Shown in pieces: positions 1 to 64,000 of a stretch of 64,000 nucleotides of DNA; positions within the stretch are counted from its first letter, which is position 1; the number at the start of each line of letters is the position of its first letter. The position numbers and the translations under genes were made by a program. The notes under the pieces were generated by a model. It ran no database searches, was not told the DNA's origin, and saw nothing but the letters and a program-made list of their open reading frames with translations. The DNA is from Portulaca oleracea. Its lineage: Eukaryota > Streptophyta > Magnoliopsida > Caryophyllales > Portulacaceae. Where the stretch lies: the NCBI GenBank assembly GCA_029582165.1, contig CM055893.1, forward strand, positions 25,395,179 through 25,459,178. Direction: 5' to 3'.

Positions 1-170
1 ATCTAAATTAATTCTAATCGAAATTCAGTCAACTCGAATATGAATATCAATACCCAAACCCAACCCGAATATACATTCGGTCATGACCAAATGACCGAAT
101 TTTAAATTGGTCAGAAAACCATGTTTATAACCCGCTTTTTTCGGGTCGGTCAAATTTTTGCCACCCCTAG
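1..170. other. AT-rich flank, no gene seen
   Basis: No coding signature, terminal repeat or RNA gene is recognisable. The short minus-strand ORF overlapping this stretch runs into the adjacent MITE and has no family resemblance. Confidence 0.5.
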
Positions 171-361
171 CACTACTAAAAATGTGTCTATTACCAACCA
201 TTTTTTCAAAATTGGTTGCAATTTCGGACCCTTTTTCAATTCCCACTAAATTTTTTTAAAAATAGTTGGATTATGAAATGGTTGCTAAAATGATTGATTT
301 TTCCAATCATTTTAAATTGGTTGGAAAAAAGTGGTTGGTAATACACATATTTTTAGTTGTG
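171..361. mobile_element. Small CACTA-ended MITE (191 bp)
   Basis: The left end reads CACTACTAAAAATGTGTCTA and the right end, reverse-complemented, begins CACAACTAAAAATATGTGTA. Both continue into a TTACCAACCA-type motif, giving imperfect terminal inverted repeats of about 30 bp. CACTA ends are diagnostic of the CACTA superfamily. The flanking 3-mers (TAG and TGG) are only near-matching target duplications, so the insertion is old or the end is mutated. There is no coding capacity. Confidence 0.65.
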
Positions 362-647
362 TGGGTATATTATAGCTTCAATTTCAATTTTAACCTTAGT
401 CCTGAAGTTTAGTGTTGTCAATCGGAAGAAAAGTTCGAACATGGGAAGAAAAACATTACGGGACACGGACAGTTTTTCTCAGCCCACAAACTTTAAAGTT
501 CTTTTGTATTTAGCCAACAAATTTTAAGGTTCAATAAATTAACATTGAAAACCACGAATTCAAAAAATTAATTATTCTATAATTCACGGTCCAAAATGCA
601 AATAATCCACAAAATTTTGTCATGTCCGATTCTTGAAAGGAAAAATA

Positions 648-649
<2 letters not shown>

Positions 650-725
<76 letters not shown>
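650..725. repeat. (TA)n microsatellite, about 38 units
   Basis: Uninterrupted alternating TA dinucleotides. Length is likely polymorphic and such tracts are prone to sequencing error. Confidence 0.98.
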
Positions 726-729
<4 letters not shown>

Positions 730-920
730 AATGATCTGAGGACTGTGAGTTTGGAAAGAAAAATTAGTTTGGAAGATTGAGGTTAATTGAGTGGCAACAA
801 AAGGATAAGATCCATGTATTGAACCATGTTTAAATTTGTGTTTACAGAGTTTCTAATTTTAGATATTGTTTTTTAAACTTCTACAAATTTACTTTGTTAA
901 TTGCATACAGATGCATCTCG

Positions 921-1092
921 TAACTTCAAAATCAAGGCGACTTACAAATGGGCAACTTTAGATGGGTACCTTTACTCCTGTAAAAACTAAGGCACATTTC
1001 TGGTACCTTCAAAATCAAGGCAACTTACAAGTTGGCAACTTTAATATAATTAGGATGGATACTTTTTACTCCTTTAGAAACTGAGGCAAATT
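921..1092. repeat. Diverged tandem duplication, unit about 83-90 bp
   Basis: The phrases CTTCAAAATCAAGGC, CTTACAA and GGCAACTTTA, then TTTACTCC and a GAGGCA/AAGGCA ending, occur in the same order starting near 921 and again near 1004. The copies are diverged and noncoding. Confidence 0.75.
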
Positions 1093-1835
1093 TTCGGCCC
1101 ATTCGTTAATTTTATTTTCCTCACATGGCAATAATTGGGTACTAGGTAAGTGATGTTGATTGGTGCACAATAGTTATCATGATTTGGTCTCGTTTTTGCT
1201 GAGAAAAGCAAAAGCAAGAAAAGGTGAAATAAAAAAAGAATTGCACCAAAATATGTATTTTAAATGAAAATTTTGATTTGTTTTAAATTTATGCTTTTAT
1301 GATACTAAATAATGTATTGCTTTTAAGTAATTATACTAATTATACTAGTTCATGATGTATAAGAGTATCACAATCATTAATTATGTAAAAACGTGGTGAT
1401 GATAATTACCAAATAATATCAATCATTATAAGGAATGCATTTTCTATGTGTAATTTTATATTATGAAAAAATACAAACTAATAATAGATTTTATGTAATT
1501 TATGAGTTGTAGACCAATAAGAACAATGAAATATATATTTGTAATAATTTAAAAATGCATCATGTTGTAACCCCTCAATGTCTTTGGCGGACCCAAACCC
1601 AAAGACCTTAGCAACTGGAGCTTTAATTAAAGACTGATAACGGGAACGATTTTGATTGAAAGTCAAAATTCGAATATTATTGTCAAATAACCTAGATATT
1701 GTAGAGTGATACTTTTCGAATTATTTTTGATAAATTTGTTACCTCCTTCCATAATATTTAAATCCAATATTATACATAATAAATAATTCTTGTTTCTCTT
1801 GGAAGGTATCCAACTATTTATGGAAGACTTGATTG

Positions 1836-1983
1836 ATGTAATTCTATCAACTATCACGTGGCAAAGAAGATCAAGTGGAGCAATTCAAGGGAAGAATCTG
1901 TTTATTGAAGTAAATCTCATTAATAGAAATATAGTCGTTGAATAGCTACAATTATGGAAGTCGATAATCAATCAAAGAGAATG
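1836..1983 (+). mobile_element. Probable left part of a Copia LTR, split by the CACTA insertion
   Basis: The sequence directly left of the CACTA element should continue at 20863, because the two sides share the ATG target duplication. The right side leads into a Copia LTR, primer-site and gag remnant. The start coordinate is a guess: I could not identify a clear TG terminus. Confidence 0.35.
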
Positions 1984-2300
1984 CACTACTAGATTTTTTA
2001 TCATTTACGAAGGGAAATCCCGTCACAAACGAACTATAAACCCGTCGTAAAAGGATATTTACGACAGGATTCACTCCCGTCACAAGCCGTCACAAAAGGC
2101 TTCGCCGTATAAAGTTATTTACGACCATCCCGTCGTAAAAGGTCTTCTGTCATTTACGACGGGTTTTATAGGTCCGTCCTAAATAGTTCCGCTATCTACG
2201 GTGGGATTTTATACTATCTTAATTAACTCACACTTTTTGTGACGGGAAACACTGACCGTCATAATTATTTGCTCCCCATTACCGACGGGTTTTTGACTTA
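1984..2300. repeat. Left subterminal repeat region of the CACTA element
   Basis: At least eight copies, in both orientations, of a motif close to TTTACGACGGG (also seen as CCCGTCGTAAA or CCCGTCACAAA) lie within about 300 bp of the end. In En/Spm such subterminal motifs are bound by the element's second protein (TNPA); the same role here is inferred. Confidence 0.85.
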
Positions 2301-2744
2301 TTAGTGACCACGTAGATTTCTTTCACTGATTCATTATGTTCAATATTTACGACGAGATTATTTTCCAAACGGTAACAAATTATCCCTACTGACCCAAAAT
2401 AGTATGTATTTGTATCCTACTAAAATATCCTAAAAAGTTTAAATAACATTCCATATTATCATATATTTCCCTGTCAACCAACACACATAATTAAGAAAAC
2501 ATTCTCTATGTTATAGTATATAGTACATATGAAAGACTAAATCACAAGTCATTCATAATAGATAAGACGGTAAATGTAACATTTACAGCGCCAAGTTTGC
2601 ATTGTAACATAACCAAAACACATGCAAAAACCATTACATCCATTACCCCAATGACACATCCTCTTAGTTGATGTACTTGATAATATCCATAACGCATCAT
2701 GTTAGTTGATAATATACACCAAGTCAAAGCCTTACGTACCCCAA

Positions 2745-3175
2745 GGCTCTGCTTGGAAGGAGAGTTAAAAATGGAGAGTAGGAGTTCACAAGAGTAAAGG
2801 ATGGTGAGAGTATTGGAGGGTTCATAAGGGTAAACTGCTTACCCCTGCTTAAGAGAATGATTTGGAGAGTTCATAAAAGTAAAATGTTAATTGACATATT
2901 TACCCTCTCATCTAGAGAGAGAATGAACAGTGTTGCTGAAAAATTGAAATTAGGGTTAGGGGCATAACAGTCATTCTCTATGTTATGTATAATATACACT
3001 TGTTTACATCCCAAATTGGGGTGTTAAAAAAATATGAGTTAAGAGGGGTAAAGGCGGGTAAACTCCACTCCCTCTTACTCTCACTTACCCTCCCTCACTC
3101 TCTTCCCAAGTAGGAGTAAGGAGGAGTAGGTACCCTCCTAACCCCCCCCCCCTTACCCTCCTCCCAAGCAATGCC
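2745..3175. mobile_element. Tourist-like (PIF/Harbinger) MITE, 431 bp
   Basis: The left end is GGCTCTGCTTGGAAGGAGAG and the right end, reverse-complemented, is GGCATTGCTTGGGAGGAGGG. These are typical GG..TTGTTTGGGAG-like Harbinger termini. CAA flanks both ends (2742-2744 and 3176-3178); the preferred Tourist target is TTA/TAA, so this is a variant or mutated site. The interior is noncoding with GGAGAGTTCATAAAAGTAAA-type repeats and a C-run. It sits in the CACTA 3' flank. Confidence 0.7.
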
Positions 3176-3178
3176 CAA

Positions 3179-3976
3179 AAGTTCTGTATTAGATTGTACT
3201 CAGCAACCAAAATGTCCATATATACTCTTCATATACCTGAAGAGATGAAAGCAAATAGAGTTTATAATGAGAAAAGTTGATGTAAAAGTATCTTCGAAGT
3301 TTAAGTTCTTTCCATTTTTGTTTCATAGTTGACAGATGAGAGATTAGTTAATTAAGAACACTGGATAACAAAATTTAAGCATAAATAACTAATAATCTAT
3401 AGATCATGCGTAATGGAGTCCACCATCCAAAACATTTCCTATTGTTGACACAAAAAGGTACATGAACAGAACAGAAAATTGTGCCAAACCACAAAAAACA
3501 AAAGCAATTACAAAGAAAAAGGAACACCCATGAATCACAATGGCTGCAATAAGAAATCTGAACAAATTGACGTAACCAAAAGCACAAAGGCAAGGGTGCA
3601 AGTGTGAAAATGGATCATAAATAAGAAAACTCATAAATGGATCAACCAAACAGATTTGAATCACTAAACTAGTCACTCAAGCACACCCCAATTCAACCAA
3701 ATATATACCATAATCGACCCAAACAGTCAATCACATATATAGTAGCAAACAGGTTGACAAGAACAATGAGCTAGAAAGGAAAAAACAAGCATAAAACATC
3801 CAAGTAACTATGATCCTTCAAGTTTCATATCCAAGGGCATTATAACTCCAACTCAATGTAAAATTCACAACACTAAAAGAAGAGAGAAGTTGCGCTTTCC
3901 TAATTTATCACCAAAACACAAAAGTCGGGTTATGAAGATGGTGACCCGGTTCATTGGATGTGACTGATAATGTTTT
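3179..3976. other. Noncoding stretch downstream of the Transposase_24-type gene
   Basis: AT-rich, with two short overlapping minus-strand hydrophobic ORFs (3375-3676) that resemble no family. It is probably the 3' untranslated and flanking region of the gene ending at 3977. Confidence 0.4.
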
Positions 3977-6900
3977 TTAGCTTCTGGATTTCATCGAAAA
4001 GCAATCCATATTTTTTTTTCCGTGAGATGTTTGAATATTAGCAATCTTTTTTTGATGTTCTTCTTCACGACCCTCAATGTTTGCTAGTCGATCTTTCATC
4101 TCAGCAATAACTTGGTCTTTTTGTTGAAGCTCAGCTCTTAATTCAGCCTTACTTGGTAGAGGCCCCTTAAAGTCCTGAGGAGTCACCCCTTCTCCGAAGT
4201 AAATGACGCGACCCTTTGTTTGAAGGCCAAAACACTTCTCCACTATATCAATAGTCGAAGCTGTCGGGTTCTTTTCAGATTCTTTCTGAATGTCACCCTA
4301 TATTCAAAGTTCAATATACAAACTTAGATAAGTAAATGAAAATTCAATGCTTCGATAAATACAAAATCGTTAGAAAATGACAAAATTTAAATAATACATG
4401 TTTTGCTTCTACCTCTTCGGTCAATGTACCATCTTTCCTTCTTCATGTTCTTTTGAAGATATCAGCAATGCTTGGTACCTTCCCCTCTTTTTTCCCCCTA
4501 ATGTAAAGATATGAAAGACGTTAAAAGAATGCTTCAAAAACACATTAGAGTACAAAAAATACCAAATCATTTAATGAAGATGGTGGTACATATACCAGCT
4601 CGTCGTATATAATTTGCCGAATCGGCTTGCTACCGGTGCGAGTAAGGTTGATCAAGTTAGCTCTATTCTCAGAGTTTCTAACACTCTTTATCTACATTCA
4701 CACAATTTGATGAGTTAAACAAGATGGTATAATAGACACTGACCACTTCCACCAAACATAAAAAAGGGAGAGAAACAAAAGAATTTACAATATTAATAAG
4801 TTGTCAAATTATCGAGTACGTACAATAAATTCCAGATCTGTGTAATGCTCCATCACCAACCATTCCCAATCTTCTTTAAGTAAACGTTTAGGAATGTTGT
4901 CTGGTGCAATAACTTTTTCAAGGGTGGGCATATTTTTCAGGTGTTGTTCACTCATTTCCTCGCGCCATTTGTTCCATGTATTCCTAGCCTTACTCATGAT
5001 GCTTGTGTGATGCTTTTCAAGACCACCTTCTACTTCAAACTTATCATGTTGCACATATATAATATGAATCCTAAACCCACATAATAGTATACGAACATGG
5101 CAAGCTATCACTTAAACATTTATTTATCATATTATAAGGAGATCGAGAGAAGAATATTGGTCTATTACCGCGTTAGCTTTCCATAATTTTTCTTTATCCG
5201 CAAAAGATATTGCACTTCAGTTACGCACTTTGATTGGTAGCATGTTTCGATCACGAACGAGTTTGTCGATATGCCTTGAAAGTTGGCATTGGTTGTCACC
5301 TACTGGGCCATTATTGTAGAAACCTACTTCAAGTTTTTGGCCGTGCTTAAGGGTTGCCACTTGCCGAACCTTGTTCCTACCCCTTCCTTTGGAATTCCGT
5401 TTTCTTTTTCTTGTTTCACCAGTACTAGTACCACCATCTTGAATCATATCTACACTCAATTTAAAGAGGGTGAGTGGTATTTTGTGTTCAAATGAAATAA
5501 AGAAACAATTAGATCCCTATTAATTGGTTAAGTATATGTAAGTTAAACATCCCTATTAATTTTGGTCACTCTTAATTGTTTTGTAATATTTCTCACTGTT
5601 GGAGCTTCTAATTTAGATTAATTATTTCATTGTCATATCGTCAGTATAAGGCACTGTAAGTGCCCATTAATTTGTCACAGATTGTCTTTGCGGGGTTCAA
5701 GAATTTGTGTCTACGTTGGAGTGTAGTGGTATATGTAAAATCTATCTTTTTTGTGGTTCATATTATTATGGACAGATAGAGTTTTGCATTTAGCAATGAA
5801 ATGATAGATTTGGTCAGTATCAACAACTGTCTTTGTAACCAGCTACTGTATCAAAAAGAGTAACATATGTTAAAGAAACAAATGGTTATCAAACCTTCAG
5901 TCATTTGACAAGATTGAGCAGCATCCCCAGTAGCTATTACTTCACCATCTCCATTCAAACAATGTTCCTCTGTCTCATTCTAATGCCAAAAGAAAATAAG
6001 TAAACACATGGAATATCATTATGAAGGCATACAAAACAACCTAAATAATTAATGTTCGAGGGAGAAACTCACCCCATTCTCCTTGTAGATAGCATGTCCA
6101 CCATTCACCTCTTGTGACGTTTCCCAATTCTTCATCTTAAGAAGTTCTATAACATCACGTATGATCCTATTTCACAATTACAAAAGCCTTATCATTTGTA
6201 CAACTTTCCTAACAAAGGATTACACTTGAGAAATCAAGTTAATCTTGATACCATTCTAGAATTTCCATTTGCCCATCTCTATTGACACCATGTTCATTCG
6301 ATCCATTCTAATGCGAAAAAAAGTTAAGAGCACAGATAGTTATCGATATATAAGCATACAAAGTCAACCCTACAACTCAACTAAATAACTTGATGGTAAA
6401 GGAATACTTACCACATTTTTCTCATGGATGGCATGTCCACCATTCACCTCTTGTGACTTTTCCCCATTCTTTAAATTAAAAGGTTCAATAACATCACGTA
6501 TGACCCTGTTTGACAATTACAAAAGCGTTATCATTTGTACAACTTTAATTTCCTGACAAAGTATTGCCCTTGAAAAGGCAAGTAAATCTTGATTACCATT
6601 CTCGAATTTCCATTTGTCCATCTCTATTGACACCATGTTCGTTCGATCCATTCTAATGGGGAAAAAAGTTAAGTACACATATGATTATCGATATATAAGC
6701 GTACAAAGTCAACCCTACAATTCAACCAAATAACTTAATGGTGAGGGAAACACTTACAACATTTTTCTCATGGATAGCATGTCTACCTTTCACCTCTTGT
6801 GACTTTTCCCCATTATTTTTCATAAGAGGTCCTATAACATCACGTATGACCCTAGTTCACAATTACAAAAGCCTTATCATTTGTACAACTTTCCTGACAA

Positions 6901-7346
6901 AGGATTACCCTTGAGAAGGCAAGTAAATCTTGATTACCATTCTGGAATTTCCATTTGTCCATCTCTATTGACACCATGTTCGTTCGATCCATTCTAATGT
7001 GAAAAAAAGTTAAGTGCACAAATGGTTATCGATATATAATCATACAAAGTCAACCCTACAATTCAACCAAATATCTTAATGGTAAGGGAAACACTTACCA
7101 CATTTTTCTCATGGATAGCATGTCCACCATTTATCTCTTGTGACATTTCCCCATTCGTTGCCTTAAGAACTTTCTTATGTGGTGCATCTATCAGGGGAAA
7201 CTTTTTGAGTCCATTTCCCCCATCATGCAATGTTAAGTCCTCAACATTCATTGACTTTGTTGGTTTTAAGCCCGAGACTCGCCCTCGAGAGAGTGAACCA
7301 GGAGCCAGAAATCTCAATTTTGTTGAACATTTCCCTTGGGGTGCCA
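3977..7346 (-). pseudogene. CACTA second gene, plant transposase (Ptta/En/Spm, Transposase_24-like), broken
   Basis: A multi-exon minus-strand gene. The first exon (ATG near 7346, MAPQGK) ends at a GTAAGT donor near 7098. It is followed by small repeated exons, a basic exon (5217-5459, rich in RKRK) and the most recognisable exon (4830-5111). That exon has the WNKWREEM...LPTLEKVIAP-like and W..LV.EHY layout of plant Transposase_24 proteins. The last exon (3977-4310) ends in a charged coiled-coil-like stretch with E/K/Q heptads. In CACTA elements this position is filled by the DNA-binding TNPA/TNP1-like protein acting on subterminal repeats, and that is the likely role. Lesions seen are an in-frame TGA at 5217-5219 and a TGA near 4451 inside an otherwise conserved KDGTLTEE segment. 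Exact splice sites were not all resolved. Confidence 0.7.
5930..7170 (-). repeat. Four-copy tandem repeat of a two-exon unit, about 340 bp each
   Basis: The marker GCATGTCCACCATTCACCTC, or a close variant, occurs at 6092, 6431, 6777 and 7118, giving spacings of 339, 346 and 341 bp. Each unit encodes, on the minus strand, an exon like VNGGHAIHEKNV and a second exon like NEHGVNRDGQMEIPEW, with intron-like AT-rich DNA between. This is local exon amplification within the second CACTA gene. Confidence 0.88.
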
Positions 7347-10300
7347 TAATCCCTATTTGGGGGAAAAAATACAAAACATAAACCAAAACATCTCACCATA
7401 TAAATCAGGATATAAAAAGCAACAACAACAAATAAGGAAATGAAAAACATAAAGTAACGTCCTACATAATGACATTCACCCCAAAATATAAAAGAAAATT
7501 AAAAGGCAGAGCACACAAGCCAAAACAATAACATCATAAGTAAGTCTTGTTACAAACCATAAGGTTTTTGGAACTCATTTCCGCCTAGATCTATTGGATT
7601 TTCTAGCCAATGAAGATACATCAACAACATCTGCTTCAGCATCAACAGGAGGGCAAACATTTGTATATTCGAGGTCATCATTTGAGGCATGTGTGCCAAG
7701 TTGGGTAGTAAATGAAACATTCTCTTGATTAGCTTCATTATCATCTTCATTTGCTTGACCCTCTACTCTATCGAGAGCTGGCTCATAGGAATCTCGAGGT
7801 TGCACCTTCACCACAACACGCCAACCCTTTTGACTAATATCATTCACATAAAAAACTTGTGATGATTGAGCTACCAGCACAAAAGGATCATCAATATTGA
7901 GAAGGTGTTGAGAATTTACACTCACAAAGCCCAACTAGTCGACCTTAACTCCCCTTTTTGGTTCTATGTCCCACCAATTACACCGAAAGAATACAACCTC
8001 ATTGCCCCCTGTGTACTCCAAAGTAAACACTCTGTGAGTACCCCATAGTAGTCTATATTAGCTCCTCTATCCCCATCATTACAAACCACTAAAACTCCAC
8101 TGTTTTCGGTCTTTGCACCAGTATCTCTACTCAGTGTGTGAAATTTATAGCCATTAGTAACACATCCGCTATAACTCTTCACATATGGAGTACGCCCTTG
8201 AGCCAATGATAATAATTCCTTTCCATGGGGACATGCTCCTTTTTGGTCCAACTCCTCTACCTATATGATTACAAAGGAAAAATATATATAAGACATCCAA
8301 TAGTTCACACCAAAAGGAAATAAAACACTTTATATCCAGTAATTGGCAACTCACTTTGGCCTTAAACCACTTGACAAAGTGATCATTCTTTTCATCTTGG
8401 GTCATTTCCATCGAATCGTTCTCCAACATAAAATCATGTTCTCTAAGGAATTAAAAACATTAGTATTTCATTTTGTTACTTGTAATATGTATGAAATACA
8501 TATAAAGATGTAACTTACTCTATAAAAGGTAGAACATTGGGGAAATTCATCAAAGCATACATATGGGATTTATATTTTTCACGCTCATCCATGTCCAACA
8601 GTTTCGGAGCTCCAAGTAACCTACAAGGATGTGAAAAAATATTAGAACTTTATTATATTGTACACCACCGTCATTATATCGCCCGAATGCTTCTCATTGT
8701 CATGTAAATATCTTGCACAAAAAGTCATACACTAATTTGCAACATTGCATTCAGCCATTAAACTGTCGGGACATTCTCTATTACCAACACGTAACTTTTG
8801 GTCATAGAGGCGTTGCTCCCCAGAATACATCCCATTAAATGTTACCGGCCCACCTATAATAGCCTCATCTGCCAAATCTATTGGCAAATGTAGCATGACA
8901 TTAAAACAAGCCAAAGGAAATCACCTTTCTAACTTGCACAAAATTAGTGGCCTTTGGGCCTTGATCATTTTCAAGTCTTCAATCTTTAATGTCTTAGCAC
9001 ATAGGACATTGAAAAACATAGACATTTCAATGATTGCCTCACTAACTTCTTTAATGGGCATGCATGTGTGAATGACTAAGGGAAGTAGTCTCTATAGAAC
9101 AATGTGGTGATCATGACTCTTCAATCCTAAGATCTTACATTCTTTCACATTTACACAGCTTGATATATTTGAGCAAACTCCATCTAGGACCTTTACTTCC
9201 TTTAGAAATTTGCACAACTCTTGTTTTTTCTTTAAGGATAATACATAAGGAGCTGGCGGTAACTCAAGCTTGGTACCCTTTTGACGAGGATGTAAGTCAG
9301 CCCTAATATTAAATGCTTGCAAATCTAATCTAGATTTGTCATTATCTTTTGTCTTCCCCTTCATGTTCATCAAAGTTCCAAGAAGGATATCAGACACGTT
9401 CTTCTCAATGTGCATGACATCCAAATTATGCCTGACCAAATTGGCTTCCCAATAAGGTAGCTCAAAAAAGATACTTCTCTTATTCCAATTATCCCCCCTC
9501 TTTTGATGCTCAATTTTTACCTTTACACGGGGATCATTGCTAAGGGGAATGCCCTTAAGATCGCGTACATGTTTCTCCACATCCTTCCCTCGGTTGCCCT
9601 TAACATTATGTTGTAATCTAAGAGAGTGATTGTATTTGTGACAAACATGACATGCGAGCTTTCTTTTCGTACTCCAGCCAGATAAAATTTCATAAGCTGG
9701 AAATTCATTTATCGTCCACAATAATGACACAAACAACTCGAAATTTCGCCTCAAAGATGCATAATATGTCTCATCCTCTATCTCCCATAACTCCTTCAAT
9801 TCTTCTATCAAGGGTTGTAAGTAAACATCTATCACGTCGCCAGGACCATCAGGGCCAGGAATGATTAGGGACAAGATAAAATTGTTCTATTTCATACAAT
9901 TCCATGGAGCCACATTGTATGGAATAAGCATCACAGGCCAAACAATGTAAGGAGTCGATGTATTGGAAAATGGTTGAAACCCATCACTCATCAACCCAAA
10001 TCTCACATTACATGGTTCTGAAGCAAAATCCTTGTGAAGCTTATCAAAATGTTTCCAAGCTTTTGAATCAGCAAGGTGTCTCATTACCCCATCTTTAACA
10101 AGTTCTTCATGATACCACCTCATTTCAGATGTAGTTTTAGAGCACATGAAGAGACATTGCATACGTGGCTTCAGCGGAAAATGGCGTAATACTTTCACTG
10201 GTATTTTTTTTTACCACTTTTCCCTATTTTTTTTTCTCCGCTATGCTTCTCATCTTGCCACCTTGACGCATGACACAATTTACAAGCATCAAGATTTGCA

Positions 10301-10749
10301 TCTTCTTTCCAAAATAGCATGCAATCATTACTACATGCATCAATCTTGTTGTACGAGAGACCTAGATTCTTAATTGTTTTCTTGGCCTCATAATACGAAC
10401 TTGCTAATGTAGACCCAGAGGGCAACAACTCCTTCAAAAATTCCAACAACATTGTAATGGATTCATTAATCCACCAACCCAAAGATTTAATATGCAACAG
10501 TTTGACCATTGTGGATAACTTAGAACACTTAGATCCTGCATAAGCAGATTGGTCCAAGTCCTTTAGTAACATAAAAAACTTCTTTGCGTCATCATTAGGT
10601 TCCTCAAAACTATGGGCAGTGCTAGAAGCTCCCACCTCGACGCCCTTTTCAATTAATCCATAGTAAATTGGGAATAAGTCTCTCACCATTGCATCCATTT
10701 CGTCATCACTTTGTGAATTCGAATCATTCTCCGATTCTTGTTGACCATG

Positions 10750-11035
10750 TGTAACACCCCGAGTTGTATGGTTAAGTGTGGCTTAATAGGATTGAAATGA
10801 CTACTTAAATCACCAAGGTGCACCTTCTTTTATGGTAGCTCATCCGTTGGGAACTCCTCAGTTATGCAAGCTTGGCTGGGAGTAGTCTCAGGATGGGTGA
10901 CCTCTTGGGAAGTTCCAAGGCAGCGTGTGAACGACGACGAAGCATGCTGGAAAGATGTGATTTGTGGGGCCAGTCAACGATCTTTAAAGCAGTTATTGGT
11001 AATGCCCGCGTCCCGAGAGGGGTCGGAGCGTTACA
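10750..11035 (+). repeat. Cassandra 5' LTR (286 bp)
   Basis: TGTAACACC...TTACA. It differs from the 3' LTR by small indels (for example CCAAGGTGCACC against CCAAGCTAGGTGCACC) and has a mutated 5S A-box (GTTATGCAAGCTTGG). Confidence 0.95.
10841..10919 (+). promoter_or_regulatory. 5S rRNA-like pol III promoter segment, 5' LTR (degraded)
   Basis: Runs CATCCGTTGGGAACTCCTCA, a changed A-box, AGGATGGGTGACC (intermediate element) and GGGAAGTTCC (C-box-like). This matches the middle and 3' half of plant 5S rRNA. Several A-box changes suggest weakened TFIIIA/pol III use; that is inference. Confidence 0.85.
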
Positions 11036-11037
11036 GA

Positions 11038-11050
11038 TGGTATCATAGCC
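11038..11050 (+). other. Cassandra primer-binding site (initiator Met tRNA)
   Basis: TGGTATCATAGCC lies 2 nt after the 5' LTR and is one base off the common TGGTATCAGAGCC. Confidence 0.93.
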
Positions 11051-11170
11051 GACCCGCAACTGTGAGCTGCATTAGTGGACGGGAGATCCATGGGCAGTCA
11101 CCAAGCAGGGCAAAGATTCTGGAGGGAATTGTTGCACAACGAGGACGTTGTGCGCTTAAATGGGGGTAAC

Positions 11171-11467
11171 TGTAACACCCCGAGTTGTATGGTTAAGTGT
11201 GGCTTAATAGGATTGAAATGACTACTTATATCACCAAGCTAGGTGCACCTTCTTTTATGGTAGCTCATCCGTTGGGAACTCCTCAGTTAAGCGTGCTTGG
11301 CTGGGAGTAGTCTCACGATGGGTGACCTCCTGGGAAGTTTTCCCAGGCAGCGTGTGAGCGAGGACGAAGCACGCTGGAAAGACTCTTGGTGATTTGTGGG
11401 ACCAGTCAACGATCTTTAAAGCAGTTATTGGTAATGCCCGCGGCCCGAGAGATGTCGGGGCATTACA
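11171..11467 (+). repeat. Cassandra 3' LTR (297 bp)
   Basis: TGTAACACC...ATTACA. It retains a more 5S-like A-box (GTTAAGCGTGCTTGG) than the 5' LTR. Confidence 0.95.
11265..11340 (+). promoter_or_regulatory. 5S rRNA-like pol III promoter segment, 3' LTR
   Basis: Same layout as in the 5' LTR but with A-box AGTTAAGCGTGCTTGG, then CACGATGGGTGACCTCC and TGGGAAGTTT. It is not a functional 5S rRNA gene: the 5' third of 5S is absent and the context is an LTR. Confidence 0.88.
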
Positions 11468-12088
11468 CCATGAAATTCTTCTTCCATATCATGATCGTCA
11501 CAATCAAGATCATTGGGCCCTTCCCCGTGATGATACCAAAATGTGTATCCCTCAAGTATCCCATATGCTATAAGATGCATTTCAACAACATCTCTTCTAT
11601 GCTCATTTGAATTACAACACCTAACACAAGGACACTTGATTATATCTATCCCTTCTCCTAATCGATTGAAAGCAAAAGAAATGAACTCCTTGACTCCTTG
11701 GCTATATTCATCACCAAGATGATCAATAGAGGACAAAGTCATCCAACTCTTATTTGGTGCCATGATTGTGCAAAGAAATTGATTATAAGCACCTATTTGT
11801 CACTAATGAAATTGGAATAAACTATGTTTTAGTGTAAATTGCATGGAGATAGTACTTTCAAACAATGCATATTAGGATATAACAATGACAGCAAAAATTC
11901 GGACTATATGCATGTGACTAAATCCATCAATTTGCAATGTTTATGTCTACTATCAAAGAAAACACATGACAAAGTAAACCAAATCAACTCAAAACTAAGG
12001 AAAAAATCCCACAAAATAAACAATTTAAGTGCACAAGTACATATCTATATGTGTTTGGATTTTTGTTACCATCCACACCTTTAGCAGT

Positions 12089-12605
12089 TCATGATAGACC
12101 TCCGTTTTGGGTTGAAATCAACGTGCTTTGGGTAACTTGTTTCCTTGGTGGTAATGACTCTATATGTGTCTTGGACACATATTCTAGGGTTGCGGTAGGT
12201 GGAACTTTAGAACTATGATGGTCAAGGGTTATGGCATCACTTTCATCAACAAAGTTACGAGTAATCAAATGCAAAGCAAGGCCTTGAACTGGCTCATCTA
12301 CTGCATATATATGAACTACTCTGCATTTTTTAAGCTTAGGTGTCATATCTATAATGCATTTCGAACCAATTATCCTCCTCACTTCACTACCCTTATTGGA
12401 ACACCTCCACCAAATTTCGCTCACATTACCCTTGTAATTGCAATCTTCCTTGAAAAGAGAATTCAACTCATTCAAAGACAACTTGTCATAATCATAGTCA
12501 AGTGTTTTCGAACCTAACTCCCCCACATAATGAACTTTATTTTTTCTTTCCTCAAATTTACCCCCATAATGGAGCTGCAATGTGATGATATAATCTATAG
12601 ACATC
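12089..12605 (-). CDS. PB1-like domain ORF inside the CACTA element
   Basis: The open frame is longer upstream, but a TTGCAG acceptor directly before the ATG at 12602-12604 suggests the coding exon begins here and the upstream part is intron. The protein has LQLHYGGKF, HYVGELG, DYDYDKLSLNELNSL and CRVVHIYAVDEP, matching the plant PB1-like domain often found at the N-terminus of Mutator-like transposases and in stand-alone ORFs. No MuDR, MULE or SWIM domain follows. It lies upstream of TNP2 on the same strand. It may be a captured gene fragment or an accessory ORF of this CACTA family; I cannot tell which. Confidence 0.6.
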
Positions 12606-14558
12606 TGCAATTTCAAAAACCGGATCATTAGCTTCTTTAGGACATCATAAACAACCAAAAAGTAACAATTAACAATTAGCAATGAGCAAAAAAAATATTT
12701 ACAAACTATTACAACAATTAGAAATTCTTTAACATCATAAACAGCCAAAAAAAGAACATAAAACAGATGATTGATTTCATTAAACATTAAATTGACCATA
12801 GAGTCTAAGTTTGAGTTTTTTTTTTTTTTTATTTCCAATTCATGAATCGCAAACTATTAAAGGATAACTGGGTCTCATTTTTTTAATGAACCATTGTTGG
12901 TCCCCACTTAGGAGTATGCTAATTTTTCAAAGACTAAACATAAGTAGCCATCACGAGATTAGTACAGATGGTTTGATAGCAACATTGACAATTCCCTAAC
13001 AGAAAACAAACCCCCAAAGTGTAACTCAGAACAACGTCATTATTCTTTCACATTTAACAAGAGAACATCCCAAAATTGCACCTAAATGCACGTACCAAAA
13101 TCATCTTGTTATGAAATAGACATAGAATGAAATAACAGTGAAGTTATTGAATTGCACTTTTTTTAGGTATTACATGAGAGAGAAGCTGGAAGAATGCAGA
13201 AGCGAGCCGGATCGGATACGGACGAAGCGACAGTGAGGAACTGCAGATAAATCGCCGACGAGGAGGTTGGGACCATATTTCACTATGAAAGATTTCAACC
13301 AGAAACTGTTAGCAAATGATGAAAATATGTTGAATAATTTGAATAAATGTTGAGGTTTAAGGACCAAACCCTAAATGCAAAAGATGGAGATGAAGATGGA
13401 GGGGTGAAGGAAGGAAGGAGGACGTCAACGACGGCGGTGCCCGATGACCTCGTGAGCAGCAACGGTGGGGTAACTGGTGACGTCCTTCAGCTCACTGGTC
13501 TCCTTCAGTGAAATCAGAAGGGAGTTAACTAGGTTTAATTACTTTTGATGGGGGAGAAAAGAGTATGTAGGGTTTTGATTTTTGAAAAAAAAATCTCTTT
13601 TTTAATTAACTTTAAGCCAATAAAATATCTACTCTAGTTTTAGACGTCTGGCATTCAATTTTCAGTGAAAAAAAGCCCGCTCAATTTTGTTGGTAATTGT
13701 TTGGGTAAAAAAGTTACTAGAATTTACCCAAATTTACCGAAATTTATCAAAATTTACCAAAATTTACAAGAATTTACCAAAAAATCTATAATAAAATAAA
13801 AATTTTTATTTTTTAATATATTGCGGACCCTTGCTTTTTTGTTTCTGTTTCACATTCAAGTTCCCAGCTAACGCTGAGCCCTCTCCTCCAAATGCCCAGC
13901 AAAAGCCCAACCATCTCCGTCGTCGTCGTCGCTGAAGGACAGCCGGAGTCGCCGTCGTCGTTCGCCGTAAGTCCTCGCCAGCGGTCATCTTCATCGACAC
14001 CCAGACGTTGTTGCTCAGACAATCGACGGTGGTGGTGGACGCTGTAATATGCTCAAAACGTCTCCGGAAGATCTGCTCAAAGCTTCTGCCGTCGCTCATA
14101 AGGTCTACACGACACTGATGGTGGACGCTCGGTCGTCCGTCGCTCCGATCTCAAACCGACATTGTCGCGTTGCTAGGGTTTGTTGCTTGAAAAATTAGGG
14201 CTCACAGTCAACTACTACATGTACTACATGTATGATTTCTGAGACTTTTTAGTTGTTGAATTAGTGGGAGAATTTTTAGGGTTTGCAAAGCATGTTTATT
14301 GCCTGAAAAATTAGAGTATTTGATGAACTGATCCTAGTTTGCAAAGCATGTTGTGTTGTTGTTTTGTACAAATTTAGAACAATTCAACAATATTCTAATG
14401 TCTTTTGCTAATTTATAACAATTCAACAACAAATTTACTACTACTGTTCTACTTGTGCAGGTATTTTGTCAACTATACAAGTTTAATTGGAATTGTCATT
14501 CTGTTTAGTCTATTTTTAACATTCTATTTATTGATTATGCTATGAACTTGCAGGTGCA
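12606..14558. other. Noncoding region between divergent genes of the CACTA element
   Basis: Lies between the minus-strand PB1-like/TNP2 block and the plus-strand GRF gene, so it plausibly holds promoters for both; no element is provable. It includes GA- and CGA-rich stretches (13380-13460 and 13900-14100) and a short minisatellite. The minus-strand ORFs at 13806-14099 read through the CGTCGT-rich tract and look spurious. CTTGTGCAG and AACTTGCAG near 14460 and 14553 resemble splice acceptors of a 5' leader of the GRF gene. Confidence 0.4.
13719..13786. repeat. AT-rich minisatellite, six units of about 11 bp
   Basis: Degenerate repeats of AAATTTACC(A/G/C)A, head to tail. Confidence 0.85.
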
Positions 14559-14936
14559 ATGACTTCTAGATATTCAAATTATGGAGGGGGTGCAAAGTTA
14601 TGGTTGAGACCGCAAAATTGCACCAAATGCGGAAAGAAGGCTGAATTGAAGATATCTAAATTAGAGGCAAAGCCGAACGGAGTATATTTTCTATGTCGAG
14701 ATTGTTACTGCTTCAAATGTGCTGGTGAGGAACACATAATTTATAATGGAAAAGACAATGGGATATGTGAATGGTATGGTGAGGCTTCATGTGTTCAAGG
14801 CCCCATTGATGGGGACATTGGCATCTTGAAGAAGATGGTTGCAAGATAGACCAAGTATGTGAAGTCAGTAGTGAAAGTGGTAGCTGTGATGTATCTTGTG
14901 TTGGTCCTTGTCATTGTAGGCATGAAGAACTACTAA
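14559..14936 (+). pseudogene. GRF-type zinc-finger protein with C-terminal membrane segment, one in-frame stop
   Basis: ATG follows a good acceptor (AACTTGCAG) two codons upstream. Residues 20-70 show the GRF layout CTKCGKKAEL...NGVYFLCRDC...C..W. GRF fingers bind nucleic acid and often occur in small plant proteins of this size. The frame meets TAG at 14847-14849 but stays open for 28 more codons to TAA at 14934-14936. That extension begins TKYVKSVVKVVAV and is a clear hydrophobic helix, the membrane tail that small plant GRF proteins commonly carry. I therefore read the TAG as a nonsense mutation in a longer gene. It may have been captured by the CACTA element, or be part of the Harbinger next door. 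Confidence 0.7.
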
Positions 14937-15924
14937 GATGATGTACTTTGTGTTGCTATTGTTTCCAGTAGATTAACTCTAGTTTCCTTAGTAATTTCAC
15001 TTTCTCTACCTTGTCAAAACCAGTGACATAGTTACAAAGGAATCAGTTATGTGTTCATATGCCTTAGCAACAATACAGTTGAAATGATGGGTGTTAATTA
15101 TATAGTACATTTGGAACCTCAAATGAGGCACTGATGGGATGTGACTATGTTAGTGAAAGGGGAATCTTTACCTTTAATGAACGCCTAAATGGATTCTATA
15201 TAAACAAAAGCATACTTTAGCTTGAGGATACAATAGTTCAGAACATTGGTAGATCCACCAAACATGCAGGGAGTTACAAGGATGCCATTGTTTGTCGCGT
15301 ATTTTGTCCCAATCCTTTCTCTAACATTTTCGATGACTCCTTTCATTTTTGCTGGCTAATTAAGTAGCTAATAAATTTGAGTTTTTGACCCAATCCTTCT
15401 CTAGCATAATAACATTAGTTTCTTGAAATTATAACGAAATTTGAGCTCCTGTTGCTGGGAAATTTGATGCCTATCATATGAATACTTGCAAAAATTTGGC
15501 ATCATATTTCTTGGTATGTAGCATCCCTGTATTAATTCAACTGAAATTTGAGCTCCTGTTGGTGGGAAATTCTCTACCATAGTAAAAACCATATGAAGCC
15601 TTACCCAAACTGCACACAAGAAATGTACTAATCAAATGGTTGTATAAATTTATAACAGGCATCACTTGCAACCCCTGCATTCATATAACATCCCTTCATC
15701 ATTTGGAATCATATTAGCATCCATGTATTAATTCTCCTGGACAACCATCATATAAATACTTGCAACAGAAATAAATTTACATTGCTTCTTCAAATTGCAA
15801 CCAACATAAATTGCAATGGACAGTACATTACATTGATTCATCACATTACCTACAAGTGAAAACCATGTCCTACAACGAAAAGCGACATACTAGCGTAAAA
15901 TTGAGAAACAAGTCAAACAAGCCA
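14937..15924. other. Noncoding stretch between the GRF gene and the Harbinger transposase
   Basis: AT-rich. The phrase TTTGAGCTCCTGTTG(C/G)TGGGAAATT occurs at about 15438 and again at about 15545. No gene or Harbinger terminal repeat was recognised. Confidence 0.45.
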
Positions 15925-17979
15925 TCAGTATGGATTTTCCCCGTGTCGTTGAGTTGGTGTTGTAGCAACCCTCGTAACTATCCTATTACAGAATAAGTCC
16001 ATTTGTTGTTCGACATTATCATCGAGTAATCGTGGTGGAGCCATAGCCGGAAGTTGAGGGGCAGGGGTTATAAGTGTACCTTTTCTATGTAAAATTCGGA
16101 AATTGTGGAGTGTACAACAAGCGATGATTATCCTCATCTGAAATTTCTTGTCACGGGATGAAATTCGGTTAAGTACTTTCCACATTCCTTTCATAACTCC
16201 AAAGGCACGCTCAACATGACTCTGAATCACCGAGTGACGGTAAATGAACTCCTGGCATATCCTCATCCTCTTCGCCCCCGCTCTTCGGAGGGACTTGAAA
16301 TTAGGGAGGTGGTACATCTCCCCATCCCCCTACGGGGCTAAGTACCCAGCGGTATTCAGGTACGCTGAGTCTACCAAATAAAACTTACCTGCAACAAAAC
16401 ATGTCTCAACTTTGACTTCCAATGTACAAACAACATATTAGCGCCAACTAGCATAGTACAACCATTTCCATAGCTTCATCTAGGTAACACAAACATATTT
16501 GCTCACCAACACAACCATCATTTTCCAATACTATAGGAACATAGGATAACACAAGCTCATTTGCTCACCAACACAACCATCACTTTCCAATAGTATAGAA
16601 ACATAGGACAACACAAACTCATTACAAAAATAGTGATGAATATCTGGAGGAGGGTGAGGGTATTTGAATTTCGGTCGTTGCACGCAAACACTAAACACAT
16701 TATAGTCGTGGGCACTGCCTTCCCACCCACAACATATGAAAGTGAAGAGCAAGTCCAACGAAACAATTGCCATCACATTCCATGTCTTGTTCCCCTTTCT
16801 GTTTCGATATGATTTTCCTTCTTCGTCATTGAAAATACATTGGACGTGGGTCCCATCCAAGGCGCCAACCGCGTCCTGCAAAATTTGACAACACATTTAA
16901 TTGTATAGAAATAAGATGCATACAAATAACCTGAAGAAAAAATCACATTGGAACTCAGTATTAGGTAATCATTTGCCTAAATTTTTTTTAAAAAAAAAAC
17001 AGATGACAAAACCTGTATTAAAAAGTAGATTACAAATAACCTACAAAATTTGTCAATCAAGTTCTGCAACCAGAGAACGTTAATAGTGAAACCAGAGATC
17101 ATTAATAATGAACAACAACTTCATACAAACAACACTTTTATCAAACAGTTGGGTAACCAGAGAACATTAATAGGCAGCTCTGTGTATGGGCAACCGAAAA
17201 CCATCCACACCTGTATAGACCAACCACCAAACTGTTTAATTGTATGAAACATGAAAGACAACTATGTTTTGGAAAACAGATGGGAAACCTTCAACCAAAA
17301 GGCAAACAAACTTGACAACAAAACTATTATATCACAATTAAACACTAGCACACAATGTGAAAATAGTAGCGCACAATGTATCTCAACAAATCTATCAACA
17401 AAACTATTAAACTTGCAACTTCATATCAGTTAAACAGTAGCACACAATATCAAACTCAGAGATTTTGTGATTAGAGATTACCTTATAGTTGACAAGGTAG
17501 TAGTTGTCAGGATCGTAGAAAAAATCTTGAACGTCTTCCAAGGAATTATGATAGGGTCGTATTGCATCACATGACAAAACACTGAGGGCGTTAATTACCA
17601 TGATATGGTACGCTGCCACAGTTTGGTGAGACCTGTTTGAAATACATGAAACATCCCTGCAACTTGAACCAATTGCCAACATATGGAATGAAAACATAAC
17701 AATCTCCATGCATTTGACATTTCTACCTTCCTTAATTAGGTTTCTCTCGTTAAGCAAAGTGACGAGAGATAAGAATGCATCCAGAGTCAATCTACAGAAC
17801 CACCGACATTTCACAACGTCAACATACACAAGGTGATGAACGAAGACATCCCCTTTTGGCACCCACCACGGAGTGCATCTGGGGGCGTACTGCCTTCGAT
17901 CCCGGTGTATATATGCCCAGATGTCGTCCGCAATCTTGTCTATCATTACGTCGTACATCTGTTCATCAATTTCACTCAT
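15925..17979 (-). pseudogene. PIF/Harbinger DDE transposase (ALP1-like), one stop
   Basis: Three exons. Exon 1 (17979 to about 17492) starts MSEIDEQMYD and holds the N-terminal helical region, with SNRSHQTVAAYH resembling the HTH seen in this family. Exon 2 starts at an acceptor near 16875 with DAVGALDGTHVQ (first catalytic Asp) and includes CGWEGSAHDYNVF (second Asp). Exon 3 starts at TTGCAG near 16393 with GKFYLVDSAYLNTAGYLAP and holds SHVERAFGVMKG (catalytic Glu). All three DDE residues are present. An in-frame TAG at 16330-16332 replaces a residue in GYLAP-x-GDGEMYHLP, usually Tyr. The enzyme would excise and insert the element at TWA sites together with its Myb-like partner, encoded next door. 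Confidence 0.88.
16497..16620. repeat. Tandem duplication, two copies of about 62 bp
   Basis: TTTGCTCACCAACACAACCA begins both copies (16497 and 16559) and each continues through ATAGGA/ATAGAAACATAGGA to AAGCTCATT/AAACTCATT. It lies in or next to the second intron of the Harbinger transposase gene. Confidence 0.92.
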
Positions 17980-18248
17980 GCTACAACACATATAATCAAA
18001 GAACAACAAACGATAAAGACAATAGCAAACACGAATATAATGCAACACATCATAACACATTAAAAATTATTGCAAATTAAAGGATGTCCCACGCACACAC
18101 AACATAACAAATAACATCAAGTCAAAGCAAGTCCTTAAAAGTTGTCCATCAAACCAACCAGAGACACACATAACAAAATAAGAAATGTTCACTACATAAA
18201 GAAAATTTAACAGAAAATAGCCTGAAACAAATCACCGTCCAACAGATC

Positions 18249-19245
18249 TCAACCGTTGCTCAATTCGTCAATAAGCTTCTTAAAATAACCAATACGGTGA
18301 TTTGCAGGGATGCTCAAGAAATAACCCAACAAGTTCTCCTGAATGTGGTCCATGATCCTATACACGTATGAGTCACCAACACTCAGTACGCACGGGTCAT
18401 TGGACACAATGTCCCACATTTGCGACCACTGCTCCTGTTGGTGTCTAAGGGACCTTCCTTGGAGAGTAGTACAGAATGATGAAAACTGCTTCTGGGAGTA
18501 CTTCCCCTTAACCCTTCTTGAACTAGCCCCCCCATCGTTCGCTTGTTGCCGTTTTTCAGCCGATGCAGGGGTCATTCTTATAGGGGACCTACTCAAACTT
18601 GGTGCACTACAAGACATTGGGTTATACTCAAAGTATGAGTCTTGGCTATCACCTGAGCCTTCATTATCATTGGGAGTGATGTCATCATCTTCCTCATCTT
18701 TGTCCATGATGCTAGCAGATGAACAAGCATTCCGACCCGTGGCGAATGTCCCCCGATAGGCAACCTCAAGCAGTTCCAAGTTAGATGGTGGGCCGTTGAG
18801 GAACTTCAAGTAGTTGCGTTTGCATTTTTGTAATTTAAACAATATGTATTCAATGATCAATATATTTCAATTGAAATTAATAAATCAAAGTAAAAAAAAT
18901 GTTAAACATTGAACATACCACTATGAATTCCTGCCAGCAAAATGGTGCTGGGTCCACTGTCTGTTCTTTTGCATTCCATCCTCCACCTGTATGGTGTTTT
19001 AGCCAATCCCAAGCCATGTATTTTTTCTTAAGATCAATATACTTATTGATGATTGAGTCCTCATCCTTGTAAACATTGGCCATGCTCAAAACCTGTTGAA
19101 TCTTACCCCAACAAGGGTGACTACTCCCCTTCATTTTGTCATCTTTTATAGTCTCCAACATAATTCGGTCCTCATTATCTGACCAATTTTTCCCCTCCTT
19201 CCTGATTTCTTCTTCCCCTTTCCGCTTGGTGATGGGGCCATATCT
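18249..19245 (-). CDS. PIF/Harbinger ORF1, Myb/SANT-like DNA-binding protein
   Basis: The exon starting near 19245 (after an acceptor ATTTGGTAG) encodes a basic lead-in then NWSDNEDRIMLETIKDD, HPCWGKIQQVL, INKYIDLKKKYMAW and GGGWNAKEQTVD. This is the trihelix-like Myb/SANT domain (Myb_DNA-bind_3) of Harbinger ORF1 proteins. It ends at GTATGT near 18922. The second exon (about 18825-18249) begins near KFLNGPPSNLELLEVAYRGT, passes through a serine/acidic linker and ends ANHRIGYFKKLIDELSNG. In this superfamily ORF1 brings the transposase to DNA and to the nucleus. Same strand as the transposase, 270 bp upstream, as expected for a two-gene Harbinger. A short 5' exon may exist but is not identified. 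I see no lesion in these two exons. Confidence 0.75.
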
Positions 19246-20694
19246 CTACCAAATACAAGGTTTTCGAATGTTGCAACCACTCACATAAACTGGACTTTGA
19301 ACGCTCAACAACAATCCACAAAATACAATAAATTAACATAATAGGGTGGTCATCACATTAAAGATCAAGGGAGCAACATGTCGACGAAATAACCCATATT
19401 TTGTCACCTACTGACCATGTATACACATACATAAAATGAATATCAAGAGCTGCGACCGATCGGATAGTATATCAAGAGCTAAGTAAAATTATTTGACATT
19501 ATGATTTGTCACTCGGTATGAATTTTAACACAAACACTCACGAACCCATACATAAATTCGTTAGAGAAAAAATAAAGAATAACAGTATGCACTAGTTCAT
19601 GAGAAGAAGTTCACAACAGCTTATGACAATAGGTACGAGCATTCAAAGCAACAACCAGCACAACCTGTAGGATTATCACCAGAACAAACATTCACGAACC
19701 CAAACACAATACTTACACCCATCTCCAAATACTTTCACCAATACAATGCCAAATACTATCATAAAGAAGCATGTAAAAAATATTGTTGAAAGCTTCAAAA
19801 TCAGTGCACATTATAGATAACATGTCAAACATTTCATATCCTCACTCTTTCAAAGTCGCCCGAAAATCATCAACATGAAAGACATATGAATAAATTTTTT
19901 TTTATATATATATAATACATCTAATCTTCGACCATTGCACATCGACTTCAGATCAAAAACTGCCGGACATTGTAAAAAAAAGTTAATCAAAATACCAGAC
20001 AAATGCTTCGAAATCGGCCAACAAATCAACAAGATTCAATTTATTTTTTTAAGAAAAACAAATAACTTTCAATTCATCATACTACTTCTGGTCAAATCAA
20101 ACAACATCCAATTTTAACAAATATGGCAATTATACGCATCGGAAAAAAAACAAGAGGCCGGAGACAAACCTTAGTGCACTGTAATGAAGCTTCGATTTGG
20201 ATCTGCACATGCAAACGATTGCACAAACCTTAATTTTTTCACTTCAAAAACGATGGAAGAGGTGAATCTGTATCATAAAACATGATTGAAGATCGGTACA
20301 TGCATTACCTGGTTAAGATGATTCTGCAGCTCGCGATTTTCACCTTCGTCGTCTCTAATTTTCGCCTTTCAGATCTACTTCGAGCAAGAGCAGATGGGGA
20401 TTTAAGAGAAGTTATGGTGGTGAATCCACCTTCCCAACCTCTGCTTTTATCATCTTCATCACCAGCTAGCTATAGCAGCTCTACTCTACTGTGCGTGGAT
20501 GAGATGGGATGAACAGGCCCGGGATTCATCAGTAACAGCTTTTTTTTTTCAATGGTCTCTGACAACAACTATAGAAGAAGATAAAATTTGGGGCAAAGAT
20601 TTCATCTCAACCGCACATCAAATATAATAACACTTACCTTTTTACCAATTTACATTTTTAGCTTTTACCAAGAAGAGAGTGTGCCAATTTGTGT
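19246..20694. other. Noncoding, presumed 5' region of Harbinger ORF1
   Basis: AT-rich and gene-free. A small plus-strand ORF at 20282-20512 has no family resemblance. I searched by eye for a Harbinger terminal inverted repeat with TTA/TAA flanks here and at 13600-15900 and did not find a convincing pair. Confidence 0.45.
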
Positions 20695-20862
20695 TAACAG
20701 TGACGGGCCATAAATGCATTTTATGACGGGTTTTCTCCCCTGTTCTTAATATTTTTCATTAACAACGGATAGAAAAAACCATTGTAAATAACCTACTACT
20801 TACGACGAAAAATTCACACCCGTCGGATACAGTGGTCGTAAATAAACGAATTTTTAGTAGTG
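20695..20862. repeat. Right subterminal repeat region of the CACTA element
   Basis: Contains GTGACGGG, ATGACGGG, TTACGACG, CCCGTCGG and GTCGTAAA motifs matching those at the left end, then the terminal inverted repeat ending TTTTTAGTAGTG. Confidence 0.85.
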
Positions 20863-21059
20863 ATGAAAGTAGATTATAAATTATCTCACTATGTTGTCAA
20901 AGTGAATTATCAATTTGAAGGGAAAAAAAATGAGATTTGTAGGAACTCGTTTAAGCCAATAAGGTCATCAGTGAGTCTTATAGCCAATAAAGCGATTCTG
21001 GTGAGTGAGTAGCCAACGGGTCGGGGTTGGTGAGTGAAACCTTGTAATAGAGACAGTGT

Positions 21060-21184
21060 GTCAAGTCTCTATAAGTGAGACAACGCCAACGTGGTTGGTA
21101 GAAACCTTTTATTGTAATCGTTCAAGTCTCTATGAGTGAGATAGCACCAACGTGGTTGGTAAAAACCTTTTGTTGTAATTGTTC
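21060..21184. repeat. Tandem duplication of about 62 bp in the Copia LTR
   Basis: TCAAGTCTCTATAAGTGAGA and TCAAGTCTCTATGAGTGAGA each begin a unit continuing through CCAACGTGGTTGGTA and AACCTTTT(A/G)TTGTAAT. Confidence 0.92.
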
Positions 21185-21556
21185 CTAATCACTACAATTG
21201 GCAAAACTATTCCTCTATGACTGCTCTGAGGACACCAGCCCTGGGCAGTGAGACCATTTGTAATTTTTCTTCTAGTAACATTTTGAGCTTAATTCAATAA
21301 CATCAATTACCTTTTCATTACATTGTGTGTAAAATCTTGACCAATATCAAGATTAGTCATTAACGTCCTAGTGAAGTGTGCAGAAATTTCTATCAACTCT
21401 ATTCAAACCCTCCCCCCCCCCCTCCCCAACCCACCTCTAGGGTTCTTTCAAGTGATACCAAAGCAGGTCCATGGTTGAAGGCTTAATTGACTTGTGGGAA
21501 AGATCAACGGAAGAATAGACAAGCAACAAGATAATATATAATAACGATCCTTGAGC

Positions 21557-21870
21557 ATACCCCCATTATTCGAAGAATCAAATTTTTCCCATTGGAAGAA
21601 GCTCATGCAAATGTTCACCATGGAGAAATACGATGATATATAGGACAAAATTGAGAATGGAGACTTTGTCCCTATGATCACCAAGGGAGGAATTCGATCC
21701 TAAGCCTAAAAATAAATCAAAACATACGACCAAAGAAGATGAAAGGGTAAAGAAAAATGTTAAATCCTTACACCTTCTCTATATATAGTGGACTTGATTA
21801 TAATGAGTTTTAATATGTTTCTGCCAGTGATTTATCCAATAAGGTGTGGGATGCCTTTGTGACCACATTG
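21557..21870 (+). pseudogene. Copia gag N-terminal fragment (UBN2-like)
   Basis: Frame reads IPPLFEESNFSHWKKLMQMF, then MEKYDDI-stop-DKIENGDFVP, where the stop (TAG) replaces the conserved Trp of the D(L/I)W motif. A second block (LHLLYIYSGLDYNEF, then DLSNKVWDAFVTT) matches the NALLCALD.NEF...AKEIWDTL segment of Copia gag after a frame break. The rest of gag and all of pol are absent. Confidence 0.75.
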
Positions 21871-22800
21871 TCGGGGCATTCCCAACATGTAGAGCCTTGG
21901 TTTAGGATACCGTTCATGTTGAATGCTATGTGAATATATATGTTCCCTCTCCCCTTTCTTTTTGTAAAGAGTCGACCCTAGTTTAGAGGCTTCGGTCTAG
22001 TCTATATAAAATTAATTGGGTTGAGAAGATGATTATTTATTAATTGGGGAATCAACCTCAAAACATTATGGTTAACCCAATGGTCGGGCCCATTTTTGTA
22101 CAAGGGTTGATTATTCTAATTAACAAAGCAAAACTTATCTCGCCTTTGATGATATTATGTGACCCTTTACGATGCTCTCTTGATAAAGGTCCAAAGTCTG
22201 ATTAAAGTCCAACAAAGTTAATGGATAACGTCTTAGACTGCATAATAGTCACTAAGCTTGAGTAAATTGATTTATTGAATTAATTATTGAATCCATCACA
22301 TTTATGGGCGGCTCATTGTTAGGCCCAACCATATTGGATTTACCAATTAAGTCTATAAACTAATTATAACCCGCTTATTGTTGGCTTTATTTAGTCCTTT
22401 ACAATCTCTATTTTCCTTGAAAAAAAGAGAATAATAAACAAAAAGAAAAAAAATATAGGATGTCAGTCTTGTAGAGCATTATTCTAGTCCGTATAATAGC
22501 CAATATACCTAGAGTGGTCTGAGTTGGCTAGGCCAAGTTACAGATTCTCTTTAAAATGGTCGACCTGTGGATTGGGCCCATCCGAATTGAGAAACACTGA
22601 TTTGTGCTTTCTGACCTATGATCAACTTGCTATATTTGACTTTATTCAGCCCTTTATAATGTTCCGTTGTTAGGTCCATATAGAGTTAGGTCATGCATTC
22701 CCAAAAAGTGGGTGAGTCATCTTGTGAGTTTCAGCATATAGGCGTTGAGTCAATAGGGTCTCATACAGGTCTTTTACGTCATGCATGCATCGGGTGGTAA

Positions 22801-24212
22801 GTGTCAGAGTTAATCATCGAGTTTTTAACAAATTTCCATACAGGAAAGATAGGAGATCGACACCGGGCCCACATCAGAGATCTCTGTACCAGCCGAATGG
22901 TTCCTAATCTGAACTACGATCTGTTTGTCACTCAAGACCGCATCATGGCTAACATTTCTAAGCAGCATGAGGAGCTATACACTAAGATCCAAGCCTTGGT
23001 CTTTGCAAATTCTCTTGAGCAGGAGCAAAAGATCGAGAAGAGGTTCCATGAGCAACAACAACTGATCGATGACATGCTGCAAGCCATAACCAAGATCGAT
23101 GAGAAGCTGGGCCTAAAGACTAAGGGAGATGATGATGTCATAAAAGTCCATGGGTATGAATTTGAGCCCGAACTTGTCAAGACACCTGCAAAGGAAATGT
23201 TAGGGGGCTCAAGGTCGTTCAAAGGGACGTCCAAGGCAGCCTTAGAAGTTCTCAAAATCACTGAAAATCCTACCATCAAGTCCTTGGAACAAAAACTTAA
23301 GAGTCTTACCAGGATGATGAGCACTATTCCAGACTTTGCTGACAAGTACAAAGATGTACCTTTGCCTATCCACCCGGTCATGAAGGAGGCTGACAAAGTT
23401 GAAGTACCCAACATCAAGTTCAAGCCATCTGAAAATCCTACTCACCACATTGAGGAGTTCATGCGACTAGCACCTCTCAATAGGATTGATGTTGACTTGT
23501 ACTCTATAGTATTCCTATCACCTCAAGTCAAGGCTGGCTGGAATGAACTGTTTAAGACCTTTATCAATCACTACAGCCGTATCTAGAAGAAGCAAGCCAC
23601 ATTGGATGACCTAACGACCATGAAGTAGGGGGAAGACGTGTCCTTTCTGGGTTATTTTGAATGATGGGTCACCAAGTTGTCTCACATCAATGAGATTGTA
23701 CCTTTACGACTGCAGCTGACTACTTTTATTAAACAAGGTCTCAAAAGCAGCCTACCCCGTCATTTGGGATACCATGTGACAAAGGACTTTGACTACTTAA
23801 AGGACCATTGTATCTAACTTGTGACTATAATTAATAAGAAGGTCGCCGCCTAAGAGTGGAAGGATTCCAGTTCTGATTGGAGGGCTAATGGTTCGCCCAA
23901 CCACCCTTCTAAGAGCGTTGAGACTAATGTAATTCAATCAGGAATCCAAAGTATGACTTTTACACCCCACTTGACAGCACCTACATCGATGCTTTGGCTC
24001 ACCTCTTAAGGAAAAACTTGATTGAGTTACTTGTACCGAGACTAGAGCCACAAAATGAAGTATCCAAGTTGGGATGACAAGGCATTCTGCAACTACCACA
24101 GGTGTAAGGGACACGACATCGAGAAGAGTTGGACCTTGAAGAATAAGATGGAGGGTATGATCCGGTCGGGTAAATTGCCTTTACCAAAAGCAGCACAAAA
24201 AGCCAACTAGAG
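22801..24212 (+). pseudogene. Tat-lineage gag, decayed
   Basis: The first 261 codons are open, with ELYTKIQALVFANSLEQEQ (helical, coiled-coil-like) and then a capsid-like region (FKPSENPTHHIEEFMRL, WNELFKTFINHYSRI). After the stop at 23584-23586 the similarity continues with more stops: LDDLTTMK, VSFLGYFE, then in another frame FCNYHRCKGHDIEKSWTLKN and MEGMIRSGKLPLPK, the zinc-knuckle-like C-terminal end of Tat gag. A TTTCCATACAG sequence just upstream (22833-22843) is conserved in the downstream copy (TTTCCATGCAG) and may be a splice acceptor. No pol follows. Confidence 0.78.
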
Positions 24213-26167
24213 CAACGACACTCTAAGAGCAATCAATAAGGCAAGGCATTACTGCAGGAAGAGGACTTTGAAGTTAGCTAGGGTCACAATTCTTTGGGCA
24301 TTCTATTTTAGAGTCAGCATTGAGTTGATCTTTAATATGCTTGTCTTTTGAATCCAATAAGATGCATCTGCTTGATTATGATTGTTTGAGAATCTCGTGG
24401 TTGCACTCTTAACTTGAGTTGAAAAGCTCCTTCACTCATTCATTAGCCTTCATATACTCTTCCGTTCATCATGTTTGTCATCCTATGAATCCAGGGTTTA
24501 AAAGAAAGAAAAAAAAATAAAGAGAAAAAACAAGAAGAGAGAAGCCAGTTTGCATTCATCAAGTAGGTTGGGCAAAAGGAGAGAAGACCAAAATCATCAG
24601 TCTCTTGAAAGTGGATATCTCTATGCTCCTAGACGAGTAGCTGAAATAAAATGTGTCTGGGATAGGGGGCTACCATGTCACCACCCACATCAACACCTGT
24701 ACCACTTGTTACATTCCCATTCGCCCACAACATCTATCCCTACGTATCACCTATAGGTCCATCCCAAATTCCTCTTTACCAAATCATCCCTCTTTTCATA
24801 GCTCGTAACAGTCATTGTTAGAATCCTTAGCCTTGACCAATCCGGTCATTCTCTTCAAGACCACTCCCTATCTACCCCAAAGCCAAAAGGTGTGTTGTGA
24901 CTAATATCATCAGAAAGGTGACATGACTCAATCCCAGGAAGAAGAAAGTCGAAAAAAGAGAAAACAAAGAGAGAATTCCTAGTTGGTTCACTAATATGGG
25001 TCGGCATGAGTGGTAGGACACTCATGTTCCTTAACCACTTTGTGTGCGTATGGAAAAACCTGTGCTAGGAGAGTAAACCCCTTTTGGGTCGTCCAAATCT
25101 CGAAGCATGCCAACTAAGAAAAAAAAGAGAAATGAGAAAGCGAAAAAAAGAGAGAAAAAAAAGGAGGGTGAGAAACCGGAGACAGAGCTAATAGTCACGC
25201 ACATCGAAAAACCATTCAGAAACCTTTCAAATTGTTCTCAAGCCTTGCGCCCCAAGTCATCGCTTTGTCATCACACCTTTACATGCATAACCTTTGAGCC
25301 TTCATAGCCGTCCTCAAGCCCATCTCACCAAGCCCTCCTCGAGGCACCAATCCTTTGAAGTTGCACCTGATGAACTACGTCTGACCTGATTCCACATCGG
25401 ATACGTAGGAGAACCTCTTTGAGGCCCGACTGCTACAATTCGTGGAGCATCCTTTGTCACAAAATTTTGGTCTTTGAGGAAAACAATATTAGAGAGACTA
25501 GCTCAGAACCTCAATCTAGGTAAAAGGAGAGAAAGATAACAGGAAAGGCTAGCTCGAAACCCTTAGCTAGGCAAAAGGAGAGTGAGAGAACAAGAGAGGC
25601 TAGCTTGGAATTCAGGGCTAGACAAAAGGAGAGTGAGAGAATAAGAGAGGCTTGCCTGAAAACCCATCAGGGCAGGTTAGGCAAAAGGAGAGTAAACCCT
25701 AGATTTCAAAGTTCTTTCAAATCCCAGCCATCATAATTCCCTAACCTTCCATCTGTCAGTCTTAGACTATCTTCACATCCGAATAGCCAACCAACTTTCC
25801 TCCTATGATACAAATTCATCTCGAGTATTCCATCACCTCTTCTCCTATGAGGTGACCTAACCTTTGCCGACCATCTAGCTTTCGCTGAAACATAGTCATT
25901 TGTCAATCATGACATACCCATATTCTACCTTCAACCCTACATTTTATCATCTCACTTTTCACCAAGTGCCTCATGAACCCCTGTGGCCATCATCTGACTT
26001 ACCTTCTTTTGCCAACCATTTTCATCCTCCCATACCGCTAGTGCTTTTTTGACTTGGTCATTGGGGCAAGTGCCAAATTCGATATTTTGAAGTTCGTTCT
26101 CAGCACATCTGAGTGAGGCCCATTCGTCAAGGACAAGAAATTCAGCCGCATCAATGGCTAATTGCAA
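24213..26167. other. Tat 3' noncoding region
   Basis: No pol and no convincing ORF. It carries GGTTGGGCAAAAGGAGAG-type phrases, a GATACGTAGG phrase at 25398 and the short tandem array below. The ORFs near 25107 and 25952 lack any family signature. Confidence 0.5.
25480..25695. repeat. Tandem array, about four units of ~56-60 bp
   Basis: Each unit has GAGAGGCTAGCT(C/T)G (or close), a short variable stretch and GG(G)CTAG(G/A)CAAAAGGAGAG, followed by an A/G-rich link. It is noncoding. Confidence 0.85.
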
Positions 26168-26188
26168 ATAGCTGATAAGTCGTTTTTA

Positions 26189-28592
26189 GGAAAAATTACA
26201 ATTTGGTACCCCATGTTTTCTGGCAATAATTTTTTGGTACCAAACTTTTCTGTAATAATTTTAAGGTACCCTATGTTTTTATGTAATAATTTATAGGACC
26301 CTACTCCGTCGGACATCATTGAATCATTGAACTGACCGATTTGCCCTTAGCTTTTAGCGCGCATATTACTTGCAATTGCTGTATCCAAACTCTGCAATTT
26401 TTCTCTCTCCATCCAAACTCTCTGCATCTAAAATCGTATTCCCTAACACTCACTCTCTAAATCCCTAAATTCCAAAATCTGAAAGCGTTCGTGAATAGTG
26501 GAAGCATTTGTTCGAGTAGAACCACAAAATCAAGCCGTGGAGATGACTAATAAGTCGACGGATTATCAGTGTTGGTAAGTGTTTCGAATTTGAATCACCA
26601 AATTGTAAACCCTAATTGTGTTATATTAGTTAGAAAATTTTGTTGATTTTTGAACTTCAAAAATGAGTTTGGTTTCGTATTTGTAGGGTTTATTTAGCAC
26701 AATCGATGTTGAATTGAGTTCGAGGTTAATCTGATGTAAATTTGAAATCCATTCAGGGTAAGTTGAATGTCGTGGCGAATTTGGTGGTACACTACAAGGA
26801 CCGCATGTACACGTTGCAGGATGTGTATTTGCATAAGTACGACCAGATCCTGGTTAGGGATGTCGGGAAGAAGCAAGGAAATCGGGGCCCATTTCGAAAA
26901 ATGTGAGTTTTATATGGCATCCCCCAGGTAAAGAAAACCAGAGGTGGCCTTTGGGAGGGATTGTTGATTGGGTTACTTTGGTGTTGCTCTGGAAGGATGT
27001 TAGGCAGAGATGCATTCCATTGTACATTTGTGATTCAACTGACACGGATGTACAAAGGGATGCATCTAGAGATAATCGTGCTATGTCAGTTAAGGTTGAA
27101 AAGGGAGTGAAGATACAAGAAGCAGGGGGTCAACTGAAGGGGGTAAAAAAGAGGGTAAAGAAGGAGGTGAAGAAGGTAAAGAAGGAGGTTAGGAGACCAT
27201 TCACTAGGTCACAAGGGAGGAGCTTGGCAGATGCCATTTGTTTTATTGATGAAGATGAAACAGATGTCAGGGAAGAAGGAAGGAGTCAAGAAGTCAATTT
27301 GAGTGCAGCTGAAGAATGGGTTGACACTTTGATTGTTACCCCTCCACAACCCCAGACAAGGCCACCAAAAATGATTCCTAGAAGACCTGTCACAAGGTCT
27401 CATGTTGTCAGCACACTGGCCAAGCCCATTGGAAGTGTTGAGGTGGGAGTCCATGCTTCTAGCCCAAGGAAGTCCCACGCGTTTGAAGGCCTATTCAAGC
27501 CCAAAGTCAAGCCCACAATCGTAAGGAGGGGTCAAAGTCAAAGTCAAAGTCAAAGGATATTGGTTGTGGTCCCCCATCACCAACAGCATGCCAACAAATG
27601 CTACCTACCCAATGTTCCCAAACCCACAAAGATTCTCCAGTCATTAATCCAGCTGAAGAGAATGCATCACCTAAACCCACCAGTGAATCCAATCCACATA
27701 TAATTTCCAATAGAAGCAAAACCTTGTTCTACACCTTGCCTCCAAGCTCTTCCAAACCACCCAAGGTTCCACATTCAACTACAAAACCATCCCCATCCAA
27801 ATCTAAGCCTTCAACCAGCAAGAGATCCACTGCTACTGGAGCTCAGAAACCAAGCTCATCACAACCTGATTGGGAAGATATTGATGTGTGCCTTTCTGAC
27901 ATAGGCATTTCTGATTGGGGATATTTGGATGTAAGCTCACTGTTGAAACCTAGAGCTGAGTGTGAGGATAAGCGTGACTGGGAATTAGAACCTGATGAAG
28001 TAGCTAATGAAGGGGCCCTGTTTGTTCTACTCAAGAGAATCTTTGTCAGTGAGGAGGATAACAGTGAGGATGATGACTTTGAGGCAGGTGACCAAGTAAG
28101 TGAAGATGATGATGAAACATCTTTGGAGGAGGAAACTTTCAGCACTGATGAAGATGATGATGGGGTAGATCTAGAAGCTCAGAGACAAAGAAGGCAAAGG
28201 CTAAGTGCAGAGATCATTGATGAAGAACAGGATAGCAACCTTCTGGTCAACAAGTTTGCTAGGGCATACAGCAAGGGAACTGTATGGATTAGAGATAGGG
28301 ATAAGAAGGTGAGTTTGAAGCCTGGGCACATTTTCAGTTCCAAAGAGGAGTTGCTAGATGTGTTTAGGGAGTACTGTTTGCAGGAGGGTTTTGCAGTAAA
28401 GAAGGTTAAGCATGAGAAGACTAGATACACAGTGGAATGCAAGGATGACTCTTGCTTTTGGAGGTTTCATGCAAGCCAGTATGCTTGTAGAAACACATGG
28501 ATTGTAAGGTCAATCAAAAGAGGGCATTGTTGTGAAAGGCTAGAGCACAATCCAATGGCTACATCTACTTGGGTTGCTAAATATTTGTTGCC
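26189..28592 (+). mobile_element. Truncated Mutator-like element (MULE) inserted in the solo LTR
   Basis: The left border starts GGAAAAATTACAATTTGGTA followed by repeats of the form AATAATTTTNNGGTACC, resembling MULE terminal repeats. The right terminal repeat is missing: sequence passes from MuDR-domain coding directly into LTR. A clean 8-10 bp target duplication is not visible (TTTTTA on the left, ATTTTATA on the right). Confidence 0.65.
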
Positions 28593-28595
28593 ATA
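26757..28595 (+). pseudogene. MULE transposase N-terminal half (MuDR domain), truncated
   Basis: The coding region begins after an ATTCAG acceptor. A short PB1-like N-terminal part (VVHYKDRMYTLQDVYLHKYD) changes frame near 26890, and another frameshift lies near 27540-27660 at an AAGTCA hexamer repeat. Then comes a long acidic low-complexity linker (EEDNSEDDDFEAGDQ and similar) and the MuDR domain (28240-28590). That domain reads LKPGHIFSSKEELLDVFREY, FAVKKVKHEKTRY, C..C.WR and CCERLEHNPMATSTWVAKY. The catalytic MULE domain and SWIM finger are absent. An upstream ATG exon with a GTAAGT donor (26543-26574) may be the first exon. Confidence 0.8.
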
Positions 28596-28872
28596 TTTTA
28601 TATAGAGTTTTTAGGGCTCAAAACATATCAGTTTCATGCTTTTTGTATCCGATATCTCATATTTTTATGTCAATTTTCGTGATTTATACACTTGTTCGCG
28701 AGTTTGGTATGTTTTACAGGAATTGGTGGAATTATATCAAAAAGCATGAAGAATTGGAGAAGAAATTGCAAAAATCATGGAAAATAAAAAAAGATGTTGA
28801 AGAGAAAGAAATGAAGGATGGAGAACGGCCCAAAATCACACGACCCAAACCCAATTAGGGCGGAAGAACAAG

Positions 28873-29038
28873 GCACAGGCAGCGTTTTAGAAACGCAGCC
28901 CGCGCCTCGTCCAGAAGCATAAAAAAGCGAGCATAACCAAAATGCAGGCCGCGTTTTTCAAGCGCAGCCAGCGCCCTCTCACGGAGATTTGCACTTTTGG
29001 GCAAAACGTAACCAGCGTTTCCAAAATGCAGGCCGCGT
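28873..29038. promoter_or_regulatory. Three pairs of 13-bp dyads in the solo LTR, just upstream of TATA
   Basis: Pairs start at 28873/28893, 28942/28962 and 29006/29026. Boxes such as GCACAGGCAGCGT, ACGCAGCCCGCGC, ATGCAGGCCGCGT, GCGCAGCCAGCGC and ACGTAACCAGCGT share half-sites ACGC...GCGT around five variable bases. The gap inside every pair is exactly 7 nt and pairs are 64-69 bp apart. The array ends 20 bp before a TATAAAA (29059-29065). Its position suggests promoter function; the binding factor is unknown. Confidence 0.8.
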
Positions 29039-29058
29039 TTTGTGCCCTAATCGCGCAT

Positions 29059-29065
29059 TATAAAA
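29059..29065 (+). promoter_or_regulatory. Candidate TATA box of the solo LTR
   Basis: TATAAAA in CGCATTATAAAAGCAC, placed directly after the dyad array, in LTR sense orientation. Confidence 0.6.
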
Positions 29066-30000
29066 GCACTAGTTCGCCGTTCAATTGGAATGATGAACTA
29101 TTGAGAGTTTTATTTCCGCCGTTTAGCCTTAGCGTTTTCACTGTAATTCCTCCCTTCGGGGAGTCGTTGTAGTAGATTAGGAACGAAAGAGGAGGAGAAG
29201 GAGATCGAATCGAGTGACACGAAGAGATCGAATTCGACGACTCGAACGTTCGGTTTAATTTCTATTTACTTTATGTTTCGTTATTTAGATTTTATTATTG
29301 TTTTCCTAGTTTTTATTATTATGAGTGCTTAGATTCCTTGTTTAGGGGATAAACTCGATGTTCTTAAATTAATTTATAGTGTGTAATTTCAGTTTTAGGT
29401 TTTAATACAGTCATTTAATATGGGTGTATTGTATGTCATGGTAATTTGGCAACAGAAAGACAGTTTGAGCATGTACTTGGTTTTAGATTCTCGACAACAG
29501 AACGACAGCTTGAGTCTTGAATTGGATTGCGTAGATTGAATAGGTTTAGAAAATAGTTAGACATAATGATTCTTGCCTAGGGTCAATTTATAATCAGTTC
29601 TTATCTTTGATTAGATTAAATAGTTAGAAATAATGATAGTTTAATCACTGTAACTCACCTAGGATCGAAAGATCGAAGTGATAAGGCTTAGAAAGATTAT
29701 AGACCCCGACACTACTAAAATTCCCTAGAACTAGAATCACCGCTTAATTTGATTGATTGACTAGAGTGGAGTCCCCTGAACGCTTTTAATTACTTGGTTA
29801 AATCCTTTAATTTCCTACTTCCTTAGTTAATTATCTGAACCGTTACCAAAACCTTTTGATCAACCTAGAATCATTTGTAGTGAACTAGTTTAGTGCGTAG
29901 TTGAACACAAGTCCCTGAGAGAGAACGATATTTTTATTACTACACAGACCCGTACACTTGCAGTACACAGACACCTATTAGTTTTAGGTCTGTCAATAGC

Positions 30001-30762
30001 ATCTGACTCAAGAGAAGAGTTCATTTGAACTGGGGGCTCCCCTAACCCTCACATAACCTGCAGCAACGCTCAAGCTATCTCCGCAATGATTCGAGAAAGC
30101 AAGAGGACAAAACAAGTCATCCAGGACAACGCCTTCAAGATCAGGCCTCGTCATAAGCCTTACCTATCTTGCCTTGTCTTGAAATTGCTTGTTGAATTGC
30201 TCTGACACTTAGGGAGTGGTCGTTCTAGTCCTGGTACAGGGGGTTCTTATATTGAGTCACATGCATTGTAAATACTGTCCATGTATAGATTCTCCTATTC
30301 ATTACATTGCATTAAGAGGTCATGAATATAGTCAACAATCGTGCATAAGTACATCTATGTGTAAATATTATGTTTATATTCTGGTTATAATTAAGTTTGT
30401 TCTTGTAGTAGTTTTACTTATTAATTCTTTCTAATAAGTGATTTATGTAGTATTGTACACTAAATCATGCTTAGGGTTCTTGTTAATATTATTTTATGCA
30501 TGAATTAGGATGTTTAATTATCAAGATTAATTCTTGTTTGATTAGTTAAGTATTTACATGTTTTCTTTGATTCTTTGATGTGTTTGTCTTGTTTAATATT
30601 GTGTGTAATCATGCTAAATTGATTTAGATGGGTTAATTATTAAAGTATGATTCTTGATTATTAGTTTAAGTGTTTATATATTCTTTATGATAATTCGGAT
30701 GTCATTTTGTTCATTCTTGTTGCACATATATGATCTAGAAGGAGTATAAAGAATGTTGGGGG
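30001..30762. other. 3' end of the gag-only Tat element, including polypurine tract
   Basis: Noncoding. GAACTGGGGGCTCCC near 30028 is a phrase I associate with Tat 3' regions. The last 14 bases before the LTR, AAGAATGTTGGGGG (30749-30762), are a good polypurine tract. No gene seen. Confidence 0.65.
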
Positions 30763-32463
30763 TGTAGACACCGGGATTTACACCGATATAATCCTGACTT
30801 ATTAGAAGTTGAATAAAATGTTTGGGCCTGATGCCGAGATGGATCAGTGGGCCATGTAAATAATAGATCAGACATTACAATAGAGCGGCCCACTACCAAT
30901 GTCAAAACCCGCACGGGTTTTAAAGTAAAGAAGGCGGCTCAGAATCAAGACAGGCCCAAGGCGCGCCCCGGCCCCAAACGTCAAACCCCGCGCGAGTTAT
31001 CATGTGGCCAAAACGTGTCGTTCAGCGTCCACGTCAGTGATCCGTGTCGAGGTATTACAAAACCCGCCGGGTTTTATCTTAAAAAATCCGGCGCCAAAAT
31101 CACCTTGATCACCCTCCCTTGATATTAGCCCCATATGTTTTTTACCCTAACCTTGAATACGTGATTGCATGTCATGATCATGGGGATGTGCCCCCATGAT
31201 TTTCCCTCCATTTCCCTCCAAATCCCTCACCTCTTCACCTATAAATACCCCCTCCATTCTTCCATTCATATCATCAACTACCACCATCATTATCATCTAA
31301 ATTCTCCCAAAACCCCATCAAACTATCCCTCACAACCCTCATACTCTACTTAAATCTCCCCTCAAAATTCCATACTTCCATCCATTTCATCAACAACTCT
31401 CATAAACTACCACCATCATACTCTCATTCTCACCAACTATCACCATAATTCTACCCTTATTCCATAAACTCTCATCACACTTCTATCATTCTCATTACTC
31501 TCATTACCACAACTCCACCAAAACTATCATCCACATACTACCATCCTAATCCTCTTGCAATCATCCTTCATCCATCAAGTCACCAAGTCAAGGCGAGGTC
31601 AAGATCTTCAAACGGCGCATTCGGACTCCAAAATCAAAGAGGTTCGCTTTTATGTTTTCTTTAATTATTGTTATTTCAATCATGTAACTTGTACTTTAAT
31701 TTCGATTATATGTCCATATTTTATAAACCAAAAATTCCATTTTATCTTGCATGTTAAGAATTTAAACATGCGAAATGTATTAAACTTCTCCCCGCTTTAT
31801 TTCACTTTAATATCGATTTTAGTAAAGTCCGCTTTCTAACGGGCAAATTCAAGAACTTTTATAATTCTTGAATTCTTAACCTTACCCCTGAGCTTAGAAT
31901 CGGGTTTCGTGGACCGGAGTTATTTTTATTATTTTTACGGTTTGTGGGTTACCTTAAATCGACTGGCGACTCTTTATTCTTTTTATAATCCGTTTAAATA
32001 TTTAAAATTAGAATTTATACTAAAATAATTAAGAAATAATTTAAGATCCACCCCTTACCCAATTCAAAATAAAAACGGAGAGATCATGTGTTGGGCTTAA
32101 TAAAACCCGCACGGGTTTCATTATTTCCAACTCATGTTCTCTAGCCCAAGGGAAATGGGCGGCCCGGCCAGGAATTGTCAAAACCCACACGGGTTTTGAC
32201 AGTTCTACCAGCCCGCCTACTTCTTTTTGGGCCTGAATTGGATGTGGGCTGATTTTAAATTACTATTAATATATTTTGGTGTAATTTCAAATATTTAAAC
32301 AAAAAAAACGGATTTGTAAAATAAATAAAATTTCACCATCCCGAAAATGAATTTCATAAAATAAAAATATCCTTATTTAAGGATTCAGCAACCTTAGTCG
32401 GCTCCCAATCACTTAAGTAGCGCATCACGGAGAAAAGCGGTCTCGCTTCCCCAGGATCCTACA
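30763..32463 (+). repeat. Tat-type LTR (1701 bp) shared by two Tat elements
   Basis: Begins TGTAGACACCGGG and ends GGATCCTACA. It has a polypurine tract on its left, as a 3' LTR, and a primer-binding site on its right, as a 5' LTR. A TATA box CTATAAATA lies at 31239-31247. The following 350 bp is a CAT/CCA-rich low-complexity leader. The 18-bp dyad AAAACCCGCACGGGTTTT and variants recur at 30904, 31059, 32102 and 32180. Confidence 0.85.
31239..31247 (+). promoter_or_regulatory. Candidate TATA box of the Tat LTR
   Basis: CTATAAATA followed about 10-30 bp later by CAT-rich DNA suitable as start region. Confidence 0.65.
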
Positions 32464-32466
32464 GAT

Positions 32467-32484
32467 TGGCGACTCCACTGGGGA
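32467..32484 (+). other. Primer-binding site of the downstream Tat element
   Basis: TGGCGACTCCACTGGGGA, three bases after the LTR. It resembles the Arg-tRNA-type primer sites of Tat/Ogre elements. A shorter look-alike (TGGCGACTC) lies inside the LTR at 31964. Confidence 0.75.
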
Positions 32485-33151
32485 CTTAAACTTAAAAAGA
32501 GGGTAAAACTTGAAAAAATCGAATTAAATTGAAATTTTAAAAGGGAGAAGTTGATTTGTTTCGCGATTTTATAATTCTTTTTAGACATTCTTTGCATACC
32601 GGGCCACTAATCGCGTCTTTTGACACGTTAGCACAAAGGCGACGGTTAAGTTATACCTACGTGATTCCCTCGAGAGCGGGTAGGCCACTACTTGTGTGAT
32701 GCACTCTACATCGCCAAGCATTTGGTCTCTCCTCTCCCCGCGTTACACTCAAAGGGCTTCCTTGAAGTTCTATGAGCAATATCTCGCACTCCTTACCTAA
32801 ATGTATGGGGTATGGAGAGGAAAACGTGCGGTAGGCCATGTAATCCAACCATAGAAAAATCCATGAACATAGAACCTTGGTTTAGGGTATCCCTTCATGA
32901 TGTGTGCTATGAGCTATGTGCTACCCCTTCCCTTTTCTTTTTATTTTTAGAGTCGACCCTAGTTTAGAGGTTTTGTTTTAGTCCATCTAAAATTCATCGG
33001 GTTGAGAAAATGATTATTTAATATTTAAAATAATTAACCCAAAAAGCATCATGGTTAGCCCAAGTGGAAGGGCCCATTTATGCTTAAAAGGTGATTATTT
33101 TAATTAACAAATGAAAATTGACTCGCCTTTGATGATACTATATGACCCTTT
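32485..33151 (+). mobile_element. Leader of the downstream Tat element, left of the Athila-1 insertion
   Basis: Noncoding leader collinear with 21888-22160 from ~32872 onward. It is broken at 33151 by Athila-1 and resumes at 55457. No gene. Confidence 0.75.
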
Positions 33152-34866
33152 TGTTAGTCGAGTGGTTTGTAAGACCACGGTTTTATCGTTCTTCCAGAGG
33201 GAGCTAGGGGCCTTAGCTGCAACTAGTTGACTCTAGGTATGGTTTATGATCATGAAAGGATGAAAGACATTAGGGTGAAAACAACACAAACACGCTATGT
33301 TCAGTCAAAAAGGTAAAACAATAGGTATCGGGAGACTTTCGGGATGCAAGCGGGAATGAGGAAATGGGTTTCGTAACAAGTGAGTAACGAGAAAGGGAAA
33401 TCAAAGGGTATTTCCGTTAGAAAATACCCACCGGGCTTCCTCTTTCAAGGATAATCCGGATTAACTTCCCCAAAATCAATCGACAGACCCGGGAAAGTTA
33501 ATGGAACGAAATTTCCTAGTTAGTTTCTATTCGCTTTCGCGAACTAGAATACTAACTATCCTAATTCCTACCTTCCAACAAGTATTGAAAGTATTCGGGA
33601 TGCTTTCACACCTAAATACATCCCACTTGAGGGAAGGATAGGATTTGGAAATTGATTTCCTAACTAGTTACTCACTAATATTGCTAACCCAAACCTAATC
33701 ACCCATTCACACCCTTAATATCTCCCTAACCCATTAAGGTTCTAGCTACTAAACATCCTAACTATAATGATAATAACATCAACAACTTCATTCATGCTTA
33801 ATCGAGTAAACAAGATGACAATAAACATTCAACAACAACAACAATATCAAAAACAGAGATTAATAAATAAGCAATAAATTAGAGAGAGAGAGATTAAGAA
33901 ATGCTCATGGATTGTGATGACAAGAGAGAAAACATCATAATAATAAAGCTCCAATGCTCCAAAGTTGAGAATAATCTTCAAACTTCCAATAATAATCAAG
34001 AGAATCCAATACAAGAACCAATAATCTCAGCAAAAGATCTTCCTTAATCTCACTAATCTAAGACTTAAAAATGTGTTAAAGAGTGCTAAAGTATCATAAA
34101 AGATAGATAAAAACTACTTTCTCCTCCCCTTAATCTAAAATGACCTAAATATATTAAATAGTAATCAAGGTTGTTACTCAAAACTCATCATTTTACACAA
34201 CAGACAAATCTGGCCCGCAGGGGACCGTGGGCACGGTCAGGGTGACCGTGGCCACGGTCCTGCGTAAGGCAGGCGATTTCTCCTCTTCGCTTCGCACCAC
34301 CGTGGGTACGGTCCCCAAGAACCGTAGTCACGGTCTAGGCGATTAGGGCTGACAACTTTTCACTCCTTCGCACCGCCGTGGCTATGGTCATGGGATACCG
34401 TGGCCACGGTCTAGTTCGGCCAGCTTCTTCCTTGGGCAGGGTAGGATCCCACCGTGGCTACGGTCAGAGTAACCGTGACCACGGTCTATCTCGGGTGCAA
34501 GGCTTCTTCCTTAGGTCATGGCTCCATCATACCGTCGCTACGGTCTCTATGACCGTGACCACGGTCTCTCTCGGCCACAATTCCTTCCAGGGTGCTCTTC
34601 AGCCGTTGTCTCCGCTTCCGCTGCCTTTCGACATGGCCGGCCCTTCTAATCCTCTGCCTTTGACACGACCAGGGCTCGTGGAATCTTAGGGAATCTCAGG
34701 ATTCCCAAGATTGGTGCAAAATTGGCCCATTTAGAATCGTTTTGAGTGAAACCCTTCGGAAATACAAAAGTAACTAAAACGCATTAAAAGTTATTAAAAC
34801 AACTACGAAACAAGTCAAAAGCCTAAGGATTTAGGCGGTATTTAGACACGAAATCGGGTCTAAACA
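33152..34866 (-). repeat. Athila-1 LTR (3' LTR in sense orientation, 1715 bp)
   Basis: Begins in sense with TGTTTAGACCCGATTTCG and ends CTAACA. It includes a GA microsatellite (near 33884), an AAC-rich stretch and a five-pair dyad array. A TATA-like AT stretch (TTTAATATATTTAGG in sense, near 34148-34164) lies about 60 bp downstream of the array. Confidence 0.93.
34224..34565. promoter_or_regulatory. Athila-1 LTR dyad array: five pairs of 14-bp boxes
   Basis: Boxes of the form ACCGT-N4-ACGGT start at 34224, 34245, 34299, 34321, 34375, 34397, 34451, 34472, 34531 and 34552. Within pairs the start-to-start distance is 21 or 22 bp; pairs recur every 75-80 bp. The arms are conserved (34375 is the weakest, GCCGTGGCTATGGT), while the central bases vary (GGGC, GGCC, GGGT, AGTC, GGCT, GACC, CGCT). 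The DNA between pairs is more diverged. Confidence 0.9.
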
Positions 34867-34880
34867 CCCCCCCACACTTA
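34867..34880 (-). other. Athila-1 polypurine tract
   Basis: In sense TAAGTGTGGGGGGG, directly before the LTR start TGTTTAG. A perfect 8-bp hairpin (34885-34892 with 34895-34902) lies 4 nt upstream in sense. Confidence 0.88.
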
Positions 34881-34902
34881 AACCTTTGCTCGTCCGAGCA
34901 AA

Positions 34903-37184
34903 ACGAAACAAAACAAAACAAACTAGCACAAACTCCTCTGCCGTTGGAGAGAAACGAGTGCATTTAGCGTATGCACCAAGACCTTTGAACCCCCCGGCAG
35001 CCCGAGTGGACGAGATGGACTCGTGAGGATTTGTAGCGGCTGTACCCACAAAAGCCAAACAAAAAGGAGAGAGGGAAAGTGAAAACAAAACCGAAGAAAA
35101 CAAAAAGAACGAAAAACAAGGGTTTTGATTCACAAGATCTCGCAATCCAAACTAAGAAAACGTGATTAAACCTCCCAAAGTAATCGTTAGGAGCATCTCA
35201 TAAACACCAAACTCAAAAAAAGGTCGATCTTGAAGATTTTTAACTCCCTACACCTTGTAACAAGCGAAACCCCGCAGCAAAAATATAACAAGGGTTTAAC
35301 GGGAACCAAAACACTTTAAAAACTTGCGTCCGAATTTGAAAACAACGAACAACCGAGAGGAGTGTTGCCCTCCCTCGCATTTGGTCGCCCTTGGCTTTGT
35401 GAGGGCCGTAGGTGATGCAAGGGGAGGCCCCGCTCTTTTTAGAAGCAAAATTTTTCTTTTCTTTCTTCCTTTTCTCATTTTTCTTTCTTTTTGGTTTTTA
35501 AAAGTCGGTATTAGCCTTACTTTCGGGACTTGGACGACCCATATAAGGGGTATACCCTCCCAACATGGTCTTTTCCATACGCCTCTCCGTCGCAAAGCGA
35601 TGTAGGAGGAGGGTTAAGGGGTATCCAGTGCCGTACCACGAATACCGGGCTCGTGTAGGTTGGCTAAGTGCATGGTGGTTAATGTCTTCATGACACGCCC
35701 ACTTATTCAGGTTATTATCTCTTATTAAAACTTTCTTCTTTTATTATTTTCTTTTTCCTTTTCTTTTCTTTTCTTTTTGCACTTTTTGCTTTTGCTAAAT
35801 GAGAAACAAAAACAAACTCAGACACAAGCCCTTAGAATCTCCGGGTTCCCAACAAAACGAGAAAGGAACGGGAGTCGCACAAGACACTTAGCGAAGGGAG
35901 TCTATTAAGGGTAAGTCTCGACTAGAACCCGAGTTAGGGTCGAAAATGCTCCAACCGATTACTTTTAGAAAGAAGTTTAAGAACGGCTTCTCAACTTCGA
36001 TAACGAGATCCAGGAAACAAAGCAAAACAAAACGAAAAGAAAAACGAAAAGGTTTTCACTCCCTTTTTTCTCCATTTTCACACAAAAATTTTAAAAAATT
36101 AAGCAAAAACTAGCAAAACTAGGAAACAAAGAACGAGACGACTAGGTGATCTACCCTTGAAACAGAATATCTCCCCCCCTCCCCCCACACTTAAAACTCC
36201 ACAATCTCCTCATTGTGGGAAGGTGTCGCATGAAAAGGGTAGAGAACTTACAAAAACACAAACAAACAGAACAACTAGCAGGTAGAAATGGTGGCGACCC
36301 GAGCCCACACGGCTCCAACAACAATAGATATCCCAACACAGACACTCGTAGGGGTTCGCTACCCAAAAGAAAATCAAGCATGCGACCGATCATGATAAGG
36401 ATTCAGAAACAAAGAGTAAGGTGGAAAGATATTACCTCAGTCTTTTCATAAGCGTTGAAAATAGCGATCCGAAGTCGTCGTTCAAGAGAGTCAGATCAAT
36501 GTTAGAGTAAAAGACTTTTCAATTATAGAATTCGCATACGAGACCAAAAGCAAAAGAAAGGAAAAACTATCTTAAGCGATTATGAAAAGAAATTAAAAAG
36601 ATGAAAAATTGAAAATATGAACAATATATACATTGCCACTGACTTACCTTATCCCCGAATCTCACTCATTGAGGCGGGAAATAAGGGTGAAACTTGATAC
36701 GCACTAACCGAAATAACTAAATCATTGCATTCATCACAAAATAACATTCGAATACATCCATCCATGACCAAAATACAAGTGAGAAATGCTTAAACACAGT
36801 CCAGCCCACCAAAAACAACCGACAAACAACCATAAGACAACAATCCAACAACCCGACAAACATGAATGATAAACAAAGCAAGGAAAAACCCGAGCAACCT
36901 AGCCGAACAATCACTAAAATATGCGAGCTCATGCCAAAAGAAATTGAGAGACCAACAATCCAAAACCACCAGACATCGCAACTCCAAAACCCCGAAGAAG
37001 CACTTCCCCACACTTATACTTCACAAAATAAAGTAAATAGACAATGATAAAGGTCGGGTGGGGGTGGGGTGGTTACAAACGGTCCTCAAGCGGACCCTCC
37101 TGGCGGAGGACGGGGTTGGAGCTGCATTTGGATGCCAGCCAGCGTCTCCTGTTGGATCTCAAGCAATCCTTGTAAGTTTTCGAT
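34903..37184. other. Athila-1 3' noncoding tail (copy A)
   Basis: No convincing gene. It has a long pyrimidine-rich stretch (35446-35500), a second hairpin plus purine box at 36171-36218 and a weaker box near 37003-37016. The two ORFs near 35296-35605 lie on opposite strands of the same DNA and occur identically in copy B, so their repetition is not evidence of coding. Confidence 0.5.
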
Positions 37185-38400
37185 CTATAGTTGCTGGTTT
37201 TGGATGAGCTCCCGTTGGATCTGAAACTCATCATGAAGCTCCTGGAGTTGCTCGCTGATACGCTCAAGAGCAGTGTCCCGTTGTTGACTCGGCTCGGCTT
37301 CATCCCTTTGTACTTGTTCTTCTTCCTCCTCATCCTCTTCTTCCTCCTCTTCTTCATCTTCATCCTCACCTTCCTCCGCTCGATCCCCGGGACCACCCAC
37401 CACAAAACGATCCCCAAAAGTTTGGCCACACGACCAATTGCGTCGGTCGGAGACATCTAGATGTTGTTCGGCATTGTCGTCCCCCAAATGAATTACGACG
37501 TTGTGGGGTTCGTTCCCGTGACGGTATAATGTTCGCGTCCTGTGTTTCTCCAGGAATTCCATCTTTCGTAGGCGAACACCGTCGATAGGATTGGGGAAAT
37601 AGCGGGGAGTCCACTTCGTTAGATAGGACTCGAACCCTTGCTTTCTTAGGAAATGGGTGATGATGTGACCCATACCAATAGTCATGTTCCGGGTTTTGAG
37701 GCTTATTTCTCGGAGGCAATGGAGGATACAAGAGCCGGTGTTGACCCGGCGACCGTTTTATAGAGGACGAAGATGTCGTCTTTCCGGATGCTTGAACGTC
37801 CGGCGTCACGGCCAAAAACAGAGTTCGAAAAGAGGCGGTGGAAGATGCGGACGCTCAGATTACAGAAATCCCTAGCCTTAAAGTTGCTTGGGCAATAGTA
37901 CTTTGCTCGTTGCGATCGAACCCTCGGGTAACGTCTCCTCCAGCAAGTGAGCTCTTTCATAGCTTCTTGTTCATCGAATTTGACGCACTCACCGTAGGGT
38001 ATGCCGTCCTCGGGAAGGCCTAGAGCGTTGCATAAGTCTTTGAGCGTACACTCAACTTCCTTTTTGTTCACGATGTATGAAAAGGAGGCGTTGGATGTGC
38101 CGTCTTCCTTTACCACCAAAGAGTTGAGGAATTCGAGCACCGGTTGCTCGATGATCGGTTCGTTGATTGTGGCGAAGACTTTCCATCCCATGACTTTGAT
38201 GAAGAAGTCCATGCTTGGTTTACAGAAAATATCCCTTGCCGGGCCTTGTGCATATCGTCGCGAAAATTGACCTTAATTTTCGGGTCGCATTGAATAATCG
38301 AGGGCGGTTGACCCTTGTACCGAGTTTTATCGGGCTCAACCGAGGTTGATGGGGCGGGGGTTGATTCCGGTTCGGTTCGGGAACGTTTCGCTCGACCCAT
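37185..38400 (-). pseudogene. Athila-1 env-like / Transposase_32-type gene, copy A
   Basis: Starts MGRAKRSRTEPE at 38400 with a Pro/Ser-rich basic N-terminus. After a frame change near 38240 it continues as CKPSMDFFIKVMGWKVFA, FLNSLVVKEDG, VECTLKDLCNALGLPEDG. This is the plant retrotransposon domain annotated as putative plant transposon protein (Transposase_32), found at the env-like position of Athila elements. After a second frame change it continues from about 37685 with MTIGMGHIITHFLRKQGFES. It ends in a very acidic Glu/Asp run and a Gln-rich helix. Function is unknown; an env role is positional inference only. No membrane segment is seen in this copy. Confidence 0.65.
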
Positions 38401-39070
38401 TGGATACTCTGTAAGAAAATCAACCACCAAACACCGAAATGCAACACAACCAATACCCACAAATCCCGAGCAACACGAATTCACAACCAACCACAAGATT
38501 CAATCCCAAGAACAAGCAATACACTCCCAATCTCAGCAATATCAACCAAAAACTCAAACGCCAAACTCAATCAATTCATCCAACCAAACACACAAGCAAT
38601 TCACATAAGTGTCAACCACAAGTTCACCAAAAACATTCCCAACAGTCAATTTCAATAAAAATTTCAACCCCAAATTCTACTTACTCACCCAACCAAGACC
38701 CAACAAGCAATTTCATCAAATTCAACCCAAATAAACAATAATTTTAGTATCTAAGCACCAATAAATCAAGGAATACCTGGATTGAGGTGATGGGGAACTC
38801 CTCTTGTTAATTTCGAGCCCCACAAGGAACAAAGAGCCAAGAATCTTGCTTGAATAGAACCGGAAATGGCGAACTTCAGCAGCTAGGGCACGAACTGGAG
38901 AAGAAAGCTGGGAGAGATGGAGTAATTGGAGGTGGGTTTGTCGAATTTTGGAAGAGAATTCGAGTTTTAGGGTTTTAGGGAGGTTTTCGAGTGTGAGGGT
39001 GAGGAAGAAAGTGAAATAGAAATGAGGGGGAATGAGAGTGAAGCCCCGACATATCGCAGTTTTTCGACAG

Positions 39071-39334
39071 ACCGTGGCCACGGTCCATTTGACCGTGGGC
39101 ACGGTGTGATTCGGGTGAGGGAAAAAAGAAGGGAAAAAGCAGGGCGGAGACCGTGGCTGCGGTGAACCTCACCGTGGTCACGGTGATGTTCGGGACCAAA
39201 ATTTCCAAGAATCATGCTGCGATGAGACCGTGGCCACGGTGACTTCCACCGTGGTCACGGTGATGTTCACAGCTAAACCGGAGAACTTTGAGTATGCTGA
39301 CCATGGCTGCGGTGACTTCTACCGTGGGCACGGT
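39071..39334. promoter_or_regulatory. Athila-1 internal dyad array, copy A: four pairs
   Basis: Boxes start at 39071/39092, 39150/39171, 39227/39248 and 39300/39321. Start-to-start spacing in every pair is exactly 21 bp (7-nt gap) and pairs recur every 73-79 bp. The same ACCGT-N4-ACGGT family as in the LTR, about 0.67 kb upstream in sense of the env-like ATG at 38400. Confidence 0.88.
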
Positions 39335-39736
39335 CCCTTTCGGTTCATCTCCAGCACCTACAAGACTCAAAAACTTCGAGAAATAATGTTAAGTCCTAAA
39401 ATCTACCCTCTTGTCATCAATTCCCTTGTCTTTCTCGCTCAATTATCATTCAAGGACATTCTCTCAATACTCGAAGACACTTTCAAACTCCGACTCTCAT
39501 TGAACCACTCACGATTTTTTTTTTCTTTTCAAACTTTTTTGATTTTTTTTTCGCATTTTTATCTCTAAATTTTTTTCTAATAAGATAAAACAAAGGAAGA
39601 CGAAAGGCACTAAAATAAAGGAAATAAAAATGAAAGAACTAAAAATTGAAAGAAAACACTAAAAAAGGGGGAAGTAGTTCATACCTCTCCCGGGTGCCTG
39701 TTTTGTAGGTCCTAGCTCGACCTTTTCCAATGCTTT

Positions 39737-41612
39737 TCAATTTCCAAAATCCGCGAGGTATGTCACAACTGTCCCGACATATTCCTCGCCCATGATGTAT
39801 GGTTTGAGTTTCGATGAGTTTGCTTTGAAACACTTCCCTTGGGCATCTTTCAACTCAACTACTCCGGCGGAAAGAATTCTTACTATTTCGAATGGTCCGG
39901 ACCACCGTGATCTCAATTTCCTAGAGAACAACTTCAGCCTTGAATTGAAAATGAGAACCCTATCGCCTACCATAAACTCACGTCGGTTCAACCTCTTGTC
40001 ATGCCATGCCTTCGTTCTCTCCTTGTAGATCTTGTTGTTCTCATATGCATGATGCCTCAACTCCTCAAGTTCTTCTAATTGAAATAACCGACTACCTCCA
40101 GCCGTCTTGAGATCGAAGTTCAACTTCGTGATTGCCCACATGGTTTTGTGCTCAAGTTCTACGGGGAAGTGACATGCCTTCCCGTAGACAAGACGGTAAG
40201 GAGTAGTGCCGATCGGTGTCTTGAAAGCGGCGCGGTATGCCCACAAAACTTCATCCAATTTTTCTGTCCAATCTTTCCTTGAAGAGTTAACCGTCTTCTC
40301 TAAGATCTCCTTGATGGCACGGTTGGAGATTTCCACTTGACCTTGTGTTTGTGGATGGTAAGGAAGTCCCTTCTTATGCTTGATGCCATACTTCTCCAAG
40401 AGAGACTCGAATCTCTTTTCGATGAAATGGGAATCGTTGTCACTAATTTAATGATGACACGTGGATTGCCAAATCTTGGGAATAGGGTCTTTTTCAAGAA
40501 TTTCGAAGCGAATTTCCCATCACATCTTACACATGGGATGGCCTCGACCCACTTTGTGACTTAGTCTACCGCCACTAGGATGTATTGGAAACCCCTTGAC
40601 GATGGGAAAGGACCCATAAAGTCCAATCCCCATACGTCGAAAGCTTCCACCTCAAGAATATAGTTCAACGGCGCTTCATTCTTCCGGGAGATGTTACCAG
40701 ACCTTTGACACCTGTCACATTGCTTGACATGCAGTTGGGCATCACGAAAAAGAGTCGCCACCAATAGTGGTTTGCAAAACCCTTGCGCTCTTTGGGGCCA
40801 CCGTGACCTCCCACCGGAAATTCATGACAATGGGTCAAAATAGATTGCACTTCACTCTCGGGAATACATCGCTGGTACATCACGTCATTTCCAAGACGGA
40901 AGAGGAAAGGATCATCCCAAAAGTAATGCTTCATGTCGTGGAGGAATTTCTTCCTTTGATGATGGTTCAAGTGTTGAGGGATCACTTCGCTCGCCAAATA
41001 ATTCACAATATCCGCATACCAAGGATACGAGTTGATAGCCAAGAGTCGCTCGTCCAGGAAAGCGTCTACAATCGGTTGGATGTCTTCCAAGTCGACAATA
41101 ATCCTCGAAAGGTGATCGGCTACGACATTCTTCGTGCCCGCCTTATCGCGGATTTCAAAATCAAATTCTTGCATAAGCAAGACCCACCGTATAAGTCTCG
41201 GTTTTGTCTCCTTCTTTCCCATCGAGTATTTGATAGCGGCATGATCCGTGTAGACTACCACCTTAGAGAACATGAGGTATTGCTGGAATTTGTTGAGCGC
41301 AAAAACGATCGCCAAAAGCTCCTTTTCCGTGGTAGTGTAGTTCCTTTGGGCGCTATCAAGCGCATGGCGTGCGTAATAGATGACGCTTGGCTTCTTGTCT
41401 ACTGTTTGGGTCAAACACGCTCCTATGGCGAAGTCGCTCGCGTCGGCCATAATCTCAAAGGGTAGCGTCCAATCCGGAGGTTGAACAACCGGAGCGGAAA
41501 TCAAAGCCTGCTTCAACCTATAAAACGACTCAAGGCACTCATCAGTGAAAATGAAAGGGGCATCTTTGAAAGGGGCATCTTTGGGTTTTTGAGTAAAGTG
41601 AATGTAAAACAA
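39737..41612 (-). pseudogene. Athila-1 pol fragment, copy A (RT end, RNase H, integrase)
   Basis: From the junction near 41582 it reads [16 protein letters not shown], then RNase H ([45 protein letters not shown]). The integrase zinc finger ([12 protein letters not shown]...CDRCQ), integrase core ([25 protein letters not shown] with the catalytic Glu) and a C-terminal domain follow. Lesions shared with copy B are a TAA at 40561-40563 (in AVD-stop-V.KWVEA) and a 5-nt insertion near 40447 just before the second catalytic Asp. A private deletion near 40770-40795 removes part of the zinc-finger region. Confidence 0.88.
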
Positions 41613-43270
41613 AGAAAAAGAAACAAACTAAGAAAAGAAGCAAAGGAAAAATTACATGCTCTAACTAATGCAATCTAGGTGGATGCAATTTTGAAAGAAA
41701 AACTTAGAAAGAAAAGTTTAAGAAAACTAGAAAATAAAAGAAAAACACACTAGAACTCAAATAAAAGAAAACAAACAAGCTAAAAACTAACAAGACATGC
41801 TAAACTATGAATAAGAAAATAAAAGAAGCACACAAAATCAAGAAAAATCACACTAAAAACTCAAAAATAAGCATGAAACAAGAAAAAGAGAGACGAAATT
41901 ACTAGAACAATAAACGAAAAACAGAGAAATAAGAAAAATATTCACAGAATATTCAACCCCCCCATGCTTAAACGTTGCATTGTCCTCAATGCAGAAGACA
42001 ACGACGAAGGGTAAGGTCAAGTAAAGGATCAAGGATCCTCAGTCAGTGGGGGAGGGCTAGTATGGCTTGGTCCTGGTGGTGGAGATGGTCGATCGAACAT
42101 GGCCTGAATAAGGCCAGCAAGGTTAGCAATCGACTCGTCGAGGTGGTCGAAACGAAGGTCAATCTGAGCCATATACTCAACAAAACTATCTCTCAACTCA
42201 TTGACTCGGTGCTCGGTCCGGTCAATCGAGGGTTGGAGGTCACGAAAGCGCGCCTCATAGTCTGATTGGGGTTGTTCGGGTTGAGGGTCAGGGTGAATTT
42301 TAGGTTCAGGTTCAGGGTCAAACTCGGGGAAAGGAGGCATGCACATCAAGTTCTCAGCGACTTGGGGTGAGGTGTGGGGGTTAGGCACAGGGAATCTAGC
42401 GTTGTTGGGATAGATCCAAAGGCAATGCGAGTCCTTATCAAACTTGCACAAGCCAAAGTAATTACACTGGTCCCCATGCAAGAATAAACTACCCTAGACT
42501 AGGTCAGTGGTATTCCTAGGTGGCCTAAAGCCAAACTGGCGTGCAAGGTGAGTAATATAACCCCCTATGGCAATGCCCTCGTTGGTTGAGGTGGCGACGC
42601 TAGAAAGATGGTGAGCTAACATAGCTGCGGGGTCGGCACGAGCGTCGGCATCCAACATGGAGTATAACATATAGCAATCAGCCCGGATAGCTTTGTTTGA
42701 GCTACCGGGCCTTCCGAAAATGCCGCATGAGAGTATGCGGTGGACATACCTCATCACGGGGTTTTTAATTTTGGTCGCAGGGGTGTTTCTTGGGTCCCAA
42801 TCATCGAACCTTGAGATTCTAAAAAAGAAGCCCTTACCATCCCAATCTACGGGTATAAGGAATGAACTCCTGCATGTTCATTCAGGAAGGCCAAAGCCAC
42901 GGGCAAACTCGGACACGGTCATGGTCCTCTCTACCCCCAAAAGTCGGAAACGAATAACCCGGTCCCTTCCCTGAAGGTTCACAACTAGGGTCGATAGAAA
43001 CTCAAGGGTGATCCCCCTATAGGTCGGTTCACCTAACTTAGCAATGTTGGTCATGTGACAACGACTTAACATCCCATCAACATCATCCAGCATACCACAA
43101 CTATGCAGGAAAGGTTCATGCATGTATTTAGTAGGGACGATGGCTCTTTGGGAAAGAGATTGATACCTTTTCTTGGATTCCCCTTCAAAGTTGAAGGGGT
43201 TTGGGTTATCAGAATCCTTTGAGCGTGCGACCTTTTGCTTTCCCTTCTCCGCCACCGTAGCTTTGCGCTT
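41583..43270 (-). mobile_element. Inserted segment of Athila-2 type inside Athila-1
   Basis: Matches 59672-61355 of Athila-2 almost base for base, with small differences such as CATATACTCAAC against CCCTACACTCAAC. It begins and ends abruptly at the two copies of the Athila-1 block, with short duplications at the joints. It has no terminal repeats of its own, so it did not arrive as an independent insertion. Confidence 0.9.
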
Positions 43271-43501
43271 AGCACAAACTAGCACAAACTCCTCTGCCGT
43301 TGGAGAGAAACGAGTGCATTTAGCGTATGCACCAAGACCTTTGAACCCCCCGGCAGCCCGAGTGGACGAGATGGACTCGTGAGGATTTGTAGCGGCTGTA
43401 CCCACAAAAGCCAAAGAAAAAGGAGAGAGGGAAAGTGAAAACAAAACCGAAGAAAACAAAAAGAACGAAAAACAAGGGTTTTGATTCACAAGATCTCGCA
43501 A
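42029..43501 (-). pseudogene. Chimeric env-like gene: Athila-1 hydrophobic leader fused to Athila-2 env-like protein
   Basis: Read in sense from 43501. The first 75 or so codons come from the Athila-1 tail and include a strongly hydrophobic stretch (CFSFFLFSSVLFSLSLSPFS). At the junction near 43271 the frame passes without a break into the Athila-2 env-like protein (KRKATVAEKGKQKVARSKDS, then LGVERTMTVSEFARGFGLPE). Two in-frame stops (TGA 42878-42880, TAG 42494-42496) divide it; codons continue in the same frame to 42029, ending in a Pro/Glu-rich linker and a helical segment (DLQPSIDRTEHRVNELRD). The same two stops are in Athila-2 at 60120-61426. The original N-terminal codons of the Athila-2 protein (MVRTKN...) are missing here. 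Confidence 0.75.
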
Positions 43502-45545
43502 TCCAAACTAAGAAAACGTGATTAAACCTCCCAAAGTAATCGTTAGGAGCATCTCATAAACACCAAACTCAAAAAAAGGTCGATCTTGAAGATTTTTAAC
43601 TCCCTACACCTTGTAACAAGCGAAACCCCGCAGCAAAAATATAACAAGGGTTTAACGGGAACCAAAACACTTTAAAAACTTGCGTCCGAATTTGAAAACA
43701 ACGAACAACCGAGAGGAGTGTTGCCCTCCCTCGCATTTGGTCGCCCTTGGCTTTGTGAGGGCCGTAGGTGATGCAAGGGGAGGCCCCGCTCTTTTTAGAA
43801 GCAAAATTTTTCTTTTCTTTCTTCCTTTTCTCATTTTTCTTTCTTTTTGGTTTTTAAAAGTCGGTATTAGCCTTACTTTCGGGACTTGGACGACCCATAT
43901 AAGGGGTATACCCTCCCAACATGGTCTTTTCCATACGCCTCTCCGTCGCAAAGCGATGTAGGAGGAGGGTTAAGGGGTATCCAGTGCCGTACCACGAATA
44001 CCGGGCTCGTGTAGGTTGGCTAAGTGCATGGTGGTTAATGTCTTCAGCGACACGCTCCACTTATTCAGGTTATTATCTCTTATTAAAACTTTCTTCTTTT
44101 ATTATTTTCTTTTTCCTTTTCTTTTCTTTTCTTTTTGCACTTTTTGCTTTTGCTAAATGAGAAACAAAAACAAACTCAGACACAAGCCCTTAGAATCTCC
44201 GGGTTCCCAACAAAACGAGAAAGGAACGGGAGTCGCACAAGACACTTAGCGAAGGGAGTCTATTAAGGGTAAGTCTCGACTAGAACCCGAGTTAGGGTCG
44301 AAAATGCTCCAACCGATTACTTTTAGAAAGAAGTTTAAGAACGGCTTCTCAACTTCGATAACGAGATCCAGGAAACAAAGCAAAACAAAACGAAAAGAAA
44401 AACGAAAAGGTTTTCACTCCCTTTTTTCTCCATTTTCACACAAAAATTTTAAAAAATTAAGCAAAAACTAGCAAAACTAGGAAACAAAGAACGAGACGAC
44501 TAGGTGATCTACCCTTGAAACAGAATATCTCCCCCCCTCCCCCCACACTTAAAACTCCACAATCTCCTCATTGTGGGAAGGTGTCGCATGAAAAGGGTAG
44601 AGAACTTACAAAAACACAAACAAACAGAACAACTAGCAGGTAGAAATGGTGGCGACCCGAGCCCACACGGCTCCAACAACAATAGATATCCCAACACAGA
44701 CACTCGTAGGGGTTCGCTACCCAAAAGAAAATCAAGCATGCGACCGATCATGATAAGGATTCAGAAACAAAGAGTAAGGTGGAAAGATATTACCTCAGTC
44801 TTTTCATAAGCGTTGAAAATAGCGATCCGAAGTCGTCGTTCAAGAGAGTCAGATCAATGTTAGAGTAAAAGACGACTTTTCAATTATAGAATTCGCATAC
44901 GAGACCAAAAGCAAAAGAAAGGAAAAACTATCTTAAGCGATTATGAAAAGAAATTAAAAAGATGAAAAATTGAAAATATGAACAATATATACATTGCCAC
45001 TGACTTACCTTATCCCCGAATCTCACTCATTGAGGCGGGAAATAAGGGTGAAACTTGATACGCACTAACCGAAATAACTAAATCATTGCATTCATCACAA
45101 AATAACATTCGAATACATCCATCCATGACCAAAATACAAGTGAGAAATGCTTAAACACAGTCCAGCCCACCAAAAACAACCGACAAACAACCATAAGACA
45201 ACAATCCAACAACCAGACAAACATGAATGATAAACAAAGCAAGGAAAAACCCGAGCAACCTAGCCGAACAATCACTAAAATATGCGAGCTCATGCCAAAA
45301 GAAATTGAGAGACCAACAATCCAAAACCACCAGACATCGCAACTCCAAAACCCCGAAGAAGCACTTCCCCACACTTATACTTCACAAAATAAAGTAAATA
45401 GACAATGATAAAGGTCGGGTGGGGGTGGGGTGGTTACAAACGGTCCTCAAGCGGACCCTCCTGGCGGAGGACGGGGTTGGAGCTGCATTTGGATGCCAGC
45501 CAGCGTCTCCTGTTGGATCTCAAGCAATCCTTGTATGTTTTCGAT
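43502..45545. other. Athila-1 3' noncoding tail (copy B)
   Basis: Duplicate of the copy A tail, including a hairpin plus purine box at 44529-44576. No gene. Confidence 0.5.
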
Positions 45546-46761
45546 CTATAGTTGCTGGTTTTGGATGAGCTCCCGTTGGATCTGAAACTCATCATGAAGC
45601 TCCTGGAGTTGCTCGCTGATACGCTCAAGAGCAGTGTCCCGTTGTTGACTCGGCTCGGCTTCATCCCTTTGTACTTGTTCTTCTTCCTCCTCATCCTCTT
45701 CTTCCTCCTCTTCTTCATCTTCATCCTCACCTTCCTCCGCTCGATCCCCGGGACCACCCACCACAAAACGATCCCCAAAAGTTTGGCCACACGACCAATT
45801 GCGTCGGTCGGAGACATCTAGATGTTGTTCGGCATTTTCGTCCCCCAAATGAATTACGACGTTGTGGGGTTCGTTCCCGTGACGGTATAATGTTCGCGTC
45901 CTGTGTTTCTCCAGGAATTCCATCTTTCGTAGGCGAACACCGTCGATAGGATTGGGGAAATAGCGGGGAGTCCACTTCCTTAGATAGGACTCGAACCCTT
46001 GCTTTCTTAGGAAATGGGTGATGATGTGACCCATACCAATAGTCATGTTCCGGGTTTTGAGGCTTATTTCTCGGAGGCAATGGAGGATACAAGAGCCGGT
46101 GTTGACCCGGCGACCGTTTTATAGAGGACGAAGATGTCGTCTTTCCGGATGCTTGAACGTCCGGCGTCACGGCCAAAAACAGAGTTCGAAAAGAGGCGGT
46201 GGAAGATGCGGACGCTCAGATTACAGAATTCCCTAGCCTTAAAGTTGCTTGGGCAATAGTACTTTGCTCGTTGCGATCGAACCCTCGGGTAACGTCTCCT
46301 CCAGCAAGTGAGCTCTTTCATAGCTTCTTGTTCATCGAATTTGACGCACTCACCATAGGGTATGCCGTCCTCGGGAAGGCCTAAAGCGTTGCATAAGTCT
46401 TTGAGCGTACACTCAACTTCCTTTTTGTTCACGATGTATGAAAAGGAGGCGTTGGATGTGCCGTCTTCCTTTACCACCAAAGAGTTGAGGAATTCGAGCA
46501 CCGGTTGCTCGATGATCGGTTCGTTGATTGTGGCGAAGACTTTCCATCCCATGACTTTGATGAAGAAGTCCATGCTTGGTTTACAGAAAACATCCCTTGC
46601 CGGGCCTTGTGCATATCGTCGCGAAAATTGACCTTAATTTTCGGGTCGCATTGAATAATCGAGGGCGGTTGACCCTTGTACCGAGTTTTATCGGGCTCAA
46701 CCGAGGTTGATGGGGCGGGGGTTGATTCCGGTTCGGTTCGGGAACGTTTCGCTCGACCCAT
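45546..46761 (-). pseudogene. Athila-1 env-like / Transposase_32-type gene, copy B
   Basis: Same architecture as the copy at 37185-38400: basic Pro/Ser-rich N-terminus at 46761, VMGWKVFA and LCNALGLPEDG core, acidic C-terminus. Both frame changes are at the same places as in copy A, so they predate the duplication. Confidence 0.65.
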
Positions 46762-47431
46762 TGGATACTCTGTAAGAAAATCAACCACCAAACACCGAAA
46801 TGCAACACAACCAATACCCACAAATCCCGAGCAACACGAATTCACAACCAACCACAAGATTCAATCCCAAGAACAAGCAATACACTCCCAATCTCAGCAA
46901 TATCAACCAAAAACTCAAACGCCAAACTCAATCAATTCATCCAACCAAACCCACAAGCAATTCACATAAGTGTCAACCATAAGTTCACCAAAAACATTCC
47001 CAACAGTCAATTTCAATCAAAATTTCAACCCCAAATTCTACTTACTCACCCAACCAAGACCCAACAAGCAATTTCATCAAATTCAACCCAAATAAACAAG
47101 AATTTTAGTATCTAAGCACCAATAAATCAAGGAATACCTGGATTGAGGTGATGGGGAACTCCTCTTGTTAATTTCGAGCCCCACAAGGAACAAAGAGCCA
47201 AGAATCTTGCTTGAATAGAACCGGAAATGGCGAACTTCAGCAGCTAGGGCACGAATTGGAGAAGAAAGCTGGGAGAGATGGAGTAATTGGAGGTGGGTTT
47301 GTCGAATTTTGGAAGAGAATTCGAGTTTTAGGATTTTAGGGAGGTTTTCGAGTGTGAGGGTGAGGAAGAAAGTGAAATAGAAATGAGGGGGGATGAGAGT
47401 GAAGCCCCAACATATCGCAATTTTTCGACAG

Positions 47432-47699
47432 ACCGTGGCCATGGTCCATTTGACCGTGGGCACGGTGTGATTCGGGTGAGGGAAAAAAGAAGGGAAAAAG
47501 CAAGGCGGAGACCGTGGCTGCGGTGAACCTCACCGTGGTCACGGTGATGTTCTGGACCAAAATTTCCAAGAATCATGCTGCGATGAGACCGTGGCCACGG
47601 TGACTTCCACCGTGGTCACGGTGATGTTCGGCTTGGCTAAACTGGGAGAACTTTGAGTATGCTGACCATGGCTGCGGTGACTTCTACCGTGGGCACGGT
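47432..47699. promoter_or_regulatory. Athila-1 internal dyad array, copy B: four pairs
   Basis: Boxes start at 47432/47453, 47511/47532, 47588/47609 and 47665/47686, all pairs 21 bp start to start. It lies 0.67 kb upstream in sense of the env-like ATG at 46761. Confidence 0.88.
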
Positions 47700-48075
47700 C
47701 CCTTTCGGTTCATCTCCAGCACCTACAAGACTCAAAAACTTCGAGAAATAATGTTAAGTCCTAAAATCTACCCTCTTGTCATCAATTCCCTTGTCTTTCT
47801 CGCTCAATTATCATTCAAGGACATTCTCTCAATACTCGAAGACACTTTCAAACTCCGACTCTCATTGAACCACTCACGATTTTTTTTTTCTTTTCAAACT
47901 TTTTTGATTTTTTTTTCGCATTTTTATCTCTAAATTTTTTTCTAATAAGATAAAACAAAGGAAGACGAAAGGCACTAAAATAAAGGAAATAAAAATGAAA
48001 GAACTAAAAATTGAAAGAAAACACTAAAAAAGGGGGAAGTAGTTCATACCTCTCCCGGGTGCCTGTTTGTAGGTC

Positions 48076-49854
48076 CTAGCTCGACCTTTTCCAATGCTTT
48101 TCAATTTCCAAAATCCAGAGGTATGTCACAACCGTCCTGACATATTCCTCGCTCATGATGTATGGTTTGAGTTTCGATGAGTTTGCTTTGAAACACTTCC
48201 CTTGGGCATCTTTCAACTCAACTACTCCGGCGAAAAGAATTCTTACTATTTCGAATGGTCCGACCACCGTGATCTCAATTTCTAGAGAACAACTTCAGCC
48301 TTGAATTGAAAATGAGAACCCTATCGCCTACCATAAACTCACGTCGGTTCAACCTCTTGTCATGCCATGCCTTCGTTCTCTCCTTGTAGATCTTGTTGTT
48401 CTCATATGCATGATGCCTCAACTCCTCAAGTTCTTCTAATTGAAATAACCGACTACCTCCAGCCGTCTTGAGATCGAAGTTCAACTTCGTGATTGCCCAC
48501 ATGGTTTTGTGCTCAAGTTCTACGGGGAAGTGACATGCCTTCCCGTAGACAAGACGGTAAGGAGTAGTGCCGATCGGTGTCTTGAAAGCGGCGCGGTATG
48601 CCCACAAAACTTCATCCAATTTTTCTGTCCAATCTTTCCTTGAAGAGTTAACCGTCTTCTCTAAGATCTCCTTGATGGCACGGTTGGAGATTTCCACTTG
48701 ACCTTGTGTTTGTGGATGGTAAGGAAGTCCCTTCTTATGCTTGATGCCATACTTCTCCAAGAGAGACTCGAATCTCTTTTCGATGAAATGGGAATCGTTG
48801 TCACTAATTTAATGATGACACGTGGATTGCCAAATCTTGGGAATAGGGTCTTTTTCAAGAATTTCGAAGCGAATTTCCCATCACATCTTACACATGGGAT
48901 GGCCTCGACCCACTTTGTGACTTAGTCTACCGCCACTAGGATGTATTGGAAACCCCTTGACGATGGGAAAGGACCCATAAAGTCCAATCCCCATACGTCG
49001 AAAGCTTCCACCTCAAGAATATAGTTCAACGGCGCTTCATTCTTCCGGGAGATGTTACCAGACCTTTGACACCTGTCACATTGCTTGACATGCAGTTGGG
49101 CATCACGAAAAAGAGTCGGCCACCAATAGCTGGTTTGCAAAACCCTTGCCGCCGTCTTTTGGGGGCCACCGTGACCTCCCACCGGAAATTCATGACAATG
49201 GGTCAAAATAGATTGCACTTCACTCTCGGGAATACATCGCTGGTACATCACGTCATTTCCAAGACGGAAGAGGAAAGGATCATCCCAAAAGTAATGCTTC
49301 ATGTCGTGGAGGAATTTCTTCCTTTGATGATGGTTCAAGTGTTGAGGGATCACTTCGCTCGCCAAATAATTCACAATATCCGCATACCAAGGATACGAGT
49401 TGATAGCCACGAGTCGCTCGTCCAGGAAAGCGTCTACAATCGGTTGGATGTCTTCCAAGTCGACAATAATCCTCGAAAGGTGATCGGCTACGACATTCTT
49501 CATGCCCGCCTTATCGCGGATTTCAAAATCAAATTCTTGCATAAGCAAGACCCACCGTATAAGTCTCGGTTTTGTCTCCTTCTTTCCCATCGAGTATTTG
49601 ATAGCGGCATGATCCGTGTAAACTACCACCTTAGAGAACATGAGGTATTGCCGGAATTTGTTGAGCGCAAAAACGATCGCCAAAAGCTCCTTTTCCGTGG
49701 TAGTGTAGTTCCTTTGGGCGCTATCAAGCGCATGGCGTGCGTAATAGATGACGCTTGGCTTCTTGTCTACTGTTTGGGTCAAACACGCTCCTATGGCGAA
49801 GTCGCTCGCGTCGGCCATAATCTCAAAGGGTAGCGTCAATCGGAGGTTGAACAA
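48076..49854 (-). pseudogene. Athila-1 RNase H and integrase, copy B
   Basis: RNase H at the N-terminal side ([26 protein letters not shown]). The integrase HHCC finger ([13 protein letters not shown]...[11 protein letters not shown]) follows, intact here, then the catalytic core ([25 protein letters not shown]) and a C-terminal domain ([18 protein letters not shown]). Lesions: TAA at 48922-48924, a 5-nt insertion near 48808, and single-base losses near 48265-48285 that change frame in the C-terminal domain. The first two are identical in copy A. Confidence 0.9.
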
Positions 49855-49905
49855 TCGGAGCGGAAATCAAAGCTCGCTTCAACCTATAAAAGCGACTCAA
49901 GGCAC

Positions 49906-52200
49906 TCATCGGTGAAAATGAAAGGCATCTTTGCACAAGAGGTCGATTAGAGGTCGAGCAATTTTGAAAAATCTTTGTGAACCGTGATAAAAGCCGGCAT
50001 GGCCAAGGAAACTACGCACCCCCTTAACGGAAACTGGGGGTGGTAGGCGCTCTATAACCTCAACTTTGGCCTTATCTACTTCGATGCCCTTAGAAGAAAT
50101 TAAATGACCCAGAACGATACCTTGTTCCACCATGAAGTGGCATTTCTCCCAATTCAGAACTAGATCCACTTCCTCACAACGAGTTAACACTTTCTCCAAA
50201 TTTAGCAAATAGTCATCGAAAGAATTACCGTACATCGAAAAATCATCCATAAAGACTTCCATGCATTTTTCAATAAAATCACTAAAAATAGCCATCATAC
50301 AACGTTGAAAAGTCCCAGGGGCATTATATAAACCAAATGGCATACGACGATAAGCAAATGTCCCATATGGGCAAGTGAAGGTGGTTTTTTCTTGATGTGA
50401 GGGGTGGATTGGAATTTGAAAGAAACTCGAGTACCAATCCAAAAAGCAAAAATGCGAATGACCCGCCAACCGTTCTAACATCTCGTCAATAAAGGGAAGG
50501 GGGAAATGGTCCTTCTTTGTTACTTTGTTTAATTGGGGGTAATCGATACACATCCGCTAACCAGTGACGGTCCGGGTACTAACTAGTTCTTTCTTGTCAT
50601 TTTCAATTACGGTCAATCCACCCTTCTTGGGCACACGCTGAACCGGGCTTACCCATTCGCTATTTGCGATGGGGAAGATGATCCCAGCAGCTAGCAACTT
50701 TATTACCTCCTTTTTAACCACTTCTTGCATGTTGGGATTTAAGCGACGTTGGGGTTGCCTTGTTGGCTTGGCATCTTCTAGCAAATCAATCGAATGCATG
50801 CATATGGAAGGGGATAAACCTTTCAAGTCTTCTATCCAATAACCCAATGCACCCTTATGTTTTCTAAGCAAATCAAGCAACTTGGACAATTCGAAATCAT
50901 TCAAATTCGCATTCACAATGAGAGGATAAGATTTCTCATCATCCAAGAAAGCATATTGGAGGGAAGGGGGTAAGGCTTTAAGCTCTAAAGGAGTAGAAGA
51001 TTGAATTTGAGAAGAATACATACCGTTGAAGATCGCATCTTGAATCTCCATACACTCCATATAAGGCTCATCAATAATAATCTCCTTATGCATGGGTGAA
51101 GAGTCAAGAAGGTTGGTGAAGAAAGTAATATCGGTGCCGTCGGTCTCAAATTGGAAAGATACCAATAAGCAAGCTCCCAAGGGATCATCGCAAATAGATT
51201 CAAGGAGATGGGAGTCCTCAATATACTCATCAACAAGGAACTCCATCATGTCAATGGCATAGCATGAATCCCCATATGAAGGACCCTTCAATGACCCCTC
51301 AAGTTGAAAAATTATGCTTTCCTTCCCGACATTCAACGACATGCTTCCATTCTTCACATCGATAATGGCTCCCGCCGTAGCAAGGAATGGCCTTCCCAAA
51401 ATAATAGGGATGTTGTTATCTTCCTCTATCTCAAAAATCACAAAATCACAAAGAATTAAAAATCGCCCCACTTGGACCGGGATGTCTTCCAATATTCCCA
51501 ACGGTCTTCGCACGGAACGGTCGGCCAATTGAAGATTAATTGTTGTGGGAGCAAGATCGTCGAGATTTAACTTCTTGCAAATCGAATAAGGCATGACACT
51601 TACACTTGCTCCTAGATCACAAAGGGCACGACCAATCCGTATATCACCAATGGTGCATGGAATAGAAAAACTTCCGGGGTCGGCTAATTTCTCCGGTGAT
51701 TTGTTATCGATGATTGCACTACAATCCGCCATCAAATGGATCGTAGATTTCTCTTGAATTCTTCTCTTGCTCGTGAGAAGTTCCTTCAAATGCTTCTTGA
51801 AGGACGGAACTTCAGAGATGGCATCAAGAAATGGAATGTTCACTTGAAGCTTCTTGAGCATCTCAAAGAATTTTGAAAACTTTGCATCGGATTTTGGCTT
51901 TGCTAACCGATCGGGAAAAGGAACCGGTGGTAGCTTTGGCTTCTCAATAGTCTGGATTGGTTCTTCTTCCACCATTTTTCCTTTCCCTTTCCTTAACTTC
52001 TCTATCTCCTCTTGTTCTTTACTAGACTCTCCCAATTCATCCTCATGTGCTCTCTCAACTTCCTCACCTAATACTAACTCACTTTCCCGCTTCTCCAACA
52101 AATCTTCCTCGTCCGAGATATCCACCACGTTACCTTCTTTGTCACCTAAAACCTCCTGTCCTACCATTCTAGGTCCAGCAATCTCCTTGCCACTCCTCAA
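49906..52200 (-). pseudogene. Athila-1 protease and reverse transcriptase
   Basis: Begins in a Glu/Lys-rich linker after the LRSGKE motif typical of Athila gag-protease. It runs through PFPDRLAKPKSDAKFSKFFE and the aspartic protease core (ALCDLGASVSVMPYSI and IPIILGRPFLATAGAIIDV). RT follows: EWVSPVQRVPKKGG, MCIDYPQLN, MPFGLYNAPGTFQRCM and the catalytic FMDDFS (near 50237-50254). One stop, TAG at 50554-50556, replaces the Trp of TGWRMCIDY. RT continues at 49906 into the RNase H region. Confidence 0.92.
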
Positions 52201-52242
52201 AGTAATCGCATTAAGTTGCCCCTTTGGGTTAGGTTGGGATTA

Positions 52243-53620
52243 GCTAAGCAAAGATTGGATAGGTTGAGATTGTTGTGCCAATTGGGCCAATAGTAACTCA
52301 AGGTTCTTCATGCGAGTTTGGTCTTTTTCTCGGTCTAAGGCCATCTTTTCTTGAGATAAGGCTATCTTTTCTTGAGCTAAGGCCAACTTTTGGAGGGTTT
52401 GGTCAAGGGTTTCTTGTTGTGATGGTTTGGGCATTTGGGAAGGTTGACCTTGGTGGGGATTTTGGTGGTGGTTTTGGTGGTATTGGCGGCGATTTTGATT
52501 TGGAAAATCGGGGGGTGGGTTTTGGTTTAGGGAAGCTTGTTGGTTATAGGCGTAATTCCCACAGGGACGAATGGGGGTTTGATTGGTATAGGATAGGTTA
52601 TTGTTGGGATAGATGGCTTGGACTTGCTCGGTTTGATACTCTTCACATCGTTTCGAAGAATGTGACCCTCTTCAAAAATCACATACTAAGACTCGGGCAT
52701 CCGGAATAAGCATAGGTACTTCTTGGGCCGCCTTTACTTGCCTTGTGGTTTCCTCCAAAGCTGCCTTTTGTTGCATCTCAAGAACGGCATTCATGAGAAA
52801 TTTAATGGTAGGGTTGCTTACTAGAGGAGGACCATCTCTTGGACTACGGCCGCCTCCCCAATGAGGAGAGTTTTGAGATATCTCGTGAAGAAATACGTTT
52901 GCTTCCTCCGCCGTCATCTTGAGGAACATGCCCCCCGAGGCATGATCGATGGATTCTCGCAAAGAGCTACTCAATCCGGAATAGAAGTGATGCAATAATA
53001 ACCAATCTTCCGTTGGACACCCTTGAATCTCCCCCACGCTTCGAATAACGACTCATCGGGCTCTTGCTTGAAGCTCATGATGGCTTGCCTCAACCGACAC
53101 ATCTCATCATTAGGAAAAAACCTTTGAAGAAAGTCGCGGCTAAGGGCATCCCATGTTGAATAAGTTCTGGGCGGACACGTATTTAGCCATAATAATTCTT
53201 TCCCCTTCAAGGTAAGAGGGAAAAACTTCAGCTTCATGTATTCGGCGGAAACTCCATTCATTTGTACGAAGCCGATGCGTTGCTCGAATTTGTTGATTTG
53301 GTCAATAGGATTTTCATGCTCTCCTCCATGGTACGGGGTGTTCTCAAATATTTCCAATAGATCTGGCTTGAACTCGAACGATGCATTCGGTGGTAATTCT
53401 GGTAATGTGAATCGCCTCCCGTACCCGACGATGGTAAGGAATATGATGCTAAGTTACGGGGTGGAATTTGCTCTCCGTCAGCCATTGAAATTTCGATCGT
53501 CCCTCGCTCCCTTTGTTGTCTAGCTCGTCTCGAACCGGCGTTAGCTTGTCGAATAATACTCTCCGGATTCGGGTTCGGTGGAGTTACAGAAGTTTGGCCT
53601 CGTCGACAGCGAGTCCGCAT
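52243..53620 (-). pseudogene. Athila-1 gag
   Basis: Start chosen at 53620 (MRTRCRRGQ), about 120 nt after the primer site. Capsid-like region: YHGGEHENPIDQINKFEQRI, LKFFPLTLKGKELLWLN, FLQRFFPNDEMCRLRQAI, FYSGLSSSLRESIDHASG. The nucleocapsid zinc knuckle reads CDF-stop-RGSHSSKRC: the TGA at 52672-52674 replaces a zinc-binding Cys. Frameshifts lie near 53400, 53020 and 52245. A Gln/Asn/Pro-rich stretch and a heptad helix with ALAQEKIALSQEKMALDREK precede protease. Confidence 0.87.
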
Positions 53621-53736
53621 GCACAAAAGGAACAAACAGAAGAATCAAATTTCCAGTAACTAAGGAAAACAAAATCTCTAGCAGTGAAATGATCTTAAAC
53701 AACCTAAAGAAAAATAGCTAAGCTAGGTGCGGTTGC

Positions 53737-53754
53737 TCCCCGGCAACGGCGCCA
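53737..53754 (-). other. Athila-1 primer-binding site (tRNA-Asp)
   Basis: On the plus strand TCCCCGGCAACGGCGCCA, identical to the 3' end of plant tRNA-Asp including CCA. In sense it lies 3 nt after the 5' LTR. Confidence 0.93.
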
Positions 53755-53757
53755 TTT

Positions 53758-55456
53758 TGTTAGTTGGAGTGGTTTGTAAAACTACGATTTTATCGTTCTT
53801 CCACAGGGAGCTAGGGGCCTTAGCTGCAACTAGCTGACTCTAGGTATGGTTTATGATCATGAAAGGATGAAAGACTTTAGGGTGAAAACAACACAAACAC
53901 GCTATGTTCAGTCAAAAAGGTAAAACAATGGGTGTCGGGAGACTTTCGGGATGCAAGCGGGAATGAGGAAATGGGTTTCGAACAAGAGAGTAACGAGAAA
54001 GGGAAATCAAAGGGTAATTCCGTTAGAAAATACCCACCGGGCTTCCTCTTTCAAGGATAATCTGGATTAACTTCCCCAAAATCCATCGACAGACCCAGGA
54101 AAGTTAATGGATTGGAATTTCCTAGTTAGTTTCTATTCGCTTTCGCGAACTAGAATACTAACTATCCTAATTCCTACCTTCCAACAAGTATTGGAAGTAT
54201 TCGGGATGCTTTCACACCTAAATACATCCCACTTGAGGGAAGGATAGGATTAGGAAATTGATTTCCTAACTAGTTACTCACTAATATTCCTAACCCAAAC
54301 CTAATCACCTATTCACACCCTTAATATATCCCTAACCCATTAAGGTTCTAGCCACTAAACATCCTAACTATCATGATAATAACATCAACAACTTCATTCA
54401 TGCTTAATCGAGTAAACAAGATGACAATAAACATTCAACAACAACAACAATATCAAAAACAGAGATTAATAAATAAGCAATAAATTAGAGAGAGAGAGAT
54501 TAAGCAATGCTCGTGGATTGTGATGACAAGAGAGAAAATTTCAGAATAATAAAGCTCCAATGCTCCAAAGTTGAGAATAATCTTCAAACTTCCAATAATA
54601 ATCAAGATAATCCAATACAAGAACCAATAATCTCAGCAAAAGATCTTCCTTAATCTCCCTAATCTAAGACTTAAAAATGTGATAAAGAGTGCTAAAGTAT
54701 CATAAAAGATAGATAAAAACTATTGTCTCCTCCCCTTAATCTAAAATGACCTAAATATATTAAATAGTAATCAAGGTTGTTACTCAAAACTCGTCATTTT
54801 ACACAACAGACAAAACTGGCCCGCAGGGGACCGTGGGCACGGTCAGGGTGATCAGGCACGGTCTGCGTAAGGCGCGATTCGCTCTTCGCTTCGCACCACC
54901 GTGGGTACAGTCCCCAAGCACCGTGGTCACGGTCTAGGCGACAGGGTCGACAACTTTTCGCTCCTTCGCCGCCGTTTGGCCACGGGAGACCGCGCCACGG
55001 CCTAGTTCTCGCCTTCTTCCTTGGGCAGGGTAGGATCCCACCGTGGCTACGGTCAGAGTGACCGTGACCACGGTCTATCTCGGGTGCAAGGCTTCTTCCT
55101 TAGGTCATGGCTCCATCATACCATGGCTACGGTCTCTGTGACCGTGACTACGGTCTCTCTCGGCCACAATTCCTTCCAGGGTACTCTTCAGCCGTTGTCT
55201 CCGCTTCCGCTGCCTTTCGACATGGCCGACCCTTCTCATCCTCTCCCTTGGACACGACAAGGGCTCGTGGAATCTTAGGGAATCTCGGGATTCCCAAGAT
55301 TGGTGCAAAATTGGCCCATTTAAAATCGTCTTGAGTGAAACCCTTCGGAAACTACAAAAGTAACTAAAACGCATTAAAAGTTATTAAAACAACTACGAAA
55401 CAAGTCAAAAGCCTAAGGATTTAGGCGGTATTTAGACACGAAATCGGGTCTAAACA
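53758..55456 (-). repeat. Athila-1 LTR (5' LTR in sense orientation, 1699 bp)
   Basis: Nearly identical to 33152-34866 except for substitutions and a cluster of small deletions within the dyad array (54850-55015). Confidence 0.93.
54830..55154. promoter_or_regulatory. Athila-1 5' LTR dyad array, partly eroded
   Basis: Recognisable boxes start at 54830, 54898, 54920, 55040, 55061, 55120 and 55141. The partner of 54830 and the pair expected near 54970 are damaged by short deletions (for example GATCAGGCACGGTC in place of a full box). Confidence 0.8.
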
Positions 55457-56115
55457 CCTTTACAAAATTCTCTTAACAAAGGTCCAAGAATTAAATATAA
55501 GTCCAACAAAGTAAATGGATAGCATTTTAGATTGCATAATAGTCACTAGGCTCGAGAAAATTAATTTGTCGATTTAATTAATAAATTCACCGCATTTATG
55601 GCCGGCCCGGTGATAGGCCCAACCATAGTGGATTTGTTGATTTAGCCCATAAATTAATTACGACTCGCTTATTGTTGACTTTATTCAATCTTTTATAATA
55701 TCCATTTTCCTCGACTAAAAAAATGCAATAAAAAAAGAGGTAAAAAAAATTGGGTCGTCAGTTTTGTTGAAATATTATTCCTCTCCGCATAATAGTCATT
55801 ATGGCTTGAGCTGTCTGAATTATTCTGCCGAGTTATGGATTCTCCTTAAAACGGTCGACCTATGGATTTTGGCCCATCCGACTTGAGAAACACTGACTTG
55901 AACCTATTGATTTGTGACCCGCTCGCTATGTTTGGCTTTCTGCGGCCCTTTATAATGTTTTGTCCATAGGTTCATATAGAATTAGGTCATGCACTCCCAA
56001 AAAATGGGTGAGTCCCTTGTGTCAGCATATATGTGTCGAGTCAGTCAGGATCATATAGGTCTTTTAGGGCATGCATGCATCGGGTAGTATGTGTCAGAGT
56101 ATGTCATTGAGTGTT

Positions 56116-56600
56116 CTAACTTTGAATTTCCATGCAGGCATCATTGGTGATCAACTCCGAGCCCGCATTCGAGATCCGCGAACTGGTCGTTTGATTCCGA
56201 ACCCACATTACGATCCATCTGCAACTAGCGACAACACCATGTCTGGAGAGCAATTCCAAGAGATCCCGGTCCAAAGCACTGAAGCTAACATCACGAAGCA
56301 TTTAGACGAGCTCTACACCAAGATGCAGGGTCTAGTCTTCGCTAATTCCCTAGAGTAGGAACAGAAGATGGGCAAAAGGCTGAATGAACAACAACATGTG
56401 ATGGATGGCGTGCTGCAAGCCATCACTAAGATCAACACCAAGTTAGGGTTGAATGCTGAAGAAGATGATGAAGAAATGCATGGATATGAATCTGATCCTG
56501 AAATCATCAAGATATCCCCAGATTCTAGTGGAACAGGGATATCTAAGGCTAAGGTTAACACGCCTGAAAAGTCTACAAGGGATCTCGCTGTTAAAGCTCT
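56116..56600 (+). pseudogene. Gag start of the downstream Tat element
   Basis: Same protein as at 22801: RARIRDPRTGRLIPNPHYDP, ELYTKMQGLVFANSLE-stop (TAG 56356-56358), then in the same frame EQKMGKRLNEQQHVMDGVLQ and LGLNAEEDDEEMHGYES. It has about 19 extra residues (NTMSGEQFQEIPVQSTEA region) compared with the upstream copy. A TTTCCATGCAG acceptor-like site lies at 56127-56137. Confidence 0.75.
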
Positions 56601-56629
56601 TGACAGACCTAAAACTAATAGGTGTCTGT
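56601..56629. repeat. Stray 29-bp copy of the Athila-2 LTR terminus
   Basis: TGACAGACCTAAAACTAATA and the next nine bases are identical to the LTR end at 56665-56693. Between the two copies lie 35 bp of Tat gag (encoding roughly PAFADKYLEVP) that begin and end with GTTCC. Confidence 0.9.
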
Positions 56630-56664
56630 GTTCCGGCTTTTGCAGACAAGTACTTAGAGGTTCC

Positions 56665-58008
56665 TGACAGACCTAAAACTAATAGGTGTCTGTTTACCGC
56701 AAGTGTACGGGTCTGTATAGTAATAAAATATCATTCTCTCTCAGGGATTTGCGTTCAACCACGCACTGAACTAGTTTACTACAAAGAATGCTAGGTCTAT
56801 CCAAAAGGTATAGTAAGGTTTTCTAAACTAAACTAGGAAAACTGAAAATTTTAGGGTTTAACCAGATAGTAAAAAAGCGTTCAGGGGAGTCCACTCTAGT
56901 CAATCAATCGAATCGTCTACAATTCCGATGCAGGTAATAAGATAATTCGGGGTCTATAATCTTTCTAGGCCTTATCACTTCGATATTTCGATCCTAGGTG
57001 AGTTACAGTAATTTAACTAAATATTATTTCTAACTATTTAGTCAAATTAAAGATAAAAACTGATTATAAATTGACCCTAGGCAAGAATCATTATGTCTAA
57101 CTATTTTCTAAACCTATTTAATCTACGCAATCCAATTCAAGACTCAAACTGTCGTTCTGTTGTCAAGAATCACGACCAGGTAAAGACTCAAACTGTCATT
57201 CTATTGTCTAATTACCATGACATACATCGCACGTAGATAAAACGAATAAAAAGATAACCTAACACCGAAACTGTATTCAAATTCAATCAAAAGACATTGA
57301 GTTTATACCCCAAACTAAAGAAATTAGCTACTCATGATACTAGAAATAAACATTGTGAAATCTAAACAAGAACAAGAAAACATAAAAGCAAAATAGAGAT
57401 AATCGTGTTCGAATTGGCGGAATCGATCTCTTCGTGTCACCCGAATCGATCTCTTTCGTGTTCTTCGATCACAAGTAACAACCTAATCTAATAACAATGT
57501 TTTAGAATTAATCCTAGAAAAATTATCTAAATCTACTCTAAAATTTCTTCTCAAAGCTCTCAAAAACGTCGGGTAAAAATCTTCCAATTTGCCCAATTAG
57601 TGAGACTTCCGCGAAAAAGCGCTGGCTGCGCCCCAAAAACGCGGGTAGCGTTTTCTCTTCTTCCGTTTTCTGAAGTTTCTGGACGAGACGCGAGCTGCGT
57701 TTATAGAACGCAGGCTGCGTCTTATCCCTCCGCCTTGAGGTGGGCTGGGCCTTGGTTTCTGGGCTATTTTCCTTCTTCTCCTTCTCTTCTTCTTCAATTC
57801 CCTTTTTTACTTCTTTTAATTTTATGCTATTTCTTCTCCAATTCTTCATGTTTTTGATATAATTCCATCAATTCCTGTAAAACATACCGAACTCACAAAC
57901 AAGTGTATAAATTACGGAAATTGACATAAAAATACTACATTTTGGATACAAAAAGCATGAAACTGATATGTTTTGAGCCCTAAAAACTCTATATAAAACG
58001 TCTTATCA
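56665..58008 (-). repeat. Athila-2 3' LTR (1344 bp)
   Basis: In sense begins TGATAAGACGTTTTATATAG and ends TTTTAGGTCTGTCA. Matches the solo LTR at 26173-29995 outside the MULE insertion. Contains two dyad pairs. No clear TATA box was found after the array in this copy. Confidence 0.92.
57619..57720. promoter_or_regulatory. Athila-2 LTR dyad array: two pairs of 13-bp boxes
   Basis: GCGCTGGCTGCGC (57619) with ACGCGGGTAGCGT (57639), and ACGCGAGCTGCGT (57688) with ACGCAGGCTGCGT (57708). Both pairs have a 7-nt gap; pairs are 69 bp apart. Confidence 0.85.
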
Positions 58009-58030
58009 AATCCCCCCCCCCCCATGCTTA
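58009..58030 (-). other. Athila-2 polypurine tract
   Basis: In sense TAAGCAT then twelve G, ATT and the LTR start. A perfect 8-bp hairpin with a 4-nt loop (58034-58041 with 58046-58053) lies 3 nt upstream in sense. Confidence 0.88.
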
Positions 58031-58053
58031 GCTCTTGCTTGTCCCCAAGCAAG

Positions 58054-60119
58054 TAAAAATTGAAAATAGGAGGATTAGGGCTCAAATAGGAGAAACAAAA
58101 GCTAAGAAGAAAAAGTAGTGGAAAGAGTTTTTGATAGGATTACAAAAACAAAATCTTAACACCCCCTCAGGCTAACCATTCTAACACATCTATTCAACAA
58201 GCAAGCACAAAGATTAGTTTGGACAAGATCAAAACTCAGTTCGAAGTAGATAGGAAGAAATTTTCGAAACCAAAAGGAGAGAACAAGTACTTAAGAAGCA
58301 TAAACCCGCCAACAGACTTAAGAATAATGCAAATGTGAGCGGTTGGTTATGGACGTAAGTCAGTCAAAAAGAGCAAGCCTCACATAGGAAGGAATAAACA
58401 CTCAACCACTCAATTATGAATATGTATGTAGGTTTTCTCATACTCAAACCAATAGAAACAAACTACCATAAGCTTGGTAAGAACCTCGCTCTCCACTACT
58501 GGAATGCAATGCACAAGTGAATATCAAAAGGACTTTTTCGAGTTGTAACGGGGCTTAGGTTAAGGGTAAGGAGCGGTAAAATTTGGGAATGAGGAGTTAA
58601 GAGCCATGCTTGGATTGATTTTCAATGAATAAAACACTCTAAACTCTCCTTCTTGCTTAATGTATGCAAGGAATTTCACCTTTCTCCCTCAACAATATGA
58701 AACATCTCAACTGAATACAACCAAGTCAAAGTTTTCAGAACTTTAAATTGAAGCTCCCTAATCACCCTTTTCTTTTTGGAACTCTTTTTCTCTTTTTTTT
58801 TTACTTCTTTTTTTTTTTCTTTTTTGTGAGTGATCGGGGAGAAGAAAACTGTGAAACTATAACTTCGACCTTGATATAATAAATGAATAACATAACCAAA
58901 CACCATCATTCAAAATACGGGACTTTCAGATTTTCCCAATTCGAAACAATAAGCACAATTCCTCCATACTTCATATTTTGCTCACAAACACACCGAACCA
59001 ACTGTTTCTTCCAAAAAAAATGATAAACTCTCATCCAACCAAGCAAGGCAGAGGGACACTGGATATCAGAGGCCAAGCCTTGTATTGTCAGGGTTAAATC
59101 ATGAAAGAAGGGTAAACAAAGGCTAGGCGGGGCAAAAAGAACGTTAAATATAATGTAGGGTAGGCTATTTGGCAATGTAGCTTAACAAAATAAAATGAAT
59201 GCCTTAATCACTTTGTCACAGCGTGCAATGCAAATATGTAGTCTCAAGCAATATGCAAAGCAAGTTCTAGAGATGCAACTAATGGTGGAGTCACTCAGGG
59301 AATCATGGAATTGTTAAAAGTGATCAATTCAAAAGTTAAGGCAATGTGGACTCACGGGACGAGGCTCATTCAACTAAACTTAGCCCAAAGATTTGCGGCA
59401 CGCACATTTATACTTTCTAAGCTAGTCAATGCAGTCAAATGCAGCTTTCATAACTTGTCTCAAAATCATAAGAGTTGAAGGAAAAGGTTTCAAAAACTTT
59501 TTAGAACTCATCCAGACTTTTCTAAACGAAGCAAGTTAAAATGAAAGTAAGAAGGATTTACAAATCATCACCAAAGGTGTTTCCGGTTTTAATTGTAGTC
59601 CTATCCTATATTTTTTTGGTTTTTTGTCTTTTCTAATTTTTTTGGTCTTTTTTCTCTAATTTTCCGATTTTTTGGGTTTTTGAGTAAAGTGAATGTAAAA
59701 CAAAGAAAAAGAAACAAACTAAGAAAAGAAGCAAAGGAAAAATTACATGCTCTAACTAATGCAATCTAGGTGGATGCAATTTTGAAAGAAAAACTTAGAA
59801 AGAAAAGTTTAAGAAAACTAGAAAATAAAAGAAAAACACACTAGAACTCAAATAAAAGAAAACAAACAAGCTAAAAACTAACAAGACATGCTAAACTATG
59901 AATAAGAAAATAAAAGAAGCACACAAAATCAAGAAAAATCACACTAAAAACTCAAAAATAAGCATGAAACAAGAAAAAGAGAGACGAAATTACTAGAACA
60001 ATAAACGAAAAACAGAGAAATAAGAAAAATATTCACAGAATATTCAACCCCCCCATGCTTAAACGTTGCATTGTCCTCAATGTAGAAGACAACGACGAAG
60101 GGTAAGGTCAAGTAAAGGA
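58054..60119. other. Athila-2 3' noncoding tail
   Basis: AT-rich with T-runs (58790-58825 and 59600-59670). The ORFs near 58676-59175 lack family resemblance. The end from 59672 on is the part also present in Athila-1. A second hairpin plus purine box lies at 60048-60083. Confidence 0.5.
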
Positions 60120-61426
60120 TCAAGGATCCTCAGTCAGTGGGGGAGGGCTAGTATGGCTTGGTCCTGGTGGTGGAGATGGTCGATCGAACATGGCCTGAAT
60201 AAGGCCAGCAAGGTTAGCAATCGACTCGTCGAGGTGGTCGAAACGAAGGTCAATCTGAGCCCTACACTCAACAAAACTATCTCTCAACTCATTGACTCGG
60301 TGCTCGGTCCGGTCAATCGAGGGTTGGAGGTCACGAAAGCGCGCCTCATAGTCTGATTGGGGTTGTTCGGGTTGAGGGTCAGGGTGAATTTTAGGTTCAG
60401 GTTCAGGGTCAAACTCGGGGAAAGGAGGCATGCACATCAAGTTCTCAGCGACTTGGGGTGAGGTGTGGGGGTTAGGCACAGGGAATCTAGCGTTGTTGGG
60501 ATAGATCCAAAGGCAATGCGAGTCCTTATCAAACTTGCACAAGCCAAAGTAATTACACTGGTCCCCATGCAAGAATAAACTACCCTAGACTAGGTCAGTG
60601 GTATTCCTAGGTGGCCTAAAGCCAAACTGGCGTGCAAGGTGAGTAATATAACCCCCTATGGCAATGCCCTCGTTGGTTGAGGTGGCGGCTAGAAAGATGG
60701 TGAGCTAACATAGGCTGGCCTGCACGAGCGCCGTCGGCATCCAACATGGAGTATAACATATAGCAATCAGCCGGATAGCTTTGTTTGAGCTCTGGGCCTT
60801 CCGAAAATGCCGCATGAGAGTATGCGGTGGACATACCTCATCACGGGGTTTTTAATTTTGGTCGCAGGGGTGTTTCTTGGGTCCCAATCATCGAACCTTG
60901 AGATTCTAAAAAAGAAGCCCTTACCATCCCAATCTACGGGTATAAGGAATGAACTCCTGCATGTTCATTCAGGAAGGCCAAAGCCACGGGCAAACTCGGA
61001 CACGGTCATGGTCCTCTCTACCCCCAAAAGTCGGAAACGAATAACCCGGTCCCTTCCCTGAAGGTTCACAACTAGGGTCGATAGAAACTCAAGGGTGATC
61101 CCCCTATAGGTCGGTTCACCTAACTTAGCTATGTTGGTCATGTGACAACGACTTAACATCCCATCAACATCATCCAGCATACCACAACTATGCAGGAAAG
61201 GTTCATGCATGTATTTAGTAGGGACGATGGCTCTTTGGGAAAGAGATTGATACCTTTTCTTGGATTCCCCTTCAAAGTTGAAGGGGTTTGGGTTATCAGA
61301 ATCCTTTGAGCGTGCGACCTTTTGCTTTCCCTTCTCCGCCACCGTAGCTTTGCGCTTCCGGCTTCCTCCGGCTTCATTGTTATCACACGGTGATCCGGAG
61401 AAGCTAGGATTCTTAGTTCTAACCAT
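60120..61426 (-). pseudogene. Athila-2 env-like gene
   Basis: Starts MVRTKNPSFSGSP at 61426 with a basic, Lys-rich N-terminus (KRKATVAEKGKQK), then SLSQRAIVPTKYMHEPFL, GEPTYRGITLEFLSTL and LLGVERTMTVSEFARGFGLP. This is the Athila-type post-pol protein related to the Transposase_32 group. Stops at 60965-60967 (TGA) and near 60584 (TAG), plus several small indels between 60680 and 60800, break it. The C-terminal part is Pro/Glu-rich with a helical segment and ends PPPLTEDP. I see no clear membrane segment in this native version. Its function is unknown. Confidence 0.7.
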
Positions 61427-61471
61427 CTAAAATACTTCACAAATCAGTAAAATAACCAAGATAAATCCTAG

Positions 61472-61537
61472 GTATCAAATAAGCATGATCATAATGCAAA
61501 GATTAGTACTATCAATCCCCCCATGCTTATTTGATAC
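61472..61537. repeat. Perfect 16-bp inverted repeat enclosing a G6 purine box
   Basis: GTATCAAATAAGCATG at 61472-61487 and its exact reverse complement at 61522-61537, with a 34-bp centre. In sense, TAAGCATGGGGGG occurs at the inner edge of one arm. It lies just upstream of the env-like ATG (61426). Confidence 0.92.
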
Positions 61538-62180
61538 TAAGGATTGAAATCAAGATAAATTTAACCTAAATTCTCATAAAAAACAGAGCATAACACCACA
61601 AGTTAATACAACCAAAACCTTGACCTAAATTTCTCAATTTGAACATCACATTGCACTCTTAACGCATCGAACAACACAACCCTCTCAATTCTGGAACAAA
61701 AAGATCAAAGATCAAACAACTCTACCAAGCCCTAATCAAGAGTTCATTCAAAAATCAAATCTAAATCAAGAAATCCTAGTCTAGGGCATGATACATGATA
61801 TAATTTGAACAAATTACTCTATAATCTCAAGCATTCAACCAAATTAATACCAAGAATGAAGTATATAATCAAAGAATCAAGAGAAAGAGTTGAAAATTCC
61901 ATACCTTGAGTTGAAGAGGGAAGAGGGATGGAAGTTGAAAATTCAAAGTTTGAGAGTGCAAGTGAGAGGAAGTGAGAGAGAAAAGAGAGGTGAGGGTCAT
62001 GGTGGCCGGCGCCGACGAGAAGGTCGGCGGGAGTGGTGGTGGCGCGAGGCGCGGGTTGCGTTTGGTAGAGAGAGGTCGTCGGGTGTGTTAGGGCAAATAG
62101 GTGGGAGTATTATGTTTGAAAGGAAAAAGGAGAAGCCGAACAATTAAGAGGCAGGCAAAATTTTCTGGAAAAATTGAAAA

Positions 62181-62247
62181 ACGCGGCCTGCGTTTTCAAA
62201 ACGCAACCTGCATTTTGTAAAAATCAGGCGGCCAACGCTGGCTGCAT
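62181..62247. promoter_or_regulatory. Athila-2 internal dyad array: one pair plus one box
   Basis: ACGCGGCCTGCGT (62181) and ACGCAACCTGCAT (62201) with a 7-nt gap; a single ACGCTGGCTGCAT at 62235. Same box family as the LTR array, 0.76 kb upstream in sense of the env-like ATG. Confidence 0.8.
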
Positions 62248-62619
62248 TTTCCTACCTGATGCTGCTATTCCTGTTTTTGCAACTTTTTGACTTGTTTTCT
62301 CCTCTTTTCTTTGTTTGCTCCTTATTTTCCCTACAATTTTACATACCAAAAATCCCAACAAATATCTACCAACATAAAATTCGTTAGGTTAAAAGTAATA
62401 ATTTTTATAAAAGCCATAAATTCCTTGAATTTTCATCTTTTTCTCTACACACTAAAAGAAAAACATTAGTAAACTTCAAAATTAAAAATTACGCTAAAAA
62501 GTAAAAATTTAAAATAAAAATGCTGAATAATTAAAAATGTGGGGAGGAGTAAATTTCAGATAACAGTGTACCTCCCCGAAGTTGCTTTGTTTAACGTCAT
62601 TAGCTCGACGTTACGGATC

Positions 62620-64000
62620 CTACTCGTCAGGGTCCTCTAGTAGTCTTTTTGCTGATTGGAGATCGGGGTCTCTAGCTAAGTATGGCTTCAAACGCTGCCC
62701 ATTTACCTTAACTGAATCAGTATTCTCATGCCAAATCTCCACCGCTCCATGAGGGAATGCGCGTATTACTTTGTAGGGTCCCGTCCACCTTGATTTTAAT
62801 TTTCCGGGAAAGAGTCTTAGCCTTGAATTGAACATGAGTCCCATGTTGCCTTCCTGAAATCTTCTTCTCATAATATGCTTATCGTGCCAAGTTTTGGTTC
62901 TTTCCTTGTAGATTTGGGAATTTTCATATGCCTCTTGTCGTAGTTCATCAAGTTCTTGAAGTTGCACAATTCCTTTTTCCTTCGCAATCTTAGGGTCGAA
63001 ATTAAGAGTTTTAATGGCCCAGAAAGCCTTATGCTCGATTTCAACCGGGAGATGACAAGCTTTTCCGAATATTAACCTATAGGGTGTTGTGCCTAGAGGA
63101 GTTTTGTAAGTAATTCTGTAGGCCCACAACGCATCATCGAGTTTTAGGGACCAATCTTTCCTTGATCTATTAACTGTTTTCTCGAGAATGCTCTTTATTT
63201 CCTTATTCGAGAGTTCGACTTGACATCTAGTTTGGGGATGATAAGGTGTCGCCACCTTATGTTTGACTCCATATTTGGCTAGTAGGGACTCTAGTGGTCG
63301 GTTACAGAAGTGGGTTCCATTGTCGCTAAGGAGCGCTCTAGGAGTCCCAAATCTAGAAAAGATATTCTTTTTGAGGAACTTGATGACTGTTTTTGTTTCA
63401 TTAGTTGGGGATGCTATAGCTTCTACCCATTTAGAGACATAATCTACCGCAATAGAATGTAGAGATTCTTATGGGACGGTGGGAATGGTCCCATGAAATC
63501 TATTCCCCATACGTCGAATAATTCAACTTCTAGCATTCCAGTTTGAGGCATCTCATTTCTTCGAGATATGTTCCCCGTTCTTTGGAATCTGTCGTAACAT
63601 ATAACGTAGCGCCGGACATCTCTCGTAATAGTAGGCTAATAGAAACCTACTTGAAGAACCTTGGCTACCGTCTTGTCGGGTCCGAAGTGTCCACCGAAAG
63701 GAGTAGCATGGAGATGGAATAGCACGTCTCGCACTTCCTCTTCGGGTATACACCGCCTCTAAATCACATCACCACAAAGTTTATATAACAGCGGTTCTTC
63801 CCAAACATACCTTTTAACATCAGAGAGGAATTTCTTTTTCTGTTGACAAGTCAGGTCAGGTGGAAGAGCTCCGCAAACCAAGTAATTCACATAATCTGCG
63901 AACCACGGAGCTGAATGGCGATTTATGACTAAGAGTTGTTCATGAGGAAACCACTCAGTGATAGGTAGGTCATCCTTGACTGGAGAGTCAGATTGAAGCC
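62620..64000 (-). pseudogene. Athila-2 integrase, partial at window edge
   Basis: The open part (63255-62620) starts inside the core with [20 protein letters not shown] (catalytic Glu). It continues through [20 protein letters not shown] and a C-terminal domain ending [11 protein letters not shown]. Further right, in broken frames, are the first-Asp motif DVWGIDFMGPFPPS (about 63500) and a zinc-finger region (HLHATPFGGHFGPDKTVAKV). Several stops lie between 63260 and 63780. The gene continues beyond 64000. Confidence 0.88.

Follow-up and report, generated by a model that had tools for sequence, protein, structure and literature searches.

Paired palindromic boxes in the LTRs and ahead of the env-like genes of two Athila-type families from Portulaca oleracea, in a layout resembling that of Sireviruses

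The closest described counterpart of the sequences considered here is found in the Sireviruses (Ty1/copia): according to Bousios et al. 2010 (PMC2829016), family-specific palindromes lie in their LTRs ahead of the TATA box and recur before ENV. In the accessible part of that account, the repeated boxes (RM boxes) begin 200-400 bp into the LTR, the TATA box follows the CpG island at a mean distance of 37 bp, of 79 linker copies 77 precede ENV, one exception (Tnd-1) is listed to the CGG-CCG core, and the layout is held by the authors to support an internal ENV promoter, which was not conclusively identified by them. For the VANDAL/VANC system, the accessible portions of two reports (Hosaka et al. 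2017, PMC5735166; Sasaki et al. 2023, PMC10398659) attribute the divergence of the motifs between families to turnover of tandem repeats. The layout reported below is therefore already known from Sireviruses and is here found in Ty3/gypsy elements; a preliminary description of this locus, which held that no such arrangement had been described, was wrong in substance, since RM boxes occupy the same two places. A search by title and the start of the abstract found no earlier report of such arrays in Athila, and an earlier description is possible.

The window, i.e. the whole stretch of DNA analysed, comprises 64,000 nucleotides of Portulaca oleracea (assembly GCA_029582165.1, contig CM055893.1, positions 25,395,179 to 25,459,178) and contains elements of two families, Athila-1 and Athila-2. 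The preliminary description attributed arrays of paired dyads to both, and was largely right as regards boxes, pairs and positions, but not as regards the freedom of the box centres or the protection of the arms. The features of Athila-1 are as follows.

33152..34866, minus strand: 3' LTR, with TG..CA edges and the 5-bp flank CCTTT at 33147-33151; 94.8% identical to the 5' LTR
34144..34160, minus strand: TATA-like stretch of the LTR, recognised from sequence only, lying 63 bp beyond the final array box in sense direction
34224..34565, minus strand: LTR array, its 10 boxes forming 5 pairs (one box has 2 mismatches), at about 300-640 of the 1715-bp LTR
39071..39334, minus strand: internal array, its 8 boxes forming 4 pairs (one box has 2 mismatches), after the integrase ORF and before the env-like ORF
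47432..47699, minus strand: second copy of the internal array, within a 99% internal duplication
53758..55456, minus strand: 5' LTR, right edge fixed with the CCTTT repeat, left edge taken from the alignment to the 3' LTR
54830..55154, minus strand: 5' LTR array, 7 of 10 boxes left at no more than one mismatch, the other 3 broken

Boxes of 14 bp in pairs 21-22 bp apart had been placed at four sites, and this was confirmed. ACCGT-N4-ACGGT gives 30 matches at no more than one mismatch (25 exact and 5 with one), all of them inside the four arrays, compared with a mean of 0.55 and a maximum of 3 in a shuffling control at the same stringency, and the same box was the top cluster when the entire window was scanned for perfect dyads having 5-bp arms with at least 2 G/C. 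When boxes with up to two arm mismatches (34375, 39300 and 47665) are included, the start-to-start distances within pairs are 21, 22, 22, 21 and 21 bp in the 3' LTR array and 21 bp in all four pairs of each internal copy. Box positions put successive pairs 73-80 bp apart, and a hand count gave spacers of 7 bp in seven of nine pairs and 8 bp in two, with gaps of 38-45 bp between pairs. The independent arrays number two rather than four: 47432-47699 nearly duplicates 39071-39334, and 54830-55154, in which three pairs are readable, belongs to the other LTR of the same insertion as 34224-34565. The observed/expected ratio of CpG is 0.92-1.59 in the arrays and 0.73 in the window, although that of Athila-1 pol is 0.85.

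Comparison of the five LTR units with the four internal units of Athila-1 gave an arm identity of 0.86-1.0, as expected from the claim that arms are conserved, but the centres, which had been said to vary, are constrained (identity 0.62-0.72; sense consensus ACCGT[GA][GCA]CCACGGT). The DNA between pairs had also been described as variable; the identity of the flanks is low and exceeds chance by a small margin (0.30 and 0.32, P 0.0035 and 0.0025), and within pairs the 7-bp spacer stays at chance (identity 0.23, P 0.58). A CGG begins at the seventh base past the second box in 6/9 units (3/5 LTR, 3/4 internal), a fixed offset found in 0/20000 shuffles in which the units are taken as unrelated. 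The suggestion that the internal array is a recent copy of the LTR array was rejected, as low-E matches are confined to the arrays and the spacers are at chance. The preliminary description further held that arms rather than whole repeats look maintained, which is only partly right, the centres being constrained and the CGG fixed in its offset. Between the two LTR copies 9 of 96 arm bases and 26 of 213 other array bases have changed, and the array as a whole has diverged more than the remaining LTR (38/341 as against 36/1065 and 9/290). Arm conservation is visible across units only, and the arms are unprotected after insertion.

The corresponding features of Athila-2, with which Athila-1 has no detectable homology in noncoding stretches, are given below.

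28586..29995, plus strand: solo LTR, with non-matching 5-bp flanks ATATT and ATAGC
28873..29038, plus strand: solo LTR array, 3 pairs, at about 288-453 of the 1410-bp LTR
29059..29066, plus strand: TATAAAAG (TATA box) of the solo LTR, 20 bp past the last array box
57619..57720, minus strand: array in the element LTR, 2 pairs, with nothing recognisable of the solo LTR's third pair or TATA
62049..62247, minus strand: internal array, a single pair (62181, 62201) plus two unpaired boxes (62049, 62235), after the integrase-like ORF and before the env-like ORF

The Athila-2 boxes are weaker than those of Athila-1, ACGC-N5-GCGT having 18 matches in the window, with 11 within the three arrays and a shuffling mean of 4.97, and the internal array is thin. 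Pairs exactly 20 bp apart had been claimed and are found in 6/6 cases, three of the 12 boxes concerned (28873, 28962 and 57619) carrying two arm mismatches. The sense consensus, AAAACGCA[GA][CG]C[CA]GCGTTTT, reaches beyond the core, so that the arms are about 7 bp long and not 4. Judged by their centres, boxes are uniformly oriented in Athila-2 (13/14, P 0.033) and not in Athila-1 (11/18, P 0.68), and uniform orientation was rejected as a general rule. In both families the array recurs, as had been stated, in the LTR and between integrase and the env-like gene. The background frequency of TATAAA in the window is 0.47 per kb per strand.

The region around the internal arrays contains the following.

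39737..40399, minus strand: Athila-1 ORF taken as the C-terminal part of integrase, on the upstream side of the internal array; rve_3 (E 0.1) and Tf2-1-like SH3 (E 0.019), both below cut-offs
38777..39057, minus strand: Athila-1 C/T-rich leader-like stretch, downstream of the internal array; C 34%, T 31%
38409..38776, minus strand: Athila-1 intron-like stretch, donor CAG/GTATTC, acceptor TTTTCTTACAG, with an ATG 8 bp beyond its end; C about 6%, T about 46%
38110..38400, minus strand: Athila-1 ORF of 96 aa, its ATG following the acceptor
37703..38212, minus strand: Athila-1 env-like ORF piece; Transposase_32 (PF20167) at 26.7 bits, below the curated cut-off of 45
61427..61904, minus strand: Athila-2 intron-like stretch, donor AAG/GTATGG the best of the region; the ATG at 61426 is immediately preceded by TAG, a weak acceptor
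60965..61426, minus strand: Athila-2 env-like ORF; PF03078, ATHILA ORF-1 family (E 2.5e-8; 33.6 bits, exceeding the curated cut-off, 20.2)

In the sense order of Athila-1, a protease-bearing ORF (52200-50557) is followed after 3 bases by the reverse transcriptase ORF (50553-49906), and RNase H, together with a weak match to the integrase zinc-binding domain, was found in 41612-40665, the one searched of two copies (the other is 49854-48922). In Ty1/copia elements integrase lies between protease and reverse transcriptase; this order is not that of Athila-1, and its assignment to the Sireviruses was rejected. The gag-protease ORF matches plant retroelement proteins at 39-54% identity among the 120 matches listed of the 3262 that passed, from 7975 candidates scored; the named matches come from flowering plants of several families. 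Searches with the env-like proteins, in which the queries were pieces and the length rule misses full-length relatives, passed 0/21 candidates for Athila-1 and 1/11 for Athila-2, and a PDB sequence search reached only E 0.18. A structural approach to an element-encoded binder was abandoned, the model of the 169-aa env-like piece being unusable (predicted without relatives, mean pLDDT 35.8). Scans of viral contigs gave 10 stretches with the Athila-1 pair pattern; among 15 stretches one weak relative of the reverse transcriptase was found, at a contig end, and among 15 none of the integrase.

Downstream of each internal array, the top-scoring donor of the region separates C/T-rich from C-poor sequence (C falling from 34-43% to 6-10%), and an env-like ATG follows. 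The Athila-1 donor and acceptor are each top-scoring within 39400-38150, splice sites having been scored with crude matrices, and C drops already in the last 80 nt or so of the leader, to 0.18 in the 60-nt bin 38860-38801. In Athila-2 the top acceptor is at 61691 and that at the ATG is outside the eight best of the region. A stricter composition rule, written afterwards and applied to 90 AGGTA sites, selected the Athila-2 donor alone and missed that of Athila-1. The 96-aa ORF is probably the start of the Athila-1 env-like gene; a 169-aa ORF at 38212 overlaps it in a different frame, and the env-like piece shares 30% identity with the Athila-2 ORF across 56 aa (E 6e-5, in one comparison). Inspection by eye found no TATA box between the internal array and the leader in either family. 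What appears to be new here is the predicted succession, in both families, of internal array, C/T-rich leader, best donor, C-poor intron-like stretch and env-like ATG.

Paired binding sites on DNA, as proposed in the preliminary description, are the best remaining reading of the boxes, in view of arm identity as against a spacer at chance and of the TATA nearby, and on balance it seems fairly probable that the arrays are promoter-proximal regulatory arrays serving both the LTR promoter and an internal env-like promoter. In favour of this count also the box enrichment, the CGG at its fixed offset, the CpG content of the arrays, the composition on either side of the donors and the Sirevirus layout. 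Each box would be a palindrome recognised by a DNA-binding protein dimer, from the host or encoded by the element, and boxes about two helical turns apart would bring two dimers to the same side of the helix, with consecutive pairs making a strong cooperative switch. The LTR array, upstream of the TATA box, would act on the genomic (gag-pol) transcript, and the array behind integrase on a separate env-like transcript with its own C/T-rich leader and a 5'UTR intron ending at the env-like ATG; box sequence would be family-specific and the two positions constant, as in Sireviruses. Protein binding, dimers, cooperation on the same face, the internal promoter and splicing are what we infer, and the fall in C before the Athila-1 donor, the weak Athila-2 acceptor, the acceptors upstream of the arrays, the divergence of the LTR array, the lack of a TATA box by eye before either leader and the missing of the Athila-1 donor by the stricter composition rule all tell against the two-promoter arrangement. 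The accessible part of a review has env-like genes transcribed from the 5' LTR (PMC7264820), which also counts against an internal promoter. A bolder and unlikely extension is that the env-like product, or a family-tied factor, binds the palindrome pairs of its own family in the LTR and before its own gene, so that the Athila env-like gene would be a regulator, not an envelope, in a self-reinforcing, family-specific circuit of anti-silencing or activation, reached independently by Ty3/gypsy Athila and Ty1/copia Sireviruses, with box and binder co-evolving as in VANDAL/VANC. Such a circuit is hinted at by what is accessible of two sunflower studies, one describing a pronounced methylation drop in the LTRs of one Athila clade (PMC12844716) and the other an extra Athila ORF that matches Transposase_32 and carries nuclear localisation signals (PMC11728184).

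It is also conceivable, though improbable, that the boxes act as RNA, either as transcript hairpins feeding small-RNA production or as a signal for export, splicing or packaging. The Athila-1 arrays fold better than shuffles (z -5.9, 0/200; z -6.6, 0/100), as does the solo Athila-2 array (z -3.4, 1/200), the two boxes of a pair can make one long stem, and small RNAs are stated, in the accessible part of a 2023 paper citing Bousios 2016, to be in excess at structured regions of maize Sireviruses (PMC10760457). Palindromes, however, fold by construction, and the hairpins offered as an alternative in the preliminary description gain no support beyond this; the Athila-2 internal array folds unremarkably (z -1.4, 19/200), complementarity between the centres of paired boxes does not exceed that of permuted ones (21/36, P 0.67), and the 11 listed arm mismatches (8 if internal copies are counted once; the three broken 5' LTR boxes are left out) are all transitions, none of them matched in the partner arm as read from that list. 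Hairpins maintained by pairing were rejected, there being no covariation in paired centres or arm mismatches. Four G>A arm mismatches would keep a G-U pair in sense RNA.

That the arrays are a neutral minisatellite, in which a 20-21 bp unit gave a pair and then a 64-80 bp higher-order unit with its spacing inherited, is quite unlikely, since the boxes are nearly intact while spacers of LTR and internal units are at chance identity, and since two families lacking detectable homology in these noncoding stretches have such arrays at the same two positions. Nevertheless, a repeat finder reports tandem copies of 20-21 bp at 34218-34259 and 62178-62216, units of one array share spacer and flank above chance (0.33-0.41, P 0.0005-0.025), the solo Athila-2 LTR has three pairs and the element LTR two, Athila-1 spacers change no less per base than the gaps between pairs (hand count), and the arms are unprotected between LTR copies; spacing is not clearly constant beyond what a duplicated unit would pass on. 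It is similarly doubtful that there is no internal promoter and that the env-like mRNA is spliced from the LTR transcript, with the LTR array the only promoter array and the internal one an exon or splicing element. Good acceptors lie just upstream of both internal arrays (39358 in Athila-1 and 62366 in Athila-2, scoring 9.3 and 9.84, where those of at least 8 occur at 1.35 per kb in the window), so that the array could form part of an exon, and what is accessible of the literature has acceptors predicted for Athila and BAGY2 env (PMC2829016) and splicing reported for Bagy2 (PMC7264820), but such splicing leaves unexplained why the same box family is at the transcription-control position of the LTR and why a separate leader has its own best donor.

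Were the arrays to serve two promoters, one control layout would be common to plant LTR retrotransposons that carry env-like genes and belong to two unrelated superfamilies, how and why plant elements express these genes would become directly testable, and array, leader, donor and ATG would together be a simple marker for such genes in other plant genomes.

Among known systems, the RM boxes of Sireviruses are alike in being family-specific, palindromic and CpG-rich, and in lying in the LTR upstream of TATA and upstream of ENV (PMC2829016); in the present elements boxes are found in the upper half of the LTR, before a TATA-like stretch in Athila-1 and a TATA box in the Athila-2 solo LTR, and between pol and the env-like gene clearly in Athila-1 and thinly in Athila-2. 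By analogy, this layout suggests on-switches for both transcripts. A CGG/CCG half-site is common to Sireviruses and Athila-1, but the Sirevirus core is CGG-CCG whereas the half-sites are reversed in Athila-1 (CCG..CGG) and are CGC..GCG in Athila-2; the superfamily differs (Ty1/copia, Ty3/gypsy here), and the accessible part of the RM description makes no mention of regular 20-22 bp pairs or of a leader with an intron-like stretch (PMC2829016). VANDAL/VANC, as far as the accessible accounts go (PMC5735166; PMC10398659), likewise has short family-specific motifs arrayed in noncoding transposon parts, but VANDAL is a DNA transposon and the VANC21 motif is a directional 9-mer, arrayed in one orientation and shown to be bound by protein, whereas the Athila boxes are candidate binding sites. 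Retand elements, which are related Ty3/gypsy, also have family-specific arrays behind pol (between pol and the 3' LTR), though these are described as tandem repeats, palindromic boxes not being mentioned in the accessible part (PMC11963269). In Grande, according to what is accessible of a review (PMC7264820), an accessory gene has a promoter of its own, which sets a precedent, but Grande gene23, like the common TRP28 ORFs of Retand, is antisense, whereas the env-like ORF here is in sense orientation.

The window is plant DNA containing two LTR retrotransposon families, Athila-1 and Athila-2, placed as follows.

33152-34866 and 53758-55456, minus strand: LTRs of Athila-1, the element lying between them; the 5-bp repeat CCTTT flanks the whole insertion
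about 56.7-58.0 kb, minus strand: LTR of a partial Athila-2 element, which runs to an integrase-like ORF, the upstream end of this ORF being at 63255
28586-29995, plus strand: solo LTR of Athila-2

In sense direction Athila-1 has protease, RT and RNase H in this order, as Ty3/gypsy elements do. The env-like ORF of Athila-2 matches the Pfam ATHILA ORF-1 family with a score above the cut-off, that of Athila-1 gives a Transposase_32 match below the cut-off only, and a short stretch of the latter ORF resembles the former; the lineage name is a probable assignment for Athila-1, based on layout and resemblance. The 3' half of Athila-1 is duplicated within the insertion (34918-41568 and 43274-49933, 99.05% identical) and between the copies, at 41580-43270, lies a segment from the env-like region of Athila-2 that shares 98.9% identity with 59671-61357. 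The two Athila-1 LTRs share only 94.8% identity, which makes this internal rearrangement look more recent than the insertion itself; passages of PMC2410132 describe Arabidopsis Athila families as recombining with one another. Athila-1 sits within a copy of another repeat, its flanks (32870-33151 and 55457-56176) matching the uninterrupted stretch 21890-22882 at 77-78% identity, and CCTTT is present twice at the insertion point. At 27598-28605 an ORF of 335 aa that encodes a MuDR-type DNA-binding domain (PF03108) overlaps the left edge of the solo LTR by 20 bp, a pattern that would result from insertion of this LTR into a Mutator-like transposase gene. Not far from a fragment of a tnp2-type transposase (9092-9874) there is a tandem repeat with a 341-bp unit (3.3 copies, 6030-7168).

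Both families had been described as carrying arrays of paired dyad boxes, ACCGT-N4-ACGGT in Athila-1 and ACGC-N5-GCGT in Athila-2, in the LTR and again between integrase and the env-like gene, and within this single 64-kb window, from which all the DNA evidence for the arrays comes, the counts largely bear the description out. All 30 Athila-1 matches with at most one mismatch fall inside its four arrays (34224-34565 and 54830-55154 in the LTRs, 39071-39334 and 47432-47699 internally; 0.55 expected), only two of which are independent, and this box ranked top in a dyad scan. For Athila-2, 11 of 18 matches lie inside its three arrays (28873-29038, 57619-57720 and the internal 62049-62247), with 4.97 expected for the window. 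The sense consensus is ACCGT[GA][GCA]CCACGGT for Athila-1 (18 boxes) and AAAACGCA[GA][CG]C[CA]GCGTTTT for Athila-2 (14 boxes). The within-pair distances also hold, at 21-22 bp in Athila-1 and exactly 20 bp in all six Athila-2 pairs; random placement of boxes equalled the regularity of Athila-1 in 5 (LTR) and 24 (internal) of 4000 trials, and that of the solo Athila-2 LTR in 225 of 4000. Boxes of the form ACCGTN4ACGGT, at least two of them close together, also occur in ten IMG/VR contigs (L001-L010), at a distance of 18 bp in eight, 24 bp in L005 and 23 bp in L006; four such boxes are present in L006, and L010 contains a row of three.

An important consideration is how far the boxes have been conserved. 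Nine Athila-1 units, each a pair with its surroundings, were compared (five from the 3' LTR and four from the first internal array, the two other arrays being omitted as copies). Between LTR and internal units the identity was 0.86-1.0 for arms and 0.62-0.72 for centres, falling to 0.23 for the 7-bp spacer (P 0.58) and to 0.30-0.32 for the flanks, which is a little more than expected by chance (P 0.0035 and 0.0025); inside one array, spacers and flanks reached 0.33-0.41, also above chance. In six of the nine units (three of five in the LTR, three of four internally) CGG begins at the seventh base past the second box, about one helical turn away from the CGG within that box, an offset seen in none of 20000 shuffles, which take units as unrelated although those of one array are related. 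The Athila-1 unit is therefore larger than two bare dyads.

The picture since insertion is quite different. Comparison of the 5' and 3' LTRs of Athila-1 gives 38 differences among 341 aligned array bases, and 36 among 1065 and 9 among 290 for the rest of the LTR, so that the array (34218-34575 against 54824-55165, with 18 gap positions) is about three times as diverged as the remaining LTR. The differences comprise 9 of 96 arm bases, 3 of 32 in centres and 26 of 213 in the remainder, with some ambiguity at indels, from which it follows that boxes have disappeared at roughly the rate at which the other array bases changed, and more quickly than the remaining LTR changed. CpG transitions account for 9 of the 38 differences and hence explain the array divergence only in part; the loss fits methylated, CpG-containing DNA of a dead copy. 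The proposal that arms are maintained has visible support in the older history recorded across units, and only there, protection between the LTR copies having no evidence in the counts for arms and remainder. By hand count, within-pair spacing changes per base no less often than the between-pair gaps, and its constancy therefore proves nothing by itself.

In the solo Athila-2 LTR TATAAAAG starts 20 bp past the last box, and the array of the Athila-1 LTR is followed, at a distance of 63 bp, by a TATA-like stretch; in the LTR of the Athila-2 element neither the third pair nor a TATA is recognisable. Behind the internal array both families share one order: a C/T-rich stretch, a donor, a C-poor stretch and the env-like ATG. 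Leaders contain 34-43% C and intron-like stretches 6-10%, the drop in Athila-1 coming already ahead of the donor. By splice-site scores from crude matrices, donor 38776 and acceptor 38409 of Athila-1 are each the best in a 1251-bp region, and the ATG of a 96-aa ORF follows 8 bp past that acceptor. Donor 61904 of Athila-2 likewise scores top in its region; the acceptor adjoining the ATG at 61426 is outside the eight best, the top one being at 61691. Out of 90 AGGTA sites a stricter composition rule retained a single one, which is the Athila-2 donor; the donor of Athila-1 was missed.

Such an arrangement is what one would expect of upstream binding sites for a dimeric protein, which might be used twice per element, once at the LTR promoter and again at a putative env-like gene promoter that would have a leader and 5'UTR intron of its own. 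The boxes could alternatively act as RNA hairpins, and predicted RNA folding is strong in Athila-1 and moderate in the solo Athila-2 LTR; however, that of the Athila-2 internal array is unremarkable and no compensating changes were seen. It may also be the case that the internal array is part of an exon, good acceptors being present upstream of both internal arrays.

Putative dimer-binding sites in these positions can be set beside several published systems. For Arabidopsis, passages of PMC2410132 report purifying selection, inter-family recombination and ESTs for the gag and env ORFs of Athila, which suits a useful env-like product without demonstrating its promoter. Work on VANDAL and VANC (PMC5735166; PMC10398659) shows that a plant transposon can self-activate through arrayed family-specific motifs. 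The closest layout is that of the Sireviruses: according to Bousios et al. 2010 (PMC2829016), whose motif dataset is Ty1/copia, 13 Sireviruses carry palindromic repeated motifs, mostly of family-own sequence and forming CpG islands, in the upper LTR half upstream of the TATA box, and nine with ENV have additional copies upstream of it, in which the authors saw support for an internal ENV promoter, none being identified. By a word search, that paper mentions Athila only in connection with an additional polypurine tract, with splicing predictions and in a reference, and among the matches listed from the open-licence literature (titles, abstract beginnings and passages of a few papers) there was no earlier report of such arrays in Athila. 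Athila-1 and Athila-2 thus share with Sireviruses the placement upstream of both TATA and the env-like gene, but are Ty3/gypsy rather than Ty1/copia, and the main advance is this Sirevirus-type layout in Ty3/gypsy elements, together with the regular pairing and the order of leader, donor, intron and ATG.
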